Shown here: one piece after another, positions 1 to 64,000 of the stretch | Position numbering within the stretch: position 1 is the first letter of the stretch | Layout of the letters: each line of letters starts with the position of its first letter | DNA from: Halichondria panicea | Taxonomy: Eukaryota > Porifera > Demospongiae > Suberitida > Halichondriidae | DNA: 64,000 bases | Assembly (NCBI RefSeq): GCF_963675165.1 | Contig: NC_087377.1 | Coordinates: 14,628,198 to 14,692,197, forward strand | Reading direction: 5' to 3' | Program-made: the position numbers and the translations under genes | The notes under the pieces: model-generated | The model's input: the letters and a program-made list of their open reading frames with translations, nothing else | Database searches by the model: none | What the model was told of the DNA's origin: nothing

Positions 1-26
1 CACACACACACACACACACACACACC
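1..26. repeat. (CA)n microsatellite
   Basis: The window opens with an uninterrupted CA dinucleotide run. Its left end is outside the window. Confidence 0.95.
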
Positions 27-179
27 GATCACTCTACCCCTGCTATGCGCTGCGCGGTAATTATATGTATAGTGTGAAATTGAAACAGCAAAAAGTACTC
101 TATACACACAGTATAATTATGCTGTTGTACACTGAAACAAGAACATAACTATAGTATATAGTGCAGTGCAATAACTGAC

Positions 180-822
180 CTGGCAATGCTCCGGTGTAGG
201 TTCCTATGGTAATAACAGATGCACACATCTCTTTAAATTTTAAACAAAATCCACTCAAACAATTGGAGCTGTTAGTGCAAGAAGTACCACAGTTCTTAGA
301 CTCTAGGCTACAATATCCACTGCCGCTGTTCCCACAATGGGCTTGATAGGTTACACAGTGTCCAGGGGAGCATTGTGAATCATCCTCTGTCTTGCACTCT
401 TGACCACACTTATCACCCGACTCAGCATCACAGTAGAGCTTGAGAATGTCACATTCATGCTTGGTAATGGTAGCCCAGCAATTCCCAGGAGAGCAGTCCT
501 CTTCAACTCCACATCTCTCCCCACACTTGTAGTGAGAAAGATAATTACACTTCCCACACGTTACTTCCGCCCAGCATTGACCCCCTTCTGGTGGGGTGCA
601 GTCAGCACTAGAATTGCACGGCTGTCCACACTTGGCTCCTCTGTTGCAGTAGCCACCAGCTTTGTGTTTGAGACAATCTTCATCCTTATCTTGGGATTTC
701 TTGTTCAGACAGTCAGCTTCTGTGCGGCAGTCATGACGGCATTTGTTAGAAGCAGGGTTACAATGGCTAGCAGCGATTATGCTGGCCAAGAGGGAGATAA
801 TAAGTAAACTTCTGGCAGACAT
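180..822 (-). CDS. secreted cysteine-rich repeat protein, 5' exon
   Basis: The exon starts with an ATG at 822 followed by a hydrophobic stretch (SLLIISLLASIIAA) typical of a signal peptide. About 190 residues of cysteine-rich sequence follow, with at least four loose repeats of the form C-G-x-x-C...D-C-x-x-G-x-C. A good splice donor (CAG|GTCAGT) begins at 179. The open frame beyond it, down to 100, is probably intron read-through, and the 3' exons probably lie before the window. The cysteine spacing recalls small disulfide-rich extracellular modules, but I do not recognise a named family. It is unrelated to the receptor genes downstream. The product is probably secreted; its function is unknown. 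Confidence 0.7.
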
Positions 823-1533
823 TTTGTGTGAGCTGGATCTAACACAGAAAGCGGCTCTAAGGCATACAAGCTAACACAGATCTGTAGATATACATAATTT
901 ATATGCACCACTATAGCTGTCATGGGGGATATTCAAGCCCATATATGTACAGGCATTATATGGAGGCTACAAACCTGACTATAATAGCACATTGTTTATC
1001 CACAATAATACATTATACAACCATTATACACCTACTATATAGACAACAATTCATACAGCATGCTCCACAACCACGATAGGCTCGCCATAGCTGAAGGGAA
1101 TAAATAACCTAATCAGACACAAATAAACCTTGTTTAGGGCACACTATACAATATGAAGTAAACAAAGCAACTTTATGGTTGCGTGCGCAGCAAGGGTATA
1201 TATAGAGTGATTGGTGAGCATGTGTGTCGGTTTGTGTGTGTGCATGGACACAAAAATGAGCTGTTTGAGCGAACTAGATACTCTCATGGACTGCTTTAAC
1301 TGCATTGGTTGAAAAATAATAGGCTATTATTATATTGTACTTATAGGTGATCTTCTAAGGCGACAAACACACTTATTTTTTTCGATCGGATTGACTGATT
1401 TGCGATCATTCCCCATAATTATAATGTTAATTAAGGTCATTATGGTGAACAGTGTTTGCCGCTGTGCGATGAAGCTCAACACACGAGGTGAACGCTCTAT
1501 AATAATGAGCATCTTTTATAGGATTAATGCAGT
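823..1533. other. intergenic, no gene seen
   Basis: No coding exon or RNA gene is recognisable here. The sequence is AT-rich and is the presumed 5' flank of the cysteine-rich gene. Confidence 0.5.
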
Positions 1534-1598
1534 AGTCTCGCACCAGCCCCGATTAAAATTTACCTAGCATTCAACATTCGGGGCTGGTTCGCGATACT
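1534..1598. repeat. short inverted-repeat element (AGTCTCGC ends)
   Basis: The two arms AGTCTCGCACCAGCCCCGAT and its near reverse complement face each other across about 25 bp. The same ends bound a better preserved copy at 46515-46599, so this is a dispersed miniature element. Confidence 0.6.
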
Positions 1599-1614
1599 TA
1601 TATAGCATGAACTT

Positions 1615-1745
1615 ACACTCCAACGGAGCCAGGTCAGAATCTCAGAAACTGTGCAAATGGCAGTCACTTCACCCACCACCTACGTAGTGAGAACCCAGGA
1701 TCAAACTGGAAGGAATGACAGAACACCTGGTGTTAATTGAGTAAC
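1615..1745 (-). pseudogene. relic sushi exon
   Basis: The stretch aligns by eye with the third sushi exon of receptor E (44234-44419), including the blocks around GAGCCAGGTCAG and GAGAACCCAGGATCA. The frame is broken and no splice sites remain. Confidence 0.6.
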
Positions 1746-1849
1746 ACTCGTTTGAGTAGAAGGGCAGAAAGAACATATAAAACTGCATGGGTACAAGGAA
1801 TGGTGGAAGCACACCAATATGAAGTGACTTCTGTTATACTCACCGTACA

Positions 1850-2070
1850 TCTCAGCATTAATCCCTCAGGGAACAGTCCATTGTCACACCTGAAGGCCAT
1901 GCACTTGTGTACACCCGATAGAGCTGGTACTGCATGAATGATTACTGCATGAGGGTACCAATTAAGTGCACAGTTCCACTATCCCCGTCACATAATGGAC
2001 CATTATGTGTGACGGGGATATAGTGGAACCGTTTCATTGGTCCATGGAGGAGGCTGGAACCGGAAATGAA
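1850..2070 (-). pseudogene. relic sushi exon with internal hairpin
   Basis: It resembles the second sushi exon of receptor E (44494-44694) over the segment around CCCTCAGGGAACAG, and has lost its frame. Inside is a near-perfect inverted repeat at about 1973-2030 (arms TTCCACTATCCCCGTCACAT and complement). The same relic with the same hairpin recurs at 21735-21955, so the hairpin predates the duplication. Confidence 0.6.
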
Positions 2071-2094
2071 GAATTAAGATTATATAAATGTATA

Positions 2095-2446
2095 CTCTGT
2101 GAGAAATGTCTTGCTTGACTGGTTCTTAGGGGAGCTCCCTCAATGGGAGTGCATGGGATACGAATACTGAGAACGCCCGGAGGTCGAATGATGGGGGGTT
2201 AAATCCATCGTGAACAATCATCAAAACTATAATGTGTGTTAAAAAGGTGACTAAACATTACAGATATAATATTATAGGTCTTAAAATTTAATTATGTGAA
2301 CACTGACAACAAATAGTATGGACTTCAAATAAACTTTGCACTAGCTACATAATTCATTCCGCTAGTTAGTATAAAGCGAAACTAGGTGAAAAAAAACAAA
2401 ACAAAAACTATCCATTATATAGTTAATGGGCGTAGTTTAGTGCCAT
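2095..2446. repeat. dispersed 3'-flank repeat, copy 1
   Basis: This sequence recurs at about 7955-8330, 12045-12391 and 21965-22240, each time immediately 3' of an adhesion-GPCR last exon. The shared core contains AGGGGAGCTCCCTCAATGGG and ATCATCAAAACTAT. Confidence 0.75.
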
Positions 2447-2486
2447 TTAATTGTTATCATTTTCAAGCAATCCAGCAATATTCGTT
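2447..2486 (-). pseudogene. relic 3' end of an adhesion-GPCR tail
   Basis: Read on the minus strand it encodes the last residues of the GPCR tail ([10 protein letters not shown] then stop), as in receptor C, and is followed by the same 3' flank. No 7TM exons remain upstream of it. Receptor A therefore sits where a GPCR of the B/C type once ended. Confidence 0.6.
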
Positions 2487-3035
2487 TATCTATGGTATAA
2501 TGCACTCATTGTGCTCACGAGTTATGTAAACACAAGCATTTATTTATTACATGTAGAACCTATTGCACACTTAAAACAGTGTAATAAGCCTGTACAGTCA
2601 CATGACTGCATTTAAAGAATGTCATTGACAGTAGATCACATGATCAGCATTGTCATTCATTTATCCATGTATGAACCTGTAATTGTACTTGATAACTGCT
2701 TCTAAGAAATGAAATCATACAAAACTGGGGGGGGCTACAATATCATCGTCAATATTAATTATACAGAATTGTCTATTGACTAATCCGCCTGAGGATAGTG
2801 ATAAATTGCTTATTTAGCAGCTGCTATAATATCATAAAAGAGTGATACATTCAAAAACAACTTTGAAAACAAACTGCAGTTGACATTAATTTGACCTTAA
2901 TACAAAAACAAGTCAGTTGTATTAACCTAGGTACTTGTGTTTATATTTATTTCTTCATATGCCTGATTTGACTGCAACTTAATATTTCGTTTTGCCGTCT
3001 GGGATAAGATAATCATTACACAAATCTCTATCACT

Positions 3036-3157
3036 TTATTTCCTCACTTGTCCATAAGCTTCATTAGACTCCACTTGAATGTCTTGTGTTCTTGGTGTCA
3101 TTGCCAGATCAACTTCCTCGTATGCTGGACCAGCTGGGGTTATTGGAACTTCATTGC
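3036..3157 (-). other. tyrosine-tail exon of receptor A
   Basis: The exon encodes PAGPAYEEVDLAM, then NEAYGQVRK and a stop. Receptor E ends in an almost identical exon (43972-43836). Cadherin receptor H ends in a related one (SPVYEEV...NQAYESVRL). The two Y-x-x-V sites are candidate phosphotyrosine docking sites, but the residue at -2 does not match a strict ITIM. Confidence 0.8.
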
Positions 3158-6100
3158 CTGCCAAATCATAAATACAAGATATAAAATTATACATTTGATA
3201 TGTCGCAAATAAATCCTCTTACTTTTTTTTTCCTTTGTGATAGTGACTACTAAGAGAAATATGACGACCAGTAAGATCAGTACCACCACTAGAGCAACAA
3301 AACCTCCAGATAGAGCAGCAACATTCACTGCACCAGTTATTGCCACACCTATATATATATATATATATATAGGTCAATATGCAGCATACAGGCAATTAAG
3401 ATATTAATAAAGTAAAGCATGCTGGGTTAACAGTAACATTTTGCATAAGCTAACTCACAAATTGCTGCTTCTCCATCAAAAACACCAGTAGTGCTGCTAC
3501 CATCTCCAGTGCAAGTCCTTGTGTTGTTACCAACCAGAACAAACCCAGTGTCACAACTGTGGTTAGCCATGGCATTGAAAGCATAGTTGCCGTTCTCATC
3601 AGAAGTAGAACTACTGTATGTCACAAAGCCATTGGTAGGAACAGTCAAGGGAGGACAGATTATAGCTATGGTGAAATGAAGCAATATTAATGAACCAGGA
3701 GCAGTAAGTGAGTGACTTTCTGTTTAAACATAAACAAAGAATAATTATATGGGTTAACAGTAACGTTTTGCATAAGCTCACGTTCACAAACTACTGCTTC
3801 TCCATCAAAAACACCAGTAGTGCTGCTACCATCTCCAGTGCAAGTCCTTGTGTTGTTACCAACCAGAACAAACCCAGTGTCACAACTGTGGTTAGCCATG
3901 GCATTGAAAGCATAGTTGCCGTTCTCATCAGAAGTAGAACTACTGTATGTCACAAAGCCATTGGTAGGAACAGTCAAGGGAGGACAGATTATAGCTATGG
4001 TGAAATGAAGCAATATTAATGAACCAGGAGCAGTAAGTGAGTGACTTTCTGTTTAAACATAAACAAAGAATAATTATATGGGTTAACAGTAACGTTTTGC
4101 ATAAGCTCACGTTCACAAACTACTGCTTCTCCATCAAAAACACCGGTAGTGCTGCTACCATCTCCAGTGCAAGTCCTTGTGTTGTTACGAACTACAACAA
4201 ACCCAGTGTCACAACTGTGGTTAGCCATGGCATTGAAAGCATAATTGCCGTTTTCATCAGAAGTAAAACTACTGTATGTCACAAAGCCATTGGTAGGAGC
4301 AGTCAAGGGAGGACAGGTTATAGCTATGGTGAAATGAAGCAATATTAATGAACCAGGAGCAGTAAGTGAGTGATTTTCTGTTTAAACATGAACAAAGAAT
4401 ATGGGTTTACAGTAACGTTTTGCATAAGCTCACGTTCACAAAATGCTGCTTCTCCATTAAAAACACCAGTAGTGCTGCTACCATCTCCAGTGCAAGTCTT
4501 TGTTTTGTTACCAACTACAGCAAACCCAGTGTCACAACTGTAGTTAGCCATGGCATTCAAATTATAGTTGTCGTTTTCATCAGAAGTAGAACTACTGTAT
4601 GTCACAGAGCCATTGACAGGAGCAGTCAAGGGAGGACAGGTTATAGCTATGGTGAAATGAAGAAATCAGTATAATTATGACCTTCTATTAAACACGTGCA
4701 CTCAACTTACTGGTACAGACAATTTCATCCGTTTCAGACAATGAAGCCACAAATCCATTCAAGCAGCTACAGTTGAACTGTCCCATGTTATTTAAACAAA
4801 TAGAATTTTGACCACAGTTGCATTGTATGGGAGATAATCTCATGCCTCCAGGGTAACCATAAGAACTGGAAGAGCCGAATCCATACACTGAAACACCTAG
4901 AACAGCTGAGCTGTTTTGATGGCTGATAGAATGTGCTCCAGTAGACACACTCGTTCTACTTATGTGGCCACAAATCTCTCCACTTGAACAGACAACATTC
5001 CTCCAACCAGTAACAATGGAATTGTCTAACACTATTTGCGCAGTTTGAAAAAACTCAGAAGAAACATACACTGTGACATAGTTAGATAAGAAAAGAGGGA
5101 CAGCTTCGCCAAAATAATTATTTGTAAACTGCTCAATTGGAGTGATTATCATCATGAATGGGCCTCCCATGCCATCGCTGCGCTCACCATACGCATACTG
5201 TGCGACCAGTACTGGAGAAGTGGATTCAATGCTACAGAAACTGTTAATAAGGATTTCAAATTCTCTGAAGCTCCCCCCACTCTGCAACTGGAATTCACTG
5301 ACTGATACAACAGTGTTGCAGTTCACAGATACAGTTGCTGCTCGGGCACTAAGAACACGAATACGTTCACCAGAAAATCTTCCCTCGAGAGATGCCACGA
5401 GGAATTTTGAGCCCCATGTCACAGTCGGAGGCACTTGTTCAACCAGGTGGTCACAAGCCCTTACACCTTGAGGAACATTAGCACAATCAGATCCGCTAAA
5501 CACAGACAAAGGTTTGGAGCTAGTTATTCTTGTTCCTGTGAGATCGTTATCACTTTCAATCTGATATGTTTCCATACTATTTAGTATTATTGTTGAGGAA
5601 TCGAATTTGACAACAGTTTCATTTTCACAAGCCACCAACAAAATCACACTAGGACGGCTACTAATGGTGTCATAGGAGATTCCATAATATTCGTATTCAT
5701 CAACTGCCATTTTAGAACATGGTAACGCTAAATAAGCATCTGTAGTATGTTGATGGAAAGACAGCCCATACACATTGATGTTTCCGTCGGCTTCAACAAG
5801 AATCCCCTTGTTCCTTTCATTAACAGAAAAAACCTCAAAACTGGATGGAATATTTGCCCTAGTTGAAGAGGTAGAAACGTTCCCACTGATATTGATTGGA
5901 GCGATTGTGAAATTAACAGCACTTGACTCTGGGTTCGTGATAAACAAAAACAACTCTTCTCCTGGACTTTCTTGACCAGCATTTCTTGGGAAACCGACAA
6001 CAAATTTTTTGCCAGCACTTGATGACGTTACATCTAGGAAAATTTAAGGCTAAATGCATATTAATTATAGACTACAAGAAATCAGTCCTACCTGTAATTT

Positions 6101-6173
6101 GGGCATCACAAGATGTTGCAAATGTGATGATTATTGTCAATGCCAAAGTAGATCTAGCAATTCTGTAGCTCAT
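3036..6173 (-). CDS. receptor A: IgGFc-EGF-sushi x4 single-pass receptor
   Basis: Exons, each with GT-AG ends: 6173-6092, 6033-4711, 4646-4434, 4323-4111, 3994-3782, 3665-3459, 3348-3223, 3157-3036. They total 2499 nt, giving 832 residues. Exon 1 encodes a signal peptide. Exon 2 carries a complete IgGFc-binding (FCGBP N-terminal type) domain, with the [10 protein letters not shown] and [13 protein letters not shown] motifs, then a six-cysteine EGF-like module. Four single-exon sushi domains follow, all phase 1. Exon 7 encodes a transmembrane helix (VALVVVLILLVVIFLLVV) and basic stop-transfer. Exon 8 encodes a short tail with AYEEV and NEAYGQVR and then a stop. The last sushi exon uses a shifted donor (ATTT|GTGAGT) that rebuilds its final cysteine across the junction. 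An AATAAA lies at 2951-2946. Likely a surface receptor; the ligand is unknown. Confidence 0.85.
3459..4646 (-). repeat. tandem exon-intron repeat, about 329 bp period
   Basis: The four sushi exons of receptor A start at 4646, 4323, 3994 and 3665, spacings of 323, 329 and 329 bp. Repeats cover both exon and intron. The two 3'-most units encode the same first 75 or so residues, so the array expanded recently. Confidence 0.9.
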
Positions 6174-6495
6174 TGTTTTTAGCAACTGGTTAATTAACAG
6201 ATTATCATGAAGTGAGGCAATGCTCTATAGGTTTAAATAGTAGCCAGCTAAATCTCTGAAATATCAAGCCCCTTCTCCCCATAGATATACTATAAACAAC
6301 CCCCCTGGGGGTCTCTCTATTAATTGAGAATCATAGCTCCCCAGGGCCCTTGCAATAGCTCCCCTTGCATGCAATGCAGTTTTATGTTGCCATCATAAAC
6401 ACTATAATGGTATCTATGTTGCCATGAAGTGCGTGTCCCTCCTCCCCTACCATCTGTGATTGTGTATAGATCTAGATATGCAATCCCAAAACTGC

Positions 6496-6714
6496 TTAGA
6501 AAAAAATGGTGCACGATATTTTGATGTTTTTATGTAGCCCCTGAGATAGCCTAACCACGACCATAGCCTCTCCAACCAGTGTAGGGGTGCCTGTCACACA
6601 CACTGACACAGCCTCTCCTCCACCAGTTACAGTGTAGGAGGTATGAGTGAAGCTCACTGTCATTTCTGCATCACCAGTAGCAGTGCACAAATTGATCTTC
6701 TCTCTGACATGCAA
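6496..6714 (-). pseudogene. relic Calx-beta half-domain
   Basis: The open frame reads like the first half of a Calx-beta repeat (MTVSFTHTSYTV...GEAVSVCVTGTP). It is closest in layout to exon 1 of pseudogene G2 (53339-53536). No usable splice pair or partner exon is present. Confidence 0.5.
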
Positions 6715-7590
6715 GTACTATAGTAAACTTCATTTTTGTCTACTCTTCAACTGTGCATGTGTAGTTAATGATCTTTACCAAATTTAATCAAACATAATGG
6801 CCTCGAGGCCACGAGGCTACTAAACGACTGCAAATAGTGTAGAGTTGAGTTCTTACTGTTAGGATAATTTTGACTGACTTCTTCCATGTAGGCTTGGTGC
6901 AGGGGAGGGAAGCTGAGAGGGACGATAGAGATGGGAGGGCCAAATCCTGCAACAAGCTTGACCAGGAGTGTATTATGCTGGTCCGGGATAACCCCCATTT
7001 TATGGCTGGGGACGGGCACGCCCATCTAGGTCCGGGAATGGTTAACTAGTCTCTCTAGGAGCACTATGCGAGCTAGGGAGGCTGGATCTAGGCTAGCCTC
7101 GATTCCAGGCTATATCGGCCCGGAATCGAGGCTAGATCTAGGTTTAATGTGAAGATGAAATTTAACTTACTGCTAGCAAGGCACATGCTGATTGGAAGTG
7201 TGCCAAGCAAGCTGTTAAGGGCAACTGAAGGGCATCTTGTGGGGAGCTCTTGGATTGTCTTAACATTTTTCTGTGCATGGGCTCTTTCCAGCATAAGTAG
7301 TTCTGTCTTAGATAGTACCCATAGTTCAGACACAAGCAGCAGGATGGGGAGGCAGATTGTAAAGTAAAGCTTGAGGCGTCATTGCCGGGTGGAGGTATTC
7401 GAAACGAGTACCCACTGCATTCAGTGCGAAGAACGAGCTTCTGCCTATCGAGATTCTCATTTGTTTTAGAGACTGTGGATGCTGTTACCGATCTTAGAAT
7501 TCCTAGGTGATGTGTTTCCTCATCTTCTTTGATTATCTGATCCCCTGAGTGTCCATTTACGTGCACTATACTATAGGGCACTGAATAGTT
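6715..7590. other. intergenic with small inverted repeat
   Basis: No coding exon is recognised; the open frames here lack domain character. At about 7091-7138 the arms CTAGCCTCGATTCC and complement form a hairpin. It belongs to the AGCCTCGATTCC repeat family also seen at 57474-58227. Confidence 0.45.
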
Positions 7591-7745
7591 GTTTACCTAA
7601 TCCTGTATAGAACGAGGTAGTTGAAGTGTAATAGTTGTACTTGGTAACTGCTGAGCTGCTTCCTTCCTTGTTAACACTGATGGTTGACAGTGAAGGTGGT
7701 TTCATTCACTCTTAAGACTCTCAGACTACCAACTGGGCCATGCAG
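7590..7745 (-). pseudogene. relic FN3 exon
   Basis: It is similar to FN3 exon 59941-59753 of phosphatase G1 (shared blocks CTGCTGAGCTGCTTCCTTCC and GACAGTGAAGGTGGTTTCAT), but truncated and out of frame. Confidence 0.65.
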
Positions 7746-7954
7746 ACTCTGCATGAAGGAAGGATTTATCACATGACATTAAGCGTATACATGAGACTGC
7801 ACGCATTAATTGTATGCACTCACTATAATTATAAGATTGTATTGTTGTATTGACTCTTAATCTTGTTAATTGTGATGTATGCATGCATTATATAGAACAA
7901 CAATTGAGAACCATACAGAATAACTATAGGTAACATAAAACTGTGCATAATAAT

Positions 7955-8330
7955 TATAATCTCTGAGAAATGTCTTGCATGACTGGTTTTTTAGGGGAGC
8001 TCCCTCAATGGGAGTGCATGCATGGGATACGAATATTGGGATTCCGGAACGCCCGGGGGTCTAATGATGCATGGGGTCTAATCCATCGTGAACAATCATC
8101 AAAACTATATAATAATTTATGTGTGTTAAAAAGGTGACTAAACATTACAGATATAATATTATAGGTCTTAACTATAATCATGTGTATACTGACAACAAAT
8201 AGTATGGACTTCAAATAAAACTTCGCACTATATAATTCAGCGGCACTAGGTGAAAAAAAGAAACTGTGTTAATTAGTAGCTGTGTTTCAAAGCTTTCCTG
8301 TGAGCGTGAAAATCTTTATTTTCGTGCCAT
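7955..8330. repeat. dispersed 3'-flank repeat, copy 2
   Basis: Same sequence family as 2095-2446. It directly follows the stop of pseudogene D. Confidence 0.75.
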
Positions 8331-10689
8331 TTAATTGTCATTTTCAAGCAATTCAGCAATGTACGACTTCTCTGAGACGAATTCAGATGCAGCAGTCTCA
8401 TCGACTTTAATGGCTTCATCTTTCATGGTACTATGATTATGTTTGCTGAATCTTGAGTGACTTGGCTTGAGCTGAACACCACTCGTCGGATTCTTGCTCT
8501 GCATGTAATAGATATTCGCAATCTGGCACTATAAATATAAACAGTCTAATTTCAAACTTGAACTACAATGGAAACGAGCATATAAACTCCAATAATGCAT
8601 AATTATAATAATAATATACTTTAATAATAGGCGATCCACCTGTCTATATATTTAAGGTAGATTTATCTATAGTTATACCAGATTGTTTTTTCCTGAGGCA
8701 GAAGTTGATACAACGCTATTCATAATTCTCTTTCTGCACTGCTTTAGGAAGTTTGTGACCTAAAAAGTAGAAGAGATTTAGACATATAAAAATGCTAAAA
8801 CATGAACACGCACTTTTTCACTCCTGAGCACATGGAAGATGAATACAAACAGGCCTTGCAGTGAGTTAAAGATAGAGAACAACCATGCAAACACAATAGT
8901 GCTGCTGTTGACTGAGAGTAGACCAAACACCCAAGTCAGCCCGAGTATTGGAAGGAGAATTACGGTGGCCTTGAAGAGTTGTCTGCATGCATATAATTAT
9001 ATATACATGCAAGCATTGGGATCAACGTGTTACTGAATGATGCATGCATGAGAGTTGACACACTCACGAGAATAACTGTAAAGATTCCTCTTTCCCAGTT
9101 TGTTGCACGGTTGATTTTCTCAGATTATAGACACTGCGCAAAGCAGCCGAGAGGAAGAACACATTCACCTGTACATGTATAGTCGTCATAATTTTATAAA
9201 GGTCAATTAAATTAACAGTGCAGATGTGTACTATCAAAAACTGCTGCTGTATTATATACATGCACTATAATTATTCCGATGCATTTACAAGCTATAGAGA
9301 TCTCACCAGAACAACTAGTAGCATTGGTACAACAAATGCCCATATCGCTCCTTTATCACCAGCACCAACAGCAATCCAACAACTGAATGTACAAAAATGG
9401 ACAAATAAATAAATATTGTCAGTTGTAAAGGTTGATAATTACACGAATTCTTTTTTGGGGGAAGCGCTGTATGTTGTAACATGCATGCAGGTATCTATAA
9501 TAGAATTTGGAGATGCGTGAGGTTCTACTGTAATTATACAATTTAAAACTTACTACTCTTCTGTGCCATACTGGTCATGAATCAGTCCAGCAGATATAGC
9601 CACTGGTATCACTGGAACACCTGCAAGAAACATACCCAATGCACTCGACAGAATGCTTATATAGTTATCACTCATGTATGCATACATAAATGGATGAACC
9701 CTCCAGCTGCAGAGGCTAGGGGATATAAGTAATTCACGCATTTGTTAGAGAGAGGTTGTTTTCTTTATTGTGCTCAAGCGCTGACAGTGCATGGGCAAGA
9801 AAGGACAAGCTTAGCTATAGTTAGCCTCGTTCCCTACCGAGTTGTCTCTAAAATAACACTAGATCGCCAACTTCAATCGTTTTATTTCGGCTTGGGAACA
9901 AGGCTATAAGCTGCAGTATGACATGTGCAGTATATTGTTTAGCCAAGCATGCAGTGAAAGTGGTTGCTCTATAATTATGCATTCATGGTACATATATAGT
10001 ACATGCAATTGATCGTGCAATAGAAAAAAGTATTTACCCCATCCAATTGATATCATTATCACTTTCAATCTGATACGTTTCCATACTATTGAGTGTTATT
10101 ATTGAAGAATTGAATTTGACAACAGTTTCATTTTCGCAAGCCACTAACAAAATCACACTAGGAAAGTAACTATTAATGGTGTGATAAGAGATTCCATAAT
10201 ATTCGTATTCATTAACTGCCATTTTAGAACATGGTAACGCTAAATAAGCATCTGCACTAAATGAATCAAAAGACATCCCATACAAATTGATGTTTCCGTC
10301 GGCTTCAACAAGGATCCCCTTGTTTCTTTCATTAACAGAAAATACCTCAAAACTGGATGGAACGTTTACCCTAATTGAAGAGTTAAAAACGGTCCCACTG
10401 ATATTAATTGGAGTGATTGTGAAATTAACAGCACTTGACTCTGGTTTTGTGACAAACAAAAACAGCTTGTCTGCTCCTGATTGACCATGCACCATTTTTT
10501 GGGAAACTGACCACACATTTTTTACCAACACTTGATGAGGTCTCATCTAGGATTAATGGACAATTCAAGAACTATACAATTATCTAAGACTACATTCCTA
10601 TCTGTAATTTGGGCATCACAAGATGTTGCAAATGTGATTATGATTATTATTGTCAATGCCAAAGTAGATTTAGCAATTATGTAGCTCAT
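8331..10689 (-). pseudogene. pseudogene D: deleted IgGFc/adhesion-GPCR paralog
   Basis: Exon 1 (10689-10602) encodes an intact signal peptide. The IgGFc exon then carries a 4-nt CATG insertion that shifts the frame. The exon stops abruptly at about 10036-10050, where its sequence is joined to the last bases of the exon encoding TM3. TM4 to the tail follow as in B and C: 9620-9554, 9382-9307, 9168-9068, 8982-8814, 8759-8679, 8498-8331. The fusion donor is in phase 2 where the TM4 exon needs phase 1, so the frame is lost again. Rest of the IgGFc domain, EGF, sushi, HormR, GAIN, GPS and TM1-TM3 are all missing. It is best read as an internal deletion in a B/C-type gene; the TM exons themselves are still open. 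Confidence 0.85.
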
Positions 10690-11199
10690 TATTTCTAGCA
10701 ACTGGTTAATTAACAGATTTAGTCTGTACATTTAGTGAGGCAAGCTTAGAGTAGATGTAGATAAAATACAGGAGTGTTGAACTGCTGTGTAGTAAACGAG
10801 GAATGTTTGTCAAACTCTTCATCACTGTTCAATTGAATAGTGTGGTTGAGTAAACCGTGGTCTGTGGTTTGCAAGCACTGACCTGTATGTGCAACTGTTA
10901 ATTACGACTTTAAGATAGTTTGCTACTGTAACTTGTACACAATATTTGCAATGCTAACGTGCATGCCACTGTACAAAATACACCTAATAGAAAATAAACG
11001 TGTTACATTATTTCCACTCCTCTCTCCATACAATTATACAGCCTCTACCAACTACATACATTGACCCTCACAACACACGAGCGTCTACTTTAACCCTGCA
11101 GTGACTACCTCGACGCCACAGGAGTTTCAATCCAGTATTATATTGCTAATTAATTTTAATCTCCCACTGTGCACTGTGAGTCTGTCTCTCCCCTTGATA

Positions 11200-11230
11200 T
11201 AACCCTAACCCTAGCTAACCCTAACCCTAT
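11200..11230. repeat. interstitial telomere-type repeat
   Basis: Four CCCTAA hexamers in two pairs separated by a short GCTA spacer. This is the C-strand form of the metazoan TTAGGG telomere repeat. It is far too short for a chromosome end and has gene copies on both sides. Confidence 0.8.
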
Positions 11231-11535
11231 AGGACTGGAAATGCTTGATTAGATCTACACTAGTTGGTCTGGGGTCTCATCACTAGCTATTAAGATACGG
11301 TTCTATTTTTCTTATCTATATGTATAGATCTAATAATTGCCAATCTTTCTTATTAAAAGAGCTAGGTGGGCACACTACAATGAACATAGCTTACAACATT
11401 CTCCTAACAGTTTTGTGAGTTGGTTTATCTGCTAAGCTTGTACTAGTGTACCTCTTTCTGTGAATTGTCCAGCTGCAATTAGAGTGATGGCCGTCTCAAG
11501 TTCCTCTAATCTTGCCTTCACAATATCCACCTTGA

Positions 11536-11586
11536 GAGTGTGTGATGTGTGATGTGTGGTGTGTGATGTGTGATGTGTGATGTGGG
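11536..11586. repeat. GTGTGAT minisatellite
   Basis: Seven or so imperfect GTGTGAT units. A shorter version lies at the equivalent place in the next duplication unit (about 20865-20900). Confidence 0.8.
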
Positions 11587-12044
11587 GGTATACTTTTTCC
11601 ATATACAACACGCAAAGATTCGAGGAAATGTTCAACACCGGCACACTAACGCTGGAACCTGGCTACAGTCACAAGTATACTAGATGCTAATGGTGCGGAT
11701 GTTATCGTCTGAAAACATTATATCTAGCTCCTATAATTGTGTATCCAGAGTAACTGTTTACCGGTAACGCTGTGTGAACATGCAGTGCATGTATGGTAAA
11801 CATTGGGACTAAGCTAGGTTTTGCAAACACGTCGGCCTGTTTTTCTCTTGCCAGATCTTGTCTTGCTTACAGCGCACGCAGTTGTTAGCTAAATTGAAAG
11901 TGATATGCTATCTTCTGATGTAGGAACTCGCCCATGCAATGGATATCGTAAATTTGTCAATGATGGTTGAATGAAGGTACACACACACATTTACAAAAGC
12001 ATACATGCGGTTTCCTATGGTCTATAAGTGAAAGTGTTGACAAA
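11587..12044. repeat. duplicated intergenic block, copy 1
   Basis: No gene seen. The block recurs at 20905-21345 and 31575-31975 (shared runs such as TATCTAGCTCCTATAATTGT and CATTGGGACTAAGCTAGGT). Each copy lies upstream of an IgGFc-type gene start, so the three mark repeated duplication units. Confidence 0.8.
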
Positions 12045-12391
12045 ATAATTCTGGTTTTTAGGGGAGCTCCCTCAATGGGAGTGCATGAGATACGAATACC
12101 GGGAACGCCCGGTGTCCAATGATGGGGGGGTTGAATCCATCGTAAACAATCATCAAAACTATGTGTGTTAAAAAAGGTAACTAAATAGTACAGATTTATT
12201 AATCATGTACATTGACAACAAACAGTATGGACTTCAAATAAAACTTCGCACTATATAATCATTCTGCTTAGTATAGTATATATAATTATAGTGGCACTAG
12301 GTGAAAAAACAAAAAAATATGTTAGTAGCTGTGTTTCAAGGCTTTCCTGTGAGTATGAAAAATCTTATAGTTTCGTGCCATTTAATTGTTC
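12045..12391. repeat. dispersed 3'-flank repeat, copy 3
   Basis: Same family as 2095-2446. It immediately follows the stop codon of receptor B. Confidence 0.75.
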
Positions 12392-15300
12392 TTAATTAAG
12401 CAATCCAGCAATGTACAACTTCTCTGAGCCGAATTCAGATGCAGCAGTCTTAATGGCTTCATCTTTCATGGCACTATGATCACTTGAGTGACTTGGCTTG
12501 AGCTGAACACCACTGATCGGATTCTTGCTCTGCATAATATAGACATGATTTTCTAAGTGAATTAAGTACATGATTTTCTAAGTTGGATAGAACACTTCCT
12601 TTAGCCAATCAGTTTGCAGTATTTATGGAAAACATGATCTAAATACCTGTGTCTACTTTGTAGACATGAATTTAAGGTAGATCTATAATTATACCGGATT
12701 ATTTTTTCCTGAAGCAGAAGTTGATGTAATGCTATCCATTCTCTTTTTGCACTGCTTTAGGAAGTTTTTGTCCTAAAAATTATAGAAAAGATCTAGACAT
12801 AAAAATGCTAAAAATGTAACACATGCATGCACCTTTTCACTCCTGAGCACATGGAAGATGAATATAAACAGGCCTTGCAGTGAGTTAAAGATAGAGAACA
12901 ACCATGCAAACACAATGGTGCTGCTGTTGACTGAGAGTAGACAAAACACCCAAGTCAGCCCGAGTAATGGAAGGAGAGTTACGGTGGCCTTGAAGAGTTG
13001 TCTGCATGCATGCATGGCGCATATGCACATGCATTATAGGATCAACATGTTGTATTCATACTAAATGATGTATACACAACTGAATGAGAGTTGACACACT
13101 CACGAGAATAACTGTAAAGATTCCTTTTTTCCAGCTTGTTGCATGGTTGATTTTCTCAGATTATAGACACTGCGCAAAGCAGCCAAGAGGAAGAACACAT
13201 TCACCTGTACAGTATAGTCGTCATACAAAGGTCAACTTAAAGAGTGTTACACTCAAAAACTGGCTGCTATAATACTAAATAGGCACTGTAATTGTATATA
13301 ATCCAATGCTATAATAATTATAGAGATCTCACCAAAACAACTAGTAGCGTTGGTACAACAAATGCCCATATAGCTCCTTTATCGCCGGCACCAACAGCAA
13401 TCCAACAACTGCATTGTATGAAGGGGGAAAATAAATATTGTCAGTTGTAAAGGTTTGTAAGAATTATTTATTGGGGGAAGCGCTGTATATGCATGTTGTA
13501 ACTGCATGCAGTTATCTATAATAGAATTTGGAGACGAGGTTCCACTGGATTATAAATATAAAACTTACTACTCTTCTGTGCCATACTGGTCATGAATAAT
13601 TCCAGTAGATATAGCCACTGGTATCACTGGAACACCTGCAAGAAACATACCCAATGCACTCGACAGAATGCTATATAATTATATATATAGTCATCACATC
13701 ACGTGCATGCATGCATAAATGGATGAACCCTCCAGAGGGGTATTATAAGCAACGTACTGATTCACGCATTTGTTATGAGAGAGCTAGAGGTTGTCTTCTT
13801 TATTGTGCCCCATGGGCTGACAGTGCATGGGCAAAAAAGGACAAGCTTAGCTGCAGTTAGCCTCGTTCCCAATCGAGTTGTCTCTATTATAACACTAGGT
13901 CAACAACTAGTATATTTTTCAATCGTTCAATTAAAGAAAAATCGGCATGGGAATAATTAAGGCTATACTGAAGCTGCAGTATGACATGTGCAGTATATCA
14001 GTTTAGCCAAGCATGCAGGGAAAGTGGTTTCTCATGCACATATATTATACTGCATTCATGGTACATATTATATGCATCAATTGTGCAAAGTATAGAATCT
14101 TTAATTACCCCATCCAATAATAAAGAATATCCACCATTTTTTAGATATTCGGTTGAAGACAAGCACCAACATGAGATAGAGCATGATTCCCTCACACAGC
14201 ATCCAAAAGAACACAGTAGTGAACAGGTAATGAAGGAGAGCAGCCACAAACACACACGCTCCCTGCAAGTCATGGAGAATTATAAATACAGTATAGACTC
14301 TCGCTAATCCGGCTTTATGAATTATGGTCACCTCTATATACCGGCCGTTTCGTTAGGTACGGATTGCTATATAATACTGCACAAGATTTGCCCTGAAATG
14401 CGGCCACCTCGCTATTCCGTATATATATATTAGTCAGTTCTAACAGCCCTAAACCAGATTTTTTAATGGGATACACAATAATTATATGAGAGTATAAAAG
14501 GCCAAGTCGCAGATCCTATATAATATATACTGCATATACAGTAAAAGTTTGGAACAACAGTGAAAAATGTTTGTGAATGAGCAAAATAAGCAGAAAAGTT
14601 TGATATCTGTATAACTTTTACATCAGGCAAGGATCGTGATAATTATCATAAAAGTATACTGAAATTGGTATCTGCGATGTTATTTTGCGATGCCATAAGC
14701 ACTCGCAAAGCAAATGGAGTAGTCTTATATGTATAATTATATATAAGGCTTGCTCATAAATATGAATTTCGGCATGCATGTTGTCCATTAGGTAAACTGT
14801 ACCAGCTATACAATACTGCATAATTTATAGATACACGACTCAAGTTATACACCTCACCTTGTTGGCCACAGCTGTCTCTACTCCTGACAGGAACACCACG
14901 TAACCAAGGAGCAAAGAAATAGACAGGTTGAGATGGATGAAGTTATGAACCTTGGTCAGTAGCTCTTTTCTAAACATCAACAGCAAGGTTTTATAATGTA
15001 TATGTAAAGCTATATAATTATATAGTCCTTCAATAATTACCTCAATGTCAAGAAATAGAGGATAGACAAAAGAAGAAAGAAGATAGAGATGGAACAACCA
15101 ACATAAGTCACCACCGATAGAGCAAACCTGATCTCTGGAGTTGTGTCCTATATATATATACAAAAGACCAAGCATATATAATTATAAAGAAATTATCCAA
15201 GTATTCGCTGCACGCATGAGGCTCACATTCAGTGCTCCAGTGACATCCATTAGAACAGAAAATGCTGTGAAATGACTGCTCTCACAGACAATATCATACA

Positions 15301-18300
15301 CTCTCATTTGCTTGTCTTCATCCACACTGACTGTAATCACACCTTCCGTGGACCACCTGCTGTTGGCCGCATCACTGAAAAAATAACGATAATTGATTTG
15401 GACAACAATAAAGCACATGCAACTCACCTAGAAACACTCCAAAATACACATCTTGCATTTTCAGCAACTTTATCTGCAGAGAACTGCACACAAGCATGAA
15501 TTAGTGTTGCTTGTAAGTCCAACTACCTTTTGGGTGGTGAATCTGAAGGTTGCCTGTGCCTGAGAGTTAGTTAACTTTACATTTGAGAAGACTTGACTAG
15601 AAATAACCTGTGACACTGGTCTGGTCGTGTTCCTGTGTATATAAGCATACAATGAGACCGAGCAGAACATGATTTAGTAATGTACATTTCAAGATTGGTT
15701 TTTGGAAGAAAATCCTCCAAGTTGGAAAATAGAATGTTGACTGCTGTAACGTTCCCATCTGAAAATTGAGACAGACATGGATAAACAGATTTTGGTTACC
15801 ACCAAAGTTTATGACATACCTTGAGCGCCTCTCTCCATAAGAAGAGCAGCTGGTATCACAGTTTGGGCTGAGCCTATTTCTTCACTGACTTCGATAACTT
15901 CAGGAAAGGTAATGTTATCCAAACTAGTGGTGTCAACTTCAATAGCAGCTAGTACTGGACGGTAGATGCAAATATACTAGCTTCAAATCAACTATCTAGT
16001 AAATTAATGATAAAGTATGTATATACCGATGTTCTGTCTCTCAAGTGTGATCTCCGTCACGTTGCCTGTATCCACAGCTTCACTCCTTAGTGCCAATGAC
16101 ACATACTGACCATATAACTCAGCACTCAACAGCAATTGCTGACTCTCAGCAGCGGAATCCTGAAGTGTATTTGCATGATTATTATCTATATCTGCATGTA
16201 TTTGTACTTCTTGTAATCTTTCCCATCCTTCTGTATTCCTCTCATCCAGAACATTGTTGAGAATGTTCATAACTTCCTGCAACACTAAATAAAAGGGATG
16301 TTTTATTTAACTTATAGTCTTACTTCACTAAAATTGAGAGAAGACATGGGGCTAGCAGTCTCAACGTTTCGAACGAGGTAATTAACACTTGACTTGACGA
16401 TTATATTAGTAATGCTGAGGTCTTGGGGGAATATAGTGGAGTCTCCAGTTGCATTTACACTAGTAGCCTCCGCAAGAGCAGCAAGAAGGTTGTCAACTTC
16501 ATTCTGAGATGCATTTCTAGAAAATAGTTCACTTGCCTGAATGGGAAATAGAAAACTATAGCTGATGAAAATCGTCATGAGAACGATATATTGACTTTTA
16601 CCACTATACTGGATTCTGTTTATTACGGTGGCCGAGAAGGGTCACTCGCCTCCTCCTATCGCCACAATGAACCGCGCGCGTTTTAATTCTAAGCGCATGC
16701 ACGCGGAGTTTCCGTTGACCGGGCGCGCTTAAATATAAACGCTCGCGGTAGGCACATAAAGCGCGCGCGGTAAGAGACACACAGCGCGCGTGGTTAAATG
16801 AAGACCCGCCAACAATTTTTAAGATCAGTCTGCACAAGGTCAAAGGTCAATCAATCATGTCCTGCAGTATGCATTGATAGCCAAGGAATATCTTGCGTTA
16901 AGTAGAATCCAGATATGATTTATTAACCTTTGACCTTGTGCAGACTGATCTTAAAATTTGTTGGCGGCTCTTTGTTTAACCGCGTGCGCTTTATGTGCCT
17001 ACTGCGAGCGTTTATATTTTAGCGCGCGGTCAACGGAAAATCCACGCGCTTAGAATTAAAGTGCGTGCGGTTCATTGTGGTGGTAGGCGGAGGCAGGTGA
17101 CCCTTCTCGGCCACCGTAGTTATATAGTATATCCTTCCTCTGACATGCATGAAGTTGGATGATTATATAGACAGATAGTGAGTTGCATGCCCTACGCTTT
17201 ATAAGCCTTTGACGAAGTATAATAAATAATTATACGCTAAATAATTATAGGCCAAAGTATAATAATATACACGTGCAATGTATATATACAGTACATCCTA
17301 TAGATGACATACATTCGTGTAATAGGAAACCATTAAGCTACGCCCCTGTACGGTGTGTAGTGTAGTTGCTTACTACCCTTCATGTACTCTTGGTTTCATA
17401 TTATGAATGTGCTGTGCAATCATGTGTTTACCTGTTACCTTAATTGTATAAACACTGTTTAGTAAATACCAAAGTATAATACAGAGTCTGCAATTAAGAG
17501 TCTCACCCTGTCATTAAGTAAGCTGAATACTTCCCTAGTGCAGTTATCAATATTCACTGCTTCCCACACACCACCTAGTGTACAGAAACGAGTCGCTGTA
17601 CCTATAATGATCATATACACATCAACACAGTCACTTGGAATAATAGTGATACCTGAAGTTGTTCCATTTCCATTTTGTGGGTCGCATTGCTGAGAATAGG
17701 AAAAGCCAGCCACAGTGGCAGGGAAGACAATCCCCCATACAGAATCATGTTCAGCTTCACACTGAACCTCACCTATTATATAGAGAGAAAAACCATAATT
17801 ATAATCAAATTGAAGCAAAAATGTCTTCCATTCAGTTACTACGACCATGAACGAGTATTACTTGGCCAACCAACAAGACTGTTTATGCGTTCGCGTTGTT
17901 TGACTCCGTCCAACTAAATGAGTGTGAGGATGCAATCTCAAAATTCGACGGCCTCACCTGTGTAAAGATTACACTCGAACTGTATAGTCTAAACACATCA
18001 ATTTTAGCCAGAACGTTTTTGTCTATAGCACTGACACATAATTATAGCATATAGCACAGTAGAGTTTTGAGGGAGTATTCTCTGGTATATAATTATAGTC
18101 ATGGAATAATTATGCTCCCTTGGAAAACATTTAAGCATTGTCATTTTCATTGAGCACATTCACTCTAATGCTTGCAAAAAGGGGGGGGGGTGACATTATC
18201 AGTAGCTTTTACTGTCAGTGTGTAAGTCTGAGTTGTCACAAGTCTAGCTATGTTATGTGAAAAATAGTACAGTATCATGCATGCGCAGGCTCGATCAAGT

Positions 18301-20625
18301 AAATTTGCTCATTTCCACCAGTAATGTCATATACTTATGTAATGGAGATTGTCGGGTTGATCAGCGGCAATCAACAATTGTCCAATAAAAGCGGATTCAG
18401 ATATCTCAGCAGAATATTAAGGGAAATCAAAAAAAGTGAATCATCACTTCAACCACGAGAGCATCTTGCTGTCATTACTCACTGTAATTTTACACACATA
18501 CTATGAACGCGTACATGAAGGAACCATATGATATTCTTTTTAAACTCAACTTACCATTACAGATGAGTTGCTTACGTTCACAAATTGCTGCTTCTCCTTC
18601 AAAAACACCAGTAGTGCTGCTACTGTCTCCAGTGCAAGTTCTTGTGTTGTTACCAACCAAAGAAAACCCAGTGTCACAACTGTAGGTAGCCATGGCACTG
18701 AAAGCATAGTTGCCGTTTTCATCAGAAGTAGAACTACTGTATGTCACAAAGCCATTGGTAGGAGCAGTCAAGGGACGACAGGTTATAGCTATGGTGAAAT
18801 GAAGCAAATGAATCAGTATATCTATTGGAGCAGTAAATAATCTTCATAAGCATTAAGGTATGGGTTAACAGCATAAGCTTACGTTCACAAATTGCTGCTT
18901 CTCCATCAAAAACACCAGTAGTGCTGCTACCATCTCCAGTGCAAGTCCTTGTGTTATTACCAACCAGAACAAACCCAGTGTCACAACTGTGGTTAGCCAT
19001 GGCATTGAAAGCATAGTTGCCGTTTTCATCAGAAGTAGAACTACTGTATGTCACAAAGCCATTGGTAGGAGCAGTCAAGGGAGGACAGGTTATAGCTATG
19101 GTGAAATTAAGCAATCAGTGTATAATTATGGTCTTAAGCTAATTAGCGCTCAACTTACAGTTACAAACTAGTTCATCAGTTCCAGACAATGAAGCCACAA
19201 ATCCATTCAAGCAGTTACAGTTAAACTGTCCCATGTCATTCAAACAAATAGAATTTTGACCACATTTGCATTGTAGGGGAGATAATCTCATGCCTCCAGG
19301 GTAACCATAAGAACTGGAAGAGCGGAATCCATACACTGAAACACCTAGAACAGCTGAGCTGTTTTGATGGTGGATAGAATGAGCTCCAGTAGACACACTT
19401 GTTCTACTTATGTGGCCACAAATATCTCCACTTGAACAGACAACATTCCTCCAGCCAGTAACAATGGAATCATCTAATAATATTTGTGCAGTTTGAAAAA
19501 ACTCAGAAGAAACATACACCGTGACATAGTTGGATACGAAAAGAGGAAATGCTTCGACAAAATAGTTATTTGTAAACTGCTCAATTGGAGGGATTATCAT
19601 CATGAATGGGTCTCCTACGCCATCACTGTTACCACCATATGCATACTGTGCAACCAGTACTGGAGAAGTGGATTCAATACTACAGAAACTGTTAATAGGG
19701 ATTTCAAATTCTCTGAAACTTCCTCCACTCTGTAACTGGAATTCACTGACTGATACCACAGTGTTGCAGTTCACAGCTACACGTGCTGCTCGGGTACTAA
19801 GAACACGAATACGTTCACCAGAAGATCTACCCTCGAGAGATGCCACAAGGAATTTTGAGCCCCATGTCACAGTTGGAGGCACTTGTTCAATCAGGTGATT
19901 ACAAGCCCTTATATTTTGAGGAACATTAGCACAATCAGATCCACTAAACACAGACAAAGGTTTGGAGCTTGTTATTCTTGTTCCTGTGAGATCATTATCA
20001 CTTTCAATCTGATATGTTTCCATACTATTGAGTGTTATTATTGAAGAATTGAATTTGACAACAGTTTCATTTTCGCAAGCCACTAACAAAATCACACTAG
20101 GAAAGTAACTATTAATGGTGTGATAAGAGATTCCATAATATTCGTATTCATCAACTGCCATTTTAGAACATGGTAACGCTAAATAAGCATCTGCACTAAG
20201 TGAATAAAAAGACATCTCATACAAATTAATGTTTCCGTCGGCTTCAACAAGGATCCCCTTATTTCTTTCATTAACAGAAAATACCTCAAAACTGGATGGA
20301 ACGTTTACCCTAGTTGAAGAGTTAAAAACGGTCCCACTGATATTAATTGGAGTGATTGTGAAATTAACAGCACTTGACTCTGGTTTTGTGACAAACAAAA
20401 ACAGCTTGTCTGCTCCTTTTTGACCACCATTTCTTGGGAAACCGACCACAAATTTTTTTCCAGCACTTGATGAGGTTTCATCTAGGATTAATGGACAATT
20501 CATGCAAGAACTATACAATTATCTAAGACTACATTCCTACCTGTAATTTGGGCATCACAAGATGTTGCAAATGTGATTATGATTATTGTCAATGCCAAAG
20601 TAGATTTAGCAATTCTGTAGCTCAT
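12392..20625 (-). CDS. receptor B: IgGFc-EGF-sushi-HormR-GAIN adhesion GPCR
   Basis: Twenty-three exons: 20625-20541, 20481-19159, 19095-18883, 18788-18576, 17772-17653, 17601-17507, 16536-16324, 16276-16208, 16159-16027, 15954-15820, 15758-15686, 15632-15527, 15483-15428, 15374-15227, 15147-15041, 14969-14858, 14262-14109, 13635-13569, 13408-13333, 13204-13104, 13001-12833, 12772-12695, 12529-12392. Sum 3984 nt, 1327 residues, all junctions in phase. Order: signal peptide, IgGFc domain, EGF, two sushi, HormR-like domain ([29 protein letters not shown]), GAIN region, GPS, seven TM helices, Ser/Thr-rich tail. Family B2 hallmarks include [14 protein letters not shown] (TM3), YCWIAVG (ECL2) and [10 protein letters not shown] (TM6). 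The joining of ectodomain and 7TM is inferred from phase and from the same order in C. The last sushi exon could extend in phase to 18555. Confidence 0.8.
12833..15374 (-). other. GPS and 7TM segment of receptor B
   Basis: GPS exons 15483-15428 and 15374-15227 give ARCVFW...W...EGV...[15 protein letters not shown]. Cysteines 1 and 3 of the usual four are present; the GC and CxC partners are V and S. The cleavage-site triplet is H-F-T instead of the usual H-L-S/T. TM1 is in 15147-15041, TM2 in 14969-14858, TM3 in 14262-14109, TM4 in 13635-13569, TM5 in 13408-13333 and TM6-7 in 13001-12833. Confidence 0.85.
14282..14440. repeat. decayed DNA-transposon fragment in TM2-TM3 intron
   Basis: The sequence ACTCTCGCTAATCCGGCT and GGTCACCTC resembles ends of Tc1/pogo-type elements. 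The same relic sits at the same place in receptor C (24195-24345), so it predates the B/C duplication. The assignment is tentative. Confidence 0.35.
16623..17119. mobile_element. foldback MITE with about 225-bp inverted arms
   Basis: Arms beginning TACGGTGGCCGAGAAGGGTC converge on a short spacer, giving almost complete self-complementarity over about 500 bp. It lies in the intron between HormR and GAIN exons of receptor B. The same intron in receptor C (about 26462-26490) has the uninterrupted site CTGTTTATATAG, so the insertion duplicated TTA (16620-16622 and 17120-17122) or TA. A TTA target suits PIF/Harbinger; TA would suit Tc1/mariner. No transposase frame is inside. Confidence 0.9.
17851..18054 (+). 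other. conserved plus-strand open frame in intron, copy 1
   Basis: A 67-codon frame without ATG, containing [20 protein letters not shown] and ending at TAG. Receptor C has the same frame open for 69 codons (27731-27940), with an in-frame 6-nt difference. It may be an exon relic of an antisense gene or chance conservation after duplication. Confidence 0.25.
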
Positions 20626-20904
20626 TATTTCTAGCAACTGGTTAATTAACAGATTTAGTCTAGTATATTTAGTGAGGCAAGCTTAGAGTAGATGTAGATA
20701 AAATACAGGAGTGTTGAACTGCTGTATAGTAACCGCGGAATGTTTACCAAACTCTTCACATCGTTTGTCATCACTGTTCCATTGAATAGTGTGGTTGAGT
20801 AAACACTGACCTGTGTGTGCAACTGTAATAATCTAATCTTGCCTTCACAATATGCACCTTGAGAGTGTGTGATGTGTGGTGTGTGGTGTGTGATGTGGGG
20901 GTAT

Positions 20905-21345
20905 ACTTTTTCCATATACAACACGCAAAGATTCGAGGAAATGTTTCAACACCGGCACACTAACGCTGGACCCTGGCTACAGTCACGAGTATACTAGATG
21001 CTAATGGTGCGGATGTTGTCGTCTGAAAACATTATATCTAGCTCCTATAATTGTGTATCCAGAGTAACTATTTACCGGTAACGCTGTGTGAACATGCAGT
21101 GCATGCATGGTAAACATTGGGACTAAGCTAGGTTTTGCAAACACATCAGCCTGTTTTTGTCTTGCCAGATCTTGTCTTGCTTACAGCGCACGCAGTTGTT
21201 AGTTTGTCTGCTAAATTGAAAGTGATACGTATGCTATCCTCTGATGTGAGAACTCACCCAATGGATATTGTAAACTTGTCAATGATGGTTGAATGAAGGT
21301 GCACACACATTTACAAAAGCATACATGTGGTTTCCTATGGTCTAT
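20905..21345. repeat. duplicated intergenic block, copy 2
   Basis: Same block as 11587-12044. No gene seen. Confidence 0.8.
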
Positions 21346-21539
21346 ATTATGTTGACAGAACAATTCGGTGTGCACGTCATTGTTGGTTGATACGACACAC
21401 TTGTTATGCCTCAGTCCGCATGCGCAAGCGAGGTATACGGTAGTGTGTTTGAGGGAGTATAGGGGCTGTAGGTGTGTGTGTGTGTGGGGGGGGGGTAATG
21501 GACTATATACTAGACATTGACTATCTGTTTACATAATTC

Positions 21540-21640
21540 ATGCATGTATAGAGAACGAGGTAGTTACAGTATAATTATATTGTACTCTGTAACTGCTGAG
21601 CTGCTTCCTTCCTCGTTGACACTGATTGTAACACTAGCTC
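21540..21640 (-). pseudogene. relic FN3 exon fragment
   Basis: Short match to the same FN3 exon type as 7590-7745 (AACTGCTGAGCTGCTTCCTT), truncated. A still shorter piece lies near 32060-32125. Confidence 0.55.
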
Positions 21641-21734
21641 CATGCATTGACTCATCTCAGTTGACAGTTAATTTTAAAATTTCATGAAAACAACAATTGA
21701 GAACCGGTAATATAAATGGCAGTAAATTTAATTT

Positions 21735-21955
21735 TTAACCCTCCATTGGGTGTAATCCCTCAGGGAACAGACCATTGCCGGTCACACTATAAGGCCACTT
21801 GTGTACACCGGGTAGAGCTGGTACTGGATGATTACTGCATGAGGGTACCAATTAAGTGCACAGTTCCACTATCCCCGTCACATAATGGACCATTATGTGA
21901 CAGGGATATAGTGGAACCGTTTCATGGTCCAGGAGGCTGGAACCGGAAATGAAGA
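21735..21955 (-). pseudogene. relic sushi exon with hairpin, second copy
   Basis: Near-duplicate of 1850-2070, including the hairpin of arms TTCCACTATCCC and complement at about 21864-21917. Frame lost. Confidence 0.6.
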
Positions 21956-21964
21956 ATTAATTAG

Positions 21965-22240
21965 TATCTGAGAAATGTCTTGCTTGACTGGTTCTTAGGG
22001 GAGCTCCCTCAGTGGGAGTGCATGGGATACAAATACTGGGAATACTCTAATGATGGAGGGTCAACAAATCCACAATCATCAAAACTATGTGTGTTAAAAA
22101 GGTGACTAAACAATATGGATATTTTTCGCACCAGCTATATAATTCAATCCGCTAATGAATTGTAGTTATATGTTAGTAAAATATAGCTGTGCTTCAAGGT
22201 GTTCCTGTGAGTGTGTTAGGTTTATATAGTTTCGTGTCAC
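21965..22240. repeat. dispersed 3'-flank repeat, copy 4
   Basis: Same family as 2095-2446, partly deleted. It follows the stop of receptor C's last exon. Confidence 0.7.
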
Positions 22241-25200
22241 TTAGTTAATAATAATATTGTTATCATTTTCAAGCAATCCACCAATGTACGACTTCTCTGA
22301 GCAGAATTCAGATGCAGCAGTCTCAATGGCTTCATCGTGCATGGTACTATGATTATGTTTGCTGAATTTTGCGTGACTTGGCTTGAGCTGAACACCATCA
22401 CTCGTCAGATTCTTGCTCTGCATAATTATAATAGATTTTACAGTCTGGCACTATTATAATAATTTCTAACTTGAACTACAATATAGAAACGAGTGTATAT
22501 ACACTCAATTATACTAATAATAGGCAATCCACCTGTCTAGACATTAATTTAAGTTAGATCTTAGTCTCGATCCCAGGCCGAGTTTTCGCTTTTATAACTA
22601 AAAGCGAAAACTCGGCCTGGGAGGTAGGTAGATCAATGTAGTTATACCAGATTGTTTTTTCCTGAGGCAGAAGTTGATACAACGCTATTCATTCTCTTTC
22701 TGCACTGCTTTAGGAAGTTTGTGACCTAAAAAGTAGAAGATTTAGACATATAAAAAATTCTAAAAAATGAAATACGCAATTTTTCACTCCTGAGCACATG
22801 GAAGATGAATACAAACAGGCCTTGCAGTGAGTTAAAGATAGAGAACAACCATGCAAACACAATAGTGCTGCTGTTGACTGAGAGTAGACCAAACACCCAA
22901 GTCAGCCCGAGTATTGGAAGGAGAATTACGGTGGCCTTGAAGAGTTGTCTGCATGCATGCATATACAAGCATTGAGATCAACATGTTACTGAATGATGCA
23001 TGCATGAAAGTTGACACACTCACGAGAATAACTGTAAAGATTCTTTTTTCCCAGTTTGTTGCATGGTTGACTTTCTCAGATTATAGATACTTCGCAAAGC
23101 AGCCAAGAGGAAGAATACATTCACCTGTACAGTATAGTTGTCATAATTATAAAGGTAAACTAATGAGTGCAGATGTGTACTCTCAAAAACTGCTGCTATA
23201 CAATGAGGCAGATTTGTACTTTAAGTCAAAACTGCTGCTATATATATACACTATCGATGCATTGCAAGCTATATAGAGATCTCACCAGAACAACTAGTAG
23301 CATTGGTACAACAAATGCCCATATGGCTCCTTTATCACCGGCACCAACAGCAATCCAACAACTGAACGTATAAAAATGAACAAAAAAATCAGTTGTAAAG
23401 GTTTGTAATAATTGCACCAATTCTTTATTGTGAGAAGCGCTGTATGTTGTAACAGGCATGCAGTTGTCTATATTTATATAGAATTTGGAGATGAGGTTCC
23501 ACTGAACAATATAAAACTTACTACTCTTCTGTGCCATACTGGTCATGAATAATTCCAGCAGATATAGCCACTGGTATCACTGGAACAACTGTAAAAAACA
23601 TACCCAATGCACTCGACAGAATGTCATCACGTCACATGCATGCATACATAAATGGATGAATCCTCCAGAGGGGTATAAGCAACTCACACATTTGTTATAA
23701 GAGAGCTAGTGGTTGTCTTCTTTAGTGTGCTCAAGGACTGACAGTGTATGGGCAAGAAAGGACAAGCTTATAGCTGCAGTTAGCCTCGTTTCCAATCGAA
23801 TTGTCTCTAAATTAACACTAGGTCACCAACTAGTATTCAGTTTCAATCATTCAATTAAAGAAAAATCGGCCTGGGAACAAGGCTATAAGTTGCCAAGCAT
23901 GCAGTGAAAGTGGTTGCTCATGCATGCACATACTATAATTATGCATTCATATACATAGTATATATGCATCGATCGTGCACAGTATAGAATCTTTAATTAC
24001 CCCATCCAATAATAAAGAATATCCACCATTTTTTGGATATTTGGTTGAAGACAAGCACCAACATGAGATAGAGCATGATTCCCTCACACAGCATCCAAAA
24101 GAACACAGCAGTAAACAGGTAGTGAAGCAGAACAGCCACAAACACACACGCTCCCTGCAAGTGGTGGAAAATTGAAAATCGATACTGTATATATAGACTC
24201 TCGCTAATCCGGCTCTCTGCTTTATGGTCACCTCGATATAACTGGCCGTTTTGTTAGGCATGGATTGCTATAAGCTAGCTAGATCAATATTGCAAAACTT
24301 ACCCTGAAATGCGGCCACCTCGCTATTCCGTATATACTAGTCAGTTCTAACAGCCCCAAACCAGATTTTTTAATAGGATACACATAATTATATAAGAGTA
24401 AATTAAAGGCCAAGTCGCAGATCCTATTGCATATACAGTGAAAGTTTGGAACAATAGTGAACAATCTTTGTGAATGAGCCAAATAAGCAGACACTTTGCT
24501 ATCTGTATAACTTTTACAATCAGGCAAGGATCGTGATATTATAAAAGTATACTGAAATAAGTATCTGCATGCAATTTTATTTTGCGATGCCATAAGCACT
24601 CGCAAAGTTTGAAAATGGAGTAGTATTATGATATAATTATAATAATTATAAGGCTTTAAATGAATTTCAGATTGCATGTTGTCCGTTAAAATTTTAATGT
24701 AAACTGTACCAGCTATACAATACTGCATAATTTATAGATACACTGTGATGACTCAAGTGATACCTCGCTGGCCACAGCAGTCTCTACTCCTGACAGGAAC
24801 ACCACGTAACCAAGGAGCAAAGAAATAGACAGGTTAAGATGGATGAAGTTATGAACTTTGGTCAGCAGCTCTTTTCTAAACATCAACAGCTCAGTAAGGT
24901 TTTATACATGTATGCAAAGCTTCAATAATTACCTCAATGTCAAGAAATAGAGGATAGACAACAGAAGAAAGAAGATGGAGATGGAACAACCAACATAAGT
25001 CACTACCGATAGAGCAAACCTGATCTCTGGAGTTGTGTCCTACAAAAGACCAAACAAGAACTGATCCAAGTAAATTAGTATTCGCTGCATGAGGCTCACA
25101 TTCAGTGCTCCAGTGACATCCATTAGAACAGCAAATGCTGTGAAATGACTGCTCTCACAGACAATATTATATACTCTCATTTGCTCGTCTTCATCCACAC

Positions 25201-28200
25201 TGACTGTAGTCACACCTTCCATGGACCACGTGCTATTGGCCGCATCACTGACAAAATAACGACAATTGATTTGGACAACAATAAAGGACATGAAACTCAC
25301 CTAGAAACACTCCAAAATACACATCTTGCATTTTCAGCAACTTCATCTTTAGAGAACTGCACACACAAGCATGAATTAGTGTTGCTTGTAAGTCCAACTA
25401 CCTTTTGGGTGGTGAATTTGAAGGTTGCCTGTGTCTGAGAGTTAGTTAACTTCACATTGGAGAATACTTGACTAGAAATAACCTGTGATACTGGTCTGGT
25501 CGTGTTCCTGTGTAAGCATACAATGAGACTGAGCAGAACATGACTAAGTACTGTACATTTCAAGATTGGTTTTTGGAAGAAAATCCTCCAAGTTGGAAAA
25601 TAGAATGTTGACTGCTGTAACATTCCCATCTTAAAATCGAACAGACATGAATAAACAGATTTTGGTTACCACCAAAGTTTATGAAATATACCTTGAGCGC
25701 CTCTCTCCATAAGAAGAGCAGCTGGTATCACAGTTTGGGCTGAGCCTGTTTCTTCACTGACTTCGACCTCTTCAGGAATGATAATATTATCCAAACTAGT
25801 GGTGTCAACCTCAATTGCAGCTAGCACTGGAGGGTAAATGAAAATAGCTTCAAATCAAGCTATCTATAGTAAGTATGCATACCGATGTTCTGTCTCACAA
25901 GTGTGATCTCCGTCACGTTGCCTGTATCTACAGCTTCACTCCTCAGTGCCAATGACACATACTGACCATATAACTCTGCACTCAATAGCAATTGCTGACT
26001 TTCAGCAGAAGAATCCTGAAGCATAATTATTTGCATGATTGTCAGATAATTAAGTACATTTGTACCTCTTGTAATCTTTTCCATCCTTCTGTATTCCTCT
26101 TGTCCAGAACATTGTTGAGAACGTTCATAACTTCCTGCAACACTAAATAAAAGGGATGTTTTACTTAACTTATAGGCTTACTTCACTAAAATTAAGAGAA
26201 GACATAGGGCTAGGAGTCTCAACGTTTTGAACGAGGTAATTCACACTTGATTTGACAATCATATTAGTAGTGCTGAGGTCTTGGGGGAAAATGGTGGAGC
26301 CTCCAGTTGCATTTACACTAGTAGCCTCCGCAAGATAAACAAGAAGGTTGTCAACTTCATTCTGAGATGCATTTCTAGAAAATAGTTCATTTGCCTGAAT
26401 AGGGAATAGAAAACTATAATAGCTGATGAAAATCGTCATGAACAATATATTGACTTTTGCCACTACTAGATTCTGTTTATATAGTATATCCTGCCTCTGA
26501 CATTAATTATAGTGAGTTGTATGCCCTCTTCTCTTTATAAGCCTTTGACGATTATAATAATTATACACATGCAATGTATACAGTATGTCCTATAGATGAC
26601 ATGCATTCGTGTCATTAAGCTACGCCCCTGTATTGTAGTTGCTTACTCCCCTTCATTTGCATATATTTTATTATGAATGTGCTGTGCAATCATGTGTTTA
26701 CCTGTTATGTTAATTGTATGAACACCGTTCAGTGTAAATGCCAAAGTATAATACAGTAACTGTAAAAGTCTCACCCTGTCATTAAGTGAGCTGAATACTT
26801 CCCTAGTGCAGTTATCAATATTCACTGCTTCCCACACACCAACTAGTGTACAGAATCGAGTCACTGTACCTATACAGCACATCAACACACAGTCACATGG
26901 AATAATAGTGATACCTGAAGTTGTCCCAGTTCCATTTTGTGGGCATTGCTGGGAATAGGAAAAGCCAGCCACAGTGGCAGGGAAGACAAGCCCCCATACA
27001 GAATCTATTTCAGCTCCACAAACCACGCCTATAGAGAAAAACCATAATTATACCACACTTACGTCACCACAAATTGATCTCATTGGTCAACAGCTGTAGG
27101 ATATATAGAATATTAGCATACAGCCCCAGGCATGCACAGTTTTTCAAGTTGTTTTTTAGTTTTTTCATTTGTTCAAGAAAGTAAGCAAAGAGAAAAGAGC
27201 CATACTTGACGATACTAAGACTCAAAGCGACGGCAGAAACACGGAAGGTGCTCTCCAACAAGATGGCTAAGCTTCCATGGGTCCATGGGCGCGGTTTAGA
27301 TACATTTTATCCAAGAAGAGCTTGCAACTCCAGTAAGGGACGTCGAATGGTCAACGCTTGGACCAAGGAAGCTCTTGAGCATCTGTAGGAGTCAACATGT
27401 TGCTCAACTAGCTCTTTGACGGCTGCAAAATCCGGCATAGTCTTGTTCTTTTTTGCAATCTGCATCATGATTGAATTGTTGCTAGGGGGAGGTCCTTTTA
27501 TAGTGCTGCGGTCACGTGGTATAAGTCAGATATGCCACACCTACTCGGAGGATATGCACCCTATATATCCTCCGCTACCGTGGTTACATACCCCTCGGCT
27601 CCGCCTCGGAGTAACCACGGTAGCGGAGGATATATGGGTGCATATCCTCCTCTTAGGTGTGGTATATCCTATACTTATAATCAAATTGAAGCAAAAATGC
27701 TTTCCATTCAGTTGCTACGTACGACCATGAACGAGTATTACTTGGGCGAATTCAACCAACAAGACTGTTTATGCGTTCGCGTTGTTTGACTCCATCCAAC
27801 TAAATGAGTATGAGGATGCAATCTCAAAATTCGATGGCCTCGCCTGTGTAAAGATTACACTCGAACTGTATAGTCTAAACACATCAATTTTAGCCAGAAA
27901 TTTTATGTCTATAGCACTGATACATAATTATAGCATATAGCACAGTAGAGTTTTGAGGGAGTATTCTTAGTCATAGAATATGCAGCGTTGGAACATTGAG
28001 CACATTCACTCTAATTATTGCAAAACGGGGTGGGGGGGGGGTCAATGTGTAAGTCTGAGTTGCTTAAAGTCCAGCTATAATTATGATGTGATAAATAGTA
28101 CAGTATCAGGCTCAAGTAAATTTTCTCATTTCCACCAGTAATGTCATACTTATGTGAGGGAGGTTGTCGGGTTGATCAGCGGCAATCAACAATTGTTCAA

Positions 28201-30177
28201 TAAAAGCGGATTCAGATATCTCAGCAGAATATTAAAAAAAGCGAATCATCACTTCAACCATGAGAGCTAGGATATTGTTGCCATTACTCGCAGTAATAAA
28301 GCACTTTTACACACATGCTATGAACGCGTATATGAAGGAACCACATGATAGTAAATGAATCAGAGCAAGCAGTAACCGACTTTCATAAATAAGGCTATAG
28401 CTACATTAAAACATGCATCGGTTAACAGTAGTGAGCTTACGTTTACAAATTGCTGCTTCTCCATCAAAAACACCAGTAGTGCTGCTGCCATCTCCAGTGC
28501 AAGTCCTTGTGTTGTTACCAACCACAACATACCCAGTGTCACAACTGTGGTTAGCCATGGCATTGAAAGCATAGTTGCCGTTTTCATCAGAAGTAGAACT
28601 GTATGTCACAGAGCCATTAGTAGGAGCAGTCAAGGGAGGACAGGTTATAGCTATGGTGAAATGAAGCAATCAGTGTATAATTATGATCTTTAATCACTCA
28701 ACTTACCGTTACACACGACTTCATCTGTTTCAGAAAATGAAGCGAAAAATCCATTCAAGCAGCTACAGTTGAACTTTTTCCTGTTCTTCAAACAAATAGA
28801 ATTTTGACCACAGTTGCATTGTATCGGAGATAATCTCATGCCTCCAGGGTAACCATAAGAAGTGGAAGAGAATCCGTACACTGAAACACCTAGAACAGCT
28901 GAGCTGTTTTGATGGTGGATTGAATGAGCTCCAGTAGACACACTTGTTCTACTTATGTGGCCACAAATCTCTCCACTTGAACAGACAACATTCCTCCAGC
29001 CAGTAACAATGGAATCGTCTAATAATATTTGTGCAGTTTGAAAAAACTCAGAAGAAACATACACCGTGACATAGTTTGACACGAAAAGAGAAAAAGCTTC
29101 GACAAAATAGTTATTTGTAAACTGCTCAATTGGAGGGATTATCATCATGAATGGCTCTCCCAAGCCATCACTATCTATACCATATGCATACTGTACGACC
29201 AGTACTGGAGAAGTGGATTCAATGCTACAGAAACTGTTAATAGAAATTTCAAAATCTCTGAAACTCCCTCCACTCTGCAACTGGAATTCACTGACTGATA
29301 CCACAGTGTTACAGTTCACAGCTACACTTGCTGCTCGGGCACTAAGAATACGAATACGTTCACCAGAAGATCTACCCTCGAGAGATGCTACGAGGAATTT
29401 CAAGCCCCATGTCACAGTCGGAGGCACTTGTTCAACCAGGTGGTCACAATCGCGTATATTTTGAGGAACATTAGCACAATCAGATCCACTAAACACAGAC
29501 AAGGGTTTGGAGCTAGTTATTCTTGTTCCTGTGAGATCATTATCACTTTCAATCTGATAGGTTTCCATACTATTGATTGTTATTATCGAGGAAGCGAATT
29601 TGACAACAGTTTCATTTTCACAAGCCACTAACAAAATCACACTAGGAAAGTAACTATTAATGGTGTGATAAGAGATTCCATAATATTCGTATTCATCAAC
29701 TGCCATTTTAGAACATGGTAACGCTAAATAGGCATCTGTAGTGTATTGATGATAAGACATCCCATAAACATTGATGTTCCCGTCGGCTTCAACAAGGATC
29801 CCCTTGTTTCTTTCATTAACAGATGATACCTCAAAACTGGATGGAATGATTACCGTAGTTGAAGAGTTAGAAACGTTCCCACTGAAATTAATTGGAGTGA
29901 TTGTGAAATTAACAGCACTTGACTCTGGGTTTGTGATAAACAAAAACAACTCGTCTTCTCTTTGATCACCATTTCTTAGGAAACCGACCACGAGATTTTT
30001 GCCAGCACTTGATAAGATCTCATCTGGGATTAATGGACATGCAGTTCGACTTACATGCATAATAATTATGGACTACAAGGATTCATTCCTACCTGTAATT
30101 TGGGCATCACAAGATGGAGCAAATGTGATTATGATTATTGTCAATGCCAAAGTAGATCTAGCAATTCTGTAGCTCAT
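22241..30177 (-). CDS. receptor C: IgGFc-EGF-sushi-HormR-GAIN adhesion GPCR
   Basis: Tandem paralog of receptor B with one sushi exon. Exons: 30177-30093, 30023-28707, 28650-28441, 27028-26915, 26869-26775, 26394-26182, 26134-26066, 26015-25883, 25826-25692, 25629-25557, 25507-25402, 25356-25301, 25247-25100, 25039-24933, 24875-24764, 24154-24001, 23588-23522, 23361-23286, 23124-23024, 22948-22780, then 22725-22648 and 22417-22241. Through TM7 the exons total 3540 nt, in phase throughout. GPS reads [14 protein letters not shown]. After TM7 the splice donor is mutated: the bases after GAAAAA are TT where D and B have GT. Translation would then run 17 codons into the intron and stop at 22726, dropping the usual tail although its two exons remain open. 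If the normal donor were used the protein would be 1264 residues; with read-through about 1197. Confidence 0.8.
22565..22622. repeat. perfect hairpin in receptor C 3' intron
   Basis: Arms CCCAGGCCGAGTTTTCGCTT and exact complement around a 4-6 bp loop. A related hairpin with GTTTTCACTTTTATAT arms occurs at 63755-63832, so it is a dispersed short element. Confidence 0.8.
27731..27940 (+). other. conserved plus-strand open frame in intron, copy 2
   Basis: Counterpart of 17851-18054 in the sushi-HormR intron of receptor C. It stays open for 69 codons despite about nine amino-acid differences. Confidence 0.25.
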
Positions 30178-30411
30178 TATTTGCAACTGGTTGATCAGCA
30201 AATTAATGTTAGTCTAGATCTATTCAGTGAAACAATACTTTAGTTTAACGATACTCAGTAGCTAGGTTTAATATAATATCTATGCCAGGCTAGATCTCTG
30301 AAATATTAAGCCCCCCCCCCATATAGATATACTACAGTATAAGCCCCCCATATATGGTGAGTTCAAGGATTACATGCATAATAATTATAGACTACAAGAA
30401 TTCAGTCCTAC

Positions 30412-30490
30412 CTGTAATTTGGGCATCACAAGGTGAAACAAATGTGATTACGATTATTGTCAATGCCAAAGTACAAGCTTCAATCCTCAT
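30412..30490 (-). other. extra signal-peptide exon upstream of receptor C
   Basis: An ATG, a hydrophobic stretch (CTLALTIIVITFVSPC) and DAQIT are followed by the same phase-1 donor (ACAG|GTAGG) as exon 1 of A, B and C. It could be an alternative first exon for receptor C, 235 bp upstream of the proximal one, or the remnant of another gene copy whose body is gone. Confidence 0.6.
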
Positions 30491-30658
30491 GTTTGTACAG
30501 AGTGAGTATTGTCCTTTTGTTCCTAAACTATAATGCAGCTGCTAAATGCTGTAAATCTATCATTTTAATGTCCATGTTTCGTATTGCACTTTTTTCAGCA
30601 CATCAATGTAACAATAATTCACGTTTGTTTGCTGATCAAAATTACTGTCACAATACTA

Positions 30659-30787
30659 CACTGTAAAAAATGATTGAAAAAAGTGCGGTGGACACACTAA
30701 AACTGTCGCATATAGCACGCTTTTTTGAAAAAGTGTGCTATATGCGACGGTTTTAGTGTGCTCACCGCACTTTTTTTTTTTACAGTG
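30659..30787. mobile_element. 129-bp palindromic MITE with TA target
   Basis: Ends CACTGTAAAAA and complement bound an almost perfect inverted repeat (arms run through AAAAGTGCGGTG). It is flanked by TA on both sides, as expected of Tc1/mariner-type miniature elements. Confidence 0.85.
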
Positions 30788-31574
30788 TAGCTGTACTTAG
30801 CTGTACTTATATGCCACTATAATCATACAGCGGGACTCACATAATATAATAGCGGACAGTAATAGCGGACAGATTATAATAATTTTAGGGGACCAGTTTT
30901 TGACAGAGGTGGTTTTTTTGAGGGCTTATTTGCGCGCATTTGAAACTATTCATTTGGGACACCTAGGTGCCTGGCCTGTTATATCGTATTACAAACGCCT
31001 ATATGCTTCCAGTAACTTGATATACTGTCGAGTACTCAGTAAATTTACTTGTCTGTACCATTAATTTGTGCCATGATATATATAATTATATACATTATTA
31101 CACTCTGTACGTATAAGAAAATTATAGCTGCATGTGTATGGTTTTTCAATGCTAAACTATCTGGCTGATTAGGTTGTTAACAACGGTGCATGAGATTTTT
31201 TTATATTGCTTCAGTTGCCATGGTTATTTGCAATCAAAAACTCTGTCTCCATAACTTACCACACCAAGCATACCGAATGTAATTTAGTGGGTGGATGGCG
31301 TCCTGTGTAATATAATGTGGTTTCAGGCCTATGAGAATACTCTCGTGAATATTGTTCCCATCATGCATGCTATAATTATAGCTGTCATACAATAAGACTT
31401 ATCTAACAGTTGCCGTACCAACTGCTCTCAGGGACGTGTATAAGGTTTCAGATCAGCAACCTCTAACCATATACTATAGGCGACAGTGTTATTACTATAT
31501 AAATTTGAATTATTCATCGACTGATTCTTCATAAAAAAAAATCTTTCCTCACGCATTGCACAATCTCGTCTGAT
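30788..31574. other. intergenic, no gene seen
   Basis: AT-rich sequence upstream of receptor C with no supported exon. Confidence 0.5.
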
Positions 31575-31975
31575 ATAATCAACAGTCAAGAGTATACAAG
31601 ATGCTAATGGTGTGGATGTTGTCGTCTGAAAACATTATATCTAGCTCCTATAATTGTGTATCCAGAGTAACTGTTTACCGGTAATGCTGTGTGAACATGC
31701 AGTGCATGCATGGTAAACATTGGGACTAAGCTAGGTCTTGCAAACACGTCGGCCTGTTTTTGTCTTGCCAGATCTTGTCTTGCTTACAGCGCACACAGTT
31801 GTTAGTTTGTCTGCTAAATTGAAAGTGATATGCTATCCTCTGATGTGAGAACTTGCCCAATGGATATTGTAAACTTGTCAATGATGGTTGAATGAAGGTG
31901 CACACACATTTACAAAAGCATACATGTGGTTTCCTATGGTCTATATTATGTTTTGACAAAACAATTCGGTGCATG
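31575..31975. repeat. duplicated intergenic block, copy 3
   Basis: Same block as 11587-12044 and 20905-21345. It marks the distal end of the tandem duplications. Confidence 0.8.
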
Positions 31976-32125
31976 CGCAAGCGAGGTATACGGTAGTGTG
32001 TTTGAGGGAGTATAGGGGCTGTAGATGTGTGTGTGTGTGTGTGTGGGGGGGGGGGTAATGGACTATACTAGACATTGACTATCTGTTTACCTAATTCATG
32101 CATGTATAGAGAACGAGGTAGCTAG

Positions 32126-34221
32126 AGGAAGGCATCTAGTATTCAGACACAATGCATGTTCAGACACTCATTCTAAGGAAACATGCAGTGATAAAAAAAT
32201 TTTTTTGCACCATCTGATCAAGCATGTGTTACTATGAATGTATACAAAAAAGAATTGATAAATATCAACTACTAAGTCTTCAAGAGCTGAAAATGTGCTA
32301 GTGTCTGATAAACGGTAAGAACAGACAAAAAAATCGATCATCAGACACAACCTACCGTTCTTCTGTAGTGGGATATGCTGAGAGTCACATAGATGCAGCA
32401 ATTATTTCTGCTGAGTCACTCGCGTATCTGTACATGACCATGCTTGCATGACAGTTGCACAACAGATCGAAAGTGTGCGATTCGACAGAAAATGAGGTCA
32501 CGCCACTGGGGTCAAAGGTCAAATGTTTTAGTGGGCGTGACGGTGGATACCAATGACATTTGACCTTTGACTCCATTTGCTGTCTGATCATTGACACAGT
32601 CACGTGACCCGGTTTGGATTTCAATGGTTGACAGCTAGTGACAGTTGGCTAGCTGTTGAACCGAATCACAAATGCATCCAGAACTAGATGAACATGACTC
32701 TTTCCATTGGACATGCATGCATGGCCACTAACCATAAACAAATCATGATGACTAATTAATATACCATAGCCTGGAATCTCAAGAAGATAATCTCACCCGT
32801 GCATTCTTTTCCTCCCACTCATTTATTACCAAGAGAGCCCATAAAATAGAGAACGTATCATTACCTTGTGCATGTATTTAGAAGTAACTATAAGTGCATG
32901 ACGAATCGAGCACCTGCATGGATCCATGCACCACTTGCATGCCAGGCTCGAGGCAATAAGGTTATTGCCAAATTGTCATTAATTGAGCACGCCTTTCAGG
33001 CAGGAAGGAAGTCACGTTATTTTCCGAACACATTAATTTTGATAAAAGGTTAACTTTGATATACTCTCTTTTATTGTGGACTTTTGCTACTTATTGTACA
33101 GCCACACTCCAATGAATCAGCCATGCATTTGTGAGCTCTTCTTCACTATAAGCATTGTAATCTTTGCATTTTTGTTTGCTAAGTTAGACATCCTATTTTC
33201 TTTGGACAGCATTATCAATATAATTATCGGGTATTAATAAATTAACATTTTAATGCCCTACCATTTTAATATGAATGTTGCAAGTTTTCGCTGTGCTAAT
33301 GCCTCTCAGCATACGTATTTTGTTTCGCTCCATATAGTGTTATGAAGATTTGTATAAATTAATTGTTGACAAAATACGTCCATTATACACTATAGAAAGA
33401 GTTGTGTATCTACATGGTAGCATGCATTGTAGTGTTTTGTGGCTGAAATACTTGTGCATGGACAGCAGTGTTTTGGAACCTGATGAGGAAAGAAAAGTAT
33501 TCTGTCAGAATCTCACACGTGGGATTGAATGCGCATGCGCAGAAAAGGGGTGTATCTGCAATACATGTAGGTTATAACTTTGCAAAGCTGCAGCTTTTTA
33601 CAGTACAGCTTTGCAACTATTTTAGCTGACAAATAGCTATGGCTAACTCATATAACTTGAATAGCGAGTAGAGGATGCTAGGAACGGTTCTGAAGAGACT
33701 CAAACAACCTTCACAGTATAACTGTAAAATTATCCATAACTCGAGAACAAAGCTTATAATAATTTATTATATTATAAGTTTGCAAATCAAAACTCAAGAG
33801 AACGTGGCTAGAAGCCTAGAAGTTTTCATTGCATTGCAACCATTGAGCAGCTAAAGCTGGAATATACGTACACACACACACATGCACACACACAGTCAGC
33901 TTTACCGTATTCCTCGTGCATCATACTAACACTATATGCATGTACTCTATATACGTGTACTCTTTCTTATGCCAACATAATTATTTAAACTAAATAGGCT
34001 GTACACAGTTCAGTTTGTATTGGTACGGGTTGTGTGAGGTGTGAACATTAATTTATGCAACAACACAATACTGGCGATCACCTGAAAAACCCAATTCCCC
34101 GAAACAAGCTAGGTACGTATAACGCTATAATTATAACTATACTGTTGACACCAAGTATGCCTGGGACTAAATCAAAACTATCTATAGTTAACTACACCAT
34201 ATAAAAGCTCACTGACAATTC
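32126..34221. other. intergenic, one short inverted repeat
   Basis: No supported gene. At about 32512-32572 the arms GGGGTCAAAGGTCAAATGT and ACATTTGACCTTTGACTCC face each other; each includes AGGTCA half-sites one base apart (DR1). About 33700-33880 resembles, in inverse orientation, the interior of the repeat element at 37555-38088. Confidence 0.45.
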
Positions 34222-35600
34222 CTACAGTCTGACTGATTCATATGCCTGGTTAGTGGTGAGTTCAACCTCTTTGGGTGACACCTCCTCATAAACAGGACTA
34301 GTTGGTGAAGTGGGTCCTATGTTAGCTTGTCCTTCAGCTGCCTTCTTAAGAGAGCAAAGATGCGTTACTAGGAGTCCAGTGAGGAATCCGATGGTCATGA
34401 AAAAAGCTGCTGTAACAACCACGCTAACGGAAACAGCTAGACCAAGGTCAGTATCAGTGAATACCAGGGGGGAAGGTTGAGCTGTATATTGGTGGTTCAA
34501 TGTACATACATGAATACATGTATTCATTATAATTATACACTTGCCTCCGGAGACAATTCCTTCAGTGTTAGTACTACTGGACGTCTCTTCACTTACATCT
34601 GGTATTATTGTAATCATCAGCATTGCAATATCTTGTAAGCCACCACTATCAAGGCAAACTAAAGTAGCTGTAACAACAGGAGAATTCTCAAAATCAAGAT
34701 TTTCTTGGAGAAAAACGGTTCCGTTTCTCTCATTAGGTATGAGTACTGGAGCATTGGGCTCTCCAACAGTAATACCACTAAATTCTCCCACACCATTGCG
34801 GTCAGCATCAGTACACACCACAGTAATCAAACTAGTACCAATGGGGACTGACTCAGATACGGTAACAGTGTACTTGTCTTGCTCAAACATCGGAAGATTG
34901 TCGTTGTCTGATCTAATAAGTAATACAACATCTAAAGATGGGCAATCTGCTTCCACACGGTTTCCATCACAAACCCTTATTTGGTAAGTCACACGTCTAA
35001 CTGAGGTAACTCCGGAATCAAGTTCAATTGTTTGAGTTAGAATTAGCGAGCCATCCATACTCAAACTGAAATCTTGATTAAGCTCTGGTGGGTTTGCTGA
35101 ACTTGGTAAGAATCGTAGTACTCCATCTGGTCCGCTATCCTCATCACTCACAGTGTATTGTCTAGTACCAGAAGAATCTCTTGCTACTAAGACCATACCA
35201 AATGGGGTTAGCTCTGAGATGCTAACTTGAAGGGAGACATCACTGAAAACAGGTTTAAACTCGTTCACAGGTCCAACTAAGAACGTGACACTAGCTGTTG
35301 CATTGATAGACGAATCAGAATCATAAGAACAGGATACGTCAAATATGTACTGTTGGGTTTGTTCGTAGTCCAAAATTTCCTCATTTTGAAGGCTAAGAAT
35401 TCCAGAGCTACTATCAAAAACAAATGGTACGGATACTGGCTGTAGTATTGCATATGTAACAGGACCAGCAAGACTAGCACCACCATTCTCAGTACATGTC
35501 ACAGTACCAAGCGATTCCCCATTATTACCAGTGTTTTCAGGAGAAGAAAACTGATACACGTTTCCAGTGTTCAGCACATTGAACTGGAGGCACTGGGAAC
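34222..35600 (-). CDS. receptor H: cadherin-type receptor with tyrosine tail
   Basis: The exon 35600-34545 begins at an acceptor (TTTTGCAG|GTTCCC), so upstream exon(s) including the signal peptide are not identified. It encodes cadherin-like repeats, with linker motifs GPVNEFKPVF and SDNDNLPMF and a final repeat with CTDADRNGVGEFSG. A 63-nt intron with a GC donor (34544-34482) is likely; retaining it keeps the frame. Exon 34481-34222 encodes a transmembrane helix (VSVVVTAAFFMTIGFLTGLL) and a tail with SPVYEEV and NQAYESVRL, then a stop. The tail matches those of A and E although the ectodomain does not. Its membrane position and adhesive role follow from cadherin knowledge; the partner is unknown. 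Confidence 0.75.
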
Positions 35601-35931
35601 CTGCAAAAGTGTATGACATAACAGTAGTACTTTGCATGCAATAGTGAATATGATTATCAATAAAGAATAAACAGCCTTTAACATAATGACGTGGAATGGA
35701 AAGGTGAGTTGAAATTCATAGCTATACTGAATTTTGGTTTAGTTGGAAGTTCTCAAAATGTGAGGATGTATAATATGCACTATCAAGAGTAGACGAGTGT
35801 CGAACTACCGATTGATAGCTCTACACACAAATTGTGCACAAGGTATATAACATGACTCAAATGGGATAAAATATATATATATGTTAACTATGATGTTTTT
35901 TTTGATAGTTGAGAACAATGGCATCGTGTTA
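35601..35931. other. 5' flank or first intron of receptor H
   Basis: No convincing signal-peptide exon is seen here. Confidence 0.4.
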
Positions 35932-36275
35932 CAGGGGCAGATCTAGCAGGTAGCAGAGGGTGTTCAAGCACCCTCCTGACCTTACAGTGGTTGATTCATA
36001 AACATAAGTGAGTGGGAGGCTTAAGCAGATAGTTATCAAGTTTTTCCTTTATTACAAGCTTTCATATTCACTTATCACTTACTGTTAGTTCTCCTACGTC
36101 TTGCAAAGCTCTGTTTGTGCAGTTCTATAGTTACTAAAAAGCTATAAACCTTCAGCGCATGCTGACTGTTTCATAGAAGTGATGACCTTTTTTTTAGGTA
36201 AAATGCAGAGTCCTTGCCCCGCTTGAGCCCTGCTTTTCACTGGACCCCTATACAAGAATCCTAGATCCACCACTG
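35932..36275. mobile_element. hAT-like non-autonomous element
   Basis: Ends CAGGGGCAGATCTAG and CTAGATCCACCACTG are imperfect inverted repeats of the CAG...CTG type common in hAT elements. No transposase frame is present and no clean 8-bp target duplication is seen. Confidence 0.65.
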
Positions 36276-37554
36276 CATGGGTGTTTCTAGGCTAAAGCTA
36301 TAGTAATTCAAGCTGCTCACTGCGCACTGCACTGATATAGGGAACATCACTTCAATCTCTACACAATAATCAGACAAATAGTCGAGTTTATCCTCTTTTA
36401 ATTTGCACTCTAAGTCTTTGCTCATAGTTAACAATTTTGTCAGTTGCTTTAATGGATCAGCAAGCTTGCACAAACAACATGCATGCGTCATGCGTAGCTC
36501 ATGAACTGCGCGTGACATTATATTGTATACAGTTATTGTATACAGTTTTTGTTTAGATCAACACTCTTCTTTTTTTTTTATCTATACTCTTGCATAATTA
36601 AATTATAGCAATCACACCTACTGAAAATGTCTGCTACAATATACTTAGCCCTATATACAATGATTGATGCAATCATTTGCTGATACAGTGGAACCTCTCT
36701 TAGTATAATTATAGCCACCCTTAAAGAAGACCAACCATAATAAACTTGCCATCGTGTGCCAAAATTATGTGTTTTAATGCTGGTGAACTCGGATGGGTTA
36801 TGTAATGCACAATTGCGAGGCAAACGTGCAACACTCAGTGTTAATCACGTTAACCTCGAGCCAACTGAATTTCATTGCAGATATGTCTACCCTACTACAT
36901 TAACATCAGAAATTATCAATCACCTAGCAATATTGAGATGAGGATGACTTCAGTAAAAAGAATTGACATGGTATCCATGAATGGAGTTCCTCTTGTGCTC
37001 TTGTGCTCTTGTGCTTCTTGTTGTGGTGGTTGAAAACCTAGTTGGATCTCTATAGATCTAAACCAAACTTAGCAAAGGCTTTATCAATTGACAAAAGGTG
37101 GGCGTGGCCAGATTTAGACTGCACAAAAATGTGTTTGAAGGGACACTTTCTACCTTTGAAATTTAAAGTGATATTAAGTGCACCCAATAACGGTCTCTCA
37201 AACCAGAGTACAGGGGCGGAGAAATAGGGGTGGCAGGGGGGTGATAACTACGTAAAAGGAAAACACTCAGTCACTATAGTCTAATCGAGGGGGGGGCCAT
37301 GCCCCTCGCCTTGTTTTCGGCAATTCTTAAAGTACATTATTTGGAAAGTAGCTGAGGATCTTCGCTACAGAGCTGCATGTTCCGACCGTTGCTTGCAAAA
37401 GGGGAGAAGTTTCGCAATAATATTGGTTGTGGCTGGGTTGGGTTACTAATGAGGAAAAGGGGCCAAAATTGAGGTCAGTGGGTGAGAGCTTGTTGCAGAA
37501 ATCTGCACGTGCAATCGGGCGAGGTAACATAGTGATATTTAGCGAGAATCATTA
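36276..37554. other. intergenic, repeats only
   Basis: No supported gene. A CAGTGGAACCTCT motif at about 36690 resembles a transposon end, and a short CTTGTGCT tandem lies near 36995-37020. Confidence 0.4.
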
Positions 37555-38088
37555 TGCCTCGGTGCGCATGCGCAAGCGAGGTATACAGTAGTGTGTTTGT
37601 GTGTCTGTGTGTGTAGACTATTTCAGCTGCTCAAGGATCAATGAAGTGCAAATAAGAGTTTCTATAGGCTTCTAGTTATGTTTTCTTGGCTTGCAATGGT
37701 TGGATGTGCAAAATAAAGCTTTGTTCTCGAGTTATGCCTAGTTTTACTTACTTGGAATGCCATTGCAGTCTTTTCAGAAGAGTCCGTAGCAAAATGTGTT
37801 CACCGAGTGTTGCTACTCTACTTAGTAGTTAGCTCTGCACTAGAACGCTAGCTATTGGTAGCTGCAGAGTGAGAAGAGCTAGCTGCAAGGCTCTGCTGAC
37901 TTGCCGCGGCGGCGGCATTAATTTTAGACTTGAACTTTTGGCATCGTTTTTAACAACAATCATGGTCGATCATTACCCACTATTTGAGTTTCCCGCATGC
38001 AGCAAAATTATTCATGATAAAAAAAATAATGTGTGTATAAAAGCTAGCTAGCTATATGTTATGTAGCTTTGGCACCTCCACCGAGGCA
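37555..38088. mobile_element. non-autonomous element with TGCCTCGGTG ends
   Basis: Terminal TGCCTCGGTG and CACCGAGGCA are inverted. The left-end sequence (GCATGCGCAAGCGAGGTATA) recurs at about 21415 and 31970, and a strongly deleted copy is at 42551-42629. No coding frame is recognised. Confidence 0.6.
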
Positions 38089-39661
38089 TTGCACCTGCGG
38101 TGCTTTCATTCAGTACAGTATTCAGTATAGTCTCCTGTTACAAACACAATACAATAAACAGTACAAGCTAGGAATATTCAACTCACCATGACACACACTA
38201 TCACCTGCATGGCTATTATTATATTGAGTGATAAATCACATGCACTTTAACGGGGGAAAGTGTTTGCTGTAGCAACAGATGTGATACATGGGACCAGACT
38301 TGCTATTTATATCACAGTCTTCAGTGGTGGCCATTAGATTAGGGCTTGGCAAATTATGCTAGCAGGGAGACTTCTAGCAACTAGCATAAAATTGAGGGCA
38401 CTAAATCAGAATAATTTTACCCTCCGAGTCTGATAGAACTAATTTCTAATCTTATAATGTAGCTAGATAGACATCTATTACTGTATTAAGTAGGGCTGTA
38501 AGCACTATATATAGCCACTAGGCAGGAGTATATATATTTTCTCTTTTGGCACTAGACTAAGAGGATTATATTTCATGCAATTTTTCTGTATAAATGCTAC
38601 CTCAGGTATAGCCTCGGTCCCGTGCCGATTTTTTTAAATAGAACGAAGTTGGCTAGAGACAACGAGGCTGCATGGGAATGAGGCTACCTCAGGTAGTGCT
38701 ATCAATACATCTACAAATAAATTGATGTCTTTAAACTGGAATAATGGGTACACCAAACTGGAATAATAGGCTGACTTTTTGAGAATAGTAATAGAAAGCC
38801 AAGCCCTAGTGGCTATTAGGACACACTATTTGTTGAGTTAATGATCTTTACCTAACATGTAAAATGTGTAAAAGACTCTACATAATTATTATTATGTGCA
38901 ATTATATTTTGTGTAAAAGCACCTCTCACTATAAATGCACTTAAGTGCACACAAACCACAAGCATGCACAGTACAATAGACAATATCAATGCTGTCATGC
39001 ATAATTACATTCTCACCCAAAAATGTGCCTAATCTTAGTTAGCCTAATGTAATTTGCTAATTATTCCTATGCATGCATGGCTCTTTCCCACTTCATTGCT
39101 TCCATGCTTTTGCATTCCCCGCCAATCATAGCAATGGTTCACATCATTATTTTAATGTGTAGCATAGATGCATATATAGAGTGACGTCAGTCAGACAGTC
39201 TATATCATCTATTATAATTTTATGCTTATAATCAGCAATTATAGTTACATATACTTATACGTATAATTACGAATACTATACTACATTTTATTATCATTAT
39301 ACAGATATGGCTGCATCGATCTATACCATTTTTTGATTTGACATGTCAGAGTATCGTTTTAATTGACAGTTGCTAAATTTTTGACTATAGCATGTAGTTT
39401 GCAGAAGTCACTGCTATAAGGAATAGCAATGCTGCTTGCGTATGTAGAACCATGCAGATGTTGTGTTCATAAGGATACATTCAAAAATAACAGTGAAAGC
39501 TGTTGACAATACAATGGCACCATAATTATTGATAAACAAACGTCGTCGAATATACGTTCCATCACTAGCTACTCATGTATCTGATTTCTCCATGCCTGGT
39601 TAAACTTCAACTCAATGTTTTGCTTTGCCGTCTAGGGTAGGACAAGCAAATCTTTATTACT
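38089..39661. other. intergenic, no gene seen
   Basis: AT-rich sequence. A partial inverted repeat lies near 38610-38690 (AGCCTCGG / GAGGCT). No exon is supported. Confidence 0.45.
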
Positions 39662-41542
39662 TCCATTTTCTCACTTGTCCATAAGCTTCATTAGACTCCA
39701 CTTGAATGTCTTGTACTCTTTGTGCTGTTGCTAGACCAACTTCCTCATATATACTGGACCAGCTGGGGCTATTGAAACTTCATTGCCTGACAGTTCGCTT
39801 TCTGTTGAGCGACCAAATCATGCATGTACAACATATATAAGTGTACAACATAAGTGTGATTTTGTGCACCCGTTAGTTGCCCTCACTTTTAGTTTGTTTG
39901 GTGATAGTTAATAAGAGAACTATCAGCACCAAGACAATCAGTACTACCACTATAGCACCGACAAAATCTCCAGCTAGAGCAGCAACGTTTCCACCAGTTT
40001 TTGCCATATCTGCATGTATTGTGTATTATATATAGGGGCATGGCATGCATGTAGATAATTATTGAGGCAATGAACTTATACACTCCAATAGAGCCAGGTC
40101 AGGATCCCAGAGACCAGAGTTGTTACAAGTGAAGTCGCTGCACCCACCAGTAAGAAATCAGGATCACATTGGATGGTAAGGACAGAGCCCACGATTGAGT
40201 TAATGTTCTACAAGTTAATGAGTAATGCTCCATTGAGTGGAGGGGGCAGGCAGGATACAGGAAACTATAGAGGTGTGCGAAGAATTTCATGTACACAAGT
40301 AATTCTAAAATAGCTTACTAGATTCATTTCTGCAGACGATCTCCCCTGGTTTATTGTCCCACTCTCCTGTAGTTAGACAGGTGGCACTCATTATCTCCTC
40401 AGGAAAGAGTCCATTGTCACACTGGAATTCGAAGGTCACTTGTGTACCGGGTAGAGTTGGTACTGATCTAGCACGAATGATCACTGATGGTGCCATTATG
40501 TGGTGGGGATAGTGGAGCCTTGCAGTTCATTGGAGGGGCTATTATAGAGATGCAACAATTAATTCATGCACGATGAAGAAATTAACTTACGAGGTGTGGG
40601 AGGAGACGAGGTGATTAGTAATCTACACTCAAAAGTGTCAGGATTCGGACTCCATATCAGTGTACCCTCACATGTCACCATCGTAACAACAGATACATAC
40701 CCAGCGTCACACTGAATAGTTATTGTTGATCCTGGCAATCTGCTGGAGACTGGTCCAAAGGCTCCATTCATGGGCCTTTCAGAACAGGACAGCCACCTGC
40801 ATGAGAGCTAGGGAACTATCCACAAAATTGCTATGCAAATCACGTTCCAATTCTGAAGTTGTACTCAGCGATTGTATACTGTTCCCAGCACAATTGGTAG
40901 CCACAACACTGACAGTGTAGTCCATATTGTATTGAGCAATCACAGTGACAGAGGTGGATGTGAGGACAGTTGCAGAGAGCTGGGCCGGAGGTGAGATGGT
41001 CACTGTATATAGGTGAGGTCATCTCTACCACCAGTCTCAGTAGGAGGGTCCCAACCAACAGATACATTAACATCATTGGCTGAGCTGCTCAAAGTGGAGA
41101 TACTATAAACCCAGTTGGTGGTGAAGTAGAAACTGTAAAATAAGAGATTGTAAAAAGCCTCAATTCAAAAAAGAGATTGTAAAAAGCCTCAATTAATCCT
41201 CACTTGCTGTCATTATAGTGAGTTCTTCCCTCAACTCCACCTGTAACACAGGAAAGCAACCAATAGTGGTATCCTGTGCTGCAGGGAAACGCAAACTGGA
41301 GGTGATCATTGAACTTGTGGAATCAAATATCGCTGATATGACTGTGTACTGATCTTGTAGGATTGGTAGTAGGGTCGTACTACTAAGTCTTATCTCCCTA
41401 GTTGCATCAGGCACATCCCATTCCAACAGAGCACCATCAATCACAGACACAGACAGTGTGCAAGTGGGTGAGACCACATCTCCAACACAGGAAGTCCCAG
41501 TGTAGTCACGTGTCAAACCACCCAGCACAAACGGTATCATAC
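39662..41542 (-). pseudogene. pseudogene F: Ig-like/FN3/sushi receptor
   Basis: Decayed paralog of receptor E in the same exon order: Ig-like exon 41542-41204 (still open), FN3 about 41130-40810, sushi about 40790-40575, sushi about 40530-40322, sushi about 40280-40085, TM about 40010-39893, tail about 39790-39665. Relative to E the FN3 exon has two short TA-type insertions that shift the frame. The third sushi has a TAG stop after ALLINL. The tail exon reads GTATATATGAGG where E has GTATACGAGG, again +2. The TM exon is open and closer to that of receptor A, so the copy may be a chimera. Confidence 0.8.
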
Positions 41543-41667
41543 CTGCATGCAACCATTAATTGCTATAATTGTGACGTTTTGTAGCCTTCACTATTGAATG
41601 GTATTAGTTACTGAATTGTAACATACAGAGTCGACCTAGACTATAGCCTTTAATGTCTATAGTGTAA

Positions 41668-42127
41668 CTAGTAATACATTTCCATATAGAAAACCTGGAA
41701 AAAGTACAGAGATTTGCCATGAGAGTGTGTCTGGGTCAGTGGCAGGGAGAACTGCTGTCAGCATCTGGCCTTACAAGTCTGGAGACAAGAAGAGTAGTTG
41801 CAAGAATGTGCCACTTGTACAAAATTTTACATGACATGATAGACTTTCCCAACCCACCGGTTGAAAGAAGAGAGATTATCTACAATAGCTGTTCAGTTAA
41901 TGGGCTCTCCCTGGTACCAATTAGATTTCGAACTTCAATGTACCAATACTCATTCTTCCCACACGCTGTAACTTTATGGAATAAACTTGTTAGTAAGTAC
42001 AATATAGACGATATTGTTACTGTCAATGTGTTTAAATATTTTCTTTAGGATGAACTTTATACATCTAGCTACTAGCTAATTGTGTATATCCTATGCTATA
42101 TGCTGAATTATTATAAAATAAAATAAA
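41668..42127 (+). mobile_element. 3' fragment of a non-LTR retrotransposon
   Basis: The frame reads NLEKVQRFAMRVCLGQW, then LETRRVVARMCHLYKILHD, then YQYSFFPHAVTLWNKLV and VFKYFL before a stop at 42048. This is the usual C-terminus of LINE-type reverse-transcriptase polyproteins. The element ends in an AAAATA repeat at about 42113-42127, typical of LINE 3' ends. It is 5'-truncated. Confidence 0.85.
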
Positions 42128-42399
42128 CTGTCTCTGTCATGATCTTCCAGAAGTGAGGACAGTTGATAATTACTGATCATGTGATCTACAACCAAATATC
42201 CTGTCATGTGACTGCATGTACTTTAATGTTACAGTTAAGTGACTAATATACCATCATTCAAGTCATCCAGCATACTTGCATGTGATAATGATGTCGTCAT
42301 CAATTGTAACAGAGAAGGGTTATAAAAACAAACATAGTTGTTTTTACCAATATTGCAATAATTATGCATGTTCTCATTATAGCAATGCATAAACTAAAT

Positions 42400-42535
42400 G
42401 ATAAAAAATATTTATTTACTTGTCCGCATATAAGCTTAATTGGTGTTAGTGTTGAGAATTCCTCTTTGAAACTCTTCATAAACAGGACCAGCTGGTGTAT
42501 TAGGCTGTCCTTCAACTGCCGGGGAGTATACACAT
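42400..42535 (-). pseudogene. relic tyrosine-tail exon
   Basis: Minus-strand frames give AVEGQPNTPAGPVYEEF and, after a break, a CGQVNK end that parallels YGQVRK. It is a decayed copy of the tail exon of A, E and H; the EGQ lead resembles H. Confidence 0.6.
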
Positions 42536-42550
42536 GCATGCGGGTGCTGA

Positions 42551-42629
42551 TGCCTCGGTGGATGTGTCAAGGCTACATATTAACTGCTAGTAGCTTTATG
42601 TTATGTAGGTTTGGCACATCCACCGAGAC
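42551..42629. mobile_element. deleted copy of the TGCCTCGGTG element
   Basis: Left end TGCCTCGGTGGATGTG and right end CACATCCACCGAG enclose about 50 bp that match the right end of 37555-38088. The inverted similarity continues outward (GGTGCTGA / TCAGCACC), so the true termini may be a few bases wider. Confidence 0.6.
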
Positions 42630-43835
42630 CTCAGCACCTGCGGTGCTTTCATTCATTGTCAGTATTAAAATAGAGTTTGTTTTATCCCTCATTCCAAACA
42701 GTATATAGATCTATAATACGCCCTATATAAGGCATGCATACCATTAGTTGATAATCTGAGATCATTGTATCTGATCCAGTAAATTGAGTTTGTTTCATTC
42801 CTAATTCCAAACAGCACAATGCATGTATGTACCCCACTGTTGACTGATAATTTTGAGGTGTACATGCACTACATTTTAAACTGAAAAAGAAGCAATGAAT
42901 GTCTCTAGCTGGAGCATAAATATTAACCTATACCCAAGGCCTATATAGACAGTCAGGAGGTCCATTGGGCATGCAGCTAGCAAAGTGTGGGTGTACTGAT
43001 CATTACATGCATATAAATACCACTGAGCCAGAGGTTGCAATTCTATATAATTATATAGAATGATAAATTATAGGTATGTGTACTTCTAAACCATACATGG
43101 CTCAGGATCGATTGACTAGAGCGAACCAAAGCCAAGCTTAATATTGGAACAGACAAAGCAACGATCCATGCAATGCTTAATTTTCGGTGAACTTAGACAA
43201 ACCTTTATCATTATAAACTCAAACGCTTACGCTCGCCCCATGACACCTTATGTCACTCTATAGTTATCAACAATAAGCAATATTTTTTTATAGGTCCTGT
43301 AAAATTAACAATACTGCATCATAATAACACATCAAATTTGTTTATAGAGAGAGGGCTGTTTTGTTATTGTAAAAGTTTTGTGCTCACTCTCCCTATAGAA
43401 AAACTTCTTTAAACCTGTCACTAAGAAGCATGCTCCTAAAACACAAAAATGCGGTGACTAAACAAGATCTGCATGAGTATTAAATTATTACAATGGGGTG
43501 TTTGCACGGTTTATCTTAGATTGTATCTCAGTAGATCAAAGATGCAGTTGCTAAATTGACCTATATAATTATGCAGTATTGCATGCTAATTAAGGAATAG
43601 CATAATTATGCTGCTTGTTTAGCCATACAATCTGTATGCATGGTTTAGCCAGCTGCTGTGATCATAAAAGTTACACAACTGTGAAAGCAAACTGTTGACA
43701 TAGAATTGAAATAAACAAACAGTTCAGTTCAATTCAACTTAGTGTTTGATTTCTCTATAAGCCTGGTTCGACTGCATCTCAATGTTTCGCTTTACCGTCT
43801 ATAGAGTATATACGTAGGATAATCATTACACAAAT
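42630..43835. other. intergenic, no gene seen
   Basis: AT-rich 3' flank of receptor E. It includes a 20-bp perfect palindrome around TATATAATTATATA at about 43040-43060. Confidence 0.5.
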
Positions 43836-45650
43836 CTAATAATGTAGCTTTATGGTCCTCACTTGTCCATAAGCTTCATTAAACTCCACTTGAATGTCTT
43901 GTGATCCTGGTGTCACTGCTAGACCAACTTCCTCGTATACCGGACCAGCTGGGGCTTTTGGAGCTTCATTGCCTGACAGTTGGCTATCTATTAAATTTTA
44001 GATAGAGTTAATACAATGTATCGCAATCAATTTTCAATTATAAACTGCCTTTTACTTTTTCTTTTCTTAACGATAATCACTAAGAGAGTTATCACTACCA
44101 GGACAAACAGTAATACCACTAACAGACCGCCAGTAACACCACCAGTTGCAATTGGAGCTGCTACACCTATATAAAGGCCATTATGCAGCATACATGCATG
44201 CAGGCAGGTATAGACACAAATCAATGAACTCACACTCTAATAGAGCCGGGTCAGGTTCCCAGAGACCAGAGTTCTTACAAGTAACAGTCGCTGCACCCAC
44301 CAGTGAGAACCCAGGATCACATTGAAAGGTAATGACTGAGCCCTCGGTCAAGTTAGTGTTCTGAGACGTGGTGTTGCGTAATATTCCATTGAGTGGAGGA
44401 GCGGGCAGGACACACGAAACTATATACAAGGAATATGATTATGAAACTGAGTACACGAGATGAAGAATGCACACGAACAATGACGTTACTTACTAGGTTC
44501 GTTTCTGCAGACGATCTCCCCAGGGTTTTTGTCCCACTCTCCTGTAGCTAGACAGGTGGCAGTCATTATCCCCTCAGGGAACAGCCCATCGTTACACTGG
44601 AAGGTAACTTGTGTACCGGGTATAGCTGGTACTGAATTATCACTGATAGTGCCGTTCTGTGGTGAGGATAGTTGAACTGTGCAGTTCATTGGAGCTGTGA
44701 GGTAAAAAATAAGTTTGTATACAAGCAAGAATTCAACTCACAACTTGTAGGAGGGAGTGTGGGTAGTGATGTACACTCAATAGCCTCAGGGTCTGGACTC
44801 CACATCAGTCCATCATCACATGTCACCATTGTAACAGGAGACACATAACCAGCATCACACTGGATGGTTACCGTGGATCCTGGCAATCTGCTGGTGGTTG
44901 GTACAAACGCTCCATTCATGGGGTTGGTCAACACAGGACAGCCACCTGCACAAGAGAGGGGTCAGTGTAGTGTGCTGTTTAAAGACGATGTCAACTCACT
45001 AATCCTAAAGTTGTACTCAGCTGTTGTACTGTTCCCAGCACAGTTGGTAGCCACAACACTGATAGTGTAGTCCACATTGTATTGGGTAATCACAGTGACA
45101 GAGGTGGATGTGAGGACAGTAGCAGAGAGCTGGGTCGGAGGTGAGACTGTCACTGTGTAGGTGAGGTCATCTCTACCACCAGTCTCAGTAGGAGGGTCCC
45201 ACTGTACAGATACACTGATTTCATTGGCTGAGCTGTTAAGAATTGAGTCACTGAATCCATTTGGTGGTGAAGGAGCAACTTTAAAGTGAGAGATTCGTAA
45301 CATTGTGAAACGCGTCAATACAGCCTCACCTGCTGTCAGTATGGTGAGTTCTTTACTTAACATTGGTTGTAGTACAGGAAGACAACTAATTATGATTCCA
45401 TCTACTGCAGGGAAACTCAAACTGGAGGTGATCATGGAACTGGTAGAATTGAATACAACTGATATGACAGTGTACTGATCACGTTGTAATGGGAGCTCAG
45501 TTGTCTCATCAACTCTTAAATCCCTAGTTGGATCAGGCACATTCCATTCCAGCAAAGCCCCAGGCACTGTGCATGTGATGGAGACCACATCTTCAACACA
45601 GGGGGTCCCAGTGTAGCCACGAGTCAGACTACTCATCACTGATGTTAAAC
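43836..45650 (-). CDS. receptor E: Ig-like/FN3/sushi x3 receptor, 5' incomplete
   Basis: Exons 45650-45330, 45278-45000, 44945-44742, 44694-44494, 44419-44234, 44166-44056, 43972-43836, all joined in phase 1. The first is an Ig-like module (TPCVEDVVSITC...LLEWNV...ISCLPV). FN3 follows (SVSVQWDPPTETGG, ISVVATNCAGNS), then three sushi domains, a transmembrane helix (GGLLVVLLFVLVVITLLVIIV) with KKRKSKR, and a tail with GPVYEEVGLAV and NEAYGQVR. The last sushi cysteine is completed across the junction to the TM exon. The first exon starts at a phase-1 acceptor, so a signal-peptide exon should lie upstream. None is evident before the transposon nest at 46336, which may have disrupted or distanced the 5' end. 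Confidence 0.8.
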
Positions 45651-46335
45651 CTAGAGCACAACAATTAATGATGGAGAGTTTGTGAACAGGGACTATAAGG
45701 ATTCATATAATTAATTATGTCTCTTAGTATACGACATACCATAACCGTAATTGATGTAATTACAACCCCAGAAAAAATTTATATCCTTTAGAACAAGAAA
45801 ACTTGCAGCTGGCGCCCAAGTACAAGTTGTGAAAAAAAATGGGCATAGTCAAACTCAGTTTCACTAGCACTGCTAGCTAGCTTGCTGCACCATTGTGAGC
45901 CGACTCTTGAACAACATTCATATTGACTGTAGCTATGGGTCAGACAAGTGTGAAGGAAGTCAAAGATACAGGATGATTGTCTTGATGTCTCAAATATAAG
46001 CGCCAGAAAATATTTATTCCAGTAACAGTAGGCGCTTCTTTTAGGGCCTCAAAATTTATGCTAATGCTGGCGTGGTTAAATTATGGTGACGCGCTGTATC
46101 AATTACGGTACATGCAGTATTTACTTTGTACCAATGCTCAACAAAACAACTAGATTTAGACAGTGTTGACCTTCTACAGCAGATATTCATAACTTTTAAT
46201 ATAAAGACCATCTGATATTAATAAAGGACAATACTTATACTAGTGATAATGATACTGGCTCAGTAGCTACTCAACTCACTACTGACGGTTCTTACCATCA
46301 ATCAGTAACAGTTGGACAAATAATCGCCACATCTT
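45651..46335. other. upstream region of receptor E
   Basis: No signal-peptide exon is recognised. Confidence 0.4.
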
Positions 46336-46514
46336 TAGAGTAAGTCACCAAACTCCGTCAGACATCAAAGTGTGTTAGGTAAAAGGGCGTGTAACGCACA
46401 AACAAAACAAGACTGATTCAAACTAATTACACACACTAACAGATGGCCATGGGCGTATTATCCAGCGAAAACTTAGATAGGCCAAGTCGCTTCCAGTCCG
46501 AGCAGTAATAACTT

Positions 46515-46599
46515 AGTCTCGCACAGCCAGCCCCGGATATTTTCTATTTTAACGCTAGGTCGATAACATGCTATTTTTAATCGGGGCTGGTGCGAGACT
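46515..46599. mobile_element. 85-bp MITE with 11-bp target duplication
   Basis: Ends AGTCTCGCAC and GTGCGAGACT are inverted, and AGTAATAACTT occurs directly on both sides (46504-46514 and 46600-46610). An 11-bp duplication suggests a Mutator-like mechanism. It is nested in the outer element 46336-49277. Confidence 0.85.
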
Positions 46600-46933
46600 A
46601 GTAATAACTTGAAAAAACCACCGAATTTTTTTATCATGTTTATTTTCGTCAGAACCTACCGATCGCCGTTTTTGCCAAACTACACAGCTAGAGCTAACTG
46701 ACACAAGCTGAGTATAATCTAGATAGAGTCCAGTACAGAGTGGAGCAATTCCCAGAATCAGGCGACCCTGCAAAGCGAAGCTACACTTGTTTCTTTGTTA
46801 GGGTTGTAAAGTGCTGAGTCAGCAATATTCTGGATATAAGCGCTAGTATATAGCGCCTAAAGTTATAAGCGCTATATATTAGCGCTTATAGCTTGAATCA
46901 GTCTTGTTTTGTTTGTGTTTGTTTGTGTGTACA

Positions 46934-47725
46934 CAGTGGCGTGTACAATGGGGGGCTTGAGCACCCCCCTGTCCTCCCAGACAACCATGAAACTAATCGT
47001 ATCACTCAGTAGCTAGCTAGCTAACTGTGCAGCTCTATCTCATTGACACAACGATTACAAGTCATGACCACGCCCAATTGAGCATGTGCAATCAGTATTG
47101 CCATTCCAATGTTGTTATGTAATGCTAATTGCATGCATAGATCCTCTGCACTATCCCAGTCACCTCTTGCTCCACTGAGAGATACTGAGAAGCAATGACT
47201 AACACTAAAATGACTGGACATCCCCATTGTGATTGACCAGTTTGCTAGGATGTACCCAGAAGAATAGTGCATGGAGATCCTACAAGATGACTGACTCATA
47301 ATTATGTCTTATTATCACGCTATGCATGCATTAGATCCCATTTGAGTGTATTTAGCAGGGAACTATGAGCTATAGTACCGGTACTATAGATTACTCTGGG
47401 CTACAAACTACAACATTATACATTATATTGTCATTTACAAGAAGATACACAGAAAAATTATTGTAACTAGATGCTTTGTCTAGTAACATAGTAACAGAAC
47501 TAGAATGGAAGAGAGAAGCTCTAGAGGAGAATAGTAGGAGCCGTTCTTTTCTTGGGCAGTGTGCTGTACTTTTTTGCTGCAAGGCTGCATGGGGGAGGAG
47601 CTGGATGTATGAAAGATACGCCGCAATAAATGCGGGGGCGTAAATCGCGCGCGCTATGCGCGCGGCTCCATTTTTTTTCTGTACTTTTGAGCACCCTCCT
47701 GCTTCAATCTCTAGAAACGCCCCTG
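46934..47725. mobile_element. CAG...CTG element inside outer arm
   Basis: It begins CAGTGGCGTGTACAATGG and ends CTAGAAACGCCCCTG, flanked by GTACA on both sides. It interrupts the right arm of the outer element. Its open frames have no recognisable domain. Confidence 0.7.
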
Positions 47726-47765
47726 GTACACGCCCTTTTACCTGACGCACTTTGATGTCTGACAG

Positions 47766-49254
47766 TGTCAGAGGAATGAATGACTCCCCGGTGGGAGTGA
47801 CCCCCGGTCATTCCTGCCTAAGGTGTGGGGGACTCCCCCAGGAGTGAATGACTCCCTACGTGTATGCTTGTTTGTTCTGGCCAATGTGACATGAAGAGCC
47901 AGGATAAAGAGCAAGGTTAATAGCAAGGTAGTAGAAGTAGTAGACAGCAAGTGACAGCTGGAATGTAGACCTATATGCATGTGAATGAAGAGCAAGGTTG
48001 CAAAGTTAATATGGGAAAGAACTGGAGCCAAGTGCTGAGCTGCAAATCGTCCAGTGCACAATGGGTTGTTACCGTCTGTGGCCTCTATTCAGTAGCAGAA
48101 CATGCAGTGGCAGCAACAACTGTGGTTTATTTGCTATTGCCGCTGCAGTGGAGTAGGAACAGTTAAAAGGTTGGAGGGGCCCACTTGGGTGGGGTGCGAA
48201 GCACTACCCAAGTGGCGCTCCCTGCTCTGGAAATTTTAAGACAGGAAGCTACACCCTCATTATGACATCATAATTAGCTGCGGCCTAGCTACAAGCTTAT
48301 TACCTCTGAACAATATACAGCAGAATTGCTAAAACATGTTACTGTAAAACAAGAGTATTATCATTCAGAAGCGTTAAAAAAAGCGGTTCTTCATTTCTGC
48401 TTACAAATTCATGCTTTATCCTTGTCAATTGGTTGGTTAAAACACCTATCCAACTCAGGAAGGGTGCATGGGCTGATATTCATGTTGGGGGGCCCCTGGC
48501 CCCCTGTTCCTACTTCACTGTGCTGCATACCACGAATTGCATGCAAGGAGACAATTTGGATCACATCATCCTAAAATGAAAATGAGGTACCACCTTGTAC
48601 GTTGTTTTGAAATGAGAAACTGAAGAAGATTTTCGAATTCAAATGAATTACTGAATAGTCGCAAGAGACCTGAGATTTTCCAGCATTGTTAATTATACTG
48701 CTCTTGTCTCCACCCTGACTCCTATGATGAAATGATACAGTTTGATACGTGCAACTCGTGGTATCATTATAGTATCTCCACTCAGTTGGATAATAGTTTT
48801 GTTCTATAGCTATAGTTGTAGAATTTTTAGGCTTTCGTTATCTTCCACTGCTGTTTTTTGTTTTTCATGCACTATATATAATAATTATTTGCACTGTGTT
48901 ATTTTTGTTTTTCATGTGCACTGTAATAATTATTGTGATGGATGTTGTTGTTTCAAAATTATATTGCTGACAGGCCTCTCATAGATAACAGTGATGAACT
49001 TGATTGTATAATAGACTAGTTAAGTATAGTCACTGCATGGGCAGCAGTCTTTTGAGGATGTGCTTAGTAGCCCTTGATGCGCTGAAATCTCAATTTGTGA
49101 GTGAGTCATTTTTTCCAGGGGGGAGTCATTCGTGACTAGGAGTTAGTTTCCGGGGGAGTCATTTATTCCTAGGCATGAGTGACCGGGGGTCACTGATGAC
49201 TAGGTAGGAGTGACCGGGAGTCATTATTTGGGGGAGTCACTCGCGCCTATGACA
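47766..49254. mobile_element. element with ATGACTCCC-rich inverted ends
   Basis: Left end TGTCAGAGGAATGAATGACT and right end with complementary GAGTCACTCGCGCCTATGACA, with multiple GACTCCC/GGGAGTC motifs in the terminal 100-150 bp. It also inter­rupts the outer element's right arm. Boundaries are good to a few bases. Confidence 0.7.
48146..48520. mobile_element. CAGTGGAGTAGGAACAG element, third layer
   Basis: Inverted ends CAGTGGAGTAGGAACAG and CTGTTCCTACTTCACTG bound 375 bp inside the 47766-49254 element. No target duplication is clear. Confidence 0.65.
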
Positions 49255-49379
49255 AGGGAGTTTGGCGACTTACTCTATCACGACTTTGATCATCGACATT
49301 GACATCAAACATCAGGTCGATGATGTACAATTCTTAGACATAAATTTTGTCCTCTATGGCGCTCCATACTCCTCTACTA

Positions 49380-49712
49380 TCTATGCTCTGAGCGAGTGAA
49401 TGGTCTCCATGACACCCGGACAGCTGTTCCATTCAGTTGAGTGGAACCAATATCTCGAGGAGGAGATATGGGAACTGTGTGCATGAGTGTATAAAATGAT
49501 AGGATTTGAATTGTTGCAGGCTTGAGGGGGAATACTTACATCCTTCAGCAGTGAATTCTACAACACTGACAGGCTCTCCAGCATCAGCGCCATTGATGGC
49601 AGCTACTGATACCGTGCAGGGATCCCGGAATGTAGGGGGTTGTAGGTGTGGAAGGGGGGGGGTGATGCACTATACTAGGACACTGACTATCTGCTATACC
49701 TAATTCATGTAT
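49380..49712 (-). pseudogene. relic FN3 exons (third copy of the G family)
   Basis: Fragments of the FN3 exons equivalent to 59555-59241 and 59699-59607 of G1 (shared GGTCTCCATGACACCC and CAGTGAATTCTACAACACTG), truncated by the transposon complex. Confidence 0.65.
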
Positions 49713-49899
49713 AGAGCGGTAATTGTAGGATTGGGCACTGCACCTTCTCTCGGCTAACTCAAATGCAAACACCCAACGGTGTGTAAAAATAAAACCAACA
49801 CAACTATCTGATATTAAAATGACTGTACAAAAAAATACTAATAAACTTATCAGCATACACTGATTGACACGTATACAGTTACATTTGTGTTCTATGACA

Positions 49900-50086
49900 T
49901 CACAATCTCACTCTGTAGGAGGCTGCATTGCTGGATACCATAACTACTCTACCTGTAGTATTATAGTAATTACTGGGAATAACAAAACTATTGGCACACA
50001 AACCTTCACTGCTGTTTCTGTCAGGATCAATAGTTTCGTAAATCACCTCATCTACATGTATTTCTGAAGGATAGCCATAATATGTA

Positions 50087-50117
<31 letters not shown>

Positions 50118-53100
50118 GCATGCACAGTGTGATACGTAATGCGGACAAGTAGCTATACACTAGCCATTAGTATCATGCAACTTACCTCGTACATGTTCAT
50201 ATGTGTGCTCATCATTTGACTGGACGTTGACTGCATCATTAGGAGCTTGTCTAACTGACATACCATATGCTGGATTCCTTGCTGTGCATGTGATATGTAG
50301 TTGGTATATAAGAACACACACTATTCAGTGTAGCTATACTTACATACACTTTTCTGTTTAGGCCCATCGTGTTGTCTTCTTGTAATTCTGAAGATTTAGT
50401 TAGGTTTTGACAAATAAATATTATTGAAACTTACATGCAAACAATGCAGACTATGATTGTCAGTAGAACCCCGGAAACAATCAGTCCTACAACAGCTAGC
50501 CCCAGCAATGACTGCCACCATTGCTGTAAATAGGATTTGTATTATCCATATAATTTTATATACACTCATACACACTTACTCCCTGATGACTGTGTGGGTA
50601 TAACCATGGCAACACTGGCATTCAACAATTTTTTGACCAAGTACATCAAGGAAAGATCAGCAAATTTTATGGAAGTCATCTATTGCCTTACTATAGCCTC
50701 GATACGAGGCCGCACTTCATCAGGGAAGTGAACAGTGAACCTGGTATCGACTTGCCCACTCCCTGTACTGTACCAGTTGACACTGTAAAGTAGTAATCAG
50801 AGTTTGGGTCCAGATTAATAATTATAGCAGAGCTGGCGTCTTCCCCAGATACAGTAATGGTACTAGCATTCGCAGCATTAGAGCCAACTCTCCAGTAGGT
50901 GAGGGTGTAGTTAGTGATGAAGCCTCTAGCCTCTGAGCGACTGAGTGGTCTCCATGACACCCGCATAGCTGTTCCATTCAGTCGAGTGGAACCAATATCT
51001 CAAGGATGGAATGGAGGAACTGTGTGTATACAAAATTATAGGATTTGAATTGTTGCGGAAAAATCTTACTTCCTTCAGCAGTGAATTCTACAACACTGAC
51101 AGCCACTCCAAAACCGGCGCCATTGATGGCAGCCACTGATACCACATAGGGAGTATAGGGAGCTGTAGGTGGAGGGGGGGGGGGTGATGCACTATACTAG
51201 GACACTGATCAGTTTACCTAATTCATGTATAGAGAACAAGGTAGCTGAAGTGTTGCATGTACTCTGTATCTGCTGAGCTGCTTCCTTCCTCACTGGTCCT
51301 GATGGTGTATGTTAGTAACACTCCATTAACCTCACCAGGCACAATCCAGTTAACAGTGAGGGTAGTTTCATTCACTCTTAAGACTCTCAGGCTACCAACT
51401 AGGCCAGATTCTGAAGGAATGGTTTATCACATGCCATTAAGGGTATGCTATATGAGACTGCATGCATTGTATGAACTCATGCACTGGCCTCAGCTGTAGT
51501 GAAGTTCATACTGAGTGTTCTTGGTCCCTCACCAACTGAAGTACTGGCTGATACTTGCGCTGATAATTATGCTTTGATAGGGGCTCAAAAGATGTGATAT
51601 GGTGAACTGTTCGGATGTAGTAATGATGTTTGTTGTGATTCCATTGAGGTAGTCCACATATACAGTGTGTAGGTGATGATGACTCCATTAGGTTCAGTTG
51701 ATGAATCCCAGGAGAGGGTGAGGGTGGTGGCCGTGGGTGAAGCCATCAGCATAGCAGGTGGACTTCCTCGAACTATAAAAAGTATGAGAATAAACTGTTA
51801 TATAAGTAGCTTTGCCTTACCATCCTCCGGTGTTCTAATGTTGATGGAAACAGAGTCACTCCTACCCCCATCCACAAAATTGGCATGTATAATACGTACA
51901 GAAAATTGATACTCTTGAAATGGGACCAACTGCATGGCGTATAGTATATTGGAGCTGAACAGACGTCACTGTTCTTTGCACACTGTTCCACATTAAAGTA
52001 TACTGAGCTAATCATGGCTATGGAAAATGAACTACTGTCAGGAGCATCCCAGGCCAATGTCACTAGTCGAGGCTGTACTGATACTTCTTAGGTTTGTTGG
52101 AGCAGGCAAAACTATAATACAATCACAGTTACGTGCAGTGATTATATATACATATCAAGATTACCATCATCATTGATGATATTGATGATTGTTTCCGAGA
52201 CGCCATTACTGAAAGAAACTCTGTCTGTATTCGAAGTGCATGGCTATTTGAACTCTGAATGATTCTCCAGAGTTGGTTATTGTGTCATCAACTATATATA
52301 TTGTCACGGTTATTGTGTCATCAACTATATATTGTCACGGTGATACAAACAGGACTGACCAATCTTGTATTATGTACTAGCTGATCATCAACAGTGAAGT
52401 CAACATCACGAGCTGTGCAAGGAAATACAGTGATTGGTGCTGTCTCATGCTTAATTATGGAATTTTACTATTAACTTGCTGGGCTTAAAACATTAGTTGT
52501 GCTAATGGTGAGAAATGGCGCCACAAGTATCACACAGTCTCGCTGGTTGCTTCTTTTTAAGTTGTATGATGTCATTTGTAGAGCCAACACAGCATCTGTA
52601 CATACATCATGTCAATCAAGCCAACAATTAATTTAGTGATATTTAATCTCACTATATCATCATCATACACGTTGATTGTGGTGGTACCAGTGGCAGTAAC
52701 ACGATCCTGGTTAGCACTCAATGTCACAATGAATGACGCAAGTGGACTTGTAGTCTCAAACAGTTCATCATCGCTCACAGGGTCAGTGTAAGTGATGCAT
52801 CGTTCAGAGAGAAGTACAGCTCCACTTTGGAAGGTTACTATAATTATGTGTGCACAATAGAGCATAATCTATTATTTAGTTAATACTTCCAAACGTATAC
52901 CGTGTCTGTTGTCCACTCCAAGTAAACACAACAGTGATGGGTACACTTGTTCCACCAGATGGACTGTCCAGATTAGCACACACAGCAACCACACCAACCT
53001 CAATAGTTGTTATGGTAGCAGTGACCATGGAAGCAACAGCATCTATATGATGCAACCCCATCAACTATCAAGCCAAGCATATGAAAATGTTTCAATACCT

Positions 53101-53536
53101 TCATCATGCAGTACTGTATCTGTCAGCACAATATCTAATGAAGTTGGGTTCACAAGAGCAAGATTCAGTGTAAATATCTGACTATCCACTTCATAAATGT
53201 CATCATCTGTGGCAGTAACCATCCAGTAATTATCCAGGGCAGTAGTAGTAGTGTCAGTCAGATATGCAATGTGTTTGCAGGAACATCAAGTTCTCCTATA
53301 ATTATACATTCATTCAAATTAACAGAGTAACTGCTTACCTGCCGGAGTGACTGATAGTCCCACCTCTACACTATCTCCAGGGTTCAGTGTCGCCATCACA
53401 TAGACTGACACACTGGCTCCCTCCATACTATCTGAGATTCACTTCCACTGCTAAAGCTGACTGTTCCAGCTGCTCTGCACTGACTGAGAGCGCCGCATAG
53501 CAACACCACAATCACACTCTGAGTTACGAGTGCCAT
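49900..53536 (-). pseudogene. pseudogene G2: Calx-beta/FN3 receptor with ITIM-like tail
   Basis: Paralog of G1 without phosphatase exons. Exon 53536-53339 has a signal peptide, then a frameshift (-1 or +2). Further breaks: the exon at about 53295-53097 (CATATC, +2), the Calx-beta exon end at about 52660 (GATATAGTGAG against GATAGTGAG in G1), FN3 at 52110-51838, FN3 near 51660 (GTATATGTGG against GTATGTGG) and near 51265 (+TGCA). A CGA-to-TGA stop lies near 51000, and about 130 bp of repeat DNA is inserted in that exon at about 50610-50745. The 3' exons stay open: TM 50523-50435 (SLLGLAVVGLIVSGVLLTII), 50387-50348, 50281-50186 (NPAYGMS, HTYEHVR) and 50063-49900. The last has DEVIYETI, an ITIM-type V-x-Y-x-x-I, and ends at a TGA. 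Confidence 0.75.
50083..50120. repeat. (CA)n(CG)n alternating tract
   Basis: An uninterrupted purine-pyrimidine alternation, CA repeats passing into CG repeats, in the last intron of G2. Such tracts can adopt Z-DNA. Confidence 0.9.
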
Positions 53537-53890
53537 CTTATCTATGGTACCATAACACAACGAGTATAATATAGTAGCAAATAATGGACACAGTAGATGT
53601 GATCTATGCAGTTAAATCAACGGATACGATAGTTTTCCATTAAGTTCCGGTACTGTATGGAAAATGAATTTGCTGTGACTAAATAACACAATTATACATC
53701 ATTCAGGAACAAGATGGTAAAGATCAAACAATCAAAATTGCAGTTTTCATTTTCAATAATCATATATAAATTAATTTACACACATTTTTAATCTAAAGTG
53801 TTCATCTATGATGTGTTCAATGAATTGACAGACACATAATTATAATATTTATTGTTGCATGGCCATGGGTATAGCTACAGTCTCTGATAT

Positions 53891-56800
53891 TTACTGTACT
53901 GTAAAGATGGCGTATTGATCAAATGAGTTCATGTAATTCTTGAGAACCTCATGCACAAGTATGTACTGCTTCTGTGTGTGTGTGTGGAGTGGGTGGGGTG
54001 TGTGTGGAGGAGGGGGTGGGGAGGATGTGCATATGTGCATGTGTGGAAGGGTGAGATGGGGGTGCGTTCATGTATGCCAGCTAGTGGAGGGGTGGAGGTG
54101 CATAAGATATATAGTGACTCCACAATACGATTATATAAATCTAAATTGCTAACTCAGCTGTACTCACCGTATTGGCCATCAATGCCATCCTCTGAATACG
54201 TGCTGACTTCACGCACTGAAACACATCCACCACCGCCTCAACTTTGAACCTATCGATGGTGGAGTACACACTCAGGAAAGTGCCAGATCGACCACACCCA
54301 TCACTGCATGGGGGCATTTATCATAAAAGCATTTTTGAATGTGCTTCCTTTGCATTCACCCAAATCATCAATCTTCTAAACATGCATCTCTTTGGTTTTG
54401 AAAATGGTCACTCTATAATTATGCATGGTCGACGTACTTGCACATAACAGTGATAGGTTTGTTGCCTGTCGATTTCTGATTATTGACCACAAGCTCATTC
54501 AGGTGTATAACCGGTTCCGGTGCCGGCGGGGTCCCATTCTCATTCCACGTCATGCAATGAAACATAGTCAGCACGTAACAGTCACGGCCAGTCTAAATAA
54601 TGTGTGGGTTGAGGTGAGTTGGTGGAGGTGTGGAGGTGGAAGTGAGTGGGTGGTAGAATTATGACTGTGAACAAACAACAGGACATCACTAACAAAAACT
54701 GAGCATGGGATAAATAAAAACAGATCTTAGTTCCGACAGCTATATATAGGAGTATACACTATAATAAGCAATCACCTATACATCATTGCTACGTTCCTGC
54801 AATGAGCTAATTTATGATAATTATAATGATATAGTAACTGTGATGTAAGCAGCAAGCCAAAAGCCTAATACTTTTAGAAACATCAAAACATTGATCTGCA
54901 TGCCAAATGTACCCTCTATAATACAATCCTTGCAGATTGTATGTCTCACCACTTTCATAGTTTGAGATATCTCCAGTTTTCTCACGACGATTTCTTTCTC
55001 GCATTTTTCCGAGAGCAGTTTGATAGTTATCTTGCCATAAGTGACCTCTCCGTCGACCTTATCCGGCCAGTACTGCGTACACATGTCCTACAGTTGTGGG
55101 TTGAATATTATACAGTTTTAATTCACAGTATATAAATCGCTTACTTGTCTACAAACAAACAATATTGCACTCTAAAAACATTAGCCACATTAGTTGACTA
55201 AACAACTAGTTCAAAACACCATTAATCCGTGAAATGTTTTTGTGTATATACGTATACCTTTCCATTTTCAGTCAGGTCGCATAGCAACACGATTGTCCTG
55301 CTCCCAAGATTCTTGGCCATCTTCCAAAAGTCAAGTACTGTGTTGTCCAGGGGAGCCTGTGTGACTACAAAGCACCTCCTGTGTTTGTAGCCCTGTGTAA
55401 TAGTTAGAGAGGGGGGGAGGTTAGAACAACTTAGTGAGAGAGAGAAGAGGTGGAGAGGTTGGAACTAGACAAGTTTACAAGATTTCTCTGCATGCATACA
55501 TATAGACTTAGTATACGTGCATGCATTTAAAGTACGTATGTATACATGCAGGACTCCGAGGTGTGGATTTTATTGATTGTGGCACTCACGTCTATAAAGC
55601 TGGCATTGATGTACTGGTCCTGTTTGGAGCTTCCCATGAGCTTGGGTCGATGAACATCATCTGTGGAGTAGAATGAAAATTAAGGATTGTAGCTATAATT
55701 ATAATTTTATAGTCTAATATATACTATTCCCATTTTTTATAGTAATCATATTACATGGGAACTTGTCATGGTAACGGTTCTTGCTCTCCACTTCTTGGCT
55801 GGCAATGATGTCTCTGTCCTGTTGTGATGGCTTCCTGCTGACTTGTTCCAGTAGCTGCATGCAACAGATATTGTAGTTAGTTTACAGTGCTACATAATTA
55901 TACACAAAACAGAGTGTGTACAGCTAAAGCTTGCTTGGTTTACACGTAGCTATAAGTATTACCATAAATGGTATTGTTGTGATAACTGACTGCAGAGTGC
56001 TGCATTGATATAGAGCCTATATAGGATAGCTTACAAATGGTGTTTGTGCACATGCAGGGCACTCAATTAGGTGTAGTATCACATAGTATCATCAATCAAA
56101 AGCTTATAGACGAATGTTTCTAATAATATTTTTGCAATACCATGCATGCATACTTGCCAATGACTTTTCACAGTCATGCACCAGGTGTAGCTATTAACTG
56201 TGCAGTGCAGTACCTGAAACTGCTCCTCGTATCCGGACAGTGATTTCCCTGGGGCTATTGTGCCCAGATGGTGGGTGGCAATGTTGAGGTTGTGAGCAGC
56301 TATCTCAGTGTTCCCACACGTTATTAGCTCATCCAGAGCATCGTGGATAAACATGTACTGGGACTATAACCACAAAGAGAGAGAGAGAGAAATTAAAGTA
56401 TTGCAACTGTGCAAATACCAATACATGCGCTGGTGCATGTGTCTATAGCGTGCACAATACTTGGGAATTGCTTTGTACGTATGACGTGTATGCACACTTC
56501 ACTCACTGACTTAGAAGAGTAATCTAATTAATATGCACACAATATTCTGCGTACATCCATTAGAGCAATGCTTTATTCAGAAGAGGATGGCTATACCTTT
56601 TTGCTTAGCTATACTATAATTCTACCTATATAGCTCACCTTAGTCTGCACCATCAGACATCGTCTCTCCCGCAGTTCCCACACGAACTGGTACACGTTCA
56701 CCACTCTCTCCTCCTGGATGCGCTGGAGCATGGCATCCAGTACGATGAACGTACCCGTACGCCCGACCCCTGCGCTGCAGTGGACCAGGAGGGGGGGCCC

Positions 56801-59800
56801 GGATACAGGATGGGTCTTGCGTACCCGCCTCAGGTAGCCGAGGAGAGAAGTGGCATATTGTGGAACGCCGTGGTCGGGCCAACCTAGGTAGTAGAAGTGG
56901 GTAACTAGGAACGGACTGGAGCCAAGCTCCGACGCCTGTATGCATGAGAATGGAAAATCGAAATCTAATAATCAACTTGAAAATTAACAATTTGGCAGTG
57001 TACATGTATTATTGTCAATACTGTCTGTTGTTCATTTGATTTCATTACTTACATTCGTTATTGACATGATCCTGATCTCGTAGTCAGTGAACAATTTGAT
57101 CTCCTTCAGAAGAATGAAAATATTCGGCCCAACTTCCATTTTCTCCCCGGTAGCACTGGGCCAATATCTGGCACACTTTTCTCTGGAGCTCTCAACCAGT
57201 TTGGTCACCATGACAATCGTAGGGAGCTTATTCTCCCAAATCATGCGCCAGAAATCGTTGATAGTTGCAGCCATTGGACCTACGTATACATATAATTATA
57301 CGGAAGAATCAAACGTTAAGTATACAGAGCAAATAATTATCTTGACATATACCTTGTGCAGCAACGTAAGCATTATCATTCCTGTAGCCCTGTTTGAGTG
57401 AGTGGTATAAAGTGAAAGAATAAACATTTGCAAATTAAAACTGACATAAAAGCAGTGGCGTAGGAAGTGGGGGAGCCTCGATTCCAGGCCGCGAAGAGAA
57501 AGGCGGCCTGGTATACCTTGTAGGTGCATGCGCGAAATAATTGACAGCAATTTCATCATACAAAGTGTAAAAAACCGGACAAAGTTACAAAAAGGAAGAA
57601 TACGTATGCAATGTGACCACATGCAATGGGAGCTTTCAGAGACACTATTAATCGAAGTAGAATAATTATTATGCTGCAGCAGTGTTGCTTCTTCTAGCTC
57701 TGTTTATCAAAGAGACAGTTCAAGAAAGCCTCCCAGACAGCTAGAGCTGCCAGCTAGGAAGGGTGGTGGACTCTTTAATACATCAGTAGATCTTGAGTGA
57801 ATAACTTCCTGAGTGTCGAGTTAAAGCTTATTAAAAGCTTTCAGGAGTGATCATTAGCTTCTTTATCTTCAGCAATGACTTCAGATTTGGTAACAGAAAA
57901 CTTGCCTGGTCCATATTACCACAGCCTCATCAGGGGGACCCACAGGAACACATCATGCATGCCTTTCCTATAACATCTGTAGCCTTACAGTGTAGGTGTC
58001 GTTAAGTAGAGACTTGGCTTGATACAACAAAGGGCGTAAGAACTCAGTCATTTTTGCACAATACTTCTAAATTAACGGACTGTAACTTCAGAATACAAAT
58101 AGTATACGGTTTATTTTATTGACAGTATCCACAAATACACGGATTACCCCCTTTTTGGGGTAATGTACGCGCATGCGCATACAAGGTATACCAGGCCGCC
58201 TTTTTCTTCGCGGCTGGAATCGAGGCTAGAAGTGGGATGGCTCCAGGGGCTGGAGCCCCCACTTGTTGGAAAGCACTATTTAGCTTGAACTGTTGAGCTA
58301 GCTTAGCTACAGCATGCATGTTCTATGAGCCCCCCCCCTTGTAAAAATCTTCCTACGCCTCTGGAAAGGTGTGTGTTTGGTGATATATATCTTTATACCT
58401 TAATCCAGCTAGCATTGATATAGTCAGAGCCAGGTACATCTGTTGACTGCAGCTTGACTCTACAGTGGTCATCTAGTGCACAACAGTTGAAATAATTATG
58501 TCATTGTGATAACATTCAATTTACTATGTAACATGTTATTGCTTACAGGGGAATATGTTTGTGAATCTGTTCTTCTTGAACTTGTTCTCGGGCAGCTGTG
58601 CCACATTCCACGAGTGATTTCCATTCTTGATAGAGCGATATTCACTCTCAAAGTCTGTGTCATCATCTTTGTGCAGCTCTCTGACATGACCGGCAAAATC
58701 AGTCACTGCGATGTCTGCAAGAGAAAGTCATGCACTAAAATAAGTGGGGGAGAGATTGGGGGAAGATATATTCACCAATTTTGAAACAAAAACAATGAAG
58801 GCTCTGATTTGGTTAAAATCACCTTCACTGTTATAGAAGGCCGTATCCACTTCCACTTCCACTTCCACTTCTTCTTTGTGCAGCTCTCCTTGAGATTCTA
58901 TATCCTTCCCATGGAGTGGATAAGTGTCAGGACTCCGAATTGGTTTTGGTGGAGGGGCATGTTTCATTAGCTTCTGTTTAGGTGCAAATTCACTGTGTTG
59001 TCTCCTTCTAACTCTAAGAATATATACTGCAATTTATACTTTTAACTAAAAATGTATCATGACAAAAACTTACATGCAAACAATGCAGACTATGATTGTC
59101 AGTAGAACTACGACCATGATCAGTCCTGCAGCAATTCCTCCCACTCCTACCATTGCTGTAAAAAAAACATTATTAAAAGAAGTTTGATTAATTTTATTTT
59201 TATTAACGGAGATTAAGTACATAATTATACTTCCACCTACGTTGATTCCCTGATGACTGTGTTGGTATAACAATGGCAGCACTGACATTGCTCACTCCCT
59301 GTACTGTACCAGCTGACACAGTAAAGTAGTAATCAGAGTTTGGGTCGAGATTAATAATTGTAGCAGAGCTGGCGTCTTCCCCAGATACAGTAATGGTAAT
59401 AGCATTTGCAGTATTAGAACCAACTCTCCAGTAGGTGATGGTGTAGTTAGTGATGAAGCCTCTAGCCTCTGAGCGACTGAGTGGTCTCCATGACACCCTC
59501 ACAGCTGTTCCATTCAGTCGAGTAGAACCAATATCTCGAGGATGGATTAGAGGAACTGTGCAAAATGTTAGAACTTAAAATTGATGATAAAATATTAAAA
59601 TCTTACCTCCTTCAGCAGTGAATTCTACAACACTGACAGGCTCTCCAATACCGGCGCCATTGATGGCAGCCACTGATACCACATAGGGAGTATAGGGGGC
59701 TGTAGGTGGAGGGGGGTGATGCACTATACTAGGACACTGACTATCAGTTTACCTAATTCATGTATGGTGAACAAGGTAGCTAAAGTATTGTACTCTGTAT

Positions 59801-62800
59801 CTGCTGAGCTGCTTCCTTCCTCGTTGGTCCTGATGGTGTATGTTAGTAACACTCCATTGACCTCGGCAGGCGCAACCCAGTTGACAGTGAAGGTGGTTTT
59901 ATTCACTCTTAGGACATTTAGATCACCAACTGGGCCAGACTCTGAAGGAAAAGTTTTTATCGCATGACATAAGTATATCTATACTACATGCATGAGACTG
60001 CATGCATTGTGTAAACTCACTGGCCTCAGCTGTAGTGAACCTAGTAGAGTTTGTTCTTGGTCCCTCACCAACTGAAGTACTGGCTGATACTTGCACTGAT
60101 ATAGTTTGATAGGGGCTCAGGGGAGATAATAGGAATGATGCAGATGGAGTAGGAATGTTTGTGATGGTACCATTGAGGTAGTCCACATACAGTGTGTAGG
60201 TGATGATGACTCCATTAGGTTCAGCTGGTGGATCCCAGGAGAGGGTGAGGGTGGTTGCCGTGGAAGTGGCTGTTGGAGCAGTTAGTATTCCAGGAGCTAC
60301 AAAAAAAGAATTATATTACAAGTATCAAAGATCAATAATAATTATGTGTTTGACGACATACCCTCTTGTCTTGTTCTTACAACAATTGAAACAATTTCCC
60401 CAATGTTGTCTTCCTCATAAATAGCACTGACAGAGAACTGGTATTGTTGGTAAGGAAAAAGGTTGTTGATGACAATGAAGGAAGAATTTGTAGTATGTGA
60501 CATTGATGGGAAACCACTGGTCCCTGTCACTTGTACGCTGTACCCAATTAGTGCTACAGTAATCGAAGTGGTATCAGGAGGGTCCCACATCAATATCACA
60601 CTTTTGGGTTCTGTTGTAGAATTTCTGAGGTTAGTTGGACCCGGCAGCACTACAAGGATACAAAAAAATTAAATATAAAATTCACTATTTTGTTTACCAT
60701 CATCATTGTCGATTATTACTATAGCAACCGCTCCACCTCTAAACGTAATTCGATTGTTTGGAGAAGTTAATAGAACTCGAAATAATTCACCAGGATCAGC
60801 GGTGACGTCATCAACTATTGTCACTGAGATACATCTGGACTCTCCAATAGTTAAAAACTGCCTTGTTTGCATAAGAGAACTTGTAGTAAAATCAACTTGT
60901 GGAGCTATGTGAGAAAGAAACATGAAAAGCAGCTTTAAACTATTGCACCGTGCACACTAACTTGCTGGTCTATTGATATTCCCTGTGTCAATAGTGAACA
61001 GCACTTCAAGTGTTCCAGTTGCCAGTCCTCCAGATGGACCCTCAAACATAACACAGATCTCTCCAGTCTCCTTCGTAGCTTCGGCAAAGGTGTAAGACAA
61101 TTGTGATAGAGCCAACACAGGATCTAACAAATAAGTCATGGATTGTTTACAGCTGAGTTTAATTCTCACTATCATCGTCGTACACGTTGATTGTGGTGGT
61201 ACCAGTGGCAGTAACACAATCCTGGTTATCACTCAATGTCACAGTAAATGATGCAAGGGGACTTGTGGTCTCAAACAGTTCATCATCCCTCACAGGGTCA
61301 GTGTAAGTGATGCATTGTTCAGAGAAAAATTTAGCTCCACTGGGGAAGGTTACATCATCTGTATGTGTGTAGAGCATAATGTGTTTAGTTAACAAGAGTG
61401 TGTATAGCAAAACATACTTGTCTGTTTTCCATTAAGAATTAGGACAGTTGCTGGAGCAGTGAACTGTACAGTGACTGATTGTCTTAGACCACCTGGGGGC
61501 CCAGTGAGTATTGCACAGACGGTTACATCACCATCTTCTTCATTTTGGTTTAGAGTTTCATTCTTTATTTCAATGGTGACATCTGCAGTACTAGCTAACT
61601 AAAATAGCAACTTATACACCACGCATCACACTCATACCATCATCATCCCTGACAGTTATTATGGTTTGGCTAATTGTTCCAATAGTGACTCTTAAGTTGA
61701 AATTTCTTATCATAACAGTGTACACTGGTATTGGAGACGTCCCGTATATATCATCATCTGCCACTGTCAGTTGTATGCACGCCCGAGTGTTTGAGTTAGC
61801 CGAGAAGATTGCAGAGTCCAATCCTCCTACGTAATTAGAGCAATCACACAAAGACAACAGTATATAGTTTACATACCTCCACTCCAAACAAACACAACAG
61901 TGATGGGTACACTTGTTCCACCAGATGGACTGACCAGATTAGCACACACATTAGCCACACCACCCTCGGTAGTTGTCATGGTATCATTGACCATGGAGAC
62001 AACAGCATCTATAGCAATAATAATATTCAATCTCTTTAATTAGTCTCACCATCATCATCCCTGACTGTTATTATGGTTTGACCAATATTTCCAACAGACA
62101 CTCTTGAGATAGGACTAGAAATGTTTAACACAACAGTGACTGGTATTGGAGACGTCCCGTATATATCATCATCTGCCACTGTCAGCCATATACACGCCCG
62201 AGTGTTTGCGTTTGAGTTAGCTGAGAAGATTGAAGAGTCCGATCCTACGTAATTAGAGCAATCACACAAAGACAACAGTATATAGTTTACACACCTCCAC
62301 TCCAAGTAAACACAACAGTAATGGGTACACTTGTTCCACCAGATGGACTGTCCAGATTAGCACACACAGCAACCACACCACCCTCGATAGTTGTCATGGT
62401 AGGAGTGACAATGGAGACAACAGCATCTACGTGAGTGTAATGCAATTTCTTCAATTCACAATAATCTCACCATCATCATCGTACACATTGATTATGGTGA
62501 TACCAGTGGCAGTAACACGATCCTGGTTATCACTCAATGTCACAATAAATGATGCAAGGGGACTTGTGGTCTCAAACAGTTCATCATCGTTCACAGGGTC
62601 AGTGTAAGTGATGCATCGTTCAGTAGCTCCACTAGGGAAGGTTACTATGTGTGTACAATAGAGCATAATCCATGCATTTAGTTAACAAGAGTGTATTCCC
62701 AAACATACGTGTCTGTTGTCCATTAGGAGATAGGTTTGCTGGAGCAGTGAACTGGACAGTGACTGATTGTTCTAGACCACCTGGGGGCCCAGTGAGTATT

Positions 62801-64000
62801 GCACAGACAGTGACACCACCATCTCCTTCATTTTGGTCCAAAGTTTCATTCTTCATTTCAATTGTGACATCTGCAGTGGATAAACTAGCAACTCATACAC
62901 ACACATGACACTCATACCATCATCATCCCTGACTGTTATTATGGTTTGGTTTCTTGTTCCAACAGACACTCTTGAGTTGAAATTGCTTATCATAACAGCA
63001 ACTGGAGACGTCCCGTATATATCATCATCTGCCACTGTCAGTTGCATACACACCTCAGTGTTTGGGTTTGAGTTAGCTGAGAAGGTTTCAATGCTTGATT
63101 CTACATAATTAGAGCAATCACACAAAGACAACAGTATATAGTTTACATACCTCCACTCCAAACAAACACAACAGTGATGGGTACACTTGTTCCACCAGAT
63201 GGACTGACCAAATTAGCACACACATAAGCCACACCACCCTCGGTAGTTGTCACGGTATCATTGACCATGGAGATAACAGCATCTACAGCAATAATATCAT
63301 AGTAAATAATGTAACCTCTTCAACGTCACAGTCTCACCATCATCATCGTTGATAGTAACCATTGTCACTGTGTTTGTCAGATACAATCTTTCTTGATCAT
63401 CCATTTTGCTGAGGGTAACAGTCTGCATCAACACTGGACTTCTTTGGTACACATTGTCAATAGTAACTTTGATAGTCAGGCACTGGGTATCTTCCACAGA
63501 AGAGTTGGCAGGGAAGGTGAAGTCAACTAAGTGAAAGAAATAAAATAACAAGACAAAGTGAATCTGAAGACGAAGCATCATGCGAGATATCTAGATCAAC
63601 TGACTACTATTGAGTGTTATAAATATCTCTTTCTCTGTCCCTCCCACTGGAGAGTCTAGTCTAGCACACACTGAGACATCACCATCTCCTTCATTCTGCA
63701 TTATTATTGTGTTCACTAGCGATACTACAGCTCCTGTAAGAAGCAAGGGAAATATTTTAACCTTGTGCCCCCAAGTTTTCACTTTTATATTGCATGCCCT
63801 TCCAATATAAAAGTGAAAACTCAGCCTGGGACTGAGGATAAGTAAATCTGTAATTTCTAACTTACTATCCCCATCCCTAATGCAAACAGTTTTCTGTGCC
63901 CCAAGTCTGACCCTCAGATTAGCACTGGCATCAATTGACAGGTTCACACCAAATACCTCGTTATTCTCATAAATAAGGTCTATTCTTGCTCGAATAATAA
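53891..64000 (-). CDS. receptor G1: Calx-beta/FN3 receptor tyrosine phosphatase, 5' incomplete
   Basis: Calx-beta region: over-64000 to 63866, then exon pairs 63733-63608/63526-63338, 63282-63151/63100-62928, 62870-62709/62644-62471, 62426-62295/62244-62050, 62008-61877/61826-61638, 61582-61417/61358-61170, 61123-60962/60904-60698 (seven full repeats, most second halves ending in DDDG). FN3 exons: 60649-60362, 60296-60021, 59941-59753, 59699-59607, 59555-59241. TM 59155-59074; juxtamembrane 59013-58823 with EVEVEVEVD. PTP D1: 58714-58547, 58472-58399, 57389-57353, 57279-57053, 56935-56639, 56363-56214, with GSDYINASWI, FWRMIWE, WPDHGVP and the active site VHCSAGVGRTGTF. D2: 55854-55755, 55660-55590, 55392-55258, 55087-54950, 54592-54438, 54303-54168, 53971-53891, with VMCNDGCGRSGTF replacing the HCSAG signature. 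An AATAAA lies at 53853-53848. D1 should be catalytic; D2 is probably regulatory. Confidence 0.9.
57453..58363. mobile_element. CAGTGGCGTAGGAAG element in G1 intron
   Basis: Inverted ends CAGTGGCGTAGGAAG and CTTCCTACGCCTCTG enclose about 910 bp in the intron between the second and third PTP D1 exons. Most of the interior is a second element (57474-58227). The ends are hAT-like; no perfect target duplication is seen. Confidence 0.7.
57474..58227. mobile_element. AGCCTCGATTCC element nested in the former
   Basis: About 60-bp inverted arms begin AGCCTCGATTCCAG and continue through AAGGCGGCCTGGTATACCTT. GAAGTGGG lies beside both ends, consistent with a target duplication of about 8 bp. Related shorter pieces occur at 7091-7138 and inside G2 near 50700. 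Confidence 0.8.
63755..63832. repeat. hairpin in G1 intron
   Basis: Arms CAAGTTTTCACTTTTATATT and near-complement around GCATGCCCTTCC, in the intron between the first two exons seen here. It is related to the hairpin at 22565-22622. Confidence 0.7.

Follow-up and report, generated by a model that had tools for sequence, protein, structure and literature searches.

Related tails in a large receptor array

Whether receptors with dissimilar ectodomains can carry one tyrosine-bearing cytoplasmic tail, how such a tail would have reached them and what it would do are the questions raised by a 64,000-nucleotide stretch of Halichondria panicea DNA, referred to here as the window. A preliminary description had noted related tails at loci A, E and H, in pseudogene F and in a relic, and this relationship was confirmed by translation of the minus strand, on which all features given below lie (A, 3122-3045; E, 43937-43860; F, 39749-39672; H, 34290-34222). 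In these tails a membrane-near P-x-Y-E-E-V (Y1) is followed by one or two I-x-L-x-x-N-x-A-Y-x-x motifs (Y2, Y3), and two classes were distinguished: class I, the A/E-type tail of A, E and F, with NEAYGQ, a predicted intron and then NQAYxEI in most copies, and class II, the H-type tail of H and the relic, with NQAYGPV/L at the C terminus or close by. The explanation considered probable for the whole is that swapped ectodomains are joined to a common tyrosine tail cassette with a phosphotyrosine/SH2 output.

A search of the window's genome with the 37-residue tail of E returned 141 places at E <= 10 and 30 at E <= 1.5e-4, and an H-type tail query returned at least 150 scored matches among 280 candidates, the worst scored having an E value of 1.9e-13. 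The reversed E tail gave no match in the genome at E <= 10, an empty answer that proves nothing when taken alone, and chance similarity of the tails was rejected on this result. Among the paralogues, the tail was thus found at well over 150 further places with its motifs under constraint (see below), and neither a lack of further matches nor relaxed tyrosines was seen. As judged by eye, a hydrophobic segment followed by basic residues precedes the tail in A, E and H and, within class II, in 60 of the 70 loci. The window appears to lie inside an extensive array of putative single-pass type I receptors that undergoes recombination; where copies far apart are almost identical, they could be duplicates produced by the assembly.

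The class II set comprised 70 of 74 rows collected (L086-L088 belong to another class and L089 lacks the pattern); the collecting pattern fits 70 of the 71 class II loci, the exception being L089 (NQSYGPV), and 60 of the 70 were aligned, ten being dropped for lack of an aligned transmembrane (TM) segment. NxAYG[QK] is present in 28 of 30 class I tails and absent in L025 and L026. Y1 reads YEEV in 21 and YKEV in two of 23 class I tails; among the 70 class II tails it reads YEEV in all except L073 (YEKV). Y1 and Y2 lie 22 residues apart in 24 of 27 class I tails, 17 in most class II tails and 16 in H, so that the conserved spacing proposed earlier holds inside a class but not across classes (16-22 residues overall).

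Exon structure of the loci

Locus A encodes an IgGFc_binding domain above the Pfam cut-off (PF17517, E 4.8e-52) with an EGF-like end under the cut-off (4691-6043), followed by four near-identical tandem sushi-type exons assigned by eye (3430-4670). The TM exon has a phase-1 start (3223-3348, ends by eye; translation VAITGAVNVAALSGGFVALVVVLILLVVIFLLVVTITKEKK), and tail exon 2 (3048-3157), ending PAYEEVDLAMTPRTQDIQVESNEAYGQ, is separated by a predicted 49-nt GT-AG intron (2999-3047, GTGAGG...CCCAG), first read as VRK-stop, from tail exon 3 (2927-2998), in which the tail resumes as TAKRNIKLQSNQAYEEI and which encodes TAKRNIKLQSNQAYEEININTST-stop with a third tyrosine site. Locus E has the same arrangement, with a TM exon (44056-44166, ends by eye), tail exon 2 ending PVYEEVGLAVTPGSQDIQVEFNEAYGQ (43863-43987), a predicted 64-nt GT-AG intron (43799-43862) and tail exon 3 encoding TVKRNIEMQSNQAYREIKH-stop (43739-43798). 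Its ectodomain comprises Ig-like, FN3 and three sushi-type exons (44231-45651; 81.8% DNA identity to L043). The FN3 domain scores under the Pfam cut-off (22.3 vs 25 bits), and a structure was predicted for the N-terminal Ig-like domain because its Pfam Ig identity was weak. For the predicted beta-sandwich (pLDDT 88), Foldseek returned two entries at E <= 1e-3, one an MHC-II chain and the other a nanobody, each with a TM-score below 0.5, and many further Ig-type entries just above E 1e-3, which is supportive of, but not decisive for, an Ig-type fold in the model.

Locus H has a single TM and tail exon of class II, ending VYEEVSPKEVELTTNQAYESVRL-stop (34222-34481), and a cadherin ectodomain above the Pfam cut-off. 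Pseudogene F (R39) retains class I TM and tail exons that are frame-shifted ahead of YEEV (39675-40010) and a decayed exon 3, TAKQNIELKFNQAWRNQ..., in which the tyrosine has become tryptophan (39569-39631). The class II relic (42415-42519) reads AVEGQPNTPAGPVYEEFQRGILNTNTN followed by an internal stop and AYMRTSK.

The ectodomain labels given earlier accordingly stand for IgGFc in A and cadherin in H, are less firm for the FN3 and Ig domains of E, and rest on inspection by eye for the sushi exons of A and E, although sushi exons of L055 related to those of A pass the Pfam cut-off. The description of these ectodomains as unrelated holds in part: the IgGFc genes L053-L055 have the membrane-proximal sushi exon of E, and the ectodomains are therefore partly related.

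A probable third tyrosine site in class I tails

Two conserved Y-x-x-V sites had been described for all of these tails, which fails in A, E and F. The V-R of their second Y-x-x-V most likely belongs to a splice donor (GTGAGG/GTGAGA) mistaken for codons, the V appearing to be intronic, and the class I frame appears to resume past the short intron to give a third tyrosine site that had been missed. Of the 28 class I tails with the motif, 27 were entered (L004 was missed by the pattern) and 25 introns were read (acceptors were missed in L006 and L015); the donor GT is present in 25 of 25, and intron lengths span all three phases. Exon 3 has a dN/dS of 0.34 in frame vs 1.09 and 0.96 off frame, for the 17 of 27 exons that were used, the rest being off pattern and some decayed. 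Y-x-E-I/L is found at Y3 in 12 of these 17 exons; Y3 is lost to His in L005, L012, L013 and L018, to Trp in F and to stops in L009 and L016, while L008 has no recognisable exon 3 and L014 carries it out of frame.

Constraint and candidate signalling output

As pairwise averages over paralogues chosen by similarity, class II dN/dS values were 0.17 for the tail, 0.56 for the TM segment and 0.81 for the spacer (60 loci). Because Y1, V(+3), L, N(-3) and Y2 had been specified in the collecting pattern, their constancy in the 60 tails is partly imposed, and a control without the 11 columns specified there raised the tail value to 0.33, which weakens the constraint and leaves its direction unchanged. 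Class I motifs had a pN/pS of 0.39 vs 1.47 for the linker (23 of 27 loci), the undivided class I stretch having a dN/dS of 1.26. Class II dS is lower in the tail (0.35) than in the TM segment (0.81), and homogenisation by gene conversion therefore probably contributes to the conservation.

The ITIM consensus is (S/I/V/L)-x-Y-x-x-(I/V/L), and an ITAM consists of two Y-x-x-(L/I) sites with 6-8 residues between them. ITIM membership was rejected at Y1, where Pro occupies the -2 position in 22 of 23 class I tails (Arg in the other) and in all but one of the 70 class II tails; the exception, L069, has Ser there and is the sole class II tail (1/70) that fits. It was likewise rejected at Y2, where the -2 residue is Gln in 57, Glu in two and His in one of 60 class II tails. 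ITAM membership was rejected for class II, with a usual 13 residues between sites and Val at Y1 +3 (named by the pattern), and for class I, with 22 residues from Y1 to Y2 in 24/27 tails. The Src SH2 domain is described as preferring I, L or V at pY+3, with pYEEI as the best site (PMC7337045, available part). This Src-type ligand pattern is matched by Y1 of both classes and most Y3, as a sequence pattern of which Y and V were named by the collecting patterns, and 71 SH2 matches were found in the genome. Class I Y2 is off the pattern, its +3 residue after splicing being T, M or A in most copies, which makes it a poor site. SH2 docking at YEEV and YEEI is plausible from these motifs, as is a single intracellular pathway through SH2 proteins. 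Once the diverse ectodomains bind ligand or cluster, the tyrosines in the tail would be phosphorylated by a Src-type kinase, pYEEV and pY-x-E-I would dock SH2 proteins, and many recognition specificities would in this way feed into a single pathway.

The tyrosines could instead be chiefly endocytic sorting signals, the tail setting surface level and uptake as in scavenger-type receptors with phosphorylation secondary, a reading that we regard as rather unlikely. Sorting motifs are Y-x-x-hydrophobic for AP-2 and N-x-x-Y for PTB-type clathrin adaptors, and class II tails offer both, with V, L or F at Y2 +3 in 70/70 collected tails and, at positions named by the collecting pattern, V at Y1 +3 and N at Y2 -3 in 70/71 loci. 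However, Y2 of class I is without a hydrophobic +3 residue, save Met in some copies. Moreover, E at Y1 +1 (70/70) and +2 (69/70; the pattern also allowed D/K and K there) is not needed for sorting, yet fits the kinase/SH2 preference as described in the available part of PMC7337045.

Module swapping among receptors

One tail exon is found on non-homologous ectodomains with breakpoints at or near exon ends, as is characteristic of exon shuffling. L043 carries a class II tail, and its identity to the ectodomain of E breaks off at an exon end. The cadherin copy in H, which includes sequence upstream of a presumed exon start at about 35600 (34598-35735), has 84.7-89.4% DNA identity to genes on C7 and C16. 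Of the five cadherin copies, four entered a comparison, L120 being left out. The cadherin match reaches no farther than 34598 and the class II match to L081 starts at 34557, placing the junction in 34557-34598; the C7/C16 relatives have another TM segment and no match to the TM and tail of H. Thus H is evidently a C7/C16 cadherin ectodomain fused within about 40 bases to a class II TM and tail exon. These relatives were found by direct query with H; a general cadherin family search was uninformative, its best 150 of 570 candidates being swamped by giant cadherins elsewhere. A 5' exon or signal peptide of H was sought and none was convincing. In a tree of 34 FN3 domains (R39 was dropped as a short fragment; L085 was kept, has a long branch and may be a false FN3), six tail-class changes were counted vs a shuffled mean of 6.5, so that tail type shows no clustering beyond that of shuffled labels; a single tail-class origin was present in 0 of 200 bootstrap trees, and the starred branches force at least three changes. 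The IgGFc comparison covered 34 of 122 IgGFc places, those near tails.

Module swapping among the receptors is well supported by these comparisons, and the earlier proposal of a receptor family with one tail spread by exon or cassette shuffling finds strong support in the genome matches, E/L043, H and the FN3 tree. Recombination with a breakpoint at an exon end (E) or near one (H) has attached the TM and tail exons, a putative output cassette made up of short linear motifs, to ectodomains of Ig-FN3-sushi (at least two kinds), IgGFc-sushi and cadherin type. Common descent with gene conversion in one tandem array, without true module exchange, would agree with the location of all 150 scored class II matches (of 280 candidates) on C1 at 11.27-14.93 Mb and with the lower dS of the tail, but it is contradicted by the relatives of H on other contigs, by the end of the E/L043 identity at the exon end and by the scatter of tail class over the FN3 tree, and is therefore very improbable.

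A Phi-x-Phi C terminus is a PDZ ligand rule, and a reading in which the class II C terminus (e.g. VGL, VRL) is the main functional element with accessory tyrosines would draw on V, L or F at Y2 +3 in 60/60 aligned tails and L (48) or V (6) two columns on, but has hardly any likelihood given that the last three tail columns are among the less constrained (pN 0.10-0.23), that open reading frames end early in L034 and L038 and extend further in L061, L067, L112 and L114, and that class I tails end differently (TST, KH and similar). Equally remote is a two-state signalling switch in which intron retention gives ...NEAYGQVRK and splicing the NQAYxEI tail: retained frames stop inside 22 of 25 introns, often as VRK-stop, and Botryllus FcoR loci exchange tail motifs by alternative splicing (PMC12065747, available part), but intron lengths and phases vary, no intronic stop is present in L005, L014 and L024, and the shared VRK-stop is accounted for by close paralogy.

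Comparison with known systems

Invertebrate allorecognition receptors with unrelated ectodomains have been argued, in the available part of PMC12065747, to converge on tyrosine-motif signalling. With swapped ectodomains on a common tail cassette, the present locus would show a possible route to that convergence, through constrained tail cassettes, the exchange of ectodomains at exon boundaries or close to them and the recent fusion in H, and in a sponge it would place tail-sharing receptor arrays among the deepest branches of the animal tree. It is conceivable, with the chances well below even, that the array is the core of a sponge self/non-self recognition complex, a multi-megabase region of one chromosome in which germ-line recombination continually joins new ectodomains, even a cadherin from another chromosome, to output modules that can replace one another (the tail with two tyrosines, the tail with three or GPS-7TM), such that one outer part could drive phosphotyrosine or G-protein signalling. 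For tests of the pathway, the analysis supplies a set of candidate receptors and YEEV...NQAYGPV as a short peptide, with the tail peptides PAGPVYEEVSPKEEIELNTNQAYGPVGL and NIELQSNQAYGEIK. In the literature covered on sponge receptors, tails, allorecognition and shuffling (a coverage mostly outside subscription journals), no title or abstract opening names such a tail.

Vertebrate ITIM/ITAM receptors have short repeated Y-x-x-hydrophobic tail sites under diverse ectodomains, a likeness from which the present tails depart in the -2 residue and in spacing. Clustered protocadherins likewise combine many ectodomains with one cytoplasmic part, which they obtain by splicing to constant exons, whereas in the present family a separate tail exon is present in every gene. 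The nearest known kinds, by analogy, appear to be the fester co-receptors (FcoR) of Botryllus schlosseri and the Alr receptors of Hydractinia, the likeness to both being one of architecture alone, set side by side from description in the available part of PMC12065747. FcoR comprises 53 loci at the fuhc locus, some with canonical ITIM/hemITAM and paired with fester genes, and its tail motifs are exchangeable by splicing and between alleles (PMC12065747); as described there, it shares with the present array a large clustered type I family, Ig and sushi ectodomains and tails able to carry Y-x-x-I/L/V, but differs from it in that more than 150 places, motifs other than ITIM/ITAM and IgGFc, FN3 and cadherin ectodomains are found here. 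The Hydractinia Alr candidates, with ITIM/ITAM motifs as described in the same source, are also clustered invertebrate receptors with tyrosine motifs in their tails, whereas the ectodomains here are mixed and the motifs non-canonical. Among sponges, pattern-recognition repertoires including that of Halichondria panicea contain Sushi, FN3, Ig, IgGFc-binding and cadherin domains among their receptor architectures (PMC8242945), the same domain kinds as in the present receptors; a shared tyrosine tail module is unmentioned in the available part of that account.

Tail classes and genomic copies

The tails of the receptor genes A, E and H and of pseudogene F were located on the minus strand where the preliminary description had placed them, and a pattern search of the 64-kb window yielded no further YEEV...N-x-A-Y-x-x-V pair. 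The relic noted near 42400-42535 translates (42415-42519, minus strand) as an H-type tail interrupted by a stop. Further copies of the shared tail were sought in the 131.5-Mb genome (39 contigs; the window is C1:14628198-14692197) and were found. The 37-residue E tail matched 141 places at E <= 10, of which 30 at E <= 1.5e-4, and its reversed sequence matched none at E <= 10, although an empty answer of this kind is not informative by itself. An H-class tail gave at least 150 scored matches from 280 candidates; all 150 scored matches lie on contig C1 at 11.27-14.93 Mb with every E below 2e-13, and one contains an internal stop. Tails were assigned to class I (A, E, F), class II (H) or class III (nine places, C1 9.3-9.98 Mb, of which six were read: L030, L035, L036, L086-L088). 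The YEEV unit is present two or three times within the tail exon of several class I loci at C1 16.5 Mb (L012, L013, L017, L018 and others), so that the number of candidate docking sites varies among paralogues.

Second tyrosine site and third exon

Two Y-x-x-V sites had been attributed to every tail. This stands for H, whose second site, NQAYESV, is truly coded; in A, E and F the second site looks like a splice donor and not codons. Among 28 class I tails compared, 27 have GT immediately after NxAYxQ, the exception being L004, where an AYGQ repeat precedes the GT. All 25 class I introns read by pattern start with GT (15 GTGAGG, 6 GTGAGA, 4 others) and, with the closing AG fixed by the search pattern, measure 36-64 nt, their length modulo 3 being 1 in 14, 2 in 6 and 0 in 5. 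Regardless of intron length, exon 3, mostly (T/M/A)-A-K-x-N-I-x-L-Q-S-N-Q-A-Y-x-E-I, was recognisable in the same frame in 23/25, two of which (L009, L016) contain a stop, and was not in the other two, L008 and L014. Its dN/dS across 17 loci was 0.34 in frame versus 1.09 and 0.96 in the two other frames. Three tyrosine sites are thus predicted from sequence for the A/E tail. A hydrophobic residue occupies +3 at the first and, in 12/17, at the third, which the second site of H resembles; at the second A/E site the tyrosine precedes G-Q, and the residue after these is mostly T, M or A. A class III counterpart (AYGK, intron, AVRCSKGIQ(L/V)QSNQAYEL...) was identified by eye in L030, L035 and L086.

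Joining of ectodomains to tails

Five close copies of the cadherin ectodomain of H lie on C7 and C16 (77-83% amino-acid and 84.7-89.4% DNA identity) and continue in frame into additional sequence and a different transmembrane segment (TM); no match to the H TM and tail was found within these five copies. The resemblance of H to these copies ends no later than 34598, and from 34557 onward H matches the class II locus L081, intron included; its twelve best class II matches show 72-80% identity. The match extends upstream of the presumed exon start in three of the five cadherin copies, so the cadherin was probably copied at the DNA level. Branch values for the cadherin part of H (dN 0.050, dS 0.141; four of the copies used) suggest constraint. 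ORFs lying 3' of the H-related cadherin copies (L117-L121; C7 4.88 Mb, C16 4.99 Mb) carry other tyrosine motifs (in L121, for example, YSEV, YVQL and YDDP) and are perhaps tails of their own.

Across its Ig, FN3 and three sushi exons, E shares 81.8% identity with the class II-tailed L043 (1,490 aligned positions), and the match stops exactly at the end of the third sushi exon; the IgGFc genes L053-L055 resemble the third sushi, TM and tail of E (69-78%). On a tree of 34 FN3 domains (7 class I, 27 class II), six tail-class changes were counted versus a shuffled mean of 6.5, with 205 of 500 label shuffles as low; starred branches force at least three changes, and a single origin occurred in 0/200 bootstrap trees. 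The H junction, the E/L043 break at an exon end and the scattered tail class on this tree argue, at the level of sequence, for the proposed spread of the tail by exon shuffling.

An IgGFc exon lies within 2.2 kb upstream of 16/31 class I tails, and others carry an Ig-FN3-sushi ectodomain of one of two kinds (E, L122, L123, L127; and L056, L125, L126; sushi mostly by eye). Among 37 class II genes, E-like FN3 occurs in 15 (in one as a 34-residue fragment) and the L041/L056 kind in 14; the ectodomain is L047-like in 4 and L046-like in 1, and in 3 none was recognised within the stretch. L124 (C1:14743200-14746100) combines a class I tail with a sushi-like exon, and an ORF further upstream appears to resemble the LDL-receptor YWTD repeat. 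Low-complexity repeats precede the tails of L052, where they include N runs (a gap or withheld sequence), and L042. The four sushi-type exons of A are almost identical and, together with the introns between them, form a tandem repeat of ~329 bases (3430-4670, minus strand), probably a recent duplication.

IgGFc regions upstream of 7TM exons

Two further IgGFc genes in the window (19.1-20.5 and 28.7-30.1 kb) share 86% and 85% identity with the A IgGFc region and are followed by exons for hormone-receptor-like and GPS domains (both below cut-off) and 7tm_2 (above cut-off). Order and strand suggest that these exons belong to the same genes, which would form a pair of adhesion-GPCR-like neighbours of A (13900-20518 and 23000-30072, minus strand) with IgGFc, sushi, hormone-receptor-like, GPS and secretin-type 7TM parts. 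One ectodomain is thus joined to a tyrosine tail in A and, in the two neighbouring genes, apparently to the body of an adhesion GPCR, which would be a third output. An additional IgGFc cluster adjoins the array (C1 14.98-15.12 Mb, plus strand), where the E-tail genome search gave no tail match. In the right-hand part of the window, two near-identical FN3-exon-like stretches (ITNYTxTYWRVGSN...; ~50780-50897 and 59317-59433, minus strand) suggest a further pair of duplicated receptors.

Constraint and possible function of the tails

Across 60 class II loci the tail had a dN/dS of 0.17, against 0.56 for the TM and 0.81 for the spacer. The collecting pattern, fitted by 70/71 class II loci (misfit, L089), fixed the residues Y1, V(+3), L, N(-3) and Y2 and limited those allowed in six further columns, so constancy at those columns is partly imposed; without these 11 columns the tail value was 0.33. 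Glutamate occupies +1 of Y1 in 70/70 and +2 in 69/70. Since dS is lower in the tail (0.35) than in the TM (0.81), homogenisation likely contributes to some extent. In class I, pN/pS was 0.39 for motif codons versus 1.47 for the linker (23 loci; the pattern also named both tyrosines), and the undivided stretch gave a dN/dS of 1.26, so constraint is limited to the motifs; several copies are decaying.

YEEV and YEEI/YGEI agree with the Src-family SH2 preference (PMC7337045), and the genome holds 71 SH2 matches, counted per exon and not per gene. In the favoured reading, clustering of the receptors would lead to phosphorylation of the tail tyrosines, and the phosphorylated tails would dock SH2 proteins. 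The main rival is that the tails act in sorting through AP-2/PTB adaptors.

Comparison with known receptors

ITIM and ITAM are defined motifs, and the tails fall outside both definitions, with L069 as the single ITIM-like exception. No prior description of such a tail was named in the titles and abstract openings surveyed, and absence from the wider literature is not claimed. Apparently new are the size of the family, its mixture of ectodomains, the capture of a cadherin and the sharing of an ectodomain with 7TM genes. Closest in plan are Botryllus FcoR (PMC12065747) and Hydractinia Alr, the latter as described in the same paper; the likeness to both is one of architecture only.
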